From Ruminococcus sp. (GTDB taxonomy: Bacteria > Bacillota > Clostridia > Oscillospirales > Ruminococcaceae), in contig JAGAQC010000032.1 of the NCBI GenBank assembly GCA_017622925.1, positions 1-55,770 of the forward strand: a stretch of 55,770 nt of DNA, read 5' to 3'. The position numbers and the translations under genes were made by a program. This document shows, one piece after another, positions 1 through 55,770 of the stretch (position 1 is the first letter of the stretch; each line of letters starts with the position of its first letter). Under the pieces are notes generated by a model. It had not been told where the DNA came from. It made no database searches and worked only from the letters and a program-made list of their open reading frames with translations.

Positions 1-70
1 TTGCTTTTGTTTCCCAACATGCTTCTTTGTATCCTTCCGGAAGCTGTTCTATAATATCTTTTATATCCAT
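1..70 (-). CDS. N-terminus of probable IS4-type transposase (cut by window edge)
   Basis: The minus strand has an ATG at 70 followed by an open frame of 23 codons running off the left edge; the peptide begins MDIKDIIEQLPEGYKEACWE. That opening resembles the N-terminus of IS4-like transposases in clostridia as I remember them, but no DDE catalytic residues are inside the window. A GGGTG ribosome binding site lies 6 bases upstream, and a well-formed promoter (TTGCCA, 17-base spacer, TATAAT) lies further upstream. Start and promoter are seen; the transposase identity is a memory-based inference. Confidence 0.4.
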   Translation of the reverse strand, partial: MDIKDIIEQLPEGYKEACWETKA

Positions 71-86
71 AATATCACCCTTTTTT

Positions 87-115
87 ATTATAGCATACTT
101 CCTTCTTTATGGCAA
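87..115 (-). promoter_or_regulatory. sigma-A type promoter of the truncated left-edge gene
   Basis: On the minus strand TTGCCA (110-115) and a perfect TATAAT (87-92) are separated by exactly 17 bases, leading into the RBS and ATG at 70. Confidence 0.6.
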
Positions 116-130
116 GTTGAATAGGTTAGT

Positions 131-230
131 GCATATGGGGCGTTGCCCCACACCCCACCAGAGGCGCTGCCTCTGGACTCCGCCAAAGGGACACCGTCCC
201 TTTGGAATCCCAATTTTAGTTATCTTAAAG
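131..230. repeat. palindromic intergenic repeat, family B, copy 1
   Basis: It holds three nested hairpins: GGGGCGTTGCCCC, CCAGAGGCGCTGCCTCTGG, and an arm pair CCAAAGGGAC/GTCCCTTTGG. Two more copies lie near 14.8 kb and, inverted, near 49.2 kb. No reading frame with a credible start or RBS fits it, so it reads as non-coding repeat. Confidence 0.8.
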
Positions 231-273
231 CCGTCCCCCTGCAATCATTTCCGTAAATTTTTTGCAAATTCTG

Positions 274-302
274 TTTACAAAAGTCGAATTTTATGATATA
301 AT
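274..302 (+). promoter_or_regulatory. promoter of the GH25 gene
   Basis: TTTACA (274-279), 17-base spacer and perfect TATAAT (297-302). Predicted transcript start is about 309, only 24 bases before the ATG. Confidence 0.75.
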
Positions 303-332
303 AGAAAAAACACAACTCGGAGGACATTTTTA

Positions 333-1277
333 ATGAAGCTCAACAAAGTTAATTTACTTAAAGCATTGGCAGTTTTTGAAGGCTTTATAATCGTAGGGCT
401 TGCTGTTTCAACAGTATTGCTTGCCGTTAAATACAACGCCACCGTTCCGGCAAACGCCAATACGGATATCCGCATACGTCCGTATATCGACAAAGAACAG
501 ACTTTCTACCAGCTTGACGGTAAAAAAATACTCACTCACAACGACACTATGGGCGAAACCTTTATACCTGTTTTCAGCGACGTCCCTGCAAGTACGATAA
601 CTTCGCAGGATATAAAGCTCAACGAAAAGGGTTACGCGCAATACGTCGGCAGCGGCGGACTTGCGTCAAAGGTCGGAATAGATATTTCCGAACATCAGGG
701 CGTTATCGACTGGGAACAGGTCAAATCGTCGGGCGTTGATTTCGCTATGATAAGGGCAGGCTACCGCACCTATGGCGGAGGTGTTATCACGCTTGACAAT
801 AATCTTTTAACAAATCTTGACGGAGCATCAGCCGCCGGACTTGACATCGGCGTGTACTTTTTCTCTCAGGCTACCGATACCGACGAAGCGATAGAGGAAG
901 CCGACGCCATTCTGAACGCCATTGCAGGTCACAGCATTACATATCCCGTGGTTTTCGACTGGGAACTGATATATGACGACCACGCCCGCACAGACACCGT
1001 TTCGGTCGAGACTTTGGCGGACTGCTGCGTTGCGTTCTGCGAACGTGTGAAGTCGGCAGGATATACGCCTATGATATATCAGAACACATCTACGGCGACG
1101 CATAAGCTCGATCTCCCAAGAATTAAGGATTACGACTTTTGGTTGGCGGAATATACGGATTTCCCGAGCTTTTATTATGAGTACGATATGTGGCAGTACA
1201 GTTCCACCGGCGCAGTCCCCGGAATCGAAGGCTCTGTGGACTTGAATATTTCCTTTAAGGATTACTCGGCAGATTGA
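333..1277 (+). CDS. membrane-anchored GH25 lysozyme-like muramidase
   Basis: This 314-residue protein probably cleaves the MurNAc-GlcNAc bond of peptidoglycan outside the cell. A short basic N-terminus and one hydrophobic segment (about residues 8-33) with no obvious cleavage site suggest an uncleaved signal anchor. Residues 36-110 form a linker. The GH25 domain starts at about 113 with GIDISEHQG (115-123), includes 'AMIRAGYR', and has the acidic catalytic pair in 'VVFDWEL' (D209, E211). The end 'DMWQYSSTG...GSVDLNIS' is the usual GH25 C-terminal strand. The start is supported by GGAGGA (319-324) 8 bases upstream and a promoter just before it. It stands alone; the next gene is separated by a repeat. 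Likely role is wall turnover rather than phage lysis, since no phage genes flank it. Confidence 0.88.
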   Translation: MKLNKVNLLKALAVFEGFIIVGLAVSTVLLAVKYNATVPANANTDIRIRPYIDKEQTFYQLDGKKILTHNDTMGETFIPVFSDVPASTITSQDIKLNEKGYAQYVGSGGLASKVGIDISEHQGVIDWEQVKSSGVDFAMIRAGYRTYGGGVITLDNNLLTNLDGASAAGLDIGVYFFSQATDTDEAIEEADAILNAIAGHSITYPVVFDWELIYDDHARTDTVSVETLADCCVAFCERVKSAGYTPMIYQNTSTATHKLDLPRIKDYDFWLAEYTDFPSFYYEYDMWQYSSTGAVPGIEGSVDLNISFKDYSAD

Positions 1278-1329
1278 GCGTTATTTTATGGCGAACATTT
1301 AGTTATAAAAATACTGTTTACAACTTAAT

Positions 1330-1527
1330 GGATATTGTCTCCTGTATTTTCTGTTAAAGAGATAATTCTTGGTGTCCGTTCTCGTGAATTGGACTGTGGG
1401 AATCATGGAGACTAACAGTATCGCAATAATTTGAGGATTTCCACAGCCCAATTCACGACAACAGAGATTCCAAAGGGGTCACCCCTTTGGCAGGGGGTGT
1501 GGGGGACAGCGTCCCCCACTAAAGTTG
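1330..1527 (+). repeat. hairpin-cassette element, copy 1 (stem type A)
   Basis: This is one of seven copies in the window of a non-coding element with conserved outer parts and a variable inner stem. In order: a small hairpin at 1358-1371 (AAGAG/TTCTT with a 4-base loop), a 23-bp stem with arms at 1382-1404 and 1436-1458, a perfect CCAAAGGGG/CCCCTTTGG hairpin, then GTGGGGGAC/GTCCCCCAC. It ends 38 bases before the next gene and lies in the same orientation, so it would be in that gene's leader if transcribed from upstream. Confidence 0.85.
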
Positions 1528-1564
1528 GAGACAGTGGTTAAAAAATATTTTGGAGGTTTATATT

Positions 1565-2251
1565 ATGGCATATTGTAAATTCTGCGGCAAGGAACTGGGT
1601 GAGGACGGCAAATGCACCTGCGCCGAATTCGGAGACTATGAAAAAAACTCGGGCGTTCTCAGCGGTACTGTTGAACAAACTGCCGACAAACCCATAAAAA
1701 GAGGCAGTATCTTCAAATTTATCTGCATTGCCGCGGTCGTTATTCTTGTTATGGTAATTGCGATCTGCATAGTTTCCGCCGTAAACTCGTATAAAAAGCC
1801 CATATCCACGCTTGCTAAGGGCATTCGCAGAGCCGATACGGAGCTTCTTATCGAATCAATGTATACCGAGTCCACGGCGGCTGAACTTCGTCTACAGGCT
1901 AAGGACAACGGTCTGACGTGGAAAGACTACCTCAAAAAGAACGACAAGGCTATCGAGTCGGCTATGGACGGTCTCGGCGTAAAGCGTGTAAAGGCAGAGG
2001 TTCTTGCAAAAGAAAAACTCAGCGGAAGCAATCTGGACAACGTTGAAAATTTTTACGAGGACAACTACAATGTCGATGTTAAAAAGGCTTATCGTGTGGA
2101 AGTTGAGTTCACTCTAAAGGTCAACGGCGAAAAAACGACACGCACCGGTTGGCTCTGCGTTGCCAAGCTCAAAGGCGAGGGTTGGAAATACTGTCCTCAG
2201 TGCAGCTCGGATACGTTCGATTTTCTTGACGCAGCCGTTAATTTTGACTAA
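1565..2251 (+). CDS. zinc-ribbon single-pass membrane protein of unknown function
   Basis: The 228-residue protein begins MAYCKFCGKELGEDGKCTC, a short zinc ribbon with CxxC and CxC pairs. A transmembrane helix follows at about residues 49-71 ('FKFICIAAVVILVMVIAICI'). The remaining ~155 residues would be outside and resemble the small alpha/beta (NTF2-like, DUF4878-like) domains found on Firmicute zinc-ribbon membrane proteins; that is a fold guess. The ATG at 1565 was chosen over an upstream in-frame TTG because GGAGG (1553-1557) is 7 bases before it. It follows a hairpin-cassette element and ends in its own terminator. Function not recognised. Confidence 0.75.
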   Translation: MAYCKFCGKELGEDGKCTCAEFGDYEKNSGVLSGTVEQTADKPIKRGSIFKFICIAAVVILVMVIAICIVSAVNSYKKPISTLAKGIRRADTELLIESMYTESTAAELRLQAKDNGLTWKDYLKKNDKAIESAMDGLGVKRVKAEVLAKEKLSGSNLDNVENFYEDNYNVDVKKAYRVEVEFTLKVNGEKTTRTGWLCVAKLKGEGWKYCPQCSSDTFDFLDAAVNFD

Positions 2252-2271
2252 GAGCCAATGACTAAAAAATA

Positions 2272-2300
2272 CTGCCGAGGCTGTCGCTTCGGCATTTTTT
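2272..2300 (+). terminator. intrinsic terminator after the zinc-ribbon gene
   Basis: A GCCGAGGC/GCTTCGGC stem with a short loop is followed by six T residues. It sits between the zinc-ribbon gene and the AEC gene. Confidence 0.75.
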
Positions 2301-2312
2301 GGGAGTTTTAAT

Positions 2313-3242
2313 ATGTCGGGTATAATTTTAAACCAAACTGTAATAATGCTTCTTCTCATGCTGGTCGGCATTCTTTGCAGTAAAACCAAAATAATCAGCT
2401 CGTCCGCCAACAGAGAACTGTCAAAATTCGTGCTTCAAGTGGTCAACCCTGTCGTGATATTCATGTCATATCAGACCGAGCTGCAAAGCGAACTGGTGAA
2501 AAATCTCCTCATAGCTTTCGGATTATCGGCTGCGGCGTTCGCCGTAATGATATTGGCTTCATATCTGCTTATCCCGAAAAAAGAGGGCAGGGAAACGGCG
2601 ATAGAACGCTTTTCGGCGATATACTCCAATTGCAGCTTTATGGGCATTCCCCTTGCAAGGGCGATGTTCGGCATGGAGGGCGTATTTTACCTCACCGCGT
2701 TCATAACCGTGTTTAACCTCATTGTGTGGACTCACGGCATAATTCTCCTCACAGGCGAACGGGATATGAAGCAGGTCTTAAAAGTTTTCTACTCCCCCAC
2801 CGTTATTGCCATAGTTCTGGGACTTATTGCGTTTTTCACTCAATTCAAGCTTCCCGAACTGCCTGCAAAGGTCCTTACATATATTTCGGAACTCAATACG
2901 CCGATGGCAATGATAGTTTCGGGAGTGAGCATGGCTGAAACCAAGGTCGCAGACATGATAAAAAATCTCGGAGTATACCGAACGTGTTTTATACGGCTTG
3001 CTATACTTCCCGTAATACTCGCCCTCGGACTGTCGTTTCTGCCCGTCAGCGAAAAGGTCGTACTAACGGTTTTAGTGGCAGCTTCAGCGCCTCCTGCGGC
3101 TATGTGTACGCTTCAATGTCTCCGTTTCGGGAAAAATTATTTATACTCATCGGAAATTTTTACCGCAGGAACGATCATCTCCGTTGCTACCCTCCCGTTA
3201 GCGGTGAAATTTACGGAATATTTAACAAAAATAATAAGTTAA
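2313..3242 (+). CDS. AEC-family transporter (auxin efflux carrier type)
   Basis: This 309-residue protein is almost entirely hydrophobic, with about ten predicted membrane helices. It matches the layout of bacterial AEC transporters (the MleP/MdcF/YfdV group), which move organic acids such as malate or malonate, or amino acids. Recognisable parts are the N-terminal 'LNQTVIMLLLMLVGILCSK', the 'NCSFMGIPLARAMFG' helix break near residue 110, and the C-terminal 'ASAPPAAMC' segment. A GGGAG precedes the ATG. No neighbour indicates the substrate. Confidence 0.85.
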   Translation: MSGIILNQTVIMLLLMLVGILCSKTKIISSSANRELSKFVLQVVNPVVIFMSYQTELQSELVKNLLIAFGLSAAAFAVMILASYLLIPKKEGRETAIERFSAIYSNCSFMGIPLARAMFGMEGVFYLTAFITVFNLIVWTHGIILLTGERDMKQVLKVFYSPTVIAIVLGLIAFFTQFKLPELPAKVLTYISELNTPMAMIVSGVSMAETKVADMIKNLGVYRTCFIRLAILPVILALGLSFLPVSEKVVLTVLVAASAPPAAMCTLQCLRFGKNYLYSSEIFTAGTIISVATLPLAVKFTEYLTKIIS

Positions 3243-3309
3243 GTTTGTTAATAACGCTGATTTTTATAAAAATTAATAAAAAAAGGTTTTATTTTTATCG
3301 AATTTGTGT

Positions 3310-3315
3310 TATAAT
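3310..3315 (+). promoter_or_regulatory. probable -10 box of the ROK-regulator transcript
   Basis: A perfect TATAAT, but the -35 region (TTTTAT at 17 bases) is poor, suggesting a weak or activator-dependent promoter. It would create a leader of about 265 bases before the ATG at 3586. Confidence 0.45.
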
Positions 3316-3352
3316 ATAAATGTTAATCAGAGGAAGAATAATATTTTATTTT

Positions 3353-3585
3353 GCATTTAATAAATTTTTAATGCCCCCTGCCACGGCGATAAATTTTTAA
3401 AAGATATACATAAAATTTACTACGGCAGGAGAATTACGGCTTAGGCAGCGGACTTCGTTCCGCACAATATGCAAGTATTAATAATATTTTTCCTTGTAAG
3501 CCGCGTAATCTTTTTCTTTGGATTACTCCTCACAGTCTGCGTTTTAAGACTTGCGGCAAATACTAAAAGAAATGGAGTTTTTTAA
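3353..3585 (+). other. structured untranslated leader upstream of the ROK-type gene
   Basis: No gene is seen here. The sequence holds ordered inverted repeats: CCTGCC...TAAATTTT pairing with AAAATTTA...GGCAGG across 3374-3431; a short CGGA/TCCG hairpin near 3451; GTAATC/GGATTAC at about 3509-3530; and AGTCT/AGACT just before the RBS. No T-box signature and no riboswitch core that I know was recognised. It may be a regulatory leader of unknown ligand. Confidence 0.4.
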
Positions 3586-4806
3586 ATGGAAAAAAGAGGA
3601 ATCAGCAAGCTGGATCTCAAAAGACGCAACCGAATGCAGATCCTGCGTATTATCAGGGAGTACGGCCCTATTTCAAGAGTCGATGTGGCGAGCGCCCTTG
3701 AAATAACCCGTGCAGCAGTAACTATTATCACCAACGAAATGATCGAAGAAGGCGTTCTGGTCGAAATAGGCGAAGCTCCGATCAATGCCGAAAAGCTTCA
3801 AAAGGGCAGAAGAAAGATACTTATAGATATTAACGTGAACAGCCGTTTCGCTCTCGGAGCAACTGTTGACGAAAAGGAAGTCAGCGTTGGTCTTACCAAC
3901 CTCAATTCCGAAATTCTCGACAAATCGAGCATGATAATCGACGAGAGAACCACAAGCAAGGATATTATAAACTACATAATCAAGTCCTGCAACACAATGA
4001 TCGAAAATTCGGCTCTCACAAAGGACAAGATACTCGGTCTCGGCGTAGGCGTTGTGCCGTCAATGTGGGGCAAGCTGAAAATCTTCTACAAGGACGGCGT
4101 TCTTGACTTCTCAACCTTTATTGAAAAGCTTTCAAGCGGACTTGACGTTGATATTGACTGCGGAAACGCTATCGGTCTTATGGCTCTTGCAAGCAACGAT
4201 TTCAGAACTCAAAGCGGTTATCAGACGAACACCGCGTTCCTCCACAACGGCAATCAGGTCAACCTCGCTATCGTAAACAAGAACGAGCTGTCCAGCGATT
4301 ACGTTTCCTACACTTCGATGATAGAAAAATTCATCGTATGTCCCAACGGCAGAAGCTACGAGGGCTATCCCAACGGCTCGGTCAAGGCTGAACTTTCACG
4401 TTCCGCTATGCTTTCGGCTATCCTCGAGGTCTATTCAAAGGAAAAGACGCCGCTGCTCTGGGATCTTACCGAGGGCGACAAGAATAAAATTTCCATTGAT
4501 ACCGTTTTCATGTCGCTTATGAGAGGCGAAGAATCGGTCAAAACCGTTGTTGACGATATTATCGCAAAGTATACCGTACTTATCAATAATATCGCTATCA
4601 GCCACTTTGCAAAGAAGATCGTCCTCCATAACTACAAGCTCAACGAAAAGCAGTTCGATTACATCAAGCGTGAAATGATACGCCTTGTAAGCGAGGAGAT
4701 CGCCGACAGAGTAGTCCTCTCAAAGCTCGAAGGAAAGAACAATTTTCTCGGCGGCTGCGCGCTTATCATTCAGAACAACTTCTACACCAAGGGCGGTATG
4801 AGATAA
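3586..4806 (+). CDS. ROK-family transcriptional regulator (NagC/XylR type)
   Basis: A 406-residue protein with an N-terminal winged helix-turn-helix at about residues 14-62 ('QILRIIREYGPISRVDVASALEITRAAV'), typical of ROK repressors that bind operators until a sugar is present. The rest follows the ROK two-lobe fold ('FALGATVDEKEVSVGLTNLNSEIL', 'ILGLGVGVVP'). The ROK zinc-binding cluster (CxCGxxGCxE) is not visible, and the expected glycine-rich phosphate loops are poor, so it probably has no kinase activity and the effector pocket may have diverged. Start: ATG preceded by GGAG. No sugar operon adjoins it, so its target may be distant. Confidence 0.8.
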   Translation: MEKRGISKLDLKRRNRMQILRIIREYGPISRVDVASALEITRAAVTIITNEMIEEGVLVEIGEAPINAEKLQKGRRKILIDINVNSRFALGATVDEKEVSVGLTNLNSEILDKSSMIIDERTTSKDIINYIIKSCNTMIENSALTKDKILGLGVGVVPSMWGKLKIFYKDGVLDFSTFIEKLSSGLDVDIDCGNAIGLMALASNDFRTQSGYQTNTAFLHNGNQVNLAIVNKNELSSDYVSYTSMIEKFIVCPNGRSYEGYPNGSVKAELSRSAMLSAILEVYSKEKTPLLWDLTEGDKNKISIDTVFMSLMRGEESVKTVVDDIIAKYTVLINNIAISHFAKKIVLHNYKLNEKQFDYIKREMIRLVSEEIADRVVLSKLEGKNNFLGGCALIIQNNFYTKGGMR

Positions 4807-4833
4807 ATATTAGACCTTCCGAGAGGTCTAATC

Positions 4834-4866
4834 AAAAAAGCAGGGGATTCCGTTCCCCTGCTTTTT
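4834..4866 (+). terminator. intrinsic terminator after the ROK-type gene
   Basis: AGCAGGGG/CCCCTGCT stem with A-rich left flank and a T run on the right. A weaker TTAGACCT/AGGTCTAA hairpin lies just upstream. Confidence 0.85.
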
Positions 4867-4889
4867 ATTTGAAATAAAACAAATCCCGT

Positions 4890-4938
4890 CAGAACCACGA
4901 TATATCGCAGTTCCAACGGGATATTTTTTTGCAGACCT
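4890..4938 (-). terminator. terminator of the pspA operon (minus strand)
   Basis: Inverted repeat ATCCCGT...ACGGGAT with extra GAAC/GTTC pairing. Read on the minus strand it lies 27 bases past the stop of the 56-residue gene and is followed by a T-rich run. T residues also follow on the plus strand, so it may act both ways. Confidence 0.7.
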
Positions 4939-4964
4939 TTTACAGTCCTCTTTGATCAAAAGAC

Positions 4965-5135
4965 TTAAACGCCGCAGTCCTCGTAGTCCTTCCACTTTTC
5001 AAAGTAGATCTTATTGCTCCAACTCTTGTAAAGTATATACAAAATCGAAGCGACCGCAATGAACACAGCTCCTACGATAGGCAGGAACATATTCAGGACT
5101 CTGTTCGGATTAATGTCTTGATTTTTACTGCTCAT
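4965..5135 (-). CDS. 56-residue single-pass membrane protein downstream of pspA
   Basis: ATG at 5135, stop TAA at 4965. The peptide begins MSSKNQDINPNRVLNMFLP. Residues about 15-36 are a clear membrane helix ('MFLPIVGAVFIAVASILYIL'), and the C-terminus is short, charged and ends YEDCGV. The gene starts 3 bases after the pspA stop, on the same strand and before the shared terminator, so co-transcription and translational coupling are likely. I do not recognise the family. By analogy with other psp loci, where small membrane proteins (PspB/PspC, LiaI) recruit or regulate PspA, it could anchor PspA at the membrane; that is inference. Confidence 0.7.
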   Translation of the reverse strand: MSSKNQDINPNRVLNMFLPIVGAVFIAVASILYILYKSWSNKIYFEKWKDYEDCGV

Positions 5136-5138
5136 AAA

Positions 5139-5816
5139 TTATTCTGCTGCTCCGCCGTTCATCTCAGCCATCAGTCTGGCGAGTTCGGCGTCTACTTTTG
5201 CATCCTTTTCGATTTGGTCGAAGGATTCGACAAGCTCATCGTCATTTCCGCCTATCTCTGCAAAAGCGTCAGCTTCTGCCTCCTTACGCTGTATCTTTTC
5301 TTCCATACGGTCAAACTTTTCCAACGCGCTTGCTCCGTCAAATCCGCCCTGAGATTTAGCCAAAGCCTTTCTTGTATCCGCCATCTGAGAACGCGCGATA
5401 AGCATAGCCTGACGGGACTTTGCCTCGTCCAGCTTAGATTTCAGCACCTCTACCTGATCTTCGATAGCCTCGGTCTGAGTGCATATCGACTGATACATCT
5501 CCGTATATGCGGCAACGTCTTCGTCAGCCTTGACTTTCTTTGCCAAAGCCTGCTTAGCCATTTCCTGATTGCCCTGTGAAAGAGCAGCCTTAGCCTTAGA
5601 CTCCCAGCTCTGAGAAACCTTAACGGCATCGTCCATTTTCTTCTGCGCAAGACGCTCGCTTGCTTTAGCCTTTCCGAGATTCTGAGTAGCTATTGTAAGC
5701 TCTTTCTGCATGTCGATGATGATCTGCTTGACCATCTTCTCAGGATCTTCCGCCTTATCAAGAAGGTCGTTGATGTTTGACTTCAGAATATCACTTAATC
5801 TGCTGAATACTCCCAT
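5139..5816 (-). CDS. pspA: PspA/IM30 family envelope-stress protein
   Basis: A 225-residue, almost wholly alpha-helical coiled-coil protein. It begins 'MGVFSRLSDILKSNINDLLDKAEDPEKMVKQII', the amphipathic helix plus first coil of the PspA/Vipp1 (ESCRT-III-like) family. Such proteins polymerise on damaged inner membrane and preserve proton-motive force. No transmembrane segment is present. The ATG at 5816 was chosen over upstream codons because AGGAGG lies 6 bases before it. A consensus promoter and a 126-base leader precede it, and a small membrane-protein gene follows 3 bases after its stop. No pspF-like regulator is nearby. Confidence 0.93.
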   Translation of the reverse strand: MGVFSRLSDILKSNINDLLDKAEDPEKMVKQIIIDMQKELTIATQNLGKAKASERLAQKKMDDAVKVSQSWESKAKAALSQGNQEMAKQALAKKVKADEDVAAYTEMYQSICTQTEAIEDQVEVLKSKLDEAKSRQAMLIARSQMADTRKALAKSQGGFDGASALEKFDRMEEKIQRKEAEADAFAEIGGNDDELVESFDQIEKDAKVDAELARLMAEMNGGAAE

Positions 5817-5917
5817 TTTTAATCCTCCTGTTTCATGTGAGAGCCTGTTCGGAAGCTCCGCACGCACGGCGAAATACTGAACATGCTCTGAAAAATTTGT
5901 TGGACGGCACCCCTGTT

Positions 5918-5978
5918 TGAATGTAACCCTACATTCACGCCGTATTTATATTATACAGCATTTTTTATAGTTTGTCAA
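5918..5978 (-). promoter_or_regulatory. pspA promoter with hairpin in the early leader
   Basis: On the minus strand TTGACA (5973-5978) and TATAAT (5950-5955) have a 17-base spacer, a consensus match. Just inside the transcript lies a perfect 8-bp hairpin TGAATGTA/TACATTCA (5918-5937), which may stabilise the mRNA or be a protein site. Confidence 0.8.
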
Positions 5979-6015
5979 GGGATTTTCCATATTTTTTATA
6001 AATACCGATTACAAA

Positions 6016-7074
6016 TCAGTTACGAAGCTCCTTTTTGAAGTAGAGAGCCACCGGTTCGAGAGCCGACATTGAAATAAACACGCCCAGCGTACATATGAGC
6101 GAAACGGCGTATAGTACGACCACAAGACCCATACTGCCCTCGTGCTGCGGGATCATGACTATGCCGGGGAAAATCTGAGCAATGCTTGACACAAGGTAGA
6201 TCAGATTTGCAAGGGTCTTGAAAAATCCGATACCCGTCATAAGGGAAAGTCCCGAAATCGCCATGCCGAGTGCAAGGTACAGCGAAGCGTTTTTCAGTAC
6301 GTTTGCGATGCCGTCGATACCGTCTTTGTAGGTAAGTCCCAGCGAACCGCTGTAAAGCAGATAAAACGCGATCGCCGCAATAATTCCGACAACTCCCAGT
6401 AAAATACATATCTTAAAGCCCTTTGCAGCCATTTCGCGGCGGCGTTCTTCTTTAAGCTCCAGCATCATGCGAAGGCTCTCTTTAGAGTCCTTTTGGTCGG
6501 AAACGAGCTGCCCTGCAATGGCTTTTTTTGCCGCTTCACGTTTAGCTCGTTCCAAATCTTCGTCAACGTATTTCGGCTTGTAAGCAACAGTCTCAGGCTC
6601 GTCGTCCAGAACGGCAGCCTTTATCGGCTCATCGGACTGCGGTGGCTCGTGATTTTCTTTTTTCGGCGGCGGAGTGTAAGTGTCCTCGTCAAGAACGGGC
6701 GCTGTGACCTCCACGGGCGGAGCTTCAACTCCGAGCTGCTTTCTCATAAGTTCAAGAACCTTTTGGCGGTTAGCCTCGGGAAGATTATCGTAAGTCTCCC
6801 TCTGCTCGGGGGAAAACTTTTCTATTATCTCCTCGTCCGTCATTATTGTGACCTGCGGCTTTTTGTCCTCGTAAGGCTCTATGTCGTCGTCAAGTACAGG
6901 AGCTGAAACTCCCGTAGGCGCGCCCTTTTTGTGCGACGGCGGAGGGACGTAAGCGTCCATATCGTCCAGCACAGGTGCGGAAACGCCCGTAGGTCCGCCC
7001 TTTCTCGGCGCAGGAGCAACATAGTCTATGTCGTCCAGCACGGGCGGCGTAACGTTATTTTTTTCTTCGTTCAT
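6016..7074 (-). CDS. membrane protein with cytosolic 'APVLDD' repeats
   Basis: The 352-residue protein has a low-complexity N-terminal half and a membrane C-terminal half. Residues about 1-180 carry five degenerate copies of an acidic-proline motif, APVLDD/E followed by Y and PPP, two within near-identical 'KGAPTGVSAPVLDD' blocks. Near 95-115 lies 'FSPEQRETYDNLPEANRQKVLELM', which looks helical. About 222-345 contain four membrane helices. No signal peptide, so the repeats probably face the cytoplasm and could be docking or modification sites. RBS GAAGGTG precedes the ATG. The gene follows purA by 48 bases on the same strand. Function not recognised. Confidence 0.7.
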   Translation of the reverse strand: MNEEKNNVTPPVLDDIDYVAPAPRKGGPTGVSAPVLDDMDAYVPPPSHKKGAPTGVSAPVLDDDIEPYEDKKPQVTIMTDEEIIEKFSPEQRETYDNLPEANRQKVLELMRKQLGVEAPPVEVTAPVLDEDTYTPPPKKENHEPPQSDEPIKAAVLDDEPETVAYKPKYVDEDLERAKREAAKKAIAGQLVSDQKDSKESLRMMLELKEERRREMAAKGFKICILLGVVGIIAAIAFYLLYSGSLGLTYKDGIDGIANVLKNASLYLALGMAISGLSLMTGIGFFKTLANLIYLVSSIAQIFPGIVMIPQHEGSMGLVVVLYAVSLICTLGVFISMSALEPVALYFKKELRN

Positions 7075-7122
7075 CTGTTCACCTTCTTTTTTATTGATTC
7101 GAGAGCCAATATCGCTCTAAAA

Positions 7123-8397
7123 TTATCTTTCAAGTATCTGCGATCTGTCAGGACCTATACCTACCATGCTCACCTTGCAGCCTACAAGCTCTTCAAGACG
7201 CGCGATATACTTCTTGCAGTTCTCGGGCAGTTCGTCAAAGCTCTTGCATTTTGAAATGTCCTCTGTGAATCCCTCAAACTCCTCATAAACAGGCTCGCAG
7301 CCCTCAAGCTCCTCCAATGCGGCAGGGAAATGCTCCGTAACCGTACCGTCAGGCTTTTTGTATGCGGCGCAAATTTTCAGAACAGGAATATTTGCAAGCG
7401 TATCGAGCTTGTTTATCGCAAGGCTGTCAAGTCCGTTCACTCTTACGGAATGGCGGACGATAACAGCGTCAAACCAGCCTGTTCTTCTCGGTCTGCCCGT
7501 AGTTGTGCCGAATTCTCCGCCAACGTTTCTTATCTGGTCGCCCGTTTCATCGTCAAGCTCCGTCGGGAAAGGTCCTTTTCCAACACGAGTTGTATAAGCT
7601 TTGGCAACACCTATGATGTTCGTTATCATCTTAGGTCCTACGCCCGTACCTACGCACACGCCTGCCGAAACAGGGTGCGACGACGTAACATAGGGGTACG
7701 TTCCGAAATCAATATCAAGGAGCGTAGCCTGCGCGCCCTCAAACATTATCGTCTTTCCTGCCTTGTCAGCTTCAAAGGTCAGCACGGAAACATCGTCAAC
7801 ATAAGGCAGAAGCTTCTTGCCGTACTCGATATACTCGGCAGTCACCTTGTCAAGGTCGAAAGCTTCGCCGCCGTAAACCTCGGTAATTATCTTGTTTTTC
7901 AGCTTGCCCGTTGCCTGTATTTTTTCGGCAAGCACATCAGGGTGAACAAGGTCGTAGACCCTGATACCGCATCTCTCGTACTTATCCATATATGTAGGAC
8001 CGATGCCTCTTTTTGTCGTGCCGATGTCCTTTCCGCCTCTGAAAGCCTCTGAAAGACCGTCAAGAGCTATATGCCACGGCATTACCACATGCGCACGGGG
8101 GTCAATTTTCAGATTCGCCGTTGAGATACCTCTCGCTTCAAGACTTTCAAGCTCGCCGATGAAATCCTTCGGGTCGAGAACAACTCCTGCGCCGATAAGA
8201 CACAGAGTATCTTTATAAAGTATACCCGAGGGTATAAGGTGCAGTTTATATACCTCTCCGTTATTTACTACAGTGTGACCTGCGTTGTTACCGCCCTGCG
8301 AACGGACTACAACATCTGCACGAGAGGAGATGATGTCGATTATCTTTCCTTTGCCCTCGTCTCCCCACTGTGTTCCAACTACAATATTTGCAGGCAT
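7123..8397 (-). CDS. purA: adenylosuccinate synthase
   Basis: PurA joins IMP and aspartate using GTP, the first committed step to AMP, in the cytoplasm. The 424-residue protein has the family P-loop 'GTQWGDEGKGK' (residues 8-18), 'GGNNAGHTVV', 'GTTKRGIGPTY' for IMP binding and 'TTTGRPRRTGWFD' near the GTP site; length matches the usual ~430. The ATG at 8397 (MPANIVVG) was preferred over one five codons upstream because an AGG-containing site fits it and the family starts there. A consensus promoter lies 53-81 bases upstream. It stands apart from other pur genes. Confidence 0.97.
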   Translation of the reverse strand: MPANIVVGTQWGDEGKGKIIDIISSRADVVVRSQGGNNAGHTVVNNGEVYKLHLIPSGILYKDTLCLIGAGVVLDPKDFIGELESLEARGISTANLKIDPRAHVVMPWHIALDGLSEAFRGGKDIGTTKRGIGPTYMDKYERCGIRVYDLVHPDVLAEKIQATGKLKNKIITEVYGGEAFDLDKVTAEYIEYGKKLLPYVDDVSVLTFEADKAGKTIMFEGAQATLLDIDFGTYPYVTSSHPVSAGVCVGTGVGPKMITNIIGVAKAYTTRVGKGPFPTELDDETGDQIRNVGGEFGTTTGRPRRTGWFDAVIVRHSVRVNGLDSLAINKLDTLANIPVLKICAAYKKPDGTVTEHFPAALEELEGCEPVYEEFEGFTEDISKCKSFDELPENCKKYIARLEELVGCKVSMVGIGPDRSQILER

Positions 8398-8449
8398 TAT
8401 TAAAAACCTCATTCCTTTTTTATTGAGAGACTGTCGATCTCCACACTTT

Positions 8450-8478
8450 ATTATATCACAGTATTAAATATATTTCAA
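8450..8478 (-). promoter_or_regulatory. purA promoter
   Basis: Minus-strand TTGAAA (8473-8478), 17-base spacer, TATAAT (8450-8455). Confidence 0.75.
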
Positions 8479-8525
8479 GTACTTATTTGCAAAAAACACG
8501 GAAATTAATTTTTAATGTTATGACA

Positions 8526-8760
8526 GGAAGCTTACGCAGGGGGACTCTGTCCCCCTGCACCCCCTGCCAAAGGGGTGACCCCTTTGGAATCTCTGTTGTC
8601 GTGAATTGGACTGTGGCAATCCCCAAATCTGCACGATACTGTTAGTCTCCATGATTACCACAGACCAATTCACGAGAATAGACGCCAAGAATTACCCCTC
8701 TAACAGAAAGTAAAAGGAAACAAAATCTTCTGTATAAGTTTACTGTAAATCTTAAAATTG
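8526..8760 (-). repeat. hairpin-cassette element, copy 2 (stem type A)
   Basis: Same architecture as the copy at 1.3 kb, on the minus strand: GC-rich hairpins at 8536-8585, and a 23-bp stem with arms 8599-8621 and 8653-8675. The inner pairs differ from copy 1 but still mostly pair. It lies upstream of the purA promoter, in the same orientation as purA. Confidence 0.85.
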
Positions 8761-8779
8761 ATTTTCGCAAAAAAATGCT

Positions 8780-8860
8780 CTCCCCGAACTTTTTTCGGGG
8801 AGAACTGCTTAGATTTATATAGTCAACTTAAGCGGTTTTTGTCCCCCGACTTAAGTTGTC
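8780..8860. other. hairpins between two oppositely oriented cassette elements
   Basis: The gap between copies 2 and 3 holds a perfect TCTCCCCGAA/TTCGGGGAGA hairpin (8782-8806) and an inverted repeat CAACTTAAG/CTTAAGTTG (about 8824-8858). No gene is seen. Confidence 0.5.
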
Positions 8861-8870
8861 TGAAATTTAG

Positions 8871-9069
8871 CGGATATTGTTTTCTGTATTTTCTGTTAAA
8901 GAGGTAACTCTTGGTGTCCATTCTCGCGAATTGGACTGTGAAAATCATGGAGACTAACAGTACCAAATTAATTCGGGGATTTTCACAGTCAAATTCACGA
9001 CAACAGAGATTCCAAAGGGGTCACCCCTTTGGCAGGGGGTGTGGGGGACAGAGTCCCCCACTTAAATTG
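8871..9069 (+). repeat. hairpin-cassette element, copy 3 (stem type A)
   Basis: Plus-strand copy whose stem arms at 8923-8945 and 8977-8999 carry the GTGAAAATC/GATTTTCAC variant where copy 1 has GTGGGAATC/GATTTCCAC, so both arms changed. It ends 31 bases before the stop of the convergent dockerin gene. Confidence 0.85.
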
Positions 9070-9099
9070 CAGATAATGCTTGGGGACGGATTTGACCGT

Positions 9100-12000
9100 T
9101 TACCAAGGTCTTTGGTTACCGCCTGACGAGCCGCTGCCTGCGGTGACTGTCGTACCGCCCGAGATAGCGCCGCTTGCGTATACTTTCATTGAATCATCGA
9201 GTGTAATGAGGTCTGTACCGCCTGAGATCGTACCGCCTGTATAGCATTTGAGACTTGTATTATTGAGTGACGGCGAACCCATAGCCTGCATTGTTGTGAA
9301 TGATACAATTACATTGCCTGATTCGTCTGCAATAGTGAACTGTGTACCTGCCTGAACAGAACCTGCACCCTGTGAGGAGCATTCCGCAACAGTACCGCCG
9401 GAAGTATTCTTTGTGCCGTCGCAGTCAACAGGTTCTTGACCGTTTGCGATAACAGCTCCGCCCGAAATGTTGATACTGCCGTTTGAATCGAATGCGTCAT
9501 GGTCGCCGCTTGCGGACTGAACAACTGCGACACCGCCTGTTATCTGAAGCGTATTATTGCCTGCCGAGCCGAAGCCGCCTCCGGGTCCCCAACCGCCGGG
9601 ATTGGCGTTTCCGCTGCCGTCCGCGCCGCCTGCCGCATTGTAGCCGTCATCATCGGACTTGACAATAACAGTACCGCTGTGCTGATAGATGTTCTCTCCC
9701 TCAACGCCCTCGTAGCACTTTGTAACATATATTCCGAAATCGCTTGCAGAACCGTTTTTACTTCCCAGCGTAAGGTCGTGGTCGGAATGAAGCGCATCGT
9801 CAGCCGTGGCAAGCTTGAAAGCTCCGCCGCTGACATTGATGTTTCCGCCGCAGTGTATACAGTCGTCCGAACTGTCAATGATGATATTTCCGCCGTTTAT
9901 TGTAATATCGCCGCCGCTCTGCCATGTAGTGCCTGCCGCATCGTAAATACCTACAGCCTTGACGCCTTTTGCGGAAATGTCGGTTTTATTGGAGTTGCCG
10001 CCCTGCATACCTCCGCCGAAACCGCCGAAACCGCCGCCCCACGGATTGGTGCTTGTATTGCCGCCTGCCGTACCTGTAAAGCCCGAGCCTTCATATGTGT
10101 AAATATTTATGTCTCCGCCGTTGATAACAACGCTCTGTTCAGCCTGAATACCGTCCGCACAGGACTTTATGTCAAGAACTCCGCCGTTCACCGTAACGAT
10201 ACCGCACGATTTACCCGACACCGTGTCCGTACTCGTGGACTTTATGCCGTCGCCCTGCTTTGTGTTTACGGTAAGCTTCAAAGCCGAGAAGTCAACAGCC
10301 GTATCGTTTCCGATAGTCACGCTGTCCTTGCCCCTGATACCGTCGTCAACCGCATTTACAGTGAGACTGCCGTTATATATTTTAATATCGTTCTTGCAAA
10401 CTATCGCATCGTCCGTATTTCCGTTTACGGTAAGTTCGCCCGAACCCTTGAATTTTATATCGTCCCTTGCGAAAACCGCGCCCTCAACGGTATTGACGTT
10501 TCCGTCGGAATCGGTATATGTCTGTGTGTGGGAAGTTCCGTCGGAGATCGTGTTGACAGTACCCGATTTTGCAATGATCTGTACTTCGTCGCCGATCGAT
10601 TCAACGTAAACAGGAGCGGTTGTACTGTTTGAAATGTCCGCGCCCTCTAAATTGAGTTCAACGACCGCATCGGGATAAGCAGTCTTGTCAACGTTCACAA
10701 CGATCTGTACTTCCTTTGCCTCGCCTGTAACAGAATAACTGCCCCCTTTGGTGATAGTAAACACGCCGTTTTCGAGCGCGGCAGTATCTGACGGAGCGTC
10801 TGATTCAATGGACGTACCGTTGAGTTTTATTGTATAGGGAGTCGGCGTAACAGTACCGCCGTTTCCTACAGGGTCAACTTCGTCAAATGATGTGACTGCT
10901 CCCGTCATCTGAAACTCCGAAGAACCGCCTGCGGACGCATTTGAACCTGTAGCCGCATTCGTGAGCGTATACTTGCCGTCCGCCGAAATAGAAGCGTCGC
11001 TGACGACCGCAAATGCGTACTTCTTAGCCCATGCGTCAAAATTGACATTGCCGACTTTAAGAGCGTTGGCTTTTTTCCAGCAGCCGTCAGTCTCGGAAGA
11101 AGCAATGCAGTTAAGGAGCATAGTTCCCTGCGTTGTACCCGTCATAAGAGCAGGGTCGGTCTGATTGTCCGTAGCCGTGACCACAACAGTACCACCTGTG
11201 ATATTAGTTCCCGTAAGCGATGTAAGACCTCTGTCTCCGCCGCCGAGAACCGTACCGCCCGAAATATCAATGGTCGTTTCAGCTTGTACAGCGTCATTTC
11301 CTGCCTTTACAGAAACAGTACCGCCTTCGATAGCAACATTGCCCTTTGAGGACTTCAAGCCGTCACCCTCGGCATCTATATTGACAACAGCCGTATCCTT
11401 GACGGTTACGGACATTTTTCCCTTAACAGCGTCTGTTTTGTCAACTGCGTTAAGAGTGGTGATATTTGTCGTACCGCCTGTGAACTTTATGTCGTTGTTG
11501 CAGACAAATGCGTCCTGAGTATTGGCAGTTATCGTGAGCGTTCCTGTGTTCTCCGCGCCGCCCTTTATTGTAATGTCGTCCTTGGCTTCGATGACCGCCG
11601 CGCCGAGCCATTCGCCCGTATAAGCCGTATCGCCGTCCGTGATAGCGTTTGACGTGCCGTCCACAAGGTTTATGGAAGTATTCTCGGCATTTGTAACAAG
11701 GATAGCAGGAGCTGATCTTCCCGTAATATTTACGCCGTTAAGGAAGATCTTTACCGTTGACGGGTCGGCAGCTTCATCGGCAATATTAACATTTATCTGA
11801 CCGTCCTCAAGAGTTCCGTCGATATAAAATTCGCCCGAATGAGAAATTGTGACAACTCCGCCGTTGACCTCGGCATAGTCGCCCTCAACAGAAGCCGACG
11901 CGCCGTTCAGGTGGATATACGTCTTGGAAACTGACGGGTCGGGTTCGCTGTCCTGCCATGACTCGGGAAGAGAAGCGATCATCTTTGAATCGAGCTTCTG

Positions 12001-12267
12001 GATAGCAAGAGCGTCCGACGGAGTAATGCCGTCCCCCCTTTTGTAAACGTCGGCGTTGTTCGTTCCCTGCTCCGAAAGAGCGTATTTATCGGGATTTCCG
12101 ATAGCTTGAAGTATTGCTGTTGAATCGGCGATAGTTACCTGACCGTCGCAGTTCGCATCTCCGTACAGCACTCCGTCCTCGGCTGCCATTGACGATACTG
12201 CGGTAAGGGACAATGCTGCGGCAAAAGCTGCGGTTGAAATTCCTGCAAGCAGATTTAGCTTTTTCAT
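9100..12267 (-). CDS. large secreted DUF4353 carbohydrate-binding protein with N-terminal dockerin
   Basis: This 1055-residue protein starts with a Sec signal peptide (about 1-28, 'AAFAAALSLTAVSSMAAE'). A type I dockerin follows at about 33-95: two calcium loops, 'GDANCDGQVTIAD' and 'GDGITPSDALAIQKL'. The rest is two copies of the 'carbohydrate-binding domain-containing' DUF4353 fold (about 112-400 and 485-1040), predicted beta-helical, full of short Gly/Ser/Thr/Asn repeats such as 'ISGGT' and 'DDAI'. No catalytic domain was recognised. It probably binds a cellulosome-type cohesin and fibre or the cell surface. RBS AGGAG is 8 bases before the ATG. Its dockerin is nearly the same as that of the GH5 enzyme at 37.7 kb. 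Confidence 0.85.
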   Translation of the reverse strand: MKKLNLLAGISTAAFAAALSLTAVSSMAAEDGVLYGDANCDGQVTIADSTAILQAIGNPDKYALSEQGTNNADVYKRGDGITPSDALAIQKLDSKMIASLPESWQDSEPDPSVSKTYIHLNGASASVEGDYAEVNGGVVTISHSGEFYIDGTLEDGQINVNIADEAADPSTVKIFLNGVNITGRSAPAILVTNAENTSINLVDGTSNAITDGDTAYTGEWLGAAVIEAKDDITIKGGAENTGTLTITANTQDAFVCNNDIKFTGGTTNITTLNAVDKTDAVKGKMSVTVKDTAVVNIDAEGDGLKSSKGNVAIEGGTVSVKAGNDAVQAETTIDISGGTVLGGGDRGLTSLTGTNITGGTVVVTATDNQTDPALMTGTTQGTMLLNCIASSETDGCWKKANALKVGNVNFDAWAKKYAFAVVSDASISADGKYTLTNAATGSNASAGGSSEFQMTGAVTSFDEVDPVGNGGTVTPTPYTIKLNGTSIESDAPSDTAALENGVFTITKGGSYSVTGEAKEVQIVVNVDKTAYPDAVVELNLEGADISNSTTAPVYVESIGDEVQIIAKSGTVNTISDGTSHTQTYTDSDGNVNTVEGAVFARDDIKFKGSGELTVNGNTDDAIVCKNDIKIYNGSLTVNAVDDGIRGKDSVTIGNDTAVDFSALKLTVNTKQGDGIKSTSTDTVSGKSCGIVTVNGGVLDIKSCADGIQAEQSVVINGGDINIYTYEGSGFTGTAGGNTSTNPWGGGFGGFGGGMQGGNSNKTDISAKGVKAVGIYDAAGTTWQSGGDITINGGNIIIDSSDDCIHCGGNINVSGGAFKLATADDALHSDHDLTLGSKNGSASDFGIYVTKCYEGVEGENIYQHSGTVIVKSDDDGYNAAGGADGSGNANPGGWGPGGGFGSAGNNTLQITGGVAVVQSASGDHDAFDSNGSINISGGAVIANGQEPVDCDGTKNTSGGTVAECSSQGAGSVQAGTQFTIADESGNVIVSFTTMQAMGSPSLNNTSLKCYTGGTISGGTDLITLDDSMKVYASGAISGGTTVTAGSGSSGGNQRPW

Positions 12268-12320
12268 TATAAAAACTCCTTTTTCATGAAATTCGCAAAT
12301 TGATTTTCTCTATGGTTATG

Positions 12321-12353
12321 ATTATATACTACTTGTCTTAAAATAATCTTAAA
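12321..12353 (-). promoter_or_regulatory. promoter of the large dockerin gene with possible response-regulator site
   Basis: A minus-strand TATAAT (12321-12326) lacks a good -35. In its place are two direct repeats, plus-strand TCTTAAA at 12336-12342 and 12347-12353, spaced 11 bases. That spacing is characteristic of OmpR/PhoB-family activators bound next to RNA polymerase. Confidence 0.45.
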
Positions 12354-12462
12354 GCTTCGGCATATTTTGAGAAAATTTCAGAACTTGCTGTCCGTCCCTC
12401 GCGTACAAGCGTATTCACCAAAAAAACACTTCGGGCAGGTTTATTTTCTGTATTTATGCCAA

Positions 12463-12491
12463 TTGATTTTTGACCGGATTTGATATATAAT
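12463..12491 (+). promoter_or_regulatory. aspartate kinase promoter
   Basis: TTGATT (12463-12468), 17-base spacer, TATAAT (12486-12491). No lysine riboswitch is visible in the short leader. Confidence 0.7.
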
Positions 12492-12539
12492 AAGTATTGT
12501 TATAAAAATAACAACATTTCTTATTAAGGTGGATATATT

Positions 12540-13874
12540 ATGTCAAATAAAGTTGTAAAATTCGGCGGCAGCTCTTTGGCGGACGCAAATCAGTTCCGCA
12601 AGGTCGCAGATATCATAAAATCAGACGATAAACGCAGATACGTTGTTCCCTCAGCTCCGGGAAAACGCTGTTCAAACGACATCAAGGTCACGGATATGCT
12701 CTACAAATGCTGTGAGCTTGCAGGAAGCGGCGTTGACTTCACCGAGGACTTCAACCTCATAAAAAACCGATATAACGGCATTATCGCCGATCTCGGCATT
12801 GATATAAGCCTTGACAGCGAGTTCGATACTATCGCTTCGGAGCTTAAAGCTCGTCCTGCAAGGGACTACGCCGCAAGCCGCGGAGAATACTTAAACGGAA
12901 AAGTCCTCGCAGCATACCTCGGCTTCAACTTTGTGGACGCCGCAGACGTTATCGTATTCGATACAAAGGGGCATCTGATGCTCGATGAAACCGTCAAGGC
13001 TGTACGCTCACGCTTAAAGGGACTTGACAATGCGGTTATCCCCGGCTTCTACGGACGTACAACAGAGGGTATCATCAAGACGTTTTCGAGAGGCGGCTCG
13101 GACGTAACAGGCTCTATAATCGCAAACGCCGTAAACGCTGAAATTTACGAGAACTGGACGGACGTTTCGGGCTTTTTGGTCGCCGACCCGAGAATTGTTG
13201 ACGACCCCGAGGCTATCGAAACTATAACCTACCGTGAACTTCGTGAGCTTGCATACATGGGAGCTTCCGTGCTTCATGAGGACGCTATCTTCCCTGTGCG
13301 TTCCGCAGGTATCCCGATAAATATCCGCAACACAAACAGACCCGAGGATAAGGGTACAATGATAGTTTCCAACGACTATGATTTCAGCCGTGAAAGTCTC
13401 GGTCATACCATTACGGGAATTGCAGGCAAAAAAGGATTCAGCACCATAAATATCGAAAAGGCTATGATGAACAACGAGCTTGGCTTCGGCATGAAAGTCC
13501 TGAACGTGCTGTACTCGAACGGCATTTCATTCGAGCATATGCCGTCGGGTATCGACACCATGAGCATCACCGTTGACAGCGCAAAGCTTGAACCTGTCCG
13601 TGAAAAAGTAATTTCCGAGATTCGCCGAGAGGTCAACCCCGACCACATCGAGATCGAGGACGGTATCGCTATTCTCGCAATCGTGGGCAGACGAATGAAA
13701 AATACCCGCGGAACTGTTGCACGTGTATTCGCCGCTATGGCTCACGCGCGTATAAACGTCAAGCTGATAGATCAGGGTTCCAGCGAGCTGAACGTTATTA
13801 TCGGAGTGAGCGAAAACGACCTTCCCGAAGCTATCCGCCGCATTTACGATATGTTTATAAATTCCGAAAAATAA
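12540..13874 (+). CDS. aspartate kinase
   Basis: The enzyme phosphorylates aspartate, the first step to lysine, threonine and methionine. The 444-residue protein has the kinase motif 'VVKFGGSSLAD' (5-15), the catalytic 'FSRGGSDVTGS' near 184-194 and 'ENWTDVSGFLVADPR', followed by C-terminal ACT domains ('ILAIVGRRMKNTRGTVARVFAAMAHARINVKLI'), which usually give feedback control. The conserved NTD segment reads 'YVVPSAPGKR'. RBS AAGGTGGA precedes the ATG. It is a single-gene unit; the leader is too short for the lysine riboswitch often found before clostridial lysC, so threonine-type control or ACT feedback is more likely. Confidence 0.95.
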   Translation: MSNKVVKFGGSSLADANQFRKVADIIKSDDKRRYVVPSAPGKRCSNDIKVTDMLYKCCELAGSGVDFTEDFNLIKNRYNGIIADLGIDISLDSEFDTIASELKARPARDYAASRGEYLNGKVLAAYLGFNFVDAADVIVFDTKGHLMLDETVKAVRSRLKGLDNAVIPGFYGRTTEGIIKTFSRGGSDVTGSIIANAVNAEIYENWTDVSGFLVADPRIVDDPEAIETITYRELRELAYMGASVLHEDAIFPVRSAGIPINIRNTNRPEDKGTMIVSNDYDFSRESLGHTITGIAGKKGFSTINIEKAMMNNELGFGMKVLNVLYSNGISFEHMPSGIDTMSITVDSAKLEPVREKVISEIRREVNPDHIEIEDGIAILAIVGRRMKNTRGTVARVFAAMAHARINVKLIDQGSSELNVIIGVSENDLPEAIRRIYDMFINSEK

Positions 13875-13880
13875 AAAAAT

Positions 13881-13921
13881 CTCTGCGGAATACTTTAGAT
13901 TTGTATTCCGCAGAGTTTTTT
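13881..13921. terminator. shared bidirectional terminator between aspartate kinase and trkA
   Basis: CTCTGCGGAATAC/GTATTCCGCAGAG, a perfect 13-bp stem with T residues at the right and A residues at the left, between two convergent genes. Confidence 0.9.
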
Positions 13922-14568
13922 CATATTTTAAAACACTTTTGGATAGCCTGTTCCATTCCGAGGACGAGAAGATTGTTTTCGGAACGCAGGACGGTATCGG
14001 CTGTAATATTCGGGTTAAGCACGCCGTTTGCGACTATGGCAAGGATATTTATGCCGTATTTTTTGCGTATGTCCACTTGAAGGACTGTCTTGCCGACCCA
14101 CTTTTCGGGTACGGAAATTTCAAAAATAGCATAATCGCCCTCAAGGTCGATATAATCGAAAACGTGGTCGGAACTGTAGCGGATAGCCGACCATGCCGCA
14201 AGCTGTTTCTCGGGATAAATCACCTCGTCCGCGCCGTTTTTCAGCAGAAATTTTTCATGAACGTCCGAAGCTGCACGGGCAACCACCTTAACTGCGCCCA
14301 GTTCGCTGAGCAGGGACGTCGTTTCAAGGGAGCTTTGGAAATTATCCCCTATCGCTACGATGCAGACGTCGAAATTACGCACTCCCAGCGAGTTCATGAA
14401 CAGGTAGCTTGTGGAATCCCCTATCTGCGCGCTCGTAACGTAGTCGAGAACGTTCTGCACACGCTCCTCCACCGAATCGACGGCAAGCACTTCGTGACCG
14501 AGTTCGTTGAGCTTCTGCGCTATATGACGTCCGAAACGTCCAAGACCTATCAGTAAAATTGATTTCAT
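13921..14568 (-). CDS. TrkA/KtrA family potassium channel regulatory subunit
   Basis: A 215-residue cytosolic regulator that forms an octameric ring on the TrkH/KtrB channel. It begins 'MKSILLIGLGRFGRHIAQKLNELGHEVLAVD', a Rossmann RCK_N domain with the GxGxxG nucleotide motif and the acidic residue at the end of strand 2. After about residue 135 an RCK_C domain follows. The ATG at 14568 was chosen because AAAGGAG precedes it. The channel gene lies upstream on the same strand but 363 bases away, with repeats between them, unlike the usual tight ktrBA pairing. Confidence 0.92.
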   Translation of the reverse strand: MKSILLIGLGRFGRHIAQKLNELGHEVLAVDSVEERVQNVLDYVTSAQIGDSTSYLFMNSLGVRNFDVCIVAIGDNFQSSLETTSLLSELGAVKVVARAASDVHEKFLLKNGADEVIYPEKQLAAWSAIRYSSDHVFDYIDLEGDYAIFEISVPEKWVGKTVLQVDIRKKYGINILAIVANGVLNPNITADTVLRSENNLLVLGMEQAIQKCFKI

Positions 14569-14689
14569 TGATTTCTCCTTTAGCGTTATAATGACAAAGA
14601 CAATATTCAGACTACCACTATCCACAACTTAATAATTTCTTTTTCTTTATTAAAGTCACAATATACCGTGTCCTTAATAAGGGAACGCC

Positions 14690-14912
14690 CTCTCTTGCAG
14701 GGCGCACTTCGTGCCGTCCCCTCTGCCCTTCGGGCATCTCCCCACCCGTGGGGAGTCACCTCTTTCCCAACAGTCATGCTGACTGTTTGGAAATTCACCC
14801 TTTGCGGAGCGCTTAAACGCTATGCAGGGCTTCGCCCCGCACCCCACCAGAGGCTCTGCCTCTGGACTCCGCCAAAGGGACACCGTCCCTTTGGAATCCC
14901 GATGTTAGTTCG
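14690..14912. repeat. palindromic repeat family B, copy 2, with extra hairpin modules
   Basis: 14808-14912 matches the family B unit at 0.1 kb (CCAGAGGC..GCCTCTGG, CCAAAGGGAC..GTCCCTTTGG). Its left flank, with GGCGCACTTCGTGCC, GCCCTTCGGGC, CCCCACCCGTGGGG and AACAGTCATGCTGACTGTT hairpins, matches in part, inverted, the flank of the copy at 49.2 kb, which lacks the first three hairpins. It lies in the trkH-trkA gap. No gene. Confidence 0.8.
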
Positions 14913-14931
14913 CTTAAGTTGTTGACAATAA

Positions 14932-16272
14932 TCAGCCTACCGTGATCTTTTCCTCGGGCAGACGTGAAACGTTTGAATGATTTCCCGAAACAGCGGCATA
15001 TATCACCGTTAAAGTTCCCACTCGTCCCAAAAACATCATTATTATTAAAATTATATGGGACGCTGTTCCGAGCTTCGGGGTAAGTCCCAGTGAAAGTCCG
15101 ACCGTTGCAATTGCCGAGGAAGTCTCGAAAAGACACGCCCGTATCGGCTGGTCGTCGATAATGCTTATAGCCGCCGCCCCCGTAAGGAAAATCGTCACGT
15201 ACATAAGCAGTATAGCGGCAGCGGTTTTTACGGTTTCGTCCGATATGCGGCGACCGAAAAATTTCACCGATTTCTCCTTGCGGAAAACTGAAAAAACAGC
15301 CGAGTACAGTACGGCTATGGTAGTTGTTTTCATACCGCCTGCCGTAGAACCGGGTGAACCGCCTATGAGCATGAGGGCTATCATGATTATCATGCCGCCG
15401 CCCCCGAGCATACCGAGATCGACCGTGTTGAAGCCTGCCGTTCTCGGAGTTATCGCCTGAAACAACGCCGCCGTGATTCGCTGACCGACCGTCATATCCC
15501 ACTTTTCGCCGCCGAACTCAAAGAAATAATATATCGCAGGCAGCAGGACAAGTATACCCGATGTCGCTAAAATGACCTTGCTTTGCATGCGGTATTTTTT
15601 CAGCCTGAGCTTGTGACTGCGTATATCGTCCCAAGTGAGAAAGCCGAGTCCGCCGATAGTTATAAGGAGCATTATGACGATATTCACGGGAACGTTAAAG
15701 GCAAATGTCGTCAGGGACGAAAATTTCTCCCTCGTACCCATAAGGTCAAAGCCTGCGTTGCAAAATGCGGATATGGAATGGAAAACGGAGTACCATATGC
15801 CCTTGCCTACGCCGAATTCTTTTATAAACGACGGCATCATCAGCAAAGCTCCCAACGCCTCCACCGCAAGTGTTATCTTTATGGCAAAAGCGGTAAAGCG
15901 CACTATTCCGCCGACCTGCGGAGCGGAAATTGAATCCTGCATCGTACTTCTCTGCATCAGACCTATCTTCCGTCCTGCGACCATTGCAAGCGCCGCGCCT
16001 ATGGTGACTACGCCGAATCCGCCGATCTGTATCAGCAGAAGTATTACCGCCTGACCGAATTCCGTCCAGTAGGTCGCCGTGTCCTGCGTTATAAGTCCCG
16101 TTACGCATGCGGCTGACGTGGCGGTAAACAACGCGTCCTCGAACTTTGCCGAGCCTTCGTTCCGTGAAGCAAACGGCAGCATCAACAACAGCGCGCCTGC
16201 AAGTATAACTCCCATAAATCCGAAAATTATTATCTGAAATGACGAGAGTTTTTTAAAAAAAGTTTTCTTCAT
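14932..16272 (-). CDS. TrkH/KtrB family potassium transporter
   Basis: A 446-residue integral membrane protein that would carry potassium with the RCK protein encoded next on the same strand. It has the four-repeat (M1-pore-M2) plan of the Trk/Ktr/HKT family; pore-like segments include 'SAACVTGLITQDTATYW', 'AFCNAGFDL', 'ITPRTAGFNTVDLG' and 'SSAIATVGLSLG', each with the filter glycine. Length fits KtrB. The plus-strand hairpin-cassette element copy 4 lies upstream, and a strong 11-bp hairpin (TACTCCCCGTT/AACGGGGAGTA, about 16309-16351) lies in its probable leader. Confidence 0.93.
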   Translation of the reverse strand: MKKTFFKKLSSFQIIIFGFMGVILAGALLLMLPFASRNEGSAKFEDALFTATSAACVTGLITQDTATYWTEFGQAVILLLIQIGGFGVVTIGAALAMVAGRKIGLMQRSTMQDSISAPQVGGIVRFTAFAIKITLAVEALGALLMMPSFIKEFGVGKGIWYSVFHSISAFCNAGFDLMGTREKFSSLTTFAFNVPVNIVIMLLITIGGLGFLTWDDIRSHKLRLKKYRMQSKVILATSGILVLLPAIYYFFEFGGEKWDMTVGQRITAALFQAITPRTAGFNTVDLGMLGGGGMIIMIALMLIGGSPGSTAGGMKTTTIAVLYSAVFSVFRKEKSVKFFGRRISDETVKTAAAILLMYVTIFLTGAAAISIIDDQPIRACLFETSSAIATVGLSLGLTPKLGTASHIILIIMMFLGRVGTLTVIYAAVSGNHSNVSRLPEEKITVG

Positions 16273-16308
16273 ATTTACCCCGTAAAATCTATATTCCGCA
16301 GTTCTGCT

Positions 16309-16351
16309 ATACTCCCCGTTATTCCTGTATTCGGAACAACGGGGAGTATAC
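16309..16351. other. strong hairpin in the trkH leader region
   Basis: TATACTCCCCGTT pairs with AACGGGGAGTATA across a short loop. No T tract adjoins it on the minus strand, so it does not look like a simple terminator for that strand. Confidence 0.5.
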
Positions 16352-16371
16352 GCATTTTATGCAACTTAGTT

Positions 16372-16625
16372 GGATATTGTTTCTCATATCCTTTGCCAAA
16401 AGGTAATCTTTTGAACCCTATATCGTAAATTTTACTGCATAAAGCCATAAAAATATTGGTTTGGATTTATATGGCAGGCTTTATGCAGGAAAATTTACGA
16501 CAACAGAGATTCCAAAGGGGTCACCCCTTTGGCAGGGGGTGTGGGGTGACTCCCTACAGTGTAGGGAGATGTCACGAAGTGACAGAGGGTACGGGGCGGT
16601 TAGCCGGCGTCCCCCACTAAAGTTG
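16372..16625 (+). repeat. hairpin-cassette element, copy 4 (stem type C, with extra module)
   Basis: The conserved frame is the same but the inner stem is different: arms TCGTAAATTTT.. (16423-16446) and ..AAAATTTACGA (16477-16500). The small 5' hairpin is CAAAAG/CTTTTG instead of AAGAG/CTCTT, keeping its GTAA loop. The 3' GC stem is extended by about 63 bases containing CTCCCTACAGTGTAGGGAG and GTCACGAAGTGAC hairpins. It ends 13 bases from the stop of the convergent GH13 gene. Confidence 0.85.
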
Positions 16626-16637
16626 CAGACAGTGATT

Positions 16638-18236
16638 TTAAAGCTTGACGAATCTCATGACCGAGCCGTCGCTTGCTTTTCCGCAGAATATAGCCTTTGG
16701 TCTTGCCCATACGCTGCCATCGGAGATGTTCTTGTAAACAACAAGCTCCTCGTTGTTTTCGCTGTGACGTGCAACGGCGATGACCTCGTACTCGCCGCCC
16801 TTATAGTGGCGATAGCGGCAGCCGACAACAACTTCCGTTTCCCGTACCTCCGCTTCATGAGCAGGAGCAGCCTCGGGTTCGATGTTTACAATGTCGTCCG
16901 AAACGATTATCATAGACGAGAACGGCGGCATAGTTACATGAGCGTTGCCGTTATCGACCTGCACCTGATTTGCGCTGATAACGTCCACAAGAGCAGGAAG
17001 ATGAGTGCCGAAATTGAAGTCATACTGATAATCCGCAAGGTTCAAAGCGACGTAGACCGTCTGCTCGCCCTGAAACTTTTTGAAAAGAAGCTGCTGATTT
17101 GTTATCTGTATTCTCTCGTAGTTGCCCGTTCTGAGCGCAGGATATGCCCTGTAAATCCTGCCGAGCTTTACGATGTGCTTGTAAAGGTCGGTATTTTCGC
17201 GTTCCATGTCGGCAAGGTGGAGACACGGACGCAGACCGTCGTCGGAATTGTTCTCCTTACGTCCCTGAACGCCGTATTCGCTTCCGTAGTAAATTGACGG
17301 AATACCGGGCATCGAGTACAACAGCGTATAGATAAGCGGCAGGTGAGCAGGATTGTTCACCGTGCTTGCAAGACGGTTCACATCGTGGTTATCCACAAAG
17401 TTATAGAGGTTGATATTCCTGTATATACCGCCGTTTGCGCCCGACTGACGGTTAATGGAATAGTCGATCTCGTAGTAATTTTTATCGTTGTGAGAGGAAT
17501 AAATTCCCTTGTAGCATTCGTAGTTCGTAACGCTGTCGAGCATTTCGGGGTTTGCCCAGCGATTGTAGTCGCCGTGGATAATTTCGCCCATGAGCCAAAA
17601 ATCACGCTTTTTGCCCTTGCAGAAATCACGTATTCTCTTGAAGAAATTGAAGTCGATGCAGTCGGCGGCGTCAAAGCGGATTCCGTCAATGCCAAAGGAT
17701 TCTATCCAGTAGTTCACGGCGTCTATAATGTGGTCGCAAACGCCTACGTTACGCAGATTCAGCTTAACGAGATTGTAGTGACCGTTCCAACCCTCGTACC
17801 AGAAAGGGTCGCCGCAGGGAGACTGTCCGCCGAAATTAAGGTTCTGAAACCAGTCGCAGTAGCCCGAACCCTGCCCTTTTTCCTGTATATCCACAAACTG
17901 CGGAAATTTTCTTCCCACATGGTTGAAAACGCCGTCAAGGATTATCCTGATACCTGCTTCATGCAGACGGTCGCAGATAAAGCGGAAAGAGTTGTTGTCA
18001 CCGAGGCGGCGGTCGATCTTCTTGTAGTCAACGGTATCGTAGCCGTGTTCAACAGACTCGAAAACGGGTCCGAAGTATACGGCGTCAACGTTCATTTCTT
18101 TAAGGTGGGGAATCCAGTCCAGCACCTTGTCAAGACGATATGCCACGTCATTATTGCTGAAATCGTTGAATTTAGGCGCTCCGCAGAAGCCGAGAGGGTA
18201 AATGTGATAGATTATGGCGTTGTCGTACCAATTCAT
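16638..18236 (-). CDS. GH13 alpha-amylase family enzyme fused to a C-terminal DUF1653 domain
   Basis: A 532-residue cytosolic glycosidase without signal peptide, probably acting on imported malto-oligosaccharides. GH13 landmarks are 'DGVFNHVG' (101-108), 'GIRFDAAD' with nucleophile D189, 'LMGEII' with acid/base E218, and 'FVDNHDVNR' with D285. An amylase C-terminal beta domain follows to about 450. Residues about 471-532 ('YRHYKGGEYEVIAVARHSE...VWARPKAIF') match DUF1653, a small domain usually encoded on its own. RBS AGGAG lies upstream of the ATG. It follows the HD-domain gene by 26 bases, so the two are likely one operon. Exact specificity (neopullulanase, maltodextrinase) cannot be read here. 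Confidence 0.92.
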   Translation of the reverse strand: MNWYDNAIIYHIYPLGFCGAPKFNDFSNNDVAYRLDKVLDWIPHLKEMNVDAVYFGPVFESVEHGYDTVDYKKIDRRLGDNNSFRFICDRLHEAGIRIILDGVFNHVGRKFPQFVDIQEKGQGSGYCDWFQNLNFGGQSPCGDPFWYEGWNGHYNLVKLNLRNVGVCDHIIDAVNYWIESFGIDGIRFDAADCIDFNFFKRIRDFCKGKKRDFWLMGEIIHGDYNRWANPEMLDSVTNYECYKGIYSSHNDKNYYEIDYSINRQSGANGGIYRNINLYNFVDNHDVNRLASTVNNPAHLPLIYTLLYSMPGIPSIYYGSEYGVQGRKENNSDDGLRPCLHLADMERENTDLYKHIVKLGRIYRAYPALRTGNYERIQITNQQLLFKKFQGEQTVYVALNLADYQYDFNFGTHLPALVDVISANQVQVDNGNAHVTMPPFSSMIIVSDDIVNIEPEAAPAHEAEVRETEVVVGCRYRHYKGGEYEVIAVARHSENNEELVVYKNISDGSVWARPKAIFCGKASDGSVMRFVKL

Positions 18237-18262
18237 AATAAAAACTCCTTTTTGTTTTCAGA

Positions 18263-18859
18263 CTATTTTTTGCTTCCCTCGATAAAATATGAAGCCTCCA
18301 TATCCGCAACATGAAGCGCAAAAGCAAGCGGATACGTTTCCAAAGCCTTTCCGATAAGGTTTTTATCCTCAATGCCGGAAAAGCCCATATGCCATCGGAT
18401 AGCGCACGCCTCTTCACGGGTGAGCCTGCCCTCTCCGAAAAGATAGCCCGAGATTATATAGACCGATTTTTCGCCGTGTCCGTAGGGCAGAGTATCGTTG
18501 ACAGCATAGGCGTTGTATTTTTCCCACTTGCCCGTAATATCGTTTTTGCGGTTGCGTACTTCCGTGGTGTAGAAGTTCACCTTGCAAAGGTCGTGGAGCA
18601 GAGCCACTATAGCGATAGTTTCCTCTGAAAAATCCATTCCGTAAAGCTCCTTTGTACGGGGGCGTGAAAGATAATCTTTCAGACAATGGTAAACGTTTAC
18701 GCTGTGTTCGACAAGTCCGCCCTCATACGAGCCGTGAAATCTTGTACTGCTCGGAGCTGTGAAAAAGTCCGATTTTTTCAAATATTCCAACAGCTTATCC
18801 GCGCCGTTACGCTTTATGTTTTCGGTATATATTTTAATAAATTCTTCCTTTGGCGTCAT
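18263..18859 (-). CDS. HD-domain hydrolase
   Basis: The 198-residue protein carries an HD metal-dependent phosphohydrolase domain: His in 'LVEHSVNVY' (H52), the HD pair in 'ALLHDLCKVNFY' (H89, D90), and a later 'LPYGHGEKS'. The 'THR/RFHGSYEGGLVEHSVNVYHCLKDYL' region resembles HD domains of the YhaM/TraI-2C type that act on nucleic acids or nucleotides. The start at 18859 (MTPKEEF) has AAGGAG 6 bases upstream; a codon 7 residues earlier has no RBS. A promoter lies upstream, and the GH13 gene follows. Substrate unknown. Confidence 0.82.
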   Translation of the reverse strand: MTPKEEFIKIYTENIKRNGADKLLEYLKKSDFFTAPSSTRFHGSYEGGLVEHSVNVYHCLKDYLSRPRTKELYGMDFSEETIAIVALLHDLCKVNFYTTEVRNRKNDITGKWEKYNAYAVNDTLPYGHGEKSVYIISGYLFGEGRLTREEACAIRWHMGFSGIEDKNLIGKALETYPLAFALHVADMEASYFIEGSKK

Positions 18860-18911
18860 TTTTGCGCTCCTTATAGACAATATACTTATTTATACAGTTA
18901 ACCGTGGTTAT

Positions 18912-18940
18912 ATTATATCATATTTCAAATAATATTGCAA
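18912..18940 (-). promoter_or_regulatory. promoter of the HD-domain/GH13 operon
   Basis: Minus-strand TTGCAA (18935-18940), 17-base spacer, TATAAT (18912-18917). Confidence 0.7.
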
Positions 18941-18956
18941 GTGTTTTTGTTAATTT

Positions 18957-19286
18957 TTACGTATTAATTTTATTAACAATTTCACGTTTGTATATTTCGG
19001 CGTATTCCGTCCCGAATTTTTCGGAAAGAAAATTATTATCGCTGATAAGCAGGAGCTTCTGCGGACGTTTCAGTTTTTTTACCGCGCATTCAAGCTTTGA
19101 GGCGGCTGACCTGCCCTCGCAGCTCCACACCGCAAGAACCCTCTCGGGCGGATTGGCACGGGTAAATCTTGCGCCCCGTTCTCCGCCCGAGTGTTCTGCA
19201 TACCGCCGCTTTATATCGGTCGTTATGCCCGTGTACAGCCTGCCGCCACGACATTGTATTATATATATAAAGTATATTGAGGTCAC
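18957..19286 (-). CDS. GIY-YIG domain protein (UPF0213/YhbQ type)
   Basis: The 109-residue protein starts 'MTSIYFIYIIQCRGGRLYTGITTDIKRRYAEH', with the GIY-YIG strand pair and the catalytic Arg and Tyr in 'DIKRRYAEH'. The family contains small single-domain nuclease-like proteins of unclear role. Start is GTG at 19286, overlapping the tex stop in a GTGA, so translation is probably coupled to tex. The C-terminus ends with a charged helix; the length fits the family. Confidence 0.85.
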   Translation of the reverse strand: MTSIYFIYIIQCRGGRLYTGITTDIKRRYAEHSGGERGARFTRANPPERVLAVWSCEGRSAASKLECAVKKLKRPQKLLLISDNNFLSEKFGTEYAEIYKREIVNKINT

Positions 19287-21547
19287 TTTTTCTTTATTCT
19301 GAATGCGCTGTTATTTATTTTTGTAGGGTCGAATCCCCTCTGTTCACGTTTTTCACGGCGCGGACGGTCGTTCCGCTTCTGCTTCTGCTCTTTTTTCTCC
19401 GCTTCATCGTCAAGTCGCATAGTCAGGGAGATACGGCTGCGCTTTACGTCTACGTCAAGGACGCGGACTTTTACTACCTCTCCCACCTTTACGGCTTCAA
19501 GAGGGTGCTTTATATATCTGTTGCAGATTTGCGAAATGTGTACAAGTCCGTCCTCGTGAACTCCTATATCCACAAATGCGCCGAAGTCAATGATGTTGCG
19601 GACAGTTCCCACAAGCTCCATGCCCGGTTTGAGATCCTTTATTTCCATAATGTCGCCGCTTCTGAGCAAGGGCGGTGGAAGTTCGTCACGCAAGTCACGT
19701 CCGGGTTTTTTAAGTTCGCCGATAATGTCCGTAAGCGTCGGAACGCCGATTCCCAGCTTTTCGCTGATATTATTGACGTTCACGGAATCGGAAACAGATA
19801 TTCCGCCGCCTGCAACGTCTGCAAGAGTAAAGCCGCATTCGCTTATCAGGGCTTCTGCTGCCTTGTAGCTCTCGGGGTGAACGGCGGTGTTGTCCAGAGG
19901 ATTCTTTCCGTCACGTACACGGAGAAATCCTGCGCACTGTTCAAAGGCTTTTTTGCCAAGCTTCGGGACTTTCATAAGCTCCTTGCGGTCGGTAAATCTT
20001 CCGTTTTCCTCACGGTAAGCAACGATATTCTTAGCTACAGCCGAATTGATACCTGCAACGTATGAAAGAAGCGAATGCGATGCCGTGTTCAGGTCAACGC
20101 CCACGGAGTTTACGCAGTCCTCGACTACTCCCGAAAGAGCATCGTTCATACGAGCCTGCGGCATATCGTGCTGATACTGACCTACTCCGATAGCTTTCGG
20201 TTCTATTTTAACAAGCTCGGCAAGAGGGTCCTGCAAACGGCGCGCTATGGAAACTGCGCTTCTCAGCGATACATCGTACTCGGGGAACTCCTCCGCCGCA
20301 AGCTTTGACGCAGAATACACGGACGCTCCGGCTTCGCTGACTACCATATAGCTTACAGGCTGAGGCAGCTCCTTTATAAGGTCTGCGGCGAACTGCTCGG
20401 TCTCACGGGAAGCCGTGCCGTTGCCGATAGAAATAGTCGTAACGTTATGCTTCTGAATGAGTTCTTTGATTATCTTCTTTGAAAGCTCGATGTTCGTTTT
20501 CGGTCCCGGAGTGCAGTAGACCACGTTTGTGTCAAGCACCTTGCCCGTAGCGTCGATAACAGCAACCTTGCAGCCCGTTCTGTAACCCGGGTCAAGACCG
20601 AGTATAACGCTGTTTTTCAGCGGCGGCTGGAGAAGTAACTGACGGAGATTTGATGCAAAAACTTTTATGGACTCCTCGGCGGCGTTGGCAGTCATTTCCG
20701 AACGCACCTCACGCTCAATTGACGGGAAAATAAGTCTCTTGTATCCGTCCTCAGCGGCGGCACGTACAAGCTCTCCGCAGGGATTGTTCGCCTTGATGTA
20801 CTTGCCGAAAATTATATCCGTTGCCACCGTTTCGTCAAGGGAGAGAGCGACTTTCAGGAATCCCTCTTTTTCACCTCTGTCAAGGGCAAGAACACGGTGA
20901 TTAGCCACTTTCGACACTGGCTCGGAATATTCGTAATAATTTGTGTAAACGCTTTCCGCTTCGGGGTCGGACGCTTTGGAAACTATCTCGCCCTTTTCAG
21001 ACGCGGCGGAACGCAGCTTCTTGCGCAGCTCGGCGTCGTCCGAAATATCCTCGGCGATAATGTCCATTGCCCCCTGAATTGCGGCGGCTGCGTCGGGAAC
21101 TTCCTTTTCCTCGCTTACAAAGGCGGCGGCTTCTGCTTCGGGGTCGGACGCGTTATCCTGAGCCATGATTATCACCGCAAGCGGCTCGAGACCCTTTTCA
21201 CGGGCAATGCTCGCTCTTGTACGTCTTTTCGGCTTGAACGGGCGGTAAATGTCCTCGACCTCCACAAGAGTTACGGCGGCGGAAATAGCGTTCTCTATTT
21301 CGGGAGTCATTTTTTCCTGCTCGGTGATAGCCGTGCGGACTTCCTCCTTACGCTTTTCGAGATTTCGCAGATAGGTCAGACGGTCGGAAAGCTCACGGAG
21401 TATCTGGTCGTCCAGCGAACCTGTTACCTCCTTACGGTATCTTGCGATAAAGGGTATAGTCGCCCCCTCGTCTATAAGTCCGATAGTGTTATCGACCTGC
21501 TCCTGCCTTAAATTAAATTCTTTGGCTAATTCTTTGTTAATATCCAT
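19283..21547 (-). CDS. tex: Tex-family RNA-binding transcription accessory protein
   Basis: A 754-residue cytoplasmic protein with the full Tex order: helical N-terminal domain, YqgF-like RNase H fold ('VILGLDPGYRTGCKVAVID', about residue 317), helix-hairpin-helix segments ('SLLSYVAGINSAVAKNIVAYREENGRF'), and a C-terminal S1 domain ('GMELVGTVRNIIDFGAFVDIG') followed by a basic tail. Tex binds RNA and affects transcription and toxin gene expression in several bacteria. The ATG at 21547 has AAAGGAT upstream. It is coupled through GTGA to a GIY-YIG gene. Confidence 0.95.
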   Translation of the reverse strand: MDINKELAKEFNLRQEQVDNTIGLIDEGATIPFIARYRKEVTGSLDDQILRELSDRLTYLRNLEKRKEEVRTAITEQEKMTPEIENAISAAVTLVEVEDIYRPFKPKRRTRASIAREKGLEPLAVIIMAQDNASDPEAEAAAFVSEEKEVPDAAAAIQGAMDIIAEDISDDAELRKKLRSAASEKGEIVSKASDPEAESVYTNYYEYSEPVSKVANHRVLALDRGEKEGFLKVALSLDETVATDIIFGKYIKANNPCGELVRAAAEDGYKRLIFPSIEREVRSEMTANAAEESIKVFASNLRQLLLQPPLKNSVILGLDPGYRTGCKVAVIDATGKVLDTNVVYCTPGPKTNIELSKKIIKELIQKHNVTTISIGNGTASRETEQFAADLIKELPQPVSYMVVSEAGASVYSASKLAAEEFPEYDVSLRSAVSIARRLQDPLAELVKIEPKAIGVGQYQHDMPQARMNDALSGVVEDCVNSVGVDLNTASHSLLSYVAGINSAVAKNIVAYREENGRFTDRKELMKVPKLGKKAFEQCAGFLRVRDGKNPLDNTAVHPESYKAAEALISECGFTLADVAGGGISVSDSVNVNNISEKLGIGVPTLTDIIGELKKPGRDLRDELPPPLLRSGDIMEIKDLKPGMELVGTVRNIIDFGAFVDIGVHEDGLVHISQICNRYIKHPLEAVKVGEVVKVRVLDVDVKRSRISLTMRLDDEAEKKEQKQKRNDRPRREKREQRGFDPTKINNSAFRIKKK

Positions 21548-21592
21548 ATTTTATCCTTTCACTGTAAAATGTTTTAAATAAGCAAGCTATAT

Positions 21593-21955
21593 AGCCTTTA
21601 GCTATTAGCCGTTAGCCATATAATTAAAAGATTTGGGTACTTTTGTACCTTTTGTACCTTTTGTACCCCTGCACCAATATTTAAAAATAAATCGGGGACT
21701 TTTCTGCCATGTACCATTTGTACCATTGTACCATGTACCATGAGCCGAAATTTAAAAATAAATCTGTCTGATTAATAAATGATACTGTAAGCTAAAGGCT
21801 AACGGCTAATGGCTAACGGCTTTATTGCACCATGTACCATTTGTACCATTGTACCATGTACCAACGTTCAAAAATAAACCTGCATAATCGACAAATTATA
21901 CTGTAAACTAACAGCTTTATTGTACAAGTTGCTGCATAATGCTCATTTATAGTAA
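21593..21955. repeat. left arm of large inverted repeat with GGTACA and TAGCC tandem units
   Basis: About 250 bases here (21593-21840) match, inverted, 23278-23592 with near identity over the first ~150. The arm is built from short motifs: TTTTGTACC three times, TGTACCAT several times, GCTAACGGC/TAGCCGTTAGCC, and a 70-base unit ending AAATTTAAAAATAAATC. A second partial set follows to 21955. No gene is seen. Confidence 0.85.
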
Positions 21956-21960
21956 AACAC

Positions 21961-22899
21961 TTAATTATTCAGCCTGTCTATCCATGAAAACAGCGTCTTT
22001 GCTATATCACGGTAAACGGCAAGATTATTCTTTTCGTTCAATACCTCGTGACGCATATTATCAAACAGCCGATGCGATATACTTTCATAGCCTGCTGTGC
22101 GGAGGTTCTCTATAGCCTGAAAAAAACGCTTTTCCGACAGCATTACGGGGTCGTCCCTGCCCGATATGAAGCGTATAGGAAGATTCCTGTTCTTCACCTG
22201 CCAACCCTTGCCGCTGTAGGTCTCTTTTAAAAGGTACAGCAGGGCTTCATAGCCGTTGAGCGTATAAATAAAGTTTGAACGGGGATTTTCGTTGAACTCC
22301 TCCACGACTTCCTTTCGGCTGCATATCCATGAATGAGGGGTAGTCCCGAAATTCTTGTTGAAAAGCTTTTCAGCCGCTTCGCTTACGTTTTCGCTTCGGT
22401 AACGGCTCTTGCGGCGTTTGGAAAGCGCGGAGTTTATGGTTCTTATAAGTCCCGAAAATCGGCTGTACGACGGCGAACCGAGAATTATAAGCCCGTTTAT
22501 TTCATCGTCGTGTTCCTTTAAAAAGCACCTCGCCCCAAGCGAACCCATGCTGTGAGCCGCCATAAAACACGGCAGCTCGGGATATGCTGTGCGTATCATT
22601 CGGTTAAACTGAGCTATGTCCGAAACAAAGCCTTTTCCGCCGTTTTTGAACATAAATCCGAGGTCGTCCTCCGTAACGATACTGCCGCCGTGTCCTCGGT
22701 TGTCGTGAATAACCGAAATAAAGCCCTGTTCAGCGAGATAGTCCATAAAATCATAGTAGCGTTCCTTATATTCGTTCATGCCGTGAACAAGCTGAACAAC
22801 GCCGTATACGTCGCCTATCGGAACTGCGGCGGCGGCAGATATTTCAAGTCCGTCAAATTCCGATGTAAAATTTATTTCCTTTAAAGCTGCGTTTATCAT
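21961..22899 (-). CDS. alpha/beta hydrolase, monoacylglycerol lipase/lysophospholipase type
   Basis: A 312-residue serine hydrolase without signal peptide. It shows the oxyanion 'LVHGMNEY' (38-45), 'DNRGHGGS' (66-73), the nucleophile elbow 'AAHSMGS' with S117 (the first glycine of GxSxG is Ala), the acid in 'SGRDDPVM' and the catalytic His in 'DNMRHEVLNE'. This layout is that of the Hydrolase_4/PldB group, which removes acyl chains from monoacylglycerols or lysophospholipids. RBS GAAGGTGA precedes the ATG. The gene lies alone between the arms of a large inverted repeat, which raises the possibility that it arrived with them. Confidence 0.9.
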   Translation of the reverse strand: MINAALKEINFTSEFDGLEISAAAAVPIGDVYGVVQLVHGMNEYKERYYDFMDYLAEQGFISVIHDNRGHGGSIVTEDDLGFMFKNGGKGFVSDIAQFNRMIRTAYPELPCFMAAHSMGSLGARCFLKEHDDEINGLIILGSPSYSRFSGLIRTINSALSKRRKSRYRSENVSEAAEKLFNKNFGTTPHSWICSRKEVVEEFNENPRSNFIYTLNGYEALLYLLKETYSGKGWQVKNRNLPIRFISGRDDPVMLSEKRFFQAIENLRTAGYESISHRLFDNMRHEVLNEKNNLAVYRDIAKTLFSWIDRLNN

Positions 22900-23023
22900 A
22901 AATTCACCTTCTTTTCATGGCTGACCATAAGCCTTTCTATCATACTTGCCTCTATTGCAAAATGCACAATATCTTTCGGAATAAATTCCGTCTGCCTGCG
23001 TTGTCCCCCTAATCGGGGCGGAC

Positions 23024-23105
23024 ACCTTCTGTCACTTCGTGACATCTCCCTACACTGTAGGGAGTCACCTCACCGTGCGACAGCACGCTTTCGTCGTCCG
23101 CCTTG
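23024..23105. repeat. module family copies: CTCCCTACA hairpin and CACCGTGCGACAG hairpin
   Basis: 23027-23068 repeats the CTCCCTACACTGTAGGGAG/GTCACTTCGTGAC module that also sits inside cassette copies 4 and 7. It is directly joined to a CACCGTGCGACAGCACG module shared with the MITE-like palindrome at 44.8 kb. The remainder of 22900-23277 shows no gene. Confidence 0.75.
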
Positions 23106-23277
23106 ACATACAGAATTTCTTCTCGAAATCTTTTGCACACTTTGCAATATAGTCAAGTATATTCTACCATAATTTTTAAAAAAATGCAAGTGCTATCGCT
23201 GTTGAAGTATATGTCAAGCAAAAGTAGGCAAACTATAAATACAAAATTCATCTTCCTATGGATAACGGATATCAGCT

Positions 23278-23592
23278 CATGGTACATGGTAAAATAAAGC
23301 CGTTAGCCGTTAGCCTTTAGCCTTTAGCTTACAGTATCATTTATTAATCAGACAGATTTTTTTAAATTTCGGCTCGTGGTACATGGTACAATGGTACAAA
23401 TGGTACATGGCAGAAAAGCACCCAATTTATTTTTAAATTTCAGCTCATGGTACATGGTACAATGGTACAAATGGTACATGGCAGAAAAGTCCCCGATTTA
23501 TTTTTAAATATTGGTGCAGGGGTACAAAAGGTACAAAAGGTACAAAAGTCCCCAAATCTTTTAATTATATGGCTAACAGCTAAAGGCTAAAG
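23278..23592. repeat. right arm of large inverted repeat
   Basis: Inverted counterpart of the left arm at 21.6 kb. It contains two copies of the unit GGTACATGGTACAATGG...GGCAGAAAAG (about 23377-23420 and 23449-23490), where the left arm has one full copy, so the arms differ by one tandem unit. It ends in GGTACAAAA repeats and GGCTAACAGCTAAAGGC. Confidence 0.85.
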
Positions 23593-23627
23593 TTACAAAT
23601 GTCACTCAAATAATTACAGATGTTACC

Positions 23628-23656
23628 TTGATACATATTATAATATATAGTATACT
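23628..23656 (+). promoter_or_regulatory. promoter of the 42-residue membrane protein
   Basis: TTGATA (23628-23633), 17-base spacer, TATACT (23651-23656), 35 bases before the ATG. Confidence 0.6.
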
Positions 23657-23690
23657 CTAAATATAGTCTTATAAAAAAGGAGGACGACCC

Positions 23691-23819
23691 ATGAAACCGA
23701 TAAAAGATTTTCTTATAGAAACTGTAATTCTTACCGCCGCAGTTATCGGGTGGGGAATTTTACGGCTTATCCGCACAGTGCAGGCTTATTCCAAAAACGA
23801 CCGAAACGACGGCGGTTGA
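23691..23819 (+). CDS. 42-residue single-pass membrane protein
   Basis: ATG at 23691, TGA at 23817-23819, with AGGAGG 6 bases upstream and its own promoter. The peptide begins MKPIKDFLIETVILTAAVIG and has one hydrophobic helix (about 7-27), then a basic segment and a hydrophilic tail ending NDRNDGG. No family was recognised. A good RBS, promoter and membrane-helix composition support translation. It lies directly before the leader of the cation ATPase, on the same strand. Confidence 0.6.
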   Translation: MKPIKDFLIETVILTAAVIGWGILRLIRTVQAYSKNDRNDGG

Positions 23820-23872
23820 AATTTCCGATAAAATTCTTTATATGTTTATGAAAATATTGTAAAAAATTATCC

Positions 23873-23902
23873 TTGACAACTTGCCCCATTATATGGTAAA
23901 AT
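23873..23902 (+). promoter_or_regulatory. promoter of the P-type ATPase transcript
   Basis: TTGACA (23873-23878) and TAAAAT (23897-23902) with an 18-base spacer. Transcription from about 23909 would give a 420-base leader. Confidence 0.65.
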
Positions 23903-23906
23903 AGAC

Positions 23907-24067
23907 AAGGTAATCTATAAAAACCTGTTTGGTAAAGCAAAAATCAGATAGGTGCGGCAGAGGCAAGGAAAGTGCCCGACGGCGGGCTGTCGCCCTCCGA
24001 GGGTGCTTGACGCAGCATATGCCGTGCATAGCTGATTTTTGTCAAAAGAGGTTTTTAGAGATTGCCT
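23907..24067 (+). ncRNA. unassigned structured RNA domain in the ATPase leader
   Basis: This first leader domain is closed by long pairings: GGTAATCTATAAAAACC with GGTTTTTAGAGATTGCC, and AAAAATCAG with CTGATTTTT. Inside are a GCGGCA/TGCCGTGC-type pairing and four short hairpins (GGCAAGGAAAGTGCC, CGACGGCGGGCTGTCG, CCCTCCGAGGG, TGCTTGACGCAGCA), so it forms a multi-branched junction. I could not match it to M-box, lysine, cobalamin or NiCo consensus from memory. It stands directly before a yybP-ykoY riboswitch. Confidence 0.55.
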
Positions 24068-24068
24068 A

Positions 24069-24224
24069 AATAAAAGGGAGTAGCTTCGCCGAAAGCAAAA
24101 ATCGGCGCTGTCCGCATCGCCATACCCACAGCCGAACGCTGTCGGGCGGACAAGGGCTTAGGAACTGTGCAGAAATAACTTGCACATTTATAGTTCCTTA
24201 CAGGCTTTAAGCAAGACTTTTATT
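24069..24224 (+). ncRNA. yybP-ykoY (Mn2+) riboswitch aptamer
   Basis: It begins AATAAAAGGGAGTAGC and ends GCAAGACTTTTATT, the conserved ends of the yybP-ykoY class, which senses Mn2+ and controls exporters including P-type ATPases. The closing stem AATAAAAG (24069-24076) with CTTTTATT (24217-24224) is perfect. The gene downstream is a cation P-type ATPase, as expected for the class. Confidence 0.85.
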
Positions 24225-24284
24225 GCATAGTACCGAAGCTGAATAAGCGTTATCTTTCGGCATTACGCAATAAAAGTCTTTTTT
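24213..24284 (+). terminator. riboswitch expression-platform terminator
   Basis: AAGACTTTTATTGC (24213-24226) pairs perfectly with GCAATAAAAGTCTT (24267-24280) and runs into a T tract. Its left arm contains the 3' strand of the aptamer's closing stem, so aptamer and terminator exclude each other: ligand binding should permit readthrough (an ON switch). Confidence 0.9.
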
Positions 24285-24328
24285 GTTTCTCCCACGAAAA
24301 TATAAGAGCCTGTTCTAAGGAGGAAATA

Positions 24329-26971
24329 ATGAATTATTTTAATCAAGACAAAGACGCCGTACTTAAAGCTCTCGGTTCATCAGCCGAAAAAGGTCTGACC
24401 GACGCTCAGGTCACGGAAAGCCGCCAAAAAAACGGCGAAAACGTTATCTCTGAGGAAAAACAAAAAAGCCTGCTCATGATTTTTTTAGAGCAGTTCGCCG
24501 ATCTCCTCGTAATTATTCTTATCGCAGCTTCGATTATTTCAATGATAAGCGGCGAAATAGGTTCGACTATTGTAATTCTCGTCGTACTTATCATGAACGC
24601 CGTGCTTGGTACAGTCCAGAACGTCAAGGCGCAGAAGTCCCTTGCCGCTTTGAAAGCAATGGGCGCGCCTGCCGCACGAGTTATCCGAAACGGCAGTCAG
24701 GTCGAAATACCTGCATCGGAAGTCGTTGTGGGCGATATTCTTCTCATTGAAGCAGGAAACGTTGCCGCCGCCGACGGTCGTCTGCTTGAAGCCGCTTCTC
24801 TACAGGTGGACGAAAGCGCGCTTACAGGCGAATCGCTGAACGTCACAAAATCTACCGACACTATAAACGCCGAGGAACTCCCCTTGGGCGACCGTGTGAA
24901 CATGATATACTCAGGCTCGAACATCTCAAACGGACGGGCAACTGCGGTCGTTACGGGAGTCGGCATGAATACCGAAATAGGCAAAATTGCGTCCCTTATG
25001 CAGAACGCCAAAAAGAAGAAAACTCCGTTGCAGGTAAGTCTCGATAAGTTCAGCAAGGCTCTTTCAATCGGCGTTATCGGAATATGCGTGTTGGTTTTCC
25101 TGCTCACGTATTTCATCAATAAACAGCCTGTTGTTGACGCTCTTATGTTTGCGGTCGCGCTTGCTGTTGCGGCGATTCCCGAGGCTCTCAGCTCTATCAT
25201 CACAATTTCTCTCGCTATCGGAACGCAGAAAATGTCCAAGCAGAAAGCTATCATCAAGGACTTAAAGGCTGTAGAGGGTCTGGGCTGCGTATCTATCATT
25301 TGCTCGGACAAAACGGGTACGCTTACTCAGAACAAAATGACAGTCCGTGACCTGACGTTCCCCTCGGAAAGCGCAAAAAAAGAGCTTCTCATCGCTATGG
25401 GACTGTGCAACGACGCCGCAAAATCAGACAACGGCTGGCTGGGCGACCCCACGGAAACTGCGCTCTCCGACTACCTCGGCAACGACGAATATGTCCGCAT
25501 ACGTCAGGAATACCCGAGAATTGACGAGATTCCCTTTGACAGCGACAGAAAGCTTATGACGACCGTCCACATGCTCGGCGGAAAGCGTACCGCGTTCACC
25601 AAAGGAGCTATGGACGTGCTTATGCCGCGCTTAAAGTACGTTATGGACGAAAAAGAGATTCGTCCCATAAACGTTGACGATATGGCGGCTATCAAGGCGG
25701 CTAACCTCAATTACTCCAACAACGGAATGCGAGTGCTTGCCTTTGCGAAAAAGATACTTTCTTCCGATGCGCCTGTGAACCTCGACGACGAGTGCGACTA
25801 TATTTATATCGGTCTTACGGCTATGACCGACCCTCCCCGTGAGGAAAGCAAAGCGGCTGTTGCGGAGTGTATTTCGGCAGGCATAAAGCCTATCATGATA
25901 ACTGGCGACCACAAGCTTACGGCAGTCGCTATCGCTAAGGAGATAGGCATTTTCCATGACGGAGACATCGCTATGGACGGCACGGAGATAGACGCTGTTT
26001 CGGACGAGGAGCTGTCCGCAAGACTGGATAAAGTCTCGGTATACGCGCGAGTTTCCCCCGTCCACAAAATACGCATCGTTGAGCTTTGGCAGAAAAAGAA
26101 CATGGTCGTTGCCATGACGGGCGACGGCGTAAACGACGCTCCTGCGCTGAAAAAAGCCGACGTAGGCGTTGCTATGGGAATTACGGGTACGGAAGTTTCC
26201 AAGGACGCCGCTTCTATGATATTAGCGGACGACAACTTCGCAACTATCGTAAAGGCTGTGGCTAACGGCAGATGTATATATACGAACATCAAAAACTCCA
26301 TTAAATTCCTGCTTGCAGGAAATGCGGCGGCTATCATCGTAGTTCTCCTTACGACAATATTCAATCTGCCGCTGCCGTTTAATCCGGTTCACCTGCTTTT
26401 CATCAATCTGCTGACGGACTCGCTTCCTGCGCTCGCTCTCTGCATGGAACCCATGCTGCCCGACGTTATGAAGAACAAGCCCCGTTCGTCCAGCGAATCT
26501 ATCCTCAACAAAGAAACGATAACCTATATACTCATTCATTCCGTAATGATAGCGGCAAGCGTAATGGCGGCGTTCTTCATCGGCAAAAATTCCTCGTCGG
26601 ACGCTGCAATTTCGGCGGCTATGGCAAGCACAATGGCGTTCTCCGTACTTTGTCTCGCAAGACTTTTCGAGGGCTTCGACAGCCGTGGAAAGTACTCTAT
26701 CGCCCGTCTGAAAATAATGACGAACAAGTTCTCGTTAGGAGCATTTTTAGTCGGAGCGTTACTCCTTGCCGCCGTACTGCTCATTCCTGCGTGTCACGGA
26801 TTTATGAAAATATCAGACGAATTCACGCTTATCAATCTTGCGCAGATAGTAGGACTTGCGTTTATTCCTTTCGCTCTTACTCAGATAGTGCGAATGATAA
26901 AGGAATCCTCAAAATGGTACGGTATCCTGCAATACGGCAAAGACCTTTTCGGAAACAAATCTGACAAATAA
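24329..26971 (+). CDS. P2-type cation-transporting ATPase (Ca2+/Mn2+ exporter type)
   Basis: An 880-residue membrane pump. It has the actuator 'DESALTGES' (TGES 166-169), membrane helix 4 'AVAAIPEALSSI' (PEAL 284-287, the cation-binding break of the P2A class), the phosphorylation motif 'CSDKTGTLTQ' with D327, 'MITGDHKLTA', and the hinge 'MTGDGVNDAPALKKADVGVAMG'. About ten membrane helices and total length fit bacterial Ca2+-ATPases. Regulation by the yybP-ykoY switch in its leader makes Mn2+ export, or Mn/Ca, the best guess. AGGAGG precedes the ATG; a terminator follows. Single-gene unit. Confidence 0.94.
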   Translation: MNYFNQDKDAVLKALGSSAEKGLTDAQVTESRQKNGENVISEEKQKSLLMIFLEQFADLLVIILIAASIISMISGEIGSTIVILVVLIMNAVLGTVQNVKAQKSLAALKAMGAPAARVIRNGSQVEIPASEVVVGDILLIEAGNVAAADGRLLEAASLQVDESALTGESLNVTKSTDTINAEELPLGDRVNMIYSGSNISNGRATAVVTGVGMNTEIGKIASLMQNAKKKKTPLQVSLDKFSKALSIGVIGICVLVFLLTYFINKQPVVDALMFAVALAVAAIPEALSSIITISLAIGTQKMSKQKAIIKDLKAVEGLGCVSIICSDKTGTLTQNKMTVRDLTFPSESAKKELLIAMGLCNDAAKSDNGWLGDPTETALSDYLGNDEYVRIRQEYPRIDEIPFDSDRKLMTTVHMLGGKRTAFTKGAMDVLMPRLKYVMDEKEIRPINVDDMAAIKAANLNYSNNGMRVLAFAKKILSSDAPVNLDDECDYIYIGLTAMTDPPREESKAAVAECISAGIKPIMITGDHKLTAVAIAKEIGIFHDGDIAMDGTEIDAVSDEELSARLDKVSVYARVSPVHKIRIVELWQKKNMVVAMTGDGVNDAPALKKADVGVAMGITGTEVSKDAASMILADDNFATIVKAVANGRCIYTNIKNSIKFLLAGNAAAIIVVLLTTIFNLPLPFNPVHLLFINLLTDSLPALALCMEPMLPDVMKNKPRSSSESILNKETITYILIHSVMIAASVMAAFFIGKNSSSDAAISAAMASTMAFSVLCLARLFEGFDSRGKYSIARLKIMTNKFSLGAFLVGALLLAAVLLIPACHGFMKISDEFTLINLAQIVGLAFIPFALTQIVRMIKESSKWYGILQYGKDLFGNKSDK

Positions 26972-26980
26972 AATAATTAA

Positions 26981-27012
26981 AAAGAGCCGCATTTGATGTG
27001 CGGCTTTTTTTA
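26981..27012 (+). terminator. intrinsic terminator of the P-type ATPase gene
   Basis: AGCCGCA/TGCGGCT stem followed by seven T residues, 20 bases after the stop region. Confidence 0.85.
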
Positions 27013-27026
27013 TTTATCATAACAAA

Positions 27027-27221
27027 GCAGGGGGACGCTGTCCCCCTGCGCCCCCTGCCAAAGGGGTGACCCCTTTGGAATCTCTGTTGTCGTGTAGTTG
27101 TCCGCATAATGCCCTTATTATTTTCCGAAACTTTTTTCAGCATGGCATTATGCGGAAAACTACACGAGAGCGGACACCGAGAGTTACCTCTTTAACAGAA
27201 AATACAGGAAACAAAATCCTC
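27027..27221 (-). repeat. hairpin-cassette element, copy 5 (stem type B)
   Basis: Minus-strand copy. The inner stem arms TCGTGTAGTTGTCCGCATAA.. (27089-27112) and ..TTATGCGGAAAACTACACGA (27143-27166) pair at 23 of 24 positions but differ strongly from type A. The outer frame (CCAAAGGGG hairpin, AACAGAAAATACAGGAAAC, GAGTTACCTC) is conserved. It lies past the 3' end of the O-antigen-ligase-like gene, same orientation. Confidence 0.85.
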
Positions 27222-27249
27222 TTGATTTGATAACATAAATACAATAGCT

Positions 27250-28674
27250 TTACGTTGTTGTGTTTTTATCGGTCAAGGAAACGCTCGCTCCTGCAATTGC
27301 CCAGAATATAGGCGAAAACGCCGTATTGCTGCAACCTATCAGAAATATCAGCGCGCCCATTGACGTAAGCAAGGTCATGCACAGGGTCATTTTGCTCTTG
27401 GACTTTTTGTACCCCTTAAAGCCTATCGCTATAACGCCGATAAGGGTAACAACAAGAGCTATTGCGGAGGGTATTCCCCGAGTTGCCGCCGTATTGAGGT
27501 ACTCGTTATACACCCTGTCGAACGTTCCCTTATTGAACATGATTATATCCTCGACCAAAGAATATTCCGAACCCTCGGGACCATAGGTGTATATCTGCGG
27601 ATATATCAACTGGTCGGGACCCGTACCCGTTATGGGACAACCGCTGATAATGTCGAGGGTCTTGCGGTTGAGGGTATAATAAACGTCATATGTGTCGTCA
27701 ATATCTACTAAATCGGAGTCAACGTTTCCGCTTGAAGTTATTCTGACGTAGCTGTCCGCAAACCACAAAATACGACCGTCATAAAGCCTGTAGCTGCTTA
27801 TATTGCCGATAATTCCTGCGTTCACCACGATAACAGCCGCAGCCGCAGGCACAATGACCGACAATACCGACAGCAGGCTGATTTTCGGAGCTTTTACGGC
27901 AAATACGGTTATGACCGCCGCAATAATAGCGAGAACAGCTCCGCAGATACCGATAAACGAATAAGTAAACATTATAACAAATGAGAACACACATGCTGAA
28001 AAAATGCAGAATATCTTTTCTTTTTTTCCCGAAAACAGCACAGCTCCCATGAGAGCCGCCGCTATGGAAAGGCTCAGCACCATCGCAAGGAACAGCGGCG
28101 ACTGCGAAAGACCTGCTGCCGCGTTTATCTGTATTTTTACCGAAGCCCAGCGGAAGTCGCTCAGTTCGCCCGAAAACACCTGTATCAGGGCAAAAACGCT
28201 GTTGAGCAGACCGTTTGCAAGAATGCCGTAAACGAGCGTTTTCCGAGCCTTGTCGCCTTTCATCGAAGCGGCGGTAATGAAAAAGCTTATGTAAAAAATT
28301 ATAGCAAGCAGACCCTCGCCTCGACCGGGGTAGCCGTGCAGGGAAACGGTCTTGTCGTAGGAATTGATAAGCGAAATGACCGCCCACAAAAGGGTAACGC
28401 CCGTTCCGCACAACGGCAGGAGCAGTCTCTTGCCCACGTACTTTTTCATAACGCCGATAAGGGCAAGCACCATGCCTATAACGCCTGCCAAGGAAAGCCC
28501 CGCAGTAATAATGGTGTAGACCTTATTTCCCGATATTACGGGAACTGCGGTTGAAACAGACGTACACAGACACGCCGCCAAAAGTCCGATAGAAGCGATC
28601 TTCGAGTATTTTTCCTCTGTCATGTTGAGTATGAAATTTGATTTCTCCGATGAGTTGAAAAGCTGCTTTGCCAT
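27250..28674 (-). CDS. O-antigen ligase/polymerase-like membrane protein
   Basis: A 474-residue protein with about eleven hydrophobic helices and one large extracytoplasmic loop (about 300-375). Features of the Wzy/WaaL (O-antigen ligase) superfamily are 'SLHGYPGRGEGLLAIIFY' near residue 115 and, in the late loop, 'FDRVYNEYLNTAATRGIPSA', which matches the family's 'HNxYLxxxxxxG' region although the His is replaced by Tyr. Such proteins transfer or polymerise surface glycans. The M6 protease gene lies 63 bases upstream on the same strand. The assignment is by topology and this motif only. Confidence 0.65.
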   Translation of the reverse strand: MAKQLFNSSEKSNFILNMTEEKYSKIASIGLLAACLCTSVSTAVPVISGNKVYTIITAGLSLAGVIGMVLALIGVMKKYVGKRLLLPLCGTGVTLLWAVISLINSYDKTVSLHGYPGRGEGLLAIIFYISFFITAASMKGDKARKTLVYGILANGLLNSVFALIQVFSGELSDFRWASVKIQINAAAGLSQSPLFLAMVLSLSIAAALMGAVLFSGKKEKIFCIFSACVFSFVIMFTYSFIGICGAVLAIIAAVITVFAVKAPKISLLSVLSVIVPAAAAVIVVNAGIIGNISSYRLYDGRILWFADSYVRITSSGNVDSDLVDIDDTYDVYYTLNRKTLDIISGCPITGTGPDQLIYPQIYTYGPEGSEYSLVEDIIMFNKGTFDRVYNEYLNTAATRGIPSAIALVVTLIGVIAIGFKGYKKSKSKMTLCMTLLTSMGALIFLIGCSNTAFSPIFWAIAGASVSLTDKNTTT

Positions 28675-28737
28675 TGTTATTTTCCCTTTCGATAATGTTC
28701 AACGCTCTCCGAAAATTTCCGAAGATATATATTTTAA

Positions 28738-30420
28738 TTAATTAGCCGAGACCGTTATTTCGTAGGAATCGCCGTTCTTTTTGCCTATATTTACGGTAAT
28801 TCCCATGTCTGCCGTCCGTCCGCCGTTAGCGTCGTATGCTTTGAAATCGGGCGTACTGCCGTCTATTACCGCGCCTGTACGGAGCAGATTATCCGTTTCG
28901 TCCGTACCCTCGCCAACGAGCCGTATAAACCGCCTGCCGCTGTCGTTATTGGTCGCTTCATCGTTTCCGACGGCATATTTATAGGTATTGTACCAGTAAT
29001 CTCCCGTGAGCGTGGCTTCAACGTGATACATTCTCACGCCGCTGCCCGTAGAACGCCACCATTCATCGGTAAGTCCCCTGTTGTTTCCGCTCAGGTCTGT
29101 ATATTCGAGTATGAAAAATTCCGAGTTAAAATTTTTATTCAAGTCGCCTACGGGTATTATCAGGCAGTTTCCGTCATTGGTCTGACCGCTTTTCAGCGTA
29201 AACTTCTTTGTGCCGTCCGCTCTTCCGTAGACCTGCACCTGTTCGGGAGCGTACCACCCCAGCATCAGCTTTGAAGCCGCCCCGAAGTCGCATATAGCGT
29301 CGTCCATCATCTCAAAGCCTGCCGAACCGTGCATGCCCTGAAAATCGTCCGTACCGTAGAGGTAATAATCGGGAAGTCCCATGCAATGCCCCATTTCGTG
29401 AAGATACGAGCTGTTGAAGTTCCTGTGGTCGTCCGCCGACTCTATCTGAGCGTTGCCCACGATAACATGACCGATGTCCGTACCGTCGGCTCTTTTTTGG
29501 GTTTCCCCTCCGAAAACTCCTGCGGAAGCCCACCAGTTTTCGTCGCCGGCAGCGGTCGGAACGCTTATAAGTATAGCGTCTATGACGTTATCGCCGTCGC
29601 CGTCAAATTCGGAAAAGTCAACGGACGCGTCAAATTCGGCGATTATTTCGTCCACAAGAGCGACATGCCACGCGTCGCCCTCGTATGCGGCTTTGTTCTG
29701 CTTGGTCGTGTAAGTATACGCCTTGCCGTTCAGCTTCATTGCGCCCTTTGAGGAACGCTCGTAAAACGCGCTCATGCTCTCAAAGGGATAGTTCGGGTCG
29801 TTCTCGTTGGCATTTCCAAAGACGAATTTCTCGATCTCCGAAGCGGACGGCATGTAATCGTATTTACAGTCGGGAAAATCGACGTAGAATACTGCGACCT
29901 CAGCCTCTCCCTGCGACGGCAGCGAGCCGTAAAGGTCGTATATCGGCGGAGAAATAAACTCGGGAGCGGCTGTGACAGTCGTAGTCGTCGTAGTCTGAGT
30001 TGAAGCTGATGCCGTGGTCTGCGATGTTGCAGGTTCTTCCTTCCACTCCCATACGTCCATTCCGTAACCGCTTGTCAAGACGGCTTTTCTCAGCAAAATA
30101 AGGTCGTAAATATCTATCTTGCCGTCCTGATCCATATCGGCGGTCTGGAGGAGCTTCTCGGCAAGGAACCCGTCTTTGCCCTGTAATCCGATAAATTTTC
30201 CTACAAGGTCATAGCCGTTTTTTTCCGTAAGACCCTCGCCGCCCAGAAGATGCTTCGTCATTATGACCATATCCGCAACGCCGAGTTTCTTATCGTTGTT
30301 CAAATCGCCCAAAAATCCGATCTGTTCCCAACCTGCGAAAGAGTTTATCGAGAACGCCGCCGCAGACGCCGCCGCTATGGAAGCTAAGCCGACCGCAAGT
30401 CTTTTTAATATTCTGAACAC
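28738..30420 (-). CDS. secreted M6-family metalloprotease with N-terminal dockerin
   Basis: A 560-residue secreted protease. After a signal peptide (about 1-30) comes a type I dockerin with two calcium loops: 'GDLNNDKKLGVADMVIM' (39-55) and 'ADMDQDGKIDIYDLILL' (94-110). A Thr-rich linker (132-150) follows, then the M6 catalytic domain with zinc motif 'HEMGHCMGLPD' (H341, E342, H345, D351). The start is GTG at 30420, preceded by GGGGGTGG; a TTG 7 codons earlier lacks an RBS. A fibre-bound protease in a cellulosome-type complex might release cell-wall protein from plant material or process complex components. Its dockerin differs clearly from the pair at 12.2 and 37.7 kb. Confidence 0.9.
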   Translation of the reverse strand: MFRILKRLAVGLASIAAASAAAFSINSFAGWEQIGFLGDLNNDKKLGVADMVIMTKHLLGGEGLTEKNGYDLVGKFIGLQGKDGFLAEKLLQTADMDQDGKIDIYDLILLRKAVLTSGYGMDVWEWKEEPATSQTTASASTQTTTTTTVTAAPEFISPPIYDLYGSLPSQGEAEVAVFYVDFPDCKYDYMPSASEIEKFVFGNANENDPNYPFESMSAFYERSSKGAMKLNGKAYTYTTKQNKAAYEGDAWHVALVDEIIAEFDASVDFSEFDGDGDNVIDAILISVPTAAGDENWWASAGVFGGETQKRADGTDIGHVIVGNAQIESADDHRNFNSSYLHEMGHCMGLPDYYLYGTDDFQGMHGSAGFEMMDDAICDFGAASKLMLGWYAPEQVQVYGRADGTKKFTLKSGQTNDGNCLIIPVGDLNKNFNSEFFILEYTDLSGNNRGLTDEWWRSTGSGVRMYHVEATLTGDYWYNTYKYAVGNDEATNNDSGRRFIRLVGEGTDETDNLLRTGAVIDGSTPDFKAYDANGGRTADMGITVNIGKKNGDSYEITVSAN

Positions 30421-30463
30421 ATGACCACCCCCGATCGTCAACAGGTATGAAATATTTTCCTAA

Positions 30464-30497
30464 AAAAATACTGCGGACGTATACCATCCGCAGTAAT
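30464..30497 (-). terminator. rny terminator
   Basis: Minus-strand ACTGCGGA/TCCGCAGT stem followed by seven T residues, between rny and the M6 protease gene on the same strand. The protease gene therefore needs readthrough or its own promoter, which I could not identify in the 80-base gap. Confidence 0.85.
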
Positions 30498-30501
30498 TCG
30501 C

Positions 30502-32079
30502 TTATTTCGCGTAGTCGGTAACTCGGCTCTCCCTGATAAGGTTGACCTTGATCTGACCCGGATAATCCATCTCAGCCTCGATCTGCTGCGCGATCTGTCT
30601 CGCAACAAGCACCATCTTCTCATCGTTGATGACCTCGGGAACGACCATGATCCTGACTTCACGTCCTGCCTGTACGGCAAAGCATTTTTCAACTCCGTTG
30701 TAGGAATTGCAGATTTCTTCAAGCTTCTGAAGTCTCTTGATATAGCTTTCGTAATTTTCGCTTCGCGCGGCAGGTCTTGCAGCGGATATTGCGTCGGCTG
30801 CCTGAACGATACAGGCTATCACCGTTTTCGGCTCAACGTCATTGTGGTGAGCTTCAACGGCATGGATAACGACTTGGCTTTCGTTGTATTTTTTACATAC
30901 GTCAACGCCTATCTGTACGTGCGAACCCTCGATCTCGGAGGTCAGAGCCTTACCGATGTCGTGGAGAAGTCCGGCTCGTCTTGCCACGTTTGCGTCGACT
31001 CCCAATTCGGCTGCCAGCACTCCGCAAAGCTTAGCGACCTCGATAGAATGGTCGAGAACGTTCTGCCTGTAGCTTGTACGGAATTTAAGCCGTCCGAGAA
31101 GCTTGATAAGCTCGTGATTGATACCGTGAACGTTTGTTTCGATGACTGCGCGTTCGCCCTCCTGCTTTATACGGTACTCGACCTCACGGCGCGCCTTGTC
31201 CACCATTTCCTCGATACGGGCGGGGTGGATACGACCGTCGGCTATAAGCTTTTCAAGGGCTATCCTCGCCACCTCGCGGCGTATCTGATCGAAGCATGAA
31301 AGCGTGATAGCTTCGGGGGTGTCGTCGATAATAAGATCGACTCCCGTAAGAGTTTCGAGAGTTCTGATGTTGCGACCCTCTCGACCAATAATACGTCCCT
31401 TCATTTCGTCACTGGGCAGCGGAACAACGGAAACTGCCGCTTCCGAGACCTGATCCGCCGCAACCTTAGCAATGGCAAGAGAGATCTGACTTCTTGCCCT
31501 TTCGTTGCATTCGTCCTTGAGCTGCTGCTCGTAGGCGGCTATTTTCACAGCCTTTTCGTGTACAAGATCGTCCTCCAGCTTGGAGAGTATGTATTCCTTT
31601 GCCTGATCTTTTGTAAATTCCGAAATACGCTCCAGAACGTCCATTTCGGACTTTTTGATCTGTTCGGCTTCCTTGAGTTTTTCGTCGGCGCTTTTTATCT
31701 TCTGATTGAGAGCGTCCTCCTTTTTTTCAAGGTTATCGGTTTTCTTGTCGAGATTTTCCTCCTTCTGCTGCATACGTCTTTCCTGACGGGACAGCTCGGA
31801 ACGGCGGTCCTTGATCTCGCGGTCGGCTTCGGTGCGAAGCTTGTGTATCTCGTCCTTAGCCTCTATCAAAGCGCTTTTCTTCTTGGTATCGGCGTCTTTT
31901 TCAGCGTCGGCGACGATACGTTCAGCCTGTTTTTCCGCAGAGCCGATAACAGCCTCAGCCTCGCGTTTGCGCTGTTCAACGCCGGCAGTCACGCCTTTTT
32001 TATAGGCAAGAAAACCGCCTGCTGCCGCGCCGGCTATCAAGGCGGCAAGGATCAGTACAATAGCAATAACAAGATCCAT
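30502..32079 (-). CDS. rny: ribonuclease Y
   Basis: A 525-residue membrane-anchored endoribonuclease that starts mRNA decay in Firmicutes. The order is N-terminal membrane helix (about 1-22), long coiled coil (25-210), KH domain '[17 protein letters not shown]', and HD domain with '[12 protein letters not shown]' and '[13 protein letters not shown]'. The end '...[11 protein letters not shown]' is typical. The ATG at 32079 (MDLVIAI) was chosen because AGGAGG lies 11 bases upstream; an intermediate ATG sits only 1-2 bases after the RBS. A perfect consensus promoter gives a leader of about 285 bases with strong hairpins. Confidence 0.96.
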
Positions 32080-32363
32080 ACAGTGCATTACCTCCTTCAT
32101 TAAGGAAATTCCGAAGAATCGGAAGCTCCTTAGCAATATAGTATAGTTTGTATCATATAACTTATATTGCCGCAGGCGATAAATGCCGCATTATTTTATT
32201 TTAATATATATTTATGAAAGACCTATACTCCGCAGTCTTTCGAGTCATTGGACAAAAAGTCCTGATTTTGTAATATATCTTCTCCCGAATGGACTCCCCA
32301 TCGAAATGATTTAAAACAAAGCTGCATTACTGCCTGAAAGCAATATTTCTGCAAAATACAACA
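32080..32363 (-). other. long untranslated leader of rny
   Basis: No gene is seen. On the minus strand the 3' part forms AAGGA..TTCCGA/TCGGAA..TCCTT (about 32098-32128), which ends right at the RBS. Upstream are GCGGCAT/GCCTGCGGC and GAAAGAC/GTCTTTC pairings. The length and hairpin next to the RBS fit post-transcriptional control, possibly autoregulation of RNase Y. Confidence 0.5.
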
Positions 32364-32369
32364 TAATTT

Positions 32370-32398
32370 ATTATACACTTTTTTCACAGGATTGTCAA
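32370..32398 (-). promoter_or_regulatory. rny promoter
   Basis: Perfect minus-strand TTGACA (32393-32398) and TATAAT (32370-32375) with a 17-base spacer. Confidence 0.9.
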
Positions 32399-32542
32399 TA
32401 GCTTTTCGTCAGATTATTACAAAACGGCAAAATTTAATTTTAATAACCAATTCATAATCTGTTTCACTCAAACAAATTTCATGTCTTAAAGTTTAATTAT
32501 TGTGCATTTTAACGGTAATTAAGTCTTTTTTTATAAAAAAGG

Positions 32543-32571
32543 TTGAAAATTTTTTTATGCTGTGATATAAT
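32543..32571 (+). promoter_or_regulatory. promoter of the proBA-containing operon
   Basis: TTGAAA (32543-32548), 17-base spacer, TATAAT (32566-32571). A GACTGC/GCAGTC hairpin (32613-32635) lies in the leader. Confidence 0.8.
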
Positions 32572-32649
32572 AATTCTTGATAGGCTTTTGGCTGTTTTTG
32601 AAAATTTGGCTTGACTGCGTGCCGCAAATGCAGTCGGATGGGAGTTTCT

Positions 32650-33003
32650 ATGTTCAATTTTGATTTGCTTACAACTTTGGAGCTTACGGAAGTCGAAAAT
32701 CCGAGCCTTTTTCCGTTCCCCGCTCCGCTTCATATAGGCTTTGTCATCGTCGCTGTAATTTTCTTTCTGTTCAGATTTTTTACCGATAAGAAGCCGTTTC
32801 AGCTCATCATGGCAATTGCCGTTCCGATCTCGCTCCTTCTTCGTTTCGAGCTGAGCCGTCAGGGATTTTACATCGTCGGCGCGGTAGAACTGCTGCTCCT
32901 CATCGCCGCAGCCGTAACATCTGTAATATTCAAGAAAAAAGATACGGAAGCCCTCGAACCGGCTGCTGAAAGCTCCCCCGAAGAAAAGTCCGAAGAAGAA
33001 TGA
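32650..33003 (+). CDS. 117-residue membrane protein, first gene of the proBA operon
   Basis: Begins MFNFDLLTTLELTEVENPSL; three membrane helices (about 25-42, 48-66, 72-92) are followed by a Lys-rich turn and a very acidic tail ('AAESSPEEKSEEE'). The ATG at 32650 has GGGAG 6 bases upstream, whereas the in-frame ATG 13 codons earlier lies in the leader hairpin. Its stop overlaps the next start in ATGA, so translation is coupled to the dehydrogenase. Family not recognised. Confidence 0.7.
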   Translation: MFNFDLLTTLELTEVENPSLFPFPAPLHIGFVIVAVIFFLFRFFTDKKPFQLIMAIAVPISLLLRFELSRQGFYIVGAVELLLLIAAAVTSVIFKKKDTEALEPAAESSPEEKSEEE

Positions 33004-33950
33004 AAATAGTTATCCTCGATTGGGCGACCATGTGTTCGGACGGCGACCTCTCCCCCGAAGTATTCGGAGAATTCGGCGATATATCGGTGTATCAGCTTAC
33101 CGAACCCCATGACGTTGCCGAACGTATAGGCGATGCCGAGATAGTGCTTTGCAATAAGGCGGTCATAACGAAGGAGATCATGGACAGTTGTCCGAAACTG
33201 CGGTATATCGGGCTTTTCGCCACTGGCTTCAACAATATCGACATTGAATACGCCGCCAAAAAGGGCATTACGGTCTGCAATGCGGGGCAGTATTCGACCA
33301 ATGCCGTAGCGCAGCAGGTTTTTGCCTATATACTGGACTTTTGCAGCCGTATACGGAGCTACGATACAGCCGTCAAAAACGGCGAATGGGAAAGTTCCCC
33401 GTGTTTTTCTTATTTTCCCATTCCCACCGCCGAGCTGAACGGCAAAACGCTGTCAATTATCGGCTTCGGCTCTATCGGCAGACGTGCGGCGGAAATCGGG
33501 AACGCTTTCGGTATGCGTGTCCTCGTGAATACGAGAACAGTCCCCGAAAACTGCCCTTACGAAGTCTGCGACAGGGACGCAGCCGTGAAAAATGCGGATT
33601 TTCTCACGCTCCATTGTCCCCTGACAGCCGATACACATCACATGGTAAACGCCGATTTTCTGCGTAAAATGAAGTCCTCGGCGGTACTTATCAACACCTC
33701 CAGAGGAGCGGTCGTAAACGAAAAAGATTTAACTGACGCTCTTAACAGCGGCACTATCGCAGGGGCGTATCTCGACGTTCTCGAAAAAGAGCCGATGTCC
33801 CCCGACACTCCCCTGAAATTCGCCAAAAACTGCGTAATCACGCCACATACGGCATGGGCGGCATATGAAACAAGAGTACGTCTGCTGAACATCGTCTGCG
33901 AAAATATCCGCCAATGGCTGAACGGTACTCCTCAAAATAAAGTTAATTGA
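33000..33950 (+). CDS. D-2-hydroxyacid dehydrogenase (glycerate dehydrogenase-like)
   Basis: A 316-residue NAD-dependent oxidoreductase. The Rossmann motif is 'LSIIGFGSIGRRAAEIG'; catalytic residues are Arg in 'INTSRGAVVNE', Glu in 'DVLEKEP' and His in 'VITPHTAWA'. The overall sequence resembles glycerate/hydroxypyruvate reductases of gut Firmicutes more than SerA, since no C-terminal ACT domain is present. It overlaps the previous gene by 4 bases and precedes proB by 20 bases. Confidence 0.9.
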   Translation: MKIVILDWATMCSDGDLSPEVFGEFGDISVYQLTEPHDVAERIGDAEIVLCNKAVITKEIMDSCPKLRYIGLFATGFNNIDIEYAAKKGITVCNAGQYSTNAVAQQVFAYILDFCSRIRSYDTAVKNGEWESSPCFSYFPIPTAELNGKTLSIIGFGSIGRRAAEIGNAFGMRVLVNTRTVPENCPYEVCDRDAAVKNADFLTLHCPLTADTHHMVNADFLRKMKSSAVLINTSRGAVVNEKDLTDALNSGTIAGAYLDVLEKEPMSPDTPLKFAKNCVITPHTAWAAYETRVRLLNIVCENIRQWLNGTPQNKVN

Positions 33951-33970
33951 TTTAAGGACGTTTGATACAA

Positions 33971-34771
33971 ATGAGAACTATCTCCGATAAAAAACGAATC
34001 GTAATAAAATTAGGAACATCTACCCTTGCTCACGCCACGGGAAAGCTGAATATACGCCGAATGACGAACCTCGTCCGCGTTATCTCCGACCTGCATAACT
34101 CGGGCAGGGAGATAATTATGGTATCCTCGGGCGCAGTCGGTCTCGGTACGGGAAAACTCGGACTTTCCGCCAAACCAAAGGAAACTAAGCTGAAACAGGC
34201 TGTTGCGGCGGTAGGACAGTGCGAGCTTATGCACGTATATGACGATATGTTCGAGAAATACAGCGTTACCGTGGCTCAGATACTGCTCACCAAAACCATT
34301 ATCAGCAACCCCTGCCACTGTGAAAATTTCAAGAATACCGTTGAAACTTTGGTAAGTATGGGCGTTATCCCCATCGTCAACGAAAACGACTCCATTTCAA
34401 TTGACGAATTGGAACTTGAAATAGGCGAAAACGACTCGCTGTCGGCTCTTGTGGCTTCTCTTTCGGGAGCCGATCTGCTGCTGATTCTGTCCGACATCGA
34501 CTGCCTGTACACGGACGACCCACGTACAAACCCCGACGCAAAGCCGATCTCCGTGGTGAACGCGATAACTCCCGAAATCGAGAATGCGGCAGGCGGCGCA
34601 GGTACAAAGCTTGGTACGGGCGGCATGTCCACAAAAATAAACGCCGCTAAAATCGCCGCCGAAGCAGGTATCGACATGGTGATAATGAACGGAAAAGACC
34701 CCGAACTTTTGTACGATCTGTTTGAAAATAAAGAGGTCGGAACGATTTTCTTGTCTAATTTCAACAAATAA
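33971..34771 (+). CDS. proB: glutamate 5-kinase, short form without PUA domain
   Basis: ProB phosphorylates glutamate as the first step of proline synthesis. The 266-residue protein has 'RIVIKLGTSTL' (about 8-18), 'IMVSSGAVGLG', 'PIVNENDSIS' and 'GTGGMSTKINAAKIAAEAG'. It ends after the kinase domain and lacks the PUA domain of the ~370-residue E. coli type. The ATG at 33971 was preferred over an upstream TTG; AAGGACG lies upstream at a longish spacing. proA follows after 12 bases. Confidence 0.95.
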   Translation: MRTISDKKRIVIKLGTSTLAHATGKLNIRRMTNLVRVISDLHNSGREIIMVSSGAVGLGTGKLGLSAKPKETKLKQAVAAVGQCELMHVYDDMFEKYSVTVAQILLTKTIISNPCHCENFKNTVETLVSMGVIPIVNENDSISIDELELEIGENDSLSALVASLSGADLLLILSDIDCLYTDDPRTNPDAKPISVVNAITPEIENAAGGAGTKLGTGGMSTKINAAKIAAEAGIDMVIMNGKDPELLYDLFENKEVGTIFLSNFNK

Positions 34772-34783
34772 TGAGGTGAATTT

Positions 34784-36031
34784 ATGAATTATACACTTGA
34801 ACTCGGTAAAAAAGCAAAAGCCGCCGAACCGATGATCTCCTCGGCTTCAACAGGCGTAAAAAATGCGGCTCTTGCAGCTATTTCACGCGCTTTGACCGAT
34901 AATACCGCTTTGATAATATCAGAAAACGCCAAAGACCTACAGGCGGCTAAGGAAAACGGCATGTCCGAAGCCATGCAGGATCGCCTTAAACTCGATGAAT
35001 CGCGTATTGCAGGCATCGCAAAGGGCGTTGACGAGCTTATCGCGCTCAACGACCCTATAGGTCAGGTCATAGACGGTTTCACACGTCCCAACGGGCTGAG
35101 GATCACTAAGACCCGTGTTCCGCTCGGAGTAATAGGCATTATTTTCGAGTCTCGTCCCAACGTTACTGTAGACGCCGCCGCTCTCTGCCTTAAAGCAGGA
35201 AACGCCGTCATTCTAAAGGGCGGCAAAGAAGCTATTTTTTCAAATATTTGCCTCGGAAAAATAATGCGTGAGGCTCTTGAAAGCTGCGGTCTGCCTGCCG
35301 ATGTGATACAGGTGGTGGAAAACACCTCCCGTGAGACCACAAACGAGCTTATGAAGCTTAACGGCTATGTGGACGTTCTTATCCCCCGCGGCAGCGCAAG
35401 ACTTATTCAGGCAGTCGTAACGACCGCTACCGTCCCCGTTATCGAGACAGGCGCAGGAAACTGCCACGTTTATGTTGACGAGACAGCCGACCTTGACATG
35501 GCGGCGAACATCACCGACAACGCCAAAACTCAGCGACCCTCGGTATGCAACGCCATTGAAAGTCTGCTCGTTCACAAGGCTGTGGCTGAGGAATTTCTCC
35601 CGATGATCGCGGAACGTTTCAAGTCCCACAACGTTAAAATTTACGGCTGCGACAAAACTATCGAAATTCTCGGCGGCTCGGTCGAAAAAGCCACCGACGC
35701 CGAATACGCTAAGGAATTTAACGACTACATTATCGCTGTAAAGGTCGTGGACTCTATCGACGAGGCTATCGCTCATATCCGCAAATACAGCACACGCCAT
35801 TCCGAGTGCATTGTAACGCAGTCCCTTGACGCTGCACGGAAGTTTCAGAACGAGGTCGATGCGGCGGCAGTTTATGTCAACGCCTCCACGCGTTTCACAG
35901 ACGGCGGAGAATTCGGCTTTGGCGCAGAGATCGGAATTTCCACGCAGAAGCTCCACGCAAGAGGTCCTATGGGTCTGACGGAGCTTACTACCGTTAAATA
36001 CCTTATTGACGGCAGCGGTCAGATCAGATAA
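34784..36031 (+). CDS. proA: gamma-glutamyl phosphate reductase
   Basis: ProA reduces gamma-glutamyl phosphate to glutamate semialdehyde with NADPH. The 415-residue protein has the typical 'RVPLGVIGIIFESRPNVTVDAA', 'GNAVILKGGKEA', 'LIPRGSARLI' and the active-site Cys in 'TQRPSVCNAIESLLVH', ending with 'FGFGAEIGISTQKLHARGPMGLTELTT'. RBS GAGGTGA. Directly downstream of proB, forming the standard proBA pair. proC is not in the window. Confidence 0.97.
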   Translation: MNYTLELGKKAKAAEPMISSASTGVKNAALAAISRALTDNTALIISENAKDLQAAKENGMSEAMQDRLKLDESRIAGIAKGVDELIALNDPIGQVIDGFTRPNGLRITKTRVPLGVIGIIFESRPNVTVDAAALCLKAGNAVILKGGKEAIFSNICLGKIMREALESCGLPADVIQVVENTSRETTNELMKLNGYVDVLIPRGSARLIQAVVTTATVPVIETGAGNCHVYVDETADLDMAANITDNAKTQRPSVCNAIESLLVHKAVAEEFLPMIAERFKSHNVKIYGCDKTIEILGGSVEKATDAEYAKEFNDYIIAVKVVDSIDEAIAHIRKYSTRHSECIVTQSLDAARKFQNEVDAAAVYVNASTRFTDGGEFGFGAEIGISTQKLHARGPMGLTELTTVKYLIDGSGQIR

Positions 36032-36094
36032 CGAAAAATCCACAGAGATCGCTGAAATCGCTAATTTGTTTTATTTTTTATTAAGGAGATAATT

Positions 36095-37639
36095 ATGGCT
36101 ATCAGAAAAGATATTGACGATATGCTTAATAACCTGAAAAGCGGCAAACCTCTTGAATCGCCGAAAAATCCCGAACCTAAGCCTATCCCGAAGCTTTCGG
36201 ACAGCAAGATCGACAAAATGTCCGTGGACGACTTGCTTTCCTCGCTGACCTCGGACAAAAGCGAAAAAAAATCTGTTCCCGAAGCGGCGGAGAACAAAAC
36301 CGAACCAAAGAAAAAAATCGTAATTTCTCACGAACTTCCCGATTATGAGGCTATAAGAGAGGAAGAAAAACGCAAGGAGAAAGAACGCTCAGATGCCGAA
36401 AAACAGGCTGAAAGGGAGCGTATCAAGGCTGAAAGAGAAGCCGAGATAGCACGTATTGAAGCCGAGAAAAAGGCTGCCGAAGAAGCTGAAAAGGCTCGCA
36501 TTGAAGCCGAGAAAAAGGCTGCCGAAAAAGCCGAAAAAGCTCGCATTGAAGCCGAGAAAGCTCGCATTGAAGCCGAGAAAAAGGCTGCCGAAGAAGCCGA
36601 AAAGGCTCGCATTGAAGCTGAGAAAAAAGCTGCCGAAGAAGCCGAAAAAGCTCGTATTGAAGCCGAGGAAAAGGCTGACGAGGAAGAATTTCAGTCCGAC
36701 AGTTTTTCGGAAGAAGCGGTCGCTGCGTCCTCCGATGCCGAAATAGAAGAAGCTGACGAAAGCGAAGAAAGCATCGAGGAAGTTCCCAAAACAAAAAAAC
36801 GCTCTTTCTTCAAAAATAAAAAAGCCGAAGTCTCTGACGAAGATTTTGGTGAAACCGCCGACGAGCCTGAAAACGTTCCCGAAAAAAAGGAAAATAAGCT
36901 TACTTCGGTACTCAAAAACATTTTAGACGAAGACCCCGACGAAATAATCGACCAGCGAAAAGAACAGGCTGAACCCGACGATACACCCCGAAAAGGTCGC
37001 TTTAAAAAGGGTTTTTATGCGGTATTCGGCGTTATTTTCGCTCTGCTTGCATGCGTTGGTCTTGTTACCGTTATCGCAAAGGGAATCGCCATGTTCGGCA
37101 GCTACACCTCGGGCGAGTCCCGAAAAGAGGGATTCGAGGACGTCCTCTATCCTGCTGTGATAATGGACATAGAATCGTTCAATTCCCCTGCCGAGCTGTC
37201 GTCCGAACAAATAATCACCGCCGCTATCTGGTCTATGATAATGACGGACGGCGTTACGGAACAGTACGAGCTGACTTTCGATGTTGTCATTATACCTGCG
37301 GCTGACGTTGAATCCTACGCCGTTAAGCTGTTCGGCGATAACCTCCCGAAGCTCGAACATACGACCGTAGGTCCTGCCGAGTCGAGATTCTACTATAACG
37401 AGGAAACAAAATCATATAACGTCCCCGTAGCTCCCGTGACCTACACGTATTCCCCCGAGATACGCGAGGCGTCCAAATCGGGCAACGAATACACCGTTGT
37501 GGTGGACTATATCGACGAACTCCCCTCATGGCTGCCCAAAACCTCGTCAAAATCCGTTCAATACGTTCTTACAGAGGTCAACGGTTCATATCAGCTTAAA
37601 TCAATGAAAATTCTATCGACAAATACCAATGCAGTATAA
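36095..37639 (+). CDS. membrane protein with Glu/Ala/Lys coiled-coil repeats
   Basis: The 514-residue protein has a charged cytoplasmic N-terminus with about five copies of a 15-residue repeat, EAEKKAAEEAEKARI (about 112-205), encoded by near-identical 45-base units. An acidic stretch (210-300) precedes one membrane helix (about 308-332, 'FYAVFGVIFALLACVGLVTVIA'). The last ~180 residues would be outside and contain 'SVQYVLTEVNGSYQLKSMKIL', an NTF2-like ending. RBS AAGGAGAT. Last gene before the operon terminator. Family not recognised; the repeat is TolA-like in composition only. Perfect DNA repeats suggest copy number may vary between strains. Confidence 0.7.
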   Translation: MAIRKDIDDMLNNLKSGKPLESPKNPEPKPIPKLSDSKIDKMSVDDLLSSLTSDKSEKKSVPEAAENKTEPKKKIVISHELPDYEAIREEEKRKEKERSDAEKQAERERIKAEREAEIARIEAEKKAAEEAEKARIEAEKKAAEKAEKARIEAEKARIEAEKKAAEEAEKARIEAEKKAAEEAEKARIEAEEKADEEEFQSDSFSEEAVAASSDAEIEEADESEESIEEVPKTKKRSFFKNKKAEVSDEDFGETADEPENVPEKKENKLTSVLKNILDEDPDEIIDQRKEQAEPDDTPRKGRFKKGFYAVFGVIFALLACVGLVTVIAKGIAMFGSYTSGESRKEGFEDVLYPAVIMDIESFNSPAELSSEQIITAAIWSMIMTDGVTEQYELTFDVVIIPAADVESYAVKLFGDNLPKLEHTTVGPAESRFYYNEETKSYNVPVAPVTYTYSPEIREASKSGNEYTVVVDYIDELPSWLPKTSSKSVQYVLTEVNGSYQLKSMKILSTNTNAV

Positions 37640-37644
37640 TTTAA

Positions 37645-37673
37645 ATCCCCGTCCTTAGACGGGGATTTTTTCA
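37645..37673 (+). terminator. terminator of the proBA operon
   Basis: AATCCCCGTC/GACGGGGATT stem followed by a T run. Confidence 0.9.
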
Positions 37674-37700
37674 TTATTAACAATGGATTTTTGCTGCCGC

Positions 37701-39566
37701 TCACTCGCTTATAGGCAATGAAGTTACGAGCTTTGCATCGAGCTTCTGAATAGCAAGCGCGTCGCTCGGTAAAACGCCGTCACCGACATTACAGCAGTCC
37801 GCATTTGCCGCGCCCTGCTCTGAAAGTCCGTATTTATCGGGATTTCCCAACGCTTGAAGGATCGCCGTAGAGTCCGCTATCGTGACCTGCCCGTCCAGAT
37901 TCGCATCGCCAATAAGAGTAACGCCGCTGCCGCTGCCAGTACTACTGACGGTGGTAACTACAGGGTTTGTTTTTTCCTCAGTCGGAGCTACGGTCGTCAC
38001 GGGCTTAGTCGGAGCAGTCGTAGGCTTCACGTCAGGCTCGGTAGGCGCAGGTGTGGTGGACTCAACGGGAGCGCCGTCCGAGGTCTTTCCGCCGTCAAGG
38101 TTGCTGCCCTCGGTTTTCGCATAATTGCTGTAAAAATCGTTCAGGGAGATGCCGTTGCTGCCCAAAGCGACCTGATGATCGAGGCTGATGTATTTTCCCG
38201 AGGTCTGAGTCTGCCACAAGGACGGCTCGAACAGCTCGTACTTACCCTCGTCCCACTGTTTGAACGAATAATCGAGAAGTCCGCCCGTATCGCCCGAATT
38301 GGGATTCAGACACCAGAACGTGTGATTGATGTGATTCTTTATCATATAATCGCGGAGAATTTTCAGCCATTGCTCGTTCTTTCCCTTGTCCATGAAGCCG
38401 CCCCACTCGCCGATAAGAAGCGGCGCGATGTCCTCCGCGTTAATGAACGCCCATGTATCGTACCAGTAATCGTCAAGAAGCGTCTGCTCGGTGAAATCCT
38501 TGTCAAACCACGTCTGAGCGTACACACCCGGACCGTAGTCGTGGGGAGAATATACGAGCTTATCCTGATATTTTCCGAAGTCCAACGGATAATCCCTTAC
38601 TCCGCGGAACTGACCGCCCCACCAGCCCGGATGATACGGGGGATTTGTAAGTGAATCGGGTTCGCCCCATTTATGACCCTCTTTCGGGTACTGCTCAACG
38701 CCCTCAACGAGAATAAGCGCATTGGGGTTCTTTTCAAGCATAGCCATAGCGCAGTCTGTAGCCGCCCACGCCCAGTTATTTTCGTCCTTTGAGCCGTCCC
38801 ATTTTGCGCCTGCGCTTCCCTCCTGACCTTTGCCGTGAGGTTCGTTTTTCAGGTCGTAAGCGATAAGAGTATCGTCGTTTTTATAGCGGTCGGCAAGCCA
38901 AACAAGGGTATCCTTCCACATCTCGGAGGTAACGGGTTCGCCGTTTCCTGCATCGGTGACAGCCATAGTATCGTAGCTGCCTGCGCCCTCGTTATAGTAC
39001 CACAAATTATAGTTATGACCCGAGTTATGCAGCGCAGGACTGTGTATGTCGATAAGTATTTTTATTCCGTATTTCTTGCACTTCGCCATAATAACGTCGA
39101 AGATCTCCAGACTGCTCATACATGAACCGTCTGGACGGCAGAAATCGGGGTTGAACTTGTATCCGTCGTCGTTTTTGGGATTTATCGAGATCATATCGCT
39201 GTCGTCAACGCCCTCCTGCCAGTCCATAAGAAGCTCTGTCGCCATAGGCAGACGAAGCAGATTTATTCCTCTGTCGGCTACGGCTGAAAGAAGCTCGTCA
39301 ACGTCTGCGCTCCATAAGCCGTGCGGAAAACGTTCGCCGCAATTGAAGCCGAACCAGTTTGCGCCGGTAAGCCAGACCTCGTTTCCGTTCATGTCGTAAA
39401 GACGGCTGCCCTTAGCGTGAAGCCAGTCGTCATTGTTCGTGTCAACAGCGTTCGCCGCAGGCTGACCCAACGTACCCGACACAGCCGACGCCGTACCAGT
39501 AAGAGCCATGACCGCCGCAGACGCAAACGCAGCAACAGTTTTCGTTATTTTTCTCATGTTTCTCAT
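37701..39566 (-). CDS. secreted GH5 endoglucanase with C-terminal dockerin
   Basis: A 621-residue cellulosomal-type cellulase. The signal peptide is about 1-40. The GH5 catalytic domain (about 45-470) has 'LTGANWFGFNCG', 'LIDIHSPALH', acid/base E242 in 'YDLKNEPHG' and nucleophile E387 in 'LLIGEWGG'. A Thr/Pro linker (about 510-550) leads to a type I dockerin with loops 'GDANLDGQVTIAD' and 'GDGVLPSDALAIQKL'. GH5 enzymes of this type cut beta-1,4-glucan or mannan. The ATG at 39566 has AAGGAGAG upstream; an ATG 11 codons earlier precedes the RBS. Cassette copy 6 lies 115 bases upstream in the same orientation. Confidence 0.95.
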   Translation of the reverse strand: MRNMRKITKTVAAFASAAVMALTGTASAVSGTLGQPAANAVDTNNDDWLHAKGSRLYDMNGNEVWLTGANWFGFNCGERFPHGLWSADVDELLSAVADRGINLLRLPMATELLMDWQEGVDDSDMISINPKNDDGYKFNPDFCRPDGSCMSSLEIFDVIMAKCKKYGIKILIDIHSPALHNSGHNYNLWYYNEGAGSYDTMAVTDAGNGEPVTSEMWKDTLVWLADRYKNDDTLIAYDLKNEPHGKGQEGSAGAKWDGSKDENNWAWAATDCAMAMLEKNPNALILVEGVEQYPKEGHKWGEPDSLTNPPYHPGWWGGQFRGVRDYPLDFGKYQDKLVYSPHDYGPGVYAQTWFDKDFTEQTLLDDYWYDTWAFINAEDIAPLLIGEWGGFMDKGKNEQWLKILRDYMIKNHINHTFWCLNPNSGDTGGLLDYSFKQWDEGKYELFEPSLWQTQTSGKYISLDHQVALGSNGISLNDFYSNYAKTEGSNLDGGKTSDGAPVESTTPAPTEPDVKPTTAPTKPVTTVAPTEEKTNPVVTTVSSTGSGSGVTLIGDANLDGQVTIADSTAILQALGNPDKYGLSEQGAANADCCNVGDGVLPSDALAIQKLDAKLVTSLPISE

Positions 39567-39680
39567 GTTTTCCCTCTCCTTTTTATGAGATTTTTTCATA
39601 CTATTATCTTAGCATTTTTATGCCCGTTTGTCAAGATATTACTGATTTTTATTATGAAAATAAATTTTAAAGGCTTTATC

Positions 39681-39897
39681 GGAAACTTATGCAGGGGGAC
39701 GCCGTCCCCCTGCACCCCCTGCCAAAGGGGTGACCCCTTTGGAATCTCTGTTGTCGTGAATTGGGCTGTGGAAATCCTCAAATCTTCACGATGCTGTTAG
39801 CCTCCATGATTCCCACAGTCCAATTCACGATAATGGACACCAAGAGTTACCTCTTTAACAGAAAGTAAAGTGAAACAATATCCTCTGTATAAATTTT
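39681..39897 (-). repeat. hairpin-cassette element, copy 6 (stem type A)
   Basis: Minus-strand copy whose stem arms (39755-39777 and 39809-39831), read in element orientation, are identical to those of copy 1 at 1.3 kb, including the two imperfect positions. The loop is also nearly the same. It lies upstream of the GH5 gene, same strand. Confidence 0.85.
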
Positions 39898-39926
39898 CAA
39901 CAAACCTCTAAATTTGTTTTAATAAA

Positions 39927-39955
39927 AAAAGTCCGTATCATAGCAATACGGACTG
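39927..39955 (-). terminator. terminator of the alpha-xylosidase gene
   Basis: AGTCCGTAT/AATACGGACT stem; on the minus strand it is followed by seven T residues. A second GAAGC..GCTTC hairpin at about 39974-39998 precedes it. Confidence 0.75.
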
Positions 39956-40133
39956 TGATTCAAACGGAAACAGGAAGCAAGAAAGCCTTTCGGCTTCCCT
40001 CTCATGTCTTGCGTCCTGCTCCTGATTTTGTCATAAATTCAAGTTCATGACACTGTTAATATTATACAATATGAGCCGAAACAATAATACATTAATTTTC
40101 CGTTATTTTCCGACAAAATTCGGAGATAAACAA

Positions 40134-42449
40134 TTAATTTCTGATAACTTTAAGCCCCTGAGAGCTTTCAACGGTATACGGCTTATCCGTTCCTGAAACG
40201 GTCACGTAAACAGTATTGTTATGTCTTTCCGCTCGTATCTCCGCCGCAAGCCTTGCATTCTTATCGTATACAACGGTTTTTATCGCCATGCCGTCCTCTA
40301 TGCCGTATACCACGATATTCATGTTGTCGGCGTAATCGTATTCAACGGACTTTTCAAAGTTTCCGTAGACTATTATGGAATTCGGCTTTGCATAAAGGGG
40401 CATTCCGAAATAATCATATGTTTTAACGTACCAACGACCGCCTGCGAGTTCTTCGCCCGTCTGAATATCCGTCCACGTACCGCAGTCGGGGAGGTAGAAG
40501 CTGCATTCGCCGCTTTCGCTGAACACGGGAGCTACAAGAAGAACGTCCCCCAGCATATACTGCGTATCAACGGTAAGAGCGGCGCGGTCGTACCCAAAAT
40601 CCACGACCATTGCCCTCATCATCGGAACGCCTGTTTTATGAGTTTCAACGGCATTGCGGAAAAGATACGGCATAAGTCTGCCCTTGAGCTTTACAAAGTG
40701 ACGTGAAACGTCGCAGCTTTCCTCATCGAAGTTCCACGGAACTCTGTAGGAGGAGTTGCCGTGATAGCGTGAGTGAGTGGACATAAGTCCGAACGCCGTC
40801 CAGCGTTTGTAAAGGTCGGGAGAGCCTGTCGCTTCAAAGCCCGAAATATCATGGGAGAAAAAGCCGAATCCCGAAAGACAGAGGGAAAGTCCTCCTCTGA
40901 GAGTTTCCCACATTGATTCGTAATTTGAGAAGCAGTCCCCTCCCCAATGCACGGGGAACTTCTGACCGCCGACAGTTGCCGAACGCGCAAAAAGACAGGC
41001 GTTCTCCATGCCCTTGACCTCCTGCAGCGCCTCGAAAACGGTCTTATTATAAAGGTATGAATAATAGTTGTGCATTTTGTACGGGTCTGAGCCGTCAAAG
41101 TACATAACGTCTGTAGGTATCCTCTCGCCGAAATCGGTTTTGATAGCGTCAACGCCAAGCTCCGCAAGCTTTTTTATCTGACCGCCGTACCAACTGCGCG
41201 CCTCGGGATTTGTAAAGTCGATAATGGCAAGTCCCGGCTGCCAAAAGTCGCACTGGAACACCGAGCCGTCCTTATTTCTGATGAAATAGCCCTTTTCCAT
41301 ACATTCATCGAAAACTGCCGCGCGCTGACCCACGTAGGGATTTATCCACACGCAGGTTTTCAGTCCCCTTGCTTTCAGCCGTGAAATAATGCCCTTTGGG
41401 TCGGGGAACATATCCTTATCCCATTCAAAGCCGCACCATTGAAACTCTTTCATCCAGAAGCAGTCAAAGTGGAACACCTCCAGCGGAATATCACGGCGTT
41501 CCATTTCGTCAATAAAGGACATGACGGTTTTTTCGTCATAGCTTGTGGTGAACGAGGTGGACAGCCAAAGCCCGAAAGTATACGCAGGCGGAAGCGCAGG
41601 TTTTCCCGTAAGGTCCGTATAATTTTTCAGCACGTCCGCAACCGTTTCGCCGCCGAAAATAAAATACTCCATTCGCTGTCCCTGAACCGCAAATGCGACC
41701 TTTGAAACGGTTTCCGAAGCGACCTCGAACGCGACCTTCCCCGATTCGTTTACGAAAACTCCGTAACCTCTTGACGATACGTAAAACGGGATAGACTTAT
41801 AGCTCTGCTCGGAACACGTTCCGCCGTCGTTGTTCCAGACCTCGACCGTCTGACCGTTTTTCACGAACGTTGAAAACTTCTCGCCGAAGCCGTAAATATA
41901 CTCTCCAACGCTTATGCCCAGCATTTCGCGGATATAGGCGTTTTCTCCGTTGTCCGACCGCTCAAAGAAACGAGTTCCCACCTCCGAGAGCCGCTTATTT
42001 CTGCTGAACCACTCCTCCTCCTGAACGAGAGAGGTCGTATGCCACCCCGATTTTGTGAGAAGTCTGTCCTCATACCAGTAAGAAACTTTCCAGCCGCCGC
42101 CCTGCGCGCCTACCCTGACTTTGGTTTTTCCCGAAATAAGCTCGTATCCGCCTTTTTCGGTTTTTCGCACGGTCGGCTTGAACGTCGTATCTTCGTTAAG
42201 GGAAAATTCGGGGGACTTCCTCAACGCTCCCTTAAAATGCTCGATAGATACTTTTATGCTGTTTTCAAGAGTTGAAGTAAATCTGACAGTGAGCATAGGT
42301 CCGCCTAATGTCATGCCTCGGTTGCCTATCCATTGATTGGTTGCGTATACCGTTATCGAGCTGTCGTCCGCTTCAACGGTATACATCTGCGTAGCGTAGT
42401 CAACGCTGTAACCCGACTTGTTCAGCCAGAAGCCGTCCGAGATCTTCAT
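40134..42449 (-). CDS. yicI: GH31 alpha-xylosidase (YicI type)
   Basis: A 771-residue cytosolic enzyme that removes non-reducing alpha-1,6-xylose, for example from xyloglucan oligosaccharides. Catalytic nucleophile is Asp in 'AIKTDFGERIPTDV' (about 439 by my count), followed by 'YFDGSDPYKMHNYYSYLYNK', diagnostic of YicI-type alpha-xylosidases rather than alpha-glucosidases. Also visible are 'FHFDCFWMKEFQW' and the 'VHWGGDCFSNYESM' region. Length equals E. coli YicI (772). No signal peptide. A perfect promoter lies upstream, divergent from the CNNM gene. Together with the GH5 enzyme it suggests xyloglucan use. Confidence 0.95.
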   Translation of the reverse strand: MKISDGFWLNKSGYSVDYATQMYTVEADDSSITVYATNQWIGNRGMTLGGPMLTVRFTSTLENSIKVSIEHFKGALRKSPEFSLNEDTTFKPTVRKTEKGGYELISGKTKVRVGAQGGGWKVSYWYEDRLLTKSGWHTTSLVQEEEWFSRNKRLSEVGTRFFERSDNGENAYIREMLGISVGEYIYGFGEKFSTFVKNGQTVEVWNNDGGTCSEQSYKSIPFYVSSRGYGVFVNESGKVAFEVASETVSKVAFAVQGQRMEYFIFGGETVADVLKNYTDLTGKPALPPAYTFGLWLSTSFTTSYDEKTVMSFIDEMERRDIPLEVFHFDCFWMKEFQWCGFEWDKDMFPDPKGIISRLKARGLKTCVWINPYVGQRAAVFDECMEKGYFIRNKDGSVFQCDFWQPGLAIIDFTNPEARSWYGGQIKKLAELGVDAIKTDFGERIPTDVMYFDGSDPYKMHNYYSYLYNKTVFEALQEVKGMENACLFARSATVGGQKFPVHWGGDCFSNYESMWETLRGGLSLCLSGFGFFSHDISGFEATGSPDLYKRWTAFGLMSTHSRYHGNSSYRVPWNFDEESCDVSRHFVKLKGRLMPYLFRNAVETHKTGVPMMRAMVVDFGYDRAALTVDTQYMLGDVLLVAPVFSESGECSFYLPDCGTWTDIQTGEELAGGRWYVKTYDYFGMPLYAKPNSIIVYGNFEKSVEYDYADNMNIVVYGIEDGMAIKTVVYDKNARLAAEIRAERHNNTVYVTVSGTDKPYTVESSQGLKVIRN

Positions 42450-42508
42450 AATATATAAACTCCCTTTTTAATTTTGGTGCGATAAGCTTCACAAAATATT
42501 GCAGTAAT

Positions 42509-42537
42509 ATTATAGCATATCAATTTATTAATGTCAA
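42509..42537 (-). promoter_or_regulatory. alpha-xylosidase promoter
   Basis: Perfect minus-strand TTGACA (42532-42537), 17-base spacer, TATAAT (42509-42514). Confidence 0.9.
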
Positions 42538-42624
42538 CCACTGTATTGACTTTTGTATGCGTAAAGAAAAAGTAGGCGAACATAAATACAAATTGTAGGG
42601 GACGGGAAATTTTTTAAAAATCTG

Positions 42625-42653
42625 TTGACAAAAATCTGAGATCATGTTATAAT
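42625..42653 (+). promoter_or_regulatory. promoter of the CNNM/CorC gene
   Basis: Perfect TTGACA (42625-42630), 17-base spacer, TATAAT (42648-42653). It gives a 210-base leader. Confidence 0.9.
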
Positions 42654-42712
42654 AAGAGAGTTAAGGAAATTAACACAAGACAATTTCGGTTATTGAAAGG
42701 GTGAAATTTTTA

Positions 42713-42796
42713 ATGGACAGTACCCCCGATGGGTGTAATTCCAAAAAAACCAAATATTGCTGTTCAGGGCATGGACTGTACTGTTTTTTGCGTTAG
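42713..42796 (+). CDS. 27-residue Cys-rich leader peptide (candidate)
   Basis: ATG at 42713 with GAAAGGGTG about 10 bases upstream, TAG at 42794-42796. The peptide MDSTPDGCNSKKTK... contains four cysteines, including a Cys-Cys pair. It spans a possible terminator: ACAGTAC (42717-42723) pairs with GTACTGT (42778-42784) and is followed by six T residues inside its last codons. Position between promoter and the CNNM gene fits a translated attenuator. Translation is not proven. Confidence 0.4.
   Translation: MDSTPDGCNSKKTKYCCSGHGLYCFLR
42717..42790 (+). terminator. possible attenuator in the CNNM leader
   Basis: A 7-bp ACAGTAC/GTACTGT stem with long loop and a T6 tract, lying between the promoter and the structural gene. 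The long loop makes it weaker than a usual intrinsic terminator. Confidence 0.4.
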
Positions 42797-42871
42797 TACG
42801 GTTTGTGCCTTTTCGTAGTTGCTGAACAAATATGAAGTTTTTTTCTGAATTTTAAAGAGAGGTTATTTTTT

Positions 42872-44191
42872 ATGATATGGCAGATAATTCTGCAAATTGC
42901 GCTTATTGCGCTGAACGCTGTTTTTGCGTGCGCGGAGATAGCGGTTATTTCGGCAAATCCCACAAAAATCGACAAATTGGCTGACGAGGGCAACAAAAAA
43001 GCCGTTCGTCTGAAAAAACTGACGGAAGAACCTGCAAGATTTCTTGCTACTATTCAGGTAGCAATTACACTGTCGGGCTTTATCGGAGCTGCTTTTGCGG
43101 CGGATAATTTTGCCGACAAGATAGTACAATTGACTGACAATGCAGGATTTGAGGAATATTCGGGCATTTTGAAGCCTGTGGCGGTCGTGGTCGTTACCCT
43201 GATACTTTCGTACATAACGCTTGTATTCGGCGAACTCGTCCCAAAACGCGCGGCTATGAAAAATCCCGAAAAATTGGCGTTGTCAATGGCTAAGGGGATA
43301 GGCGCTGTACAGACGATGTTCGCTCCGCTTGTATGGATGCTCAATATCTCAACAAACGGCGTTTTGAAGCTCATGGGCATTAATCCCGAGGACGAGGAGG
43401 AGACCGTTACCGAGGAAGAAATAATAATGATGTCCGACGCAGGCGCGGAAAAGGGAACTATAGACGAGGACGAAAATCGTATTATAAAGAATGTTTTCGA
43501 GTTTGACGACCTTACGGCTGAACAGGTCTGCACTCACCGAACCGATGTTGTTATTCTGTGGAGTGAGGACACTATAGAGACATGGGAGGAGACAATACAT
43601 CGCACACGTCACTCGCTTTTCCCTATATGCGGCGAATCGGTGGATAATGTCATAGGAATACTCAACGCCAAGGATTACTTCCGCCTTGAGGACAAGAGCC
43701 GTGAGAATATTATGAAAAACGCTGTAAAAGAGCCGTATTTCGTCCATGAGAACATGAAAGCAGACGTACTTTTCGCTCAGATGAAAAAACGCGGCAGTCA
43801 TCATTTTGCGGTGGTTGTTGACGAATACGGCGGAATGACGGGAATCGTCACGGTTACGGATCTTGTGGAGGAGCTTGTGGGCGACTTTGACGACGATGAG
43901 CTGAACCGTCCCGAACCTCAGCTTAAAGAGATCGGCGAGAACCGCTGGATAGTTCCCGGAATCACGGGTCTTGACGAGGTATGCGAGGCTCTCGGTATCG
44001 TTCTCCCCGTTGAGAAATACGATACTTTCGGAGGTTACGTTATCGCAGGTCTCGGGGAGATTCCAAAAGACGGCTTGACCGCCGAGCTTGACTGCGACGG
44101 ACTTCATATCGAGATACTTAAAATTTATCATCACAGGGTCGAGATATGCCGTGTGACAAAGTTGGAGCAGAACAATATTGATAGCGAATAA
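42872..44191 (+). CDS. CNNM/CorC family membrane protein (DUF21-CBS-CorC_HlyC)
   Basis: A 439-residue 'hemolysin-like' protein. The N-terminal DUF21 domain (about 1-180) has four hydrophobic segments; a tandem CBS pair follows (about 200-335, 'VCTHRTDVVILWSEDTIETWEETI', 'HHFAVVVDEYGGMTGIVTVTDLVEELVG'), then a C-terminal CorC_HlyC domain ('LKEIGENRWIVPGITGLDEVCEALG'). Family members are linked to Mg2+ or Co2+ efflux and to Na+-coupled transport; the 'hemolysin' name is historical. RBS AGAGAGG. Followed by a terminator. Confidence 0.93.
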   Translation: MIWQIILQIALIALNAVFACAEIAVISANPTKIDKLADEGNKKAVRLKKLTEEPARFLATIQVAITLSGFIGAAFAADNFADKIVQLTDNAGFEEYSGILKPVAVVVVTLILSYITLVFGELVPKRAAMKNPEKLALSMAKGIGAVQTMFAPLVWMLNISTNGVLKLMGINPEDEEETVTEEEIIMMSDAGAEKGTIDEDENRIIKNVFEFDDLTAEQVCTHRTDVVILWSEDTIETWEETIHRTRHSLFPICGESVDNVIGILNAKDYFRLEDKSRENIMKNAVKEPYFVHENMKADVLFAQMKKRGSHHFAVVVDEYGGMTGIVTVTDLVEELVGDFDDDELNRPEPQLKEIGENRWIVPGITGLDEVCEALGIVLPVEKYDTFGGYVIAGLGEIPKDGLTAELDCDGLHIEILKIYHHRVEICRVTKLEQNNIDSE

Positions 44192-44212
44192 TATTAAAAA
44201 ACAGGACTAAAA

Positions 44213-44262
44213 AACAGGACTGTTACGGTAATAAAACCGCGGCAGTCCTGTTTATTTTTTTA
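44213..44262 (+). terminator. terminator of the CNNM gene
   Basis: AACAGGACTG/CAGTCCTGTT stem followed by a T-rich run that overlaps the last codons of the convergent gene. Confidence 0.8.
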
Positions 44263-44701
44263 ATTTTAGATAATAAGATATTAAAAAAATTGCTGTCGGA
44301 GCAAGTGAAAGCGGCAGCATGAGCCATATCTGAGCTTCCGTCAAAGCGGCTGATGAAGCGTCGGAATTGATAAAATTAAATATTTGTAAAAAATATCCGT
44401 TGATAAGCTTGTGCCAACGATAAAAGTCAATATCCGAGAATTTCAGTATCAGCCAGCTTATCAATGCAGGCAATGAGGCGGAAATTCCCATAAGGAGCGG
44501 CATGACCGAGGACGGCTTTTTTTCGTCCTCCTCAGCCGTTTTTGAAGCAAAGCTGCCGAGAACGCATATAAGTATCCCCGAGGTGCAGACTGCGGATATT
44601 ATTCGCGCGACCATGCCCGAGGAGACTGCAAGAGTAAGTCCGATAAAAAGAGAAAGCAGGTCGGCGGCGAGAACCGTTACAAGGGTTTTTAAAATTTTCA
44701 T
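44252..44701 (-). CDS. 149-residue four-helix membrane protein
   Basis: A small integral membrane protein with about four hydrophobic helices (8-30, 35-52, 66-88, 122-145) and a short charged cytoplasmic loop 'ASKTAEEDEKKPSS'. The end 'SYYLKLKK' is basic. RBS AAAGGC is weak. It is convergent with the CNNM gene and its upstream region is a MITE-like palindrome. No family recognised. Confidence 0.65.
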   Translation of the reverse strand: MKILKTLVTVLAADLLSLFIGLTLAVSSGMVARIISAVCTSGILICVLGSFASKTAEEDEKKPSSVMPLLMGISASLPALISWLILKFSDIDFYRWHKLINGYFLQIFNFINSDASSAALTEAQIWLMLPLSLAPTAIFLISYYLKLKK

Positions 44702-44740
44702 AAATTAGCCTTTTGAATAATTCGCATGTTTTGTGAAACA

Positions 44741-44901
44741 ATATAGTAACCCTACTTGAAAACCAAACAAGTTCACTGATAAAAATTCCCCATAGCAGCG
44801 TTGTCGTCGTCACCGTGCGACAGCACGCTTTCCTCCTCCGCCTTGCTATGAAAAATTTTTATTCAGTTCCTTTTGTCTGCTTTCCAAGTAGGCTTACTAT
44901 A
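44741..44901. repeat. MITE-like long palindrome
   Basis: Ends TATAGTAACCCTACTTG and CAAGTAGGCTTACTATA pair at most positions. Inner segments continue to pair (CACTGATAAAAATT with AATTTTTATTCAGT, CATAGCA with TGCTATG), and the centre holds a CGTGCGACAGCACG hairpin also found at 23.07 kb. No coding content. The whole can fold into one 160-base hairpin. Confidence 0.75.
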
Positions 44902-44918
44902 AAACAGAGGTGAGAATT

Positions 44919-45017
44919 ATGACAGATGAAGATATGAAGATATACATTCCGCGCCCGACAGACGCAAAGGAAACAGCCGAGGAAACGGACGAGGTAAAGG
45001 TCTACACAATACAATAA
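44919..45017 (+). CDS. 32-residue acidic peptide (candidate)
   Basis: ATG at 44919 with GAGGTGAG 5 bases upstream, TAA at 45015-45017. It begins MTDEDMKIYIPRPTDAKETA and ends EVKVYTIQ; acidic and soluble. It lies just outside the MITE-like palindrome and is convergent with the Fur-family gene, ending 11 bases from that gene's stop. A strong RBS argues for translation. Unknown function. Confidence 0.5.
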   Translation: MTDEDMKIYIPRPTDAKETAEETDEVKVYTIQ

Positions 45018-45027
45018 AGTTAGATTT

Positions 45028-45450
45028 TCAGACTTCCTCGGACGCTGCACAATCGGCGCACCGTCCGTAAAAGACGGTTTGCGACGTATCAATAATAAAG
45101 CCGTGATTCTGAGAAATATGGCTGCTTATGTCCGTAAGGCGGCTGCATCTCAGGTGAATGAGCTTTCCGCAGCTCAGGCATTTCAAGTGGAAATGTTCAC
45201 GGCATTCCTTTTCGTTTTCAACGTACTGGAAGCAGGCGGAGGTCTTGCCGTCGATAATAAATTTACGGACCGTGCCTGCTTCTACAAGGCGTTCAAGCTG
45301 TCTGTAAATAGTCGCCATTCCCACAGGTGAGCCGACAGAGCGGAGGTACGCTTCAATTTCCTGCGCGCTTGTGTGCTTGTCCTTGTTTTGTATCAGAAAT
45401 TCGAGCAGCTTTTCTTTTTGCGCGGTGTTGTAACCAAACTCTTTTTTCAT
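45028..45450 (-). CDS. Fur-family metal-responsive regulator
   Basis: A 140-residue protein with the Fur winged helix ('AQKEKLLEFLIQNKDKHTSAQEIEAYLRS...VGMATIYRQLERL') and a C-terminal dimerisation domain with the His-rich 'REHFHLKCLSCGKLIHL' and structural zinc cysteines CLSC and CADC. It could be Fur, Zur or PerR; the metal cannot be told from the sequence alone. The RBS is unusual, a run of seven G residues 6 bases before the ATG. Cassette copy 7 lies 36 bases upstream on the same strand. Confidence 0.92.
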   Translation of the reverse strand: MKKEFGYNTAQKEKLLEFLIQNKDKHTSAQEIEAYLRSVGSPVGMATIYRQLERLVEAGTVRKFIIDGKTSACFQYVENEKECREHFHLKCLSCGKLIHLRCSRLTDISSHISQNHGFIIDTSQTVFYGRCADCAASEEV

Positions 45451-45486
45451 AAAGTACCCCCCCGATCAATTTTTAAAGTTTTTACA

Positions 45487-45782
45487 GGAAACTTACGCAG
45501 GGGGACTCTGGGCTAACCGCCCCGTACCCTCTGTCACTTCGTGACATCTCCCTACACTGTAGGGAGTCACCCCTGCACCCCCTGCCAAAGGGGTGACCCC
45601 TTTGGAATCTCTGTTGTCGTGTAGTTGTCCGCATAATGCCCTTATTATTTTATGAGACTTTTTTAGACATGGCATTATGCGGGCAACTACACGAGAATGG
45701 ACGCCAAGAGTTACTTCTTTAACAGAAAGTAAAGTGAGACAATATCCTCTGTATAAATTTACTGCAAATCTTAAAATTAATT
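45487..45782 (-). repeat. hairpin-cassette element, copy 7 (stem type B, with extra module)
   Basis: Minus-strand copy. Stem arms 45617-45640 and 45670-45693 are type B, like copy 5. The 3' GC hairpin is extended by the same roughly 65-base module as in copy 4 (GTCACTTCGTGAC and CTCCCTACACTGTAGGGAG), at the same position. It lies in the leader region of the Fur-family gene. Confidence 0.85.
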
Positions 45783-45816
45783 TCTGTGTTTTTATAGGGA
45801 CAGAGTTCCCCGATAA

Positions 45817-46926
45817 TCAATATGCAATTTTCAGCACATACATATTGTCGTCGTTGGTGTAATTTACCGATTCGCTCATGGCGGCGTATTCGTCCAGCTC
45901 CCACAGCTCTCCGCCGTCAAAGAGAGCCGACATAGCTTCATTATAAACGCTTTCATCGGCAAACATAAGTTCGGCTTCTCCGCTTTCGGAGTACGCCGAT
46001 ATTGCCGTTCCGACATTGCTTTTGCTGTACAAAGCGATATACGTACCGTTCCGAACATAATAATTATCGTCCATTGAATAGCAGTTCGGAATATTTCCCT
46101 GATCAGCGTCAAGCGACCTCGTCCTCAGCATACGTTCATCATTTATAAGGCAGTAGGTGTGCATTATCGGCGAACCTGCGACCTGCCCCTCGTCGGGGTC
46201 GTCCCATGTAACGTCTATCCAGTAATTTTTTCCGCCTATATTTACATAATTCCAAGCATGAGGGACAGCTTCGCCGTTATCGTCCTGAGAATACGGGTCG
46301 CTGCTTCGGGCAAGTCCCGTAACCGTTCCGCAGGGAATGCCCAACCTATCCATTATATACTGGAAAGCCTCGGAATATCCCTGACAAACCGCTTTTCCGT
46401 CCACAAGGCAGCCGTATGCCGTCCCCCATAAGCCGTTTACATCAGAGTCCGCGCCGATATGGTCGTAGACGGTATTTCCGATTATATAGTCGTGAACGTA
46501 CACTATTTTGCCGAAGTCGTCGAGGTCGGGAGAAATTCCCGATATAACTTCATCTGCCGCCGCTTCAAGTTCATGCAGCATACTGTTGAGCTGTCCTGCC
46601 GTGTAATCGTTAAGAACGTTGACTGTTATCTCCGAACGGCTGTTTCCGCTTTTGACCGTGTAGCCGTTCGCCCAGAAAAACTCGGGACGGCTTCGGCGTA
46701 TTCGGTTCATCGCAGTTTCAACGTCCGCAGAATCTACAAATCCCTTGTACTCCGAAAAATTCGTCATGTTTTCAAGACTGCAAAGAACTCCGTTATATAT
46801 AATTTCAGTATCTATGTTTTCAACGGCTGAGCTTTCGGAAAGCGGCGTAAAAAAATCCGCATTTTCCGTACAGCCTGTCAGAAGAAGCAGGCTTGAAAGA
46901 GCCGATAAAATTATTGTTTTTTTCAA
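45817..46926 (-). CDS. transglutaminase-like lipoprotein (paralogue 1)
   Basis: A 369-residue lipoprotein: signal peptide with lipobox LLTGC (Cys19). The core transglutaminase-like fold has the Cys in 'GKAVCQGYSEAF', His in 'VPHAWNYVNIGG' and Asp in 'YWIDVTWDDPDEG', the usual Cys-His-Asp order. Such secreted domains often act as peptidases on peptidoglycan or proteins; substrate unknown. Start is TTG at 46926 with GGAGG 6 bases upstream. It follows its paralogue by 13 bases, so they are probably co-transcribed. Confidence 0.88.
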   Translation of the reverse strand: MKKTIILSALSSLLLLTGCTENADFFTPLSESSAVENIDTEIIYNGVLCSLENMTNFSEYKGFVDSADVETAMNRIRRSRPEFFWANGYTVKSGNSRSEITVNVLNDYTAGQLNSMLHELEAAADEVISGISPDLDDFGKIVYVHDYIIGNTVYDHIGADSDVNGLWGTAYGCLVDGKAVCQGYSEAFQYIMDRLGIPCGTVTGLARSSDPYSQDDNGEAVPHAWNYVNIGGKNYWIDVTWDDPDEGQVAGSPIMHTYCLINDERMLRTRSLDADQGNIPNCYSMDDNYYVRNGTYIALYSKSNVGTAISAYSESGEAELMFADESVYNEAMSALFDGGELWELDEYAAMSESVNYTNDDNMYVLKIAY

Positions 46927-46939
46927 GTCTGCCTCCGAA

Positions 46940-48028
46940 TCAAAAAACTATATCCAATGAAAACGCCTTGTCGTTTCTGTAGTAGCTCACGCCGTCAAGA
47001 CCTACGCCGTCCGCCTTGTAGAGCCTTGATTTTCCCAAAAGGCTGTTCAAGGCTTCCTCGTAGGCTTCAAAGCTTCCGAACATAATTTCGCAATGGCTTT
47101 CGTCCGAATGTTCTCCGATGTAGTCAAGAACTGCTTTTTCATCGTATGTCTCAAAAAATCCGCCGTTTTTCACTAAATAGCTGCAAGCCGTTTCAGTGCA
47201 TTCGGGAATGAAGCTCTGAATAGGGTCAAAGCTCCTTGTCCGCAGAAGCAGGTCGGTCGTGAACAAAAAGTAAGTGTGCTGAACGTCGCCCTTGTCGTTA
47301 TCGTCCCACGTTACGTCTACCCAGTAGTAGTCGCCGTCTATTTTAACGTAGTTCCACTCGTGGTTAGAGCCTGTACAGATGCCGCTTTCAATGCCGAGCT
47401 TTTGCATTATGTAGTGGAACGCCTCCGCATATCCGCCGCAGACCGCTTTTTTCTCCACAAGGCAGCCATAGGAAGAACCCCATAAGCCGTATTCCGTATA
47501 GGCTGTCCTCGAATGGTCGTACTCGGTGTTTTCGGCAAGGTAGTCGTGGACGTACAAAGCCTTTTCGTAATCGCTGCTGCCGTCGGGTATCCCGCTTATA
47601 ACTTCATCAGCGGCTTTATCAAGCTCGTCGAGCATTTTGTCGATGTCGTAGGTATCGAAATCGTCTAAAAACTCTATTTTTATCTCCGAGCCGTCAGTGA
47701 CCGTTCCTGCGTAGTAAACTCCCCCCAACCAGAAGATCTGCGGATAATCGTTTACTATCTGATAAAGAGCTTTTTTTACATCGTTGTTTTTCACTTTTTC
47801 GGGAACTACCGTTTTTTCGCTGCCCATGAGCAGATTTAAGCAGAGAGCCGGATACCAGTCCGAAGCGTTAAGCTCGTCGGCGACCTCGGTGACTGAGGGC
47901 ATGTTGTTCTGCATCGGGCGAACGGGCGGCTCGATCTTGTTTTCGGGTTCTATGAGACTTGAAATGTCCATACAGCCGCACATCAGCGTCATTGCCGTCA
48001 TTGCCGCAAAAAGTTTTATTTTTTTCAT
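46940..48028 (-). CDS. transglutaminase-like lipoprotein (paralogue 2)
   Basis: A 362-residue paralogue of the next gene: lipobox MCGC (Cys19), and triad Cys in 'KKAVCGGYAEAFHYIM', His in 'GSNHEWNYVKIDG', Asp in 'YWVDVTWDDND'. Shared blocks such as 'LYGLWGSSYGCLVE' and 'LLLRTRSFD' show a tandem duplication, but the N- and C-terminal thirds have diverged. RBS AGGGAGTT precedes the ATG. Confidence 0.88.
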   Translation of the reverse strand: MKKIKLFAAMTAMTLMCGCMDISSLIEPENKIEPPVRPMQNNMPSVTEVADELNASDWYPALCLNLLMGSEKTVVPEKVKNNDVKKALYQIVNDYPQIFWLGGVYYAGTVTDGSEIKIEFLDDFDTYDIDKMLDELDKAADEVISGIPDGSSDYEKALYVHDYLAENTEYDHSRTAYTEYGLWGSSYGCLVEKKAVCGGYAEAFHYIMQKLGIESGICTGSNHEWNYVKIDGDYYWVDVTWDDNDKGDVQHTYFLFTTDLLLRTRSFDPIQSFIPECTETACSYLVKNGGFFETYDEKAVLDYIGEHSDESHCEIMFGSFEAYEEALNSLLGKSRLYKADGVGLDGVSYYRNDKAFSLDIVF

Positions 48029-48106
48029 AAAGAACTCCCTATATCATATTAAGATAATTTTTTAAACTATAAATGAGTACATTTGGCACAAATCACAAAA
48101 ACCGAC

Positions 48107-48224
48107 AGCCTTTAGCCCTTAGCCGTTAGCCGTTAGTTTATGGCGAACACCTTAGCTAAAGGCTAACAGCTAATAGCTAACGGCTTTATTGTGCAAGTCG
48201 CTGAAAACGCTTATTTATAGCATT
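48107..48224. repeat. TAGCCGTTAGCC repeat block near ldh
   Basis: Several copies of TTAGCCGTTAGCC and GCTAACAGCTAATAGCTAACGGC in opposite orientations, followed by CTTTATTGTGCAAGT..CTTATTTATAG, which matches the inner end of the left arm at 21.9 kb (CTTTATTGTACAAGT..CTCATTTATAG). It abuts the ldh stop. No gene. Confidence 0.75.
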
Positions 48225-49175
48225 TTAAATAACTCCCTCGAAGCTCTTATCGAGTATTTCAACGGATTCCTTGAATTTATTCATTTCATCGTCAGTCAGG
48301 GACAGCTCCAGTATTTCCTTTACTCCGTTTCTTCCGATAATACACGGAACGCCGATAAATACGTTGCGGCTGTCATATTCTCCGCAAAGCTTCGCCGATA
48401 CGGTAACAACGCTGTTTTCGTCCCCTAAAATAGCTTTTACGATACGTGTTATAGCCATTCCTATGCCGTAATAGGTCGCACGCTTCGCCTCGATTATTTT
48501 GTATGCTGCGGTGCGTACCTGCTCCTCGATCTTCTTCATATCTTCCATGCAGTAGCGGTTGCGGTTATCGTCAAGTATCTCGGTAACGTGCTTTGTGGCA
48601 AGCATCATCTGTGAAACAGGCACAAACTCGCTGTCGCCATGCTCTCCGATGACGTAAGCGTGTATATTTTTGGGGTCTACCATGAAATAGTCGCCCAAAA
48701 GATACCTGAGCCGCGCGGTATCGAGCGAAGTTCCCGTACCTATGACCCTTGCAGCTCCAAAGCGTGACAGTTCATACGTTACTCTTGTCATAATGTCAAC
48801 GGGATTTGTCGCAACAAGGAAAATTCCGTCAAAGCCCGATTTTACCACAGGCGTGATTATCGAGCGGAAAACCTCGGCGTTACGCTGCAACAGGTCGAGC
48901 CGTGTTTCGCCCTCTTTTTGCGCTACTCCTGCGGCGATAACGACAATATCGGCGTCCTTGCAGTCGCTGTAGTCTCCGGCATATATTTTCATATTTGATT
49001 TTCCGAATGCAAGACCGTGGTTCAGGTCCATAGCCTCGCCCATTGCACGTTCCTTGTTGACGTCGATAAGCACCAGCTCGTTGCATATTCCGCCTTGATT
49101 TACAACAGCGTATGCAAAGCTCATGCCGACCATTCCTGTGCCTATCAGCACTACTTTTCTTCTGTCTGTGTTCAT
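48225..49175 (-). CDS. ldh: L-lactate dehydrogenase
   Basis: A 316-residue NAD-dependent enzyme reducing pyruvate to L-lactate. It shows 'VVLIGTGMVGMSFAYAVV' (nucleotide loop), 'AGVAQKEGETRLDLLQRN' with the mobile-loop Arg, 'TGTSLDTARLRY' and active-site His in 'VIGEHGDSEFVPVS'. The Gln in 'AQKEGETR' fits LDH rather than malate dehydrogenase. The ATG at 49175 has GAAGG upstream; an ATG 6 codons earlier overlaps this RBS. It fits a fermentative anaerobe. Confidence 0.95.
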   Translation of the reverse strand: MNTDRRKVVLIGTGMVGMSFAYAVVNQGGICNELVLIDVNKERAMGEAMDLNHGLAFGKSNMKIYAGDYSDCKDADIVVIAAGVAQKEGETRLDLLQRNAEVFRSIITPVVKSGFDGIFLVATNPVDIMTRVTYELSRFGAARVIGTGTSLDTARLRYLLGDYFMVDPKNIHAYVIGEHGDSEFVPVSQMMLATKHVTEILDDNRNRYCMEDMKKIEEQVRTAAYKIIEAKRATYYGIGMAITRIVKAILGDENSVVTVSAKLCGEYDSRNVFIGVPCIIGRNGVKEILELSLTDDEMNKFKESVEILDKSFEGVI

Positions 49176-49199
49176 TTTTTTACCTTCTTTCATTGATCA

Positions 49200-49395
49200 A
49201 TTTTAAGTGAACTAACATTGGGATTCCAAAGGGACGGTGTCCCTTTGGCGGAGTCCAGAGGCAGCGCCTCTGGTGGGGTGCGGGGCGAAGCCCTGCATAG
49301 CGTTTAAGCGCTCCGCAAAGGGTGAATTTCCAAACAGTCTGCATGACTGTTTGGAAAGAGGGAACGCCCTGCAAGAGAGGGTGTTCCCTAAGCAG
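49200..49395. repeat. palindromic repeat family B, copy 3, with flank module
   Basis: Inverted relative to the copy at 14.8 kb: CCAAAGGGAC..GTCCCTTTGG, CCAGAGGC..GCCTCTGG, GGGGCGAAGCCC, then AAACAGTC..GACTGTTT and a CCCTGCAAGAGAGGG end. It lacks about 60 bases of hairpins present at 14.7 kb. It lies between hpt and ldh. No gene. Confidence 0.8.
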
Positions 49396-49400
49396 TGGAA

Positions 49401-49949
49401 TTAATTATCGTTCGCCAAACTTATTTCTCCTATATAAGGCAGATTCCTGTAATACCCGTTATAATCCAGACCGTACCCGACTACGAACGCATCAGGTATC
49501 GTAAAAAGCGTATAGTCCGCCTTGAAATCAACGGCGCGGCGGCTCGGTTTATCGAGAAGCGTCACCACATGAAGCGACAACGGCTCTCTTGCCCTCAAAA
49601 GCTCGGTCACGGCTTTTAACGTCCTGCCCGTGTCGATTATGTCCTCCGCTATTACAACATGATACCCCGATATGTCACGGTCAAGGTCAAGGGTTATACG
49701 CACGCTGCCCGAGGATTCCGTTCCCTCATAGCTTTTCGCCGCCATGAACGCCACCTCGCACGGCACGTTCACCGCTCTTGCAAGGTCAGCCATAAACATA
49801 AAGCAGCCGTTTAAAATTCCCGTCAGGAGAATGGGTCTGCCGTCATAAAGTGAGTCAATATATTTTCCTGCCTCAGCTATCCCGTTTTGTATTTCCTCTG
49901 CCGTTATTATTGCTCCTTTTACGGAACTTATGTAATTTTCAATGTCCAT
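49401..49949 (-). CDS. hpt: hypoxanthine phosphoribosyltransferase
   Basis: A 182-residue purine-salvage enzyme converting hypoxanthine or guanine plus PRPP to IMP or GMP. The PRPP motif is 'VVIAEDIIDTGRTL'; 'ILLTGILNGCFMFMADLARAV' and the late 'VGYGLDYNGYYRNLPYIG' are characteristic of HGPRT. Length is normal. The RBS is AAGGAGCG. It is separated from ldh by family B repeats. Confidence 0.96.
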   Translation of the reverse strand: MDIENYISSVKGAIITAEEIQNGIAEAGKYIDSLYDGRPILLTGILNGCFMFMADLARAVNVPCEVAFMAAKSYEGTESSGSVRITLDLDRDISGYHVVIAEDIIDTGRTLKAVTELLRAREPLSLHVVTLLDKPSRRAVDFKADYTLFTIPDAFVVGYGLDYNGYYRNLPYIGEISLANDN

Positions 49950-50122
49950 AGCGTCGCTCCTTTGAATTCTTAAAATTATTATATCATATTATGCTAAAAA
50001 TTGCAACAGTCGCGGAAGGATTTTTCGTTTAATAATTTTTTTCAGTGAATTGGGTACGCCGCCACGCCGTCCCCTACAAAATTCACTTTCCTACTAAAAC
50101 CTTACACATACATGCAAAACAA

Positions 50123-50148
50123 AAGGACAGCTTTTTAACGCTGTCCTT
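50123..50148 (-). terminator. terminator after the VbhA-like gene
   Basis: AAGGACAGC/GCTGTCCTT stem; on the minus strand followed by TTTGTTTT. The rest of 49950-50189 shows no gene. Confidence 0.75.
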
Positions 50149-50189
50149 GCGGAAAAATTATATGTCCGTTATTGTCGTCGGCTACATCG

Positions 50190-50393
50190 TCACGGCGACG
50201 TCTGAGACTGTAAACTGCCATTGCTCTGCCCTCTGACCGATCGTGTCACTATTCTGACAAGTTCCTCATGAGTTATCTCGTTATCTGCGTACTGTCTTAT
50301 TATTTCCAGTGCTTTCTTATCGAAACGGATACCTTCCATTTCGGCGGAAGCGACCTGATTTTTTAAGGCTTTTTCAGTTGTTACGTTCTGCAT
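50190..50393 (-). CDS. VbhA-antitoxin-like small protein
   Basis: A 67-residue protein. Residues about 10-45 ('VASAEMEGIRFDKKALEIIRQYADNEITHEELVRIV') resemble the three-helix antitoxin VbhA domain that blocks Fic toxins. No Fic gene is adjacent, so it would be an orphan, or a housekeeping protein with the same fold. The ATG at 50393 was preferred to a TTG 3 codons upstream because GGAG/GAGG precede it. Own terminator downstream. Confidence 0.6.
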   Translation of the reverse strand: MQNVTTEKALKNQVASAEMEGIRFDKKALEIIRQYADNEITHEELVRIVTRSVRGQSNGSLQSQTSP

Positions 50394-50495
50394 CGTCCTC
50401 AACTCCTTTGCTCTTTTTATTTTACCCTATTCTGCACCGTTTGTCAACTCTTTTTGTGAGGTATCATTTGTTGTTATACTCGCAAAAATCGGAAT

Positions 50496-51191
50496 TTATC
50501 TTATTATAGTAACTAATTCTTTAAGCTCTCTGATAGTATAATTTTGTTCGAAATACTTCTCTTCGTTATCCCGATTTATAAGAACCGATACGGCGCCGGC
50601 ATTTTTGGCGCATTCTACATCCTTTTTTTCATCGCCTACAAAAATCATCTCTGATGTGAGAACATTCATTTTATTGGAGAGAATTTCTAACCCCTTACCA
50701 TTTGGTTTACGATATCCGGCATCATTTGAGGTGAATGGTATGTCTATATATTTCAGTAGAGGTTTTATATCTTCAAGCGCATAAGAATTATCCATACCAT
50801 ACGCAACATCAGATAAAGTGCCGATAAGTATATTTTGTGATCTTATCTCTTGCAGCGTTTCTGCTGCGTCTGAATAAATTTGAATATCATTGCGAAAGAA
50901 TGAGTAAAAGTCATTTTTAATTATGTCTAAATATTCTATTGAGATGCTTGTCCCATTTAATATCTCAGTAAAAATTGTGTTTGATGAAACTTCAACTTCT
51001 CTTGGATTTATTCTTGTATTGTATTTTGCAAGGACTTCAACGATATGCGCGTACTCATTCTCTGTTATATTTAATTTGCGTTTTTCTGCTATATTTTCAA
51101 AAGCAGGGCGATATAATTTCGACCAATTTAATGGCAGCGGATAGTAAACAAGAGTTTGTCCTATATCAAAAATTACAGCCTTTATTTTCAT
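50496..51191 (-). CDS. HAD-family hydrolase
   Basis: A 231-residue haloacid-dehalogenase-like phosphatase. Motif I is 'VIFDIGQTLVYYP' (nucleophile Asp; the second acidic position is Gly), motif II is in 'LIGTLSDV', motif III in 'GYRKPNGKGLEIL', motif IV in 'IFVGDEKKDVECAKNAG'. Substrate unknown. Codons are much richer in A/T than in the genes to the left, suggesting more recent acquisition. No strong RBS: 'GTAGGAGTG' lies about 9 bases before the ATG. Confidence 0.85.
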   Translation of the reverse strand: MKIKAVIFDIGQTLVYYPLPLNWSKLYRPAFENIAEKRKLNITENEYAHIVEVLAKYNTRINPREVEVSSNTIFTEILNGTSISIEYLDIIKNDFYSFFRNDIQIYSDAAETLQEIRSQNILIGTLSDVAYGMDNSYALEDIKPLLKYIDIPFTSNDAGYRKPNGKGLEILSNKMNVLTSEMIFVGDEKKDVECAKNAGAVSVLINRDNEEKYFEQNYTIRELKELVTIIR

Positions 51192-51280
51192 TATCTACAC
51201 TCCTACAAATTCAAATTTATCTTAGTAATAATTATATATCAAAGCTGTTACATTGTCAATAGAAACACATCACTTTCAAA

Positions 51281-51319
51281 ACAAAAAAACTCCCTAAAAC
51301 GTCTGTTTTTCGGGAGTTA
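51281..51319 (-). terminator. minus-strand terminator at 51.3 kb
   Basis: AACTCCC/GGGAGTT with A/T-rich loop, followed on the minus strand by TTTTTTTGTTTT. It probably ends transcripts coming from the former tRNA side. Confidence 0.75.
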
Positions 51320-51340
51320 TATGTCCTGTAACTATAAAAT

Positions 51341-51542
51341 AGATTTATTTTGTACGCGGAAAAAACTATAAGTTCAAAAAAATTAGCGAGTCTTACGAGC
51401 GGTAACGTGAACCGTCCGCAGCGACTCGCTACTGTCTTGCGATTATAAGATAGATTTATTTTTGTACGCGGAAAAAACTATAAGTTCAAAAAAATTAGCG
51501 AGTCTTACGAGCGGTAACGTGAACCGTCCGCAGAGACTCGCT
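51341..51542. repeat. tandem direct repeat of a tRNA-downstream terminator
   Basis: Two nearly identical ~90-base units (51341-51430 and 51452-51542), 111 bases apart. Each holds, on the minus strand, AGCGAGTC..GACTCGCT with an inner ACGGTTCACGTTACCGCTCGT and a following TTTTTTT, an intrinsic terminator. The second copy touches the tRNA 3' end. Confidence 0.8.
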
Positions 51543-51544
51543 GT

Positions 51545-51574
51545 TGGCGGACAGGGAGGGATTCGAACCCATCA
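51545..51574 (-). other. attachment site: 3' end of a tRNA-Ser gene
   Basis: Minus strand reads GGGTTCGAATCCCTCCCT then GTCCGCCA: the T-loop, T-stem 3' strand, acceptor 3' strand (CCTGTCC), discriminator G and encoded CCA of a tRNA whose acceptor fits serine tRNAs (5' GGACAGG). The upstream bases do not continue the T-stem or any tRNA body. So this is a 3' fragment left at one end of an element integrated in the tRNA gene, with an integrase gene starting 58 bases away. Confidence 0.75.
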
Positions 51575-51631
51575 AAATCCGCAGAAAAGTGCGTAAAATC
51601 GCCTTTTTTCAGTTTCATGTCAACTGTCGTG

Positions 51632-52678
51632 TCAACTAACAGTTGATTTTTCGTCGTTATTTCTGTTGTCCTCGATAATCTTGTTGAAATAATCATCAAT
51701 CATTAAATCGACCTGTTTGCGTTCTTCTGTAAACGTGTGTTGGTACACTCTTTTAAGAGTATCATTTGTAGACCAACCTCCGCGTTCCATAGCGTATTTA
51801 TCGGGAACGCCAAGCATTAACATAACACTTGCATTAAGATGTCGGAGATCGTGCAGGGTCATTTTAATACCGTTCTGCTCCATAAGTTTTTTGAAATGAT
51901 TTGCGATATACTGGTAGCTATCAGAAACGATAAAATCAGAATCTTTGCTGTGCAGTATAGAAGAAATCTTTTCGGCTATGTATTTCGGAAGTGTAAGCTG
52001 TCTTGTAGATTTGTATGTTTTAGTGACATCTTTTATATGATCTTTACCGTCAAAATAGATTTTACTTCTTTGAACAGTAATGACGTTCTTATTAATGTCG
52101 CAAAACTGCAAACCGCGAACTTCACTAATACGAAGAGACAGCCACATTGCCAATAAGCAAGGCAACTCAACTTCTGTGCCTTTGATGATTTGAAACACCT
52201 TTTCTGCTGTTGGCAAATCTTTGATTTTCGGCTTTTTTGCAGGAAGCGTGATGTTAATATCAGGCTTTACACCCTGCATTTTCAGAGCCGTTAAAACAAG
52301 TGCGTTAGCTTCTTTGCATGACTTCCAGCTTAATCTTGCAGCGTCCTCGTTAATAGCCATTTGCATTTTCAGACTATTCAATTCATTGATATCAACGTCC
52401 ATAATGCTCTGTAATCTTGTTCTCCTGATTATCTCGTAACCTCTGATTGTTGCAGGTGCAAGAATATTTCTTTTAGATTCAATATAGGCATCAATAGCGT
52501 CACCGACCGTAAGCTTATCAGCTTCTTGCTTGCCGTTTTTGATAAATTCATCAGCAGCTTTTTCAGCTTTCCAGCGCGTATCCGCAGTGAATGACTTGAA
52601 TTTCTTTTTACCATTTTCTTCGCCAAGATATACTCTTACTCTCCACGAGCCACTTGGCAGTTTTTGTGCGTTTGCCAT
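51632..52678 (-). CDS. int: tyrosine recombinase (phage/ICE-type integrase)
   Basis: A 348-residue integrase. An N-terminal AP2-like arm-binding domain ('KLPSGSWRVRVYLGEENGKKKFKSFTADTRWKAEKAA'), a SAM-like core-binding domain (about 57-150), and a catalytic domain with Arg in 'SLRISEVRGLQF', 'HDLRHLNAS' and the Tyr in 'TLKRVYQHTF'. It sits beside the tRNA-Ser fragment, as expected for the integrase of an element inserted there. The ATG at 52678 has GGGGTAATGT upstream. Confidence 0.93.
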   Translation of the reverse strand: MANAQKLPSGSWRVRVYLGEENGKKKFKSFTADTRWKAEKAADEFIKNGKQEADKLTVGDAIDAYIESKRNILAPATIRGYEIIRRTRLQSIMDVDINELNSLKMQMAINEDAARLSWKSCKEANALVLTALKMQGVKPDINITLPAKKPKIKDLPTAEKVFQIIKGTEVELPCLLAMWLSLRISEVRGLQFCDINKNVITVQRSKIYFDGKDHIKDVTKTYKSTRQLTLPKYIAEKISSILHSKDSDFIVSDSYQYIANHFKKLMEQNGIKMTLHDLRHLNASVMLMLGVPDKYAMERGGWSTNDTLKRVYQHTFTEERKQVDLMIDDYFNKIIEDNRNNDEKSTVS

Positions 52679-52772
52679 TATACATTACCCCTTAGATGAT
52701 GTATAATAAGCAGTGCTTTTTACATACTTATTATACATCAATTTTATAAAAATGTAAAGGCCTTTTGGTAAA

Positions 52773-53000
52773 TTATGTGGTAATAAGCTTTTCCATTTCT
52801 ATTCCTGTTTCGTTTATGAATAATTGTACCTTCTCTAATGTTAATTTATAAGGTTCTTTGTCGTATGTGTATAGTGTACGTGTCGAGATATTAAGTATAT
52901 CGGAAAGCTGTGAATCAGTAATTCCATTTAAATATTGATACTTCCTTATGTTTGCCCATACAATTATACATATTTCTTTGTTTCGTGGAATTTTTTTCAT
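52773..53000 (-). CDS. 75-residue helix-turn-helix regulator
   Basis: Begins MKKIPRNKEICIIVWANIRK; the segment 'ITDSQLSDILNISTRTLYTYDKEPYKLTLEKVQLF' is a Cro/CI-type HTH. The ATG at 53000 has GGGAGGGAG upstream; an in-frame codon further up lies within the terminator hairpin and was rejected. It probably regulates the element's recombinase, or serves as an excisionase-like factor. Length fits small phage repressors. Confidence 0.75.
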   Translation of the reverse strand: MKKIPRNKEICIIVWANIRKYQYLNGITDSQLSDILNISTRTLYTYDKEPYKLTLEKVQLFINETGIEMEKLITT

Positions 53001-53042
53001 CTTATTCTCCCTCCCTTTTTGAAAATACAGCATAAAATAAAA

Positions 53043-53083
53043 AAAGTTCAGATCGACCCTATAAATAGGGTGAATCTGAACTA
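53043..53083 (-). terminator. terminator of the second recombinase gene
   Basis: AGTTCAGAT/ATCTGAACT stem with inner CCCTAT/ATAGGG; on the minus strand it is followed by seven T residues. Confidence 0.85.
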
Positions 53084-53185
53084 AATAAATCATATACTAC
53101 TTATTATATATCATATTAATTTCCAAAAGTCAATAGATCAAAGAGGATTTTTGAAGAATTTTTCAATAAATTTCAGAGGTTGCCT

Positions 53186-54208
53186 TTATTTAGTAAGATA
53201 GTGTTGAATCGTTGTGTCAACGCGGAAGTGATTAGTTACGGTTATAGATACATACATTGCTGCTAATCTATCATATTCAACCGCTTTTCCCTCAGAGATG
53301 AGCATACGTCTAAAATCACCACGACAGCAATATTTTTTGTCTAAATTGTCAGGAACTTTTTTACCTGATTCATTAAATTTATTTATTACAAAATCTCTAT
53401 ATTCATCTCTTTTGTCAGGATTATTATGCATTTCGAGCAACACACGATTATAAACTGTTTTTGCTCTCTCAGCACGAGCAGAATGCAGATCAGCGTCACA
53501 GCTAAGAATTCGTTGTCTGTCGAAAACGAAATCATCTGGTTTTAAATCTTTTATATATGCTCTTATCTGTTCACGTTCCTTTTCATCTGTAAAAACTTGA
53601 ATATTATTTTTTCCACCTTTTCCGATTGTATGAATGATAGTATATTCTTCTGTTTCTTCAACATCTCTTACCCTTATTGCTGCCAACTCACTTTTACGCA
53701 CTCCTATCAATTTGTTTATTTCCAATAAGTCACTATTATTTTTTTCATTTGTTTTATCCCTTTGAACAACATTTTTCCCTCTTTTTATGTCTGACAAATG
53801 GCGTTCGGGAATATCATAATCGCGCATAACTTTATGACACGCCTTACAACAAGCGGCTAATGCAGTATGTATTGTATAAGAGCTTTTGTTTTGCGCTTTT
53901 AAGTGATCCATATATCTCTGTATATAGTTTGATGCTTCTTCTATTGTTATTTTATTTAGGCCATTTGATTTGAGCCAATCACCAAAATATCCAACTTGCT
54001 GCTGGTATACGGCCATTGTGGTATATGAATATATTTTATCTTTGCTGTGGTTTATATCATCTCTTTCTCTTAATGTTTTCCCTTCTTTTTTGGCTTGTGA
54101 ACGATCTTTTTGTGTTTGTTTTTTATCTGCGTATTTACTTTGACCGTAAGCCTTCATCATTTCCAATTCTTTTTTTAGTAAATATTTGATATTTTTCAAT
54201 TTAGCCAT
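53186..54208 (-). CDS. divergent tyrosine recombinase
   Basis: A 340-residue protein with a basic N-terminus, a core-binding segment ('YQQQVGYFGDWLKSNGLNKITIEEASNYIQRYMDHL') and a tyrosine-recombinase-like catalytic region: Arg in 'GVRKSELAAIRVRDV', 'HSARAERAK' in the HxxR area, and 'NHFRVDTTIQHYLTK' with the terminal Tyr. Spacing differs from the neighbouring integrase, so function may differ (transposition, or resolution). AT-rich. RBS AGGAATT is modest. Confidence 0.75.
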   Translation of the reverse strand: MAKLKNIKYLLKKELEMMKAYGQSKYADKKQTQKDRSQAKKEGKTLRERDDINHSKDKIYSYTTMAVYQQQVGYFGDWLKSNGLNKITIEEASNYIQRYMDHLKAQNKSSYTIHTALAACCKACHKVMRDYDIPERHLSDIKRGKNVVQRDKTNEKNNSDLLEINKLIGVRKSELAAIRVRDVEETEEYTIIHTIGKGGKNNIQVFTDEKEREQIRAYIKDLKPDDFVFDRQRILSCDADLHSARAERAKTVYNRVLLEMHNNPDKRDEYRDFVINKFNESGKKVPDNLDKKYCCRGDFRRMLISEGKAVEYDRLAAMYVSITVTNHFRVDTTIQHYLTK

Positions 54209-54214
54209 TATAAT

Positions 54215-54345
54215 TCCTCCAATACGTTTTAATGTGGATAATGCGTATTATGGTATTTTTTAATTGCACTCTTTTATGATTGATAACACGCATTATTTTC
54301 TGTTATACGCCCATAATTAATTATTACGTTTTATTATCTCCAAAA
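54215..54345. other. AT-rich cluster of near-palindromic ATAAT-CG-ATTAT sites
   Basis: Upstream of the second recombinase are repeated related motifs: GGATAATGCGTATTATGG, ACACGCATTATTTT, ATACGCCCATAATT, TTACGTTTTATTAT. They could be operator or recombinase arm sites. No gene. Confidence 0.4.
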
Positions 54346-54503
54346 GTACAGATCACTCCCTTTAAAAATGCTTGATTTTCTATTCAATTAATAATATGTT
54401 AAGTCGGGAAGGTAGCTTTTTATGAGCCAAAAAGCCTTAAAGCATACGCAATATCAGCGAGTTCCCATGCTGAAATCACTTTGTGTTTTCGCTTGATGTT
54501 CAT

Positions 54504-54830
54504 TTAACAGGTTATACCTCTACTTCGTATCGGTATAACCCGTTTTACAGGTGAGCGAAAAATCGAGCAGCAGCTAATCTCGAAGAATAACCGCATTTTT
54601 ATTTGCTCATACATTTTACTATATATATCATTTCTGCATTTGCAAAATAAAAATAAAATAAGTGTTCTCAATTCCTCAAAAATTATCGAGTCCTGAAAAC
54701 ACTTAATACTGTATAAAACAGTGTCCTGATTAAATTGTAATTGCTGATTTACCAACTCTTCATAAAGCCGTTCAATCAGACTTCCTTTGGTCGTTAATTT
54801 ATCATCTAAAAATTTTAGAATTCCTACGCA
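54504..54830 (-). pseudogene. decayed coding remnant
   Basis: An open minus-strand frame from about 54830 to 54504 reads like real protein in its first half ('KFLDDKLTTKGSLIERLYEELVNQ') but has no ATG with an RBS, and its 3' part runs through a GGTTATACC/GGTATAACC hairpin near 54520. I take it as the remains of a mobile-element gene. Family not recognised. Confidence 0.3.
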
Positions 54831-55006
54831 TTATAAAATGCAGACTAATACACCCTTACTTTAAAACATATATACTTACAATATTATTATACTACTTTTA
54901 ATTGTAAAATTCTATACACAGAGCTTCACTATTCGGAAAATTATTTCTTATCTTTGAAAATTTTATCTTTATTAGATGGCGATTTTTCGTATTTATCATA
55001 TACTAA

Positions 55007-55245
55007 AAGTACAGGTGCGCAACTATCTCGAAAGCAAGAGACAGCAGGAGCGTAACAGGCAGCACCAAGAGAAGAAACGCTCTCAGCAAAAGAAGAATTA
55101 TCTGGAATAACAGGATAGCCCTCAGACTAACGGAAATGTCCCATAGAGCTGCTTAGGCTTACTGAGCAGATAACTTTGTCAAAAAAAGAAAAGCCCTTAG
55201 AAACGCTTACAGAGCATTTCCAAGAGCTTGCGGTTAAGTATTAAG
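55007..55245 (+). pseudogene. fragmented plus-strand coding remnant
   Basis: One frame reads 'VRNYLESKRQQERNRQHQEKK' and stops at about 55111. A second frame resumes as 'CPIELLRLTEQITLSKKEK' and 'TLTEHFQELAVKY' and stops at about 55245. Both look like real protein, so the parent gene seems broken by frameshift and truncation. Charged helical composition fits a mobilisation or replication protein of the element, but I cannot name it. Confidence 0.35.
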
Positions 55246-55360
55246 TTCCATTAGGGTATCCGTTTATTGTAGTACGATCCATAATGATGAATTGGACTTG
55301 TAAGGAACGGATTTTTAGTGCGCCAATAGCCTTTGAGCAACTGAAACGATAAATGAAAGA

Positions 55361-55711
55361 CTATTCGCATACTGAAATACAAAAATCATCCGCAAAGCAA
55401 TCATACGATGTATAGTTAGATACCTTTAAGGATTTAGATGTCTTATCATATACCAATGCTTTATCTGTAAAGTTAGCAGCTCGGCAATGTGACACCATAA
55501 TAATAGCAAGCGTAGGTTTATGTTTTATCTCCTCAATGATAATATCATTGAATTTTCGAGAGTTTTCAAATGACAAATGGTTAAGAGGTTCGTCCAATAT
55601 GAGAATATCTGCAACCTTTAGTTTAAGAATTCTGGGACTGAAAAATAAACTGTGTAAATGCAATAAACACCAAAATTCTGACAATACTAAAAATGCAGTC
55701 AAACAGGGCAA
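55361..55711 (-). pseudogene. ABC-transporter ATPase fragment
   Basis: The frame includes Walker B 'ADILILDEPLNHLS' and an H-loop 'IIMVSHC', characteristic of ABC ATPases with an ABC-F-like 'LDEPxNHLS' signature. The upstream part that should hold Walker A and the LSGGQ signature is missing or scrambled ('SPRILKLK'). No RBS at the nominal start. It is best read as a truncated pseudogene inside the integrated element. Confidence 0.6.
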
Positions 55712-55770
55712 CGCTGAGGAGCGACCCGACGCAGGCTGTGAAATAAAACGATGAAAGACAGCGGCAGAAA

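Follow-up and report, generated by a model that had tools for sequence, protein, structure and literature searches.

ERIC and Correia elements are MITE-like repeats with structured transcripts, and bcr1 is a mobile repeat whose predicted secondary structure is conserved. In the sections of PMC10969869 drawn on here, prokaryotic MITEs, with ERIC, Correia, and similar repeats mentioned among them, are described as short elements with terminal inverted repeats (TIRs) and direct repeats that are mobilized in trans by insertion sequences (ISs) and whose transcripts are predicted to be stable stem-loops. The elements described here are likewise short, with TIRs and direct repeats, and would likewise be mobilized in trans and have transcripts predicted to fold. 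However, one structured core is found here in two shells that differ in the length of their target duplication, and the stem varies copy by copy with compensation. The BOX, RUP, and SPRITE repeats of Streptococcus are also high-copy and interspersed; BOX is modular, the TIRs of RUP match an IS, and folded RNA has been proposed (PMC3049150, in part). Comparable features recur here, folded RNA again as a proposal, but the main text of PMC3049150 contains no word in compensat- or covari-, and interchangeable palindromic stems were not seen in the passages considered. bcr1 of the Bacillus cereus group (PMC2267715, in part), ERIC, and Correia have other hosts. An assignment to REP/REPIN, whose short palindromes are tagged and go with a REP-associated tyrosine transposase, is disfavored by the long TIRs and by duplications of 9-10 bp. 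No earlier description of this element family was found in the open-licence literature searched, which omits most subscription journals.

The window is a 55,770-nt stretch of contig JAGAQC010000032.1 from a Ruminococcus sp. assembly (GCA_017622925.1). It was predicted to hold seven hairpin cassettes with a common frame and an exchanged stem. The exact sequence ACGACAACAGAGATTCC is indeed present seven times, at the predicted places (0.11 occurrences expected by chance per window at up to 3 mismatches), and six of the seven copies carry the predicted 5' motif within 3 mismatches. The two arms of the stem were said to fit at 21 or more positions, and they pair at 22 of 23 positions in every copy but copy 3, which reaches 21 of 23 and has a 5' arm beginning TCGC. 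At the variable stem positions, 18 of 19 are paired (G.U included) in each of the seven copies, and TCGT/ACGA adds the rest. Folding z-scores for three copies were -6.0, -8.8, and -6.4. Two parts of the original prediction had to be widened. The stem versions A, B, and C are present, but versions number more than three in the genome as a whole, where A, B, C1, and C2 are joined by others in loci L036, L271, and L272. Likewise, the hairpin frame is real, but the whole element is larger than drawn and has outer TIRs.

Table 1. Elements of the family in the window, with positions counted from its first letter.
Feature	Position	Strand	Details
Copy 1, whole element, TIR1 shell, type A stem	1312..1536	+	ends and near 10-bp duplication GTTATAAAAA/GTTAAAAAAT
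Copy 1, long hairpin	1382..1458	+	arms 1382-1404, 1436-1458
Copy 2, whole element, TIR2 shell, type A stem	8497..8769	-	arms 8653-8675, 8599-8621
Copy 3, type A stem, diverged TIR1-like ends	8850..9065 (outer limits approximate)	+	arms 8924-8946, 8978-9000
Copy 4, type C1 stem	16353..16634	+	arms 16423-16445, 16478-16500; TIR1 right end, left end degenerate, matching duplication absent; extra hairpin cassette in last GC hairpin
Copy 5, type B stem, diverged ends	26995..27240 (limits approximate)	-	arms 27145-27167, 27090-27112
Copy 6, TIR2 shell, type A stem	39650..39915 (outer limits approximate)	-	arms 39808-39830, 39754-39776
Copy 7, TIR2 shell, type B stem	45460..45785 (outer limits approximate)	-	arms 45672-45694, 45617-45639; extra hairpin cassette inside last GC hairpin
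Related TIR1 element, other interior (chain of GC hairpins)	14616..14931	+	right end read by eye from sequence

The elements are non-coding non-autonomous DNA transposons (MITEs) of an uncultured gut Ruminococcus. They are short and present in many copies; the 3' core alone has 94 exact copies in the genome, compared to 0 in the control. Their TIRs are of at least two kinds, TIR1 and TIR2. An element is ~225 bp in the TIR1 shell and ~272 bp in the TIR2 shell, and it is ~55 bp longer where the last GC hairpin contains one more hairpin cassette (measured ranges 224-306 bp and 269-275 bp, respectively; matched ends in 73 of 106). Target duplications were measured in the 52 TIR1 and 17 TIR2 elements, out of 106, that had both ends found and enough flank. 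The TIR1 duplication is 10 bp long, with a mean of 6.58 of 10 matches vs 4.12 in shuffled pairs (8 of 52 perfect), and the same 52 elements gave no signal at lengths of 7-9, 11, and 12 bp. The TIR2 duplication is 9 bp long (4.94 of 9 matches vs 2.61 shuffled; 2 of 17 perfect). Further evidence comes from a sister genome, in which three of six examined insertion sites, all chosen for a BLAST gap there, were clean empty sites. Thus, the TIRs, the 10- or 9-bp duplications, and the empty sites support the non-autonomous mobile element that had been listed among several options. Among the outcomes that the same prediction named against itself was that the arms might be terminal repeats of unrelated inserts with target duplications. 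It does not apply, because the arms of the stem lie inside the element, whereas its terminal repeats form another pair further out.

Which transposases move these shells? TIR1 is common to the elements and an autonomous IS4-family insertion sequence. In a relative (G018), this IS is whole, and an IS4-family transposase gene (PF01609; NF033592, 139 bits) lies between TIR1 ends with a 10-bp duplication. The window's assembly has both ends of the IS with the middle unassembled; at contig ends, TIR1 is adjoined by the initial and final codons of a similar gene. The TIR1 copies would then be moved in trans by the IS4-family transposase. The IS and the elements have TIR1 and the 10-bp duplication in common, but the gene of the IS spans nearly end to end. 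An origin of the TIR1 elements by internal deletion of the IS was rejected because the IS ends that were read carry no hairpin core and abut the transposase gene. The TIR2 copies may be moved by another transposase, and none was found for them. The TIR2 pattern matched 23 sites, one of which lies near a contig start (C15), where no gene was seen by eye in the only ~160 bp inside the end before the contig stops.

The identical hairpin core is found in both shells and reassorts between them almost freely. Type A cores occur with a TIR1 left end in 25 copies, a TIR2 left end in 22, and a T4 left end in 5. A core tree was built from the 54 type A copies whose shell could be classed, 49 of which entered the T1/T2 test, and it gave 14 shell changes vs 16.4 after shuffling. 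It appears that dispersed copies may swap cores through recombination or gene conversion. The gene-less interior is not bound to any single transposon type.

The stem itself covaries copy by copy. Across the 106 distinct cores, pairing in helix 3 reaches 95%, and both sides have changed at 15 of its 23 pairs; the whole structure scores 0.236 vs 0.112 for shuffled and at most 0.116 for slid alignments. In other species of the genus, the architecture is the same and the stems differ copy by copy but pair almost perfectly: across 40 elements, 17 of 18 stem pairs have changed on both sides, with a score of 0.481 vs at most 0.112 when slid. These 40 come from 44 stems; L113, L120, and L123 were dropped by eye for their different frames, and L117, which is the same element as L173, was left out through a misreading of its match position. 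Covariation beyond controls, as in a structured RNA family, is therefore present in the window's genome and in its genus relatives, and the copy-specific compensation supports the predicted option of a selected single-stranded structure. The TIRs behave differently. Within a copy, their left and right identity equals that of shuffled pairs (0.768 vs 0.767 for TIR1 and 0.778 vs 0.772 for TIR2), so the copy-by-copy covariation sets the stem apart. A general homogenization of inverted repeats was considered and is unseen in the TIRs. The predicted mismatch near the middle of the stem was also borne out, as 59 of 71 non-G.U mismatches fall at alignment columns 55-57, which are stem pairs 10-12 (105 rows of types A, B, C1, and C2; 21 pairs scored). 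These pairs would be a tolerated weak spot in a stem whose sequence drifts while its complementarity stays. Evidence against pairing selection comes from six insertions shared with the sister species (24 sister elements parsed; 27 motif hits in its genome), in which 6 of 15 changed pairs are mismatched in one species.

Is it the RNA that is selected? The signals are uneven. Outside pairs 10-12, type A stems have 41 G.U vs 4 A.C cells, and the relatives have 11 vs 0 (36 distinct of 40 stems). In G089, a relative with short loops, there are 13 G.U and 4 A.C (47 of the 49 stems read are distinct). However, the type A counts are 42 vs 26 with pairs 10-12 included and 42 vs 28 over all 23 pairs (p 0.12), and there is no G.U excess in types B (0/3), C1 (5/11), and C2 (1/2). 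All such G.U/A.C tests overstate because cells share ancestry. A strand mutation bias as the source of the G.U excess is unsupported by the unpaired columns, in which C>T changes are not in excess (2.5% of cells, vs 7.0% for G>A, 6.2% for A>G, and 5.2% for T>C). Against the RNA reading, no promoter or terminator was established within the element. Nor is the predicted option of a regulatory leader supported. Among the 96 of 106 copies with an ORF call on both sides (crude ORF calls), both ORFs run against the element in 41 and with it in 28, and they converge in 16 and diverge in 11, which is no clear orientation bias. Overall, selection on base pairs, probably of the + strand RNA, fits the sequence patterns best. 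A single explanation, in which a MITE family has its shells moved in trans, its cores exchanged, and its stem kept under pairing selection, is given a probability of about 0.68. As a guess, a folded transcript might protect or insulate transcripts crossing the insertion, making insertions tolerated.

The constraint could instead act on a DNA hairpin or cruciform during transposition or replication, a possibility that we consider unlikely. A DNA hairpin also tolerates G.T better than A.C, and the lack of strand asymmetry in types B, C1, and C2 and of clear orientation bias to genes fits it. However, the asymmetry of type A points to one strand, and IS4-type transposition is expected to act on double-stranded DNA, in which case no fixed single strand would be involved.

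Template switching during replication, which copies one arm onto the other, would let perfect stems arise and persist without RNA selection, arm matching then being mainly mutational; we hold this to be distinctly unlikely. It has been reported that such switching can generate RNA hairpins and maintain them (PMC8794818, in part). Closely related copies, compared at like frame divergence, show 11 double vs 6 single changes in G089 and 28 vs 58 in G000, where loops are near 30 nt (p 0.026; element pairs with >6 differing base pairs dropped, disjoint pairs per identity bin). Double changes are also more often transversions in G089 (19 of 29) than in G000 (24 of 63, without pairs 10-12; p 0.024). 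The contrast by loop length is fragile, however: leaving out pairs 10-12 removes its significance (p 0.10; 23 doubles and 33 singles in G000), and at frame identity 0.8-0.9 p is 0.41. Moreover, arm copying is blind to G.T vs A.C, yet an excess of G.U over A.C is seen in the relatives and, pairs 10-12 aside, in type A. Intermediates changed on one side only are common in G000 and are also seen in G089 (L246 and L265 beside L177), and no homogenization is seen in the elements' TIR arms, though these lie much further apart.

Gene conversion alone, in which whole stems are copied between dispersed copies and complementarity is inherited rather than selected, is improbable and insufficient as a full account, because it leaves the origin of dozens of different near-perfect stems unexplained, although it is probably a contributing process, given that shells and cores reassort and that L045 and L154 differ in 5' frame and stem version despite orthologous flanks.

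A further idea is rather speculative and unlikely. The core may be a self-standing module that passes between shells, its stem being written and not just selected: template switching would change both arms together in the species with 3-8 nt loops, while the same architecture would evolve base by base in the window's species, whose loops are near 30 nt. If so, the two modes of compensatory evolution would coexist in one mobile family. RNAs compared over deep time are the usual material for the open question of whether compensation is slow and one by one or alters both arms simultaneously. In this family the question is directly testable, as one genome has ~100 copies of the architecture and a relative at least 49, at varied divergence and in two shells, and a sister species offers both shared and empty sites. 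The copies are a natural record of paired-base coevolution.

The minor hairpins of the frame are less telling. Covariation in the small 5' hairpin, which had also been predicted, is weak, with 83.7% of cells paired (106 rows). In 66 type A/B rows, its GTAA loop is kept in 56, and there is no G.U excess over A.C (27 vs 21), against the RNA reading. At the closing pair of the last GC hairpin, 7 G.T and 0 A.C were counted; two of the seven are joins to foreign sequence and some of the other five may be deletions, so they are not evidence. Searches with Rfam 15 at the gathering cut-off gave 0 hits in the window and 5 loci, and in 10 further loci there were hits only below the gathering score, mostly miRNA precursors, which were taken as chance. 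No tRNA or tmRNA was found in the window, and viral contigs gave 0 matches to the exact core pattern. At least 34 of 394 genomes of the order, the window's own included, match model R2 at E 0.001, most of them weakly (up to 10 candidates scored per genome; up to 23 per genome in the genome survey, whose copy numbers are lower bounds). Outside the genus, 14 of 17 inspected loci were read near their match, and these mostly share only the 3' hairpin module beside other stems; the whole element is therefore not claimed there. Within the window, the related TIR1 element in the last row of Table 1 was absent from the seven copies first reported.

The hairpin elements of the window are best read as a MITE family whose hairpin core is exchangeable and under structural selection; elements of this kind are known, but the form seen here is new and unusually informative. 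All seven copies carry the shared 3' core exactly, far above chance. The 5' motif that the original prediction had assigned to all seven was found within three mismatches in six of them. The arms, said to fit at 21 or more stem positions, indeed pair at 22 of 23 positions in six copies and at 21 of 23 in copy 3, and three single copies folded much better than their dinucleotide shuffles (z of -6.0, -8.8, and -6.4). Exact cores number 94 in the 2.5-Mb draft genome containing the window (contig C76), split 45 to 49 between the two strands. A slightly wider pattern gave 27 motif matches in the sister genome G064, and this difference from the 94 in the window's genome (G000) suggests a recent burst of elements in the G000 lineage. 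An exact search of a named collection with a longer core, which perhaps did not cover the window's own genome, returned 25 stretches, all of them from a single uncultured Ruminococcus draft genome, which we infer to be the close relative G064.

The structure was further supported by an alignment of 106 distinct copies from the window's genome, drawn from stretches fetched around cores and related sites. In this alignment 95% of the cells of the 23-pair long helix were paired, both-side changes occurred at 15 of the 23 pairs, and the whole-structure covariation score was 0.236, whereas shuffles gave 0.112 and slid partners no more than 0.116. The genome contains stem versions A, B, C1, and C2, with further ones in loci L036, L271, and L272. 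The mid-stem mismatch noticed in the window recurs among these copies, with 59 of 71 non-G.U mismatches at stem pairs 10-12. A model search covering 125 genomes of the genus gave matches at E 0.001 in 29, the window's own among them. Four of these 29 (G112, G089, G086, and G031) displayed the same architecture with a loop of 3-8 nt and a stem that differs copy by copy. When 40 elements of relatives were aligned (these four genomes contributed 35, other genomes of the genus five), both-side changes appeared at 17 of 18 stem pairs, and the score was 0.481 versus at most 0.112 for slid partners. The 49 copies read in G089 had 47 distinct stems, whose cells comprised 831 Watson-Crick pairs, 13 G.U, 4 A.C, and 16 others. 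Across the order, 34 of 394 genomes matched, counting the window's own, and outside the genus the matches were mostly weak; the loci read at this level mostly had the 3' GGGATTCCAAAGGG hairpin in common, beside other stems.

The original prediction captured the interior of the element but set its outer limits too narrowly, as matched terminal inverted repeats of at least two kinds (TIR1 and TIR2) lie outside them. Both ends were TIR1 in 46 of the 106 copies and TIR2 in 24, other matched pairs were present in 3, and no copy so classed combined TIR1 at one end with TIR2 at the other. The other 33 had at least one unrecognised end or a mix with the weak end classes T3 and T4. Among the 52 TIR1 copies whose two ends were both located, the target duplication is precisely 10 bp long (6.58 matches out of 10 versus 4.12 shuffled), and neighbouring lengths give no comparable signal. 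The TIR2 duplication is 9 bp (4.94 of 9 versus 2.61; 17 copies). Six sites were picked by BLAST gap and then aligned with the sister genome. Three were clean empty sites in the sister (L079/L140, L016/L151, and L033/L161) and two were not clean (L067/L156 and L058/L162). At the sixth, where the window's genome has a full element (L042), the sister has TIR2 ends only; this short TIR2-to-TIR2 piece (L144) either lost its interior by deletion or is a precursor without the core. A 30-bp TIR1 remnant at L093:1590-1619, whose flanks resemble a direct repeat of the target, is perhaps a collapsed element.

Several contigs stop just inside a TIR1 copy, with the first part of a transposase gene at one such end (L095). 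Likewise, contig C43 carries beside TIR1 the last 37 transposase residues, with 73% identity to the relative. That relative, whole at 445 aa in genome G018, matches PF01609 and the NCBIfam IS4 family NF033592 (139 bits, cut-off 115), and inspection by eye placed its gene inside TIR1 ends and a duplication of 10 bp. The gene occupies the IS almost end to end, and therefore the hairpin core is not an IS remnant. No TIR2 transposase was found.

Cores and shells reassort, appearing in several combinations. Type A cores had TIR1 (25), TIR2 (22), T4 (5), or an unrecognised sequence (10) at the left end. The type A core tree required 14 TIR1/TIR2 changes versus 16.4 (sd 1.8) for shuffled labels, and 44 of 300 shuffles needed as few. 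The closest pair among 49 cores compared, with 3 differences, had different shell classes and lay 686 bp apart. At L045/L154, a site whose flanks are orthologous, the two species have different 5' frames and stem versions. Other TIR1 elements (window 14616-14931; L086-L090, L096, and L097) have a different interior of several GC hairpins, in which the GGGATTCCAAAGGG module also occurs in opposite orientation.

What keeps the arms matched? Template switching has been proposed (PMC8794818) to create and maintain RNA hairpins, and it is possible but unproven that it jointly rewrote both arms of the short-loop copies. Double changes were relatively frequent in G089, with 11 double and 6 single at 5'-frame identity 0.9-1 against 28 and 58 in G000 (p 0.026), and 18 and 14 at 0.8-0.9 against 42 and 82 (p 0.025). 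However, when pairs 10-12, the weak spot of the G000 stems, were left out the G000 counts became 23 and 33, and 40 and 46, weakening the contrast with G089 (p 0.10 and 0.41). Transversions among doubles were still commoner in G089 (19 of 29 versus 24 of 63; p 0.024), but whole-stem exchange between copies could mimic joint arm change, and one-sided intermediates are present in G089 too.

Left/right identity within a copy equalled that of shuffled ends (TIR1 0.768 versus 0.767; TIR2 0.778 versus 0.772). In other words, the TIRs of these copies show no copy-by-copy covariation, and therefore the stem is special. Type A stems without pairs 10-12 contained 41 G.U versus 4 A.C, dropping to 42 versus 26 when those pairs were counted. 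The relatives also show a G.U excess (11 versus 0; 13 versus 4 in G089). Types B, C1, and C2 had no G.U excess over A.C, nor did the small 5' hairpin (27 versus 21). A + strand C>T bias does not account for the type A excess outside pairs 10-12, since unpaired columns showed C>T in 2.5% of C cells and G>A in 7.0% of G cells, with A>G at 6.2% and T>C at 5.2%. These base-pair counts moderately support selection acting on the + strand. Six insertions, among 24 sister elements, were shared with the sister. Their 15 changed base pairs (three from L045/L154, where the stem version differs) comprise 5 double compensations, 4 changes into or out of G.U, and 6 pairs mismatched in one of the species, so pairing is preferred without being strictly maintained.

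The elements showed no clear bias in orientation relative to neighbouring ORFs (96 of 106 copies had ORF calls on both sides), and no promoter was established in the element. Our guess is that a folded transcript might render insertions harmless.

Second hairpin cassettes within the window
Feature	Position (window)	Strand
Second hairpin cassette (TGACTCCC...GTCAC...TTAGCC, ~59 nt)	~16547-16605	+
Second hairpin cassette (TGACTCCC...GTCAC...TTAGCC, ~59 nt)	~45511-45569	-

The TGACTCCC cassette was also observed at L263, L264, L266, and L269. Its place is the tip of a GGGG/CCCC hairpin, which may be hairpin 2 or 3, and both orientations occur; at L266 and L269 it is apparently nested in itself. 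Four contig ends carry a longer sequence starting ATATGC, which looks like an insertion sequence targeting the GC hairpins of the elements. In L018 and L019 its junction is at GTCCC of the last GC hairpin; in L049 and L051 it is at TCCCC of the inserted cassette. Similar joins at GTCCC occur in G089 (L239 and L241).
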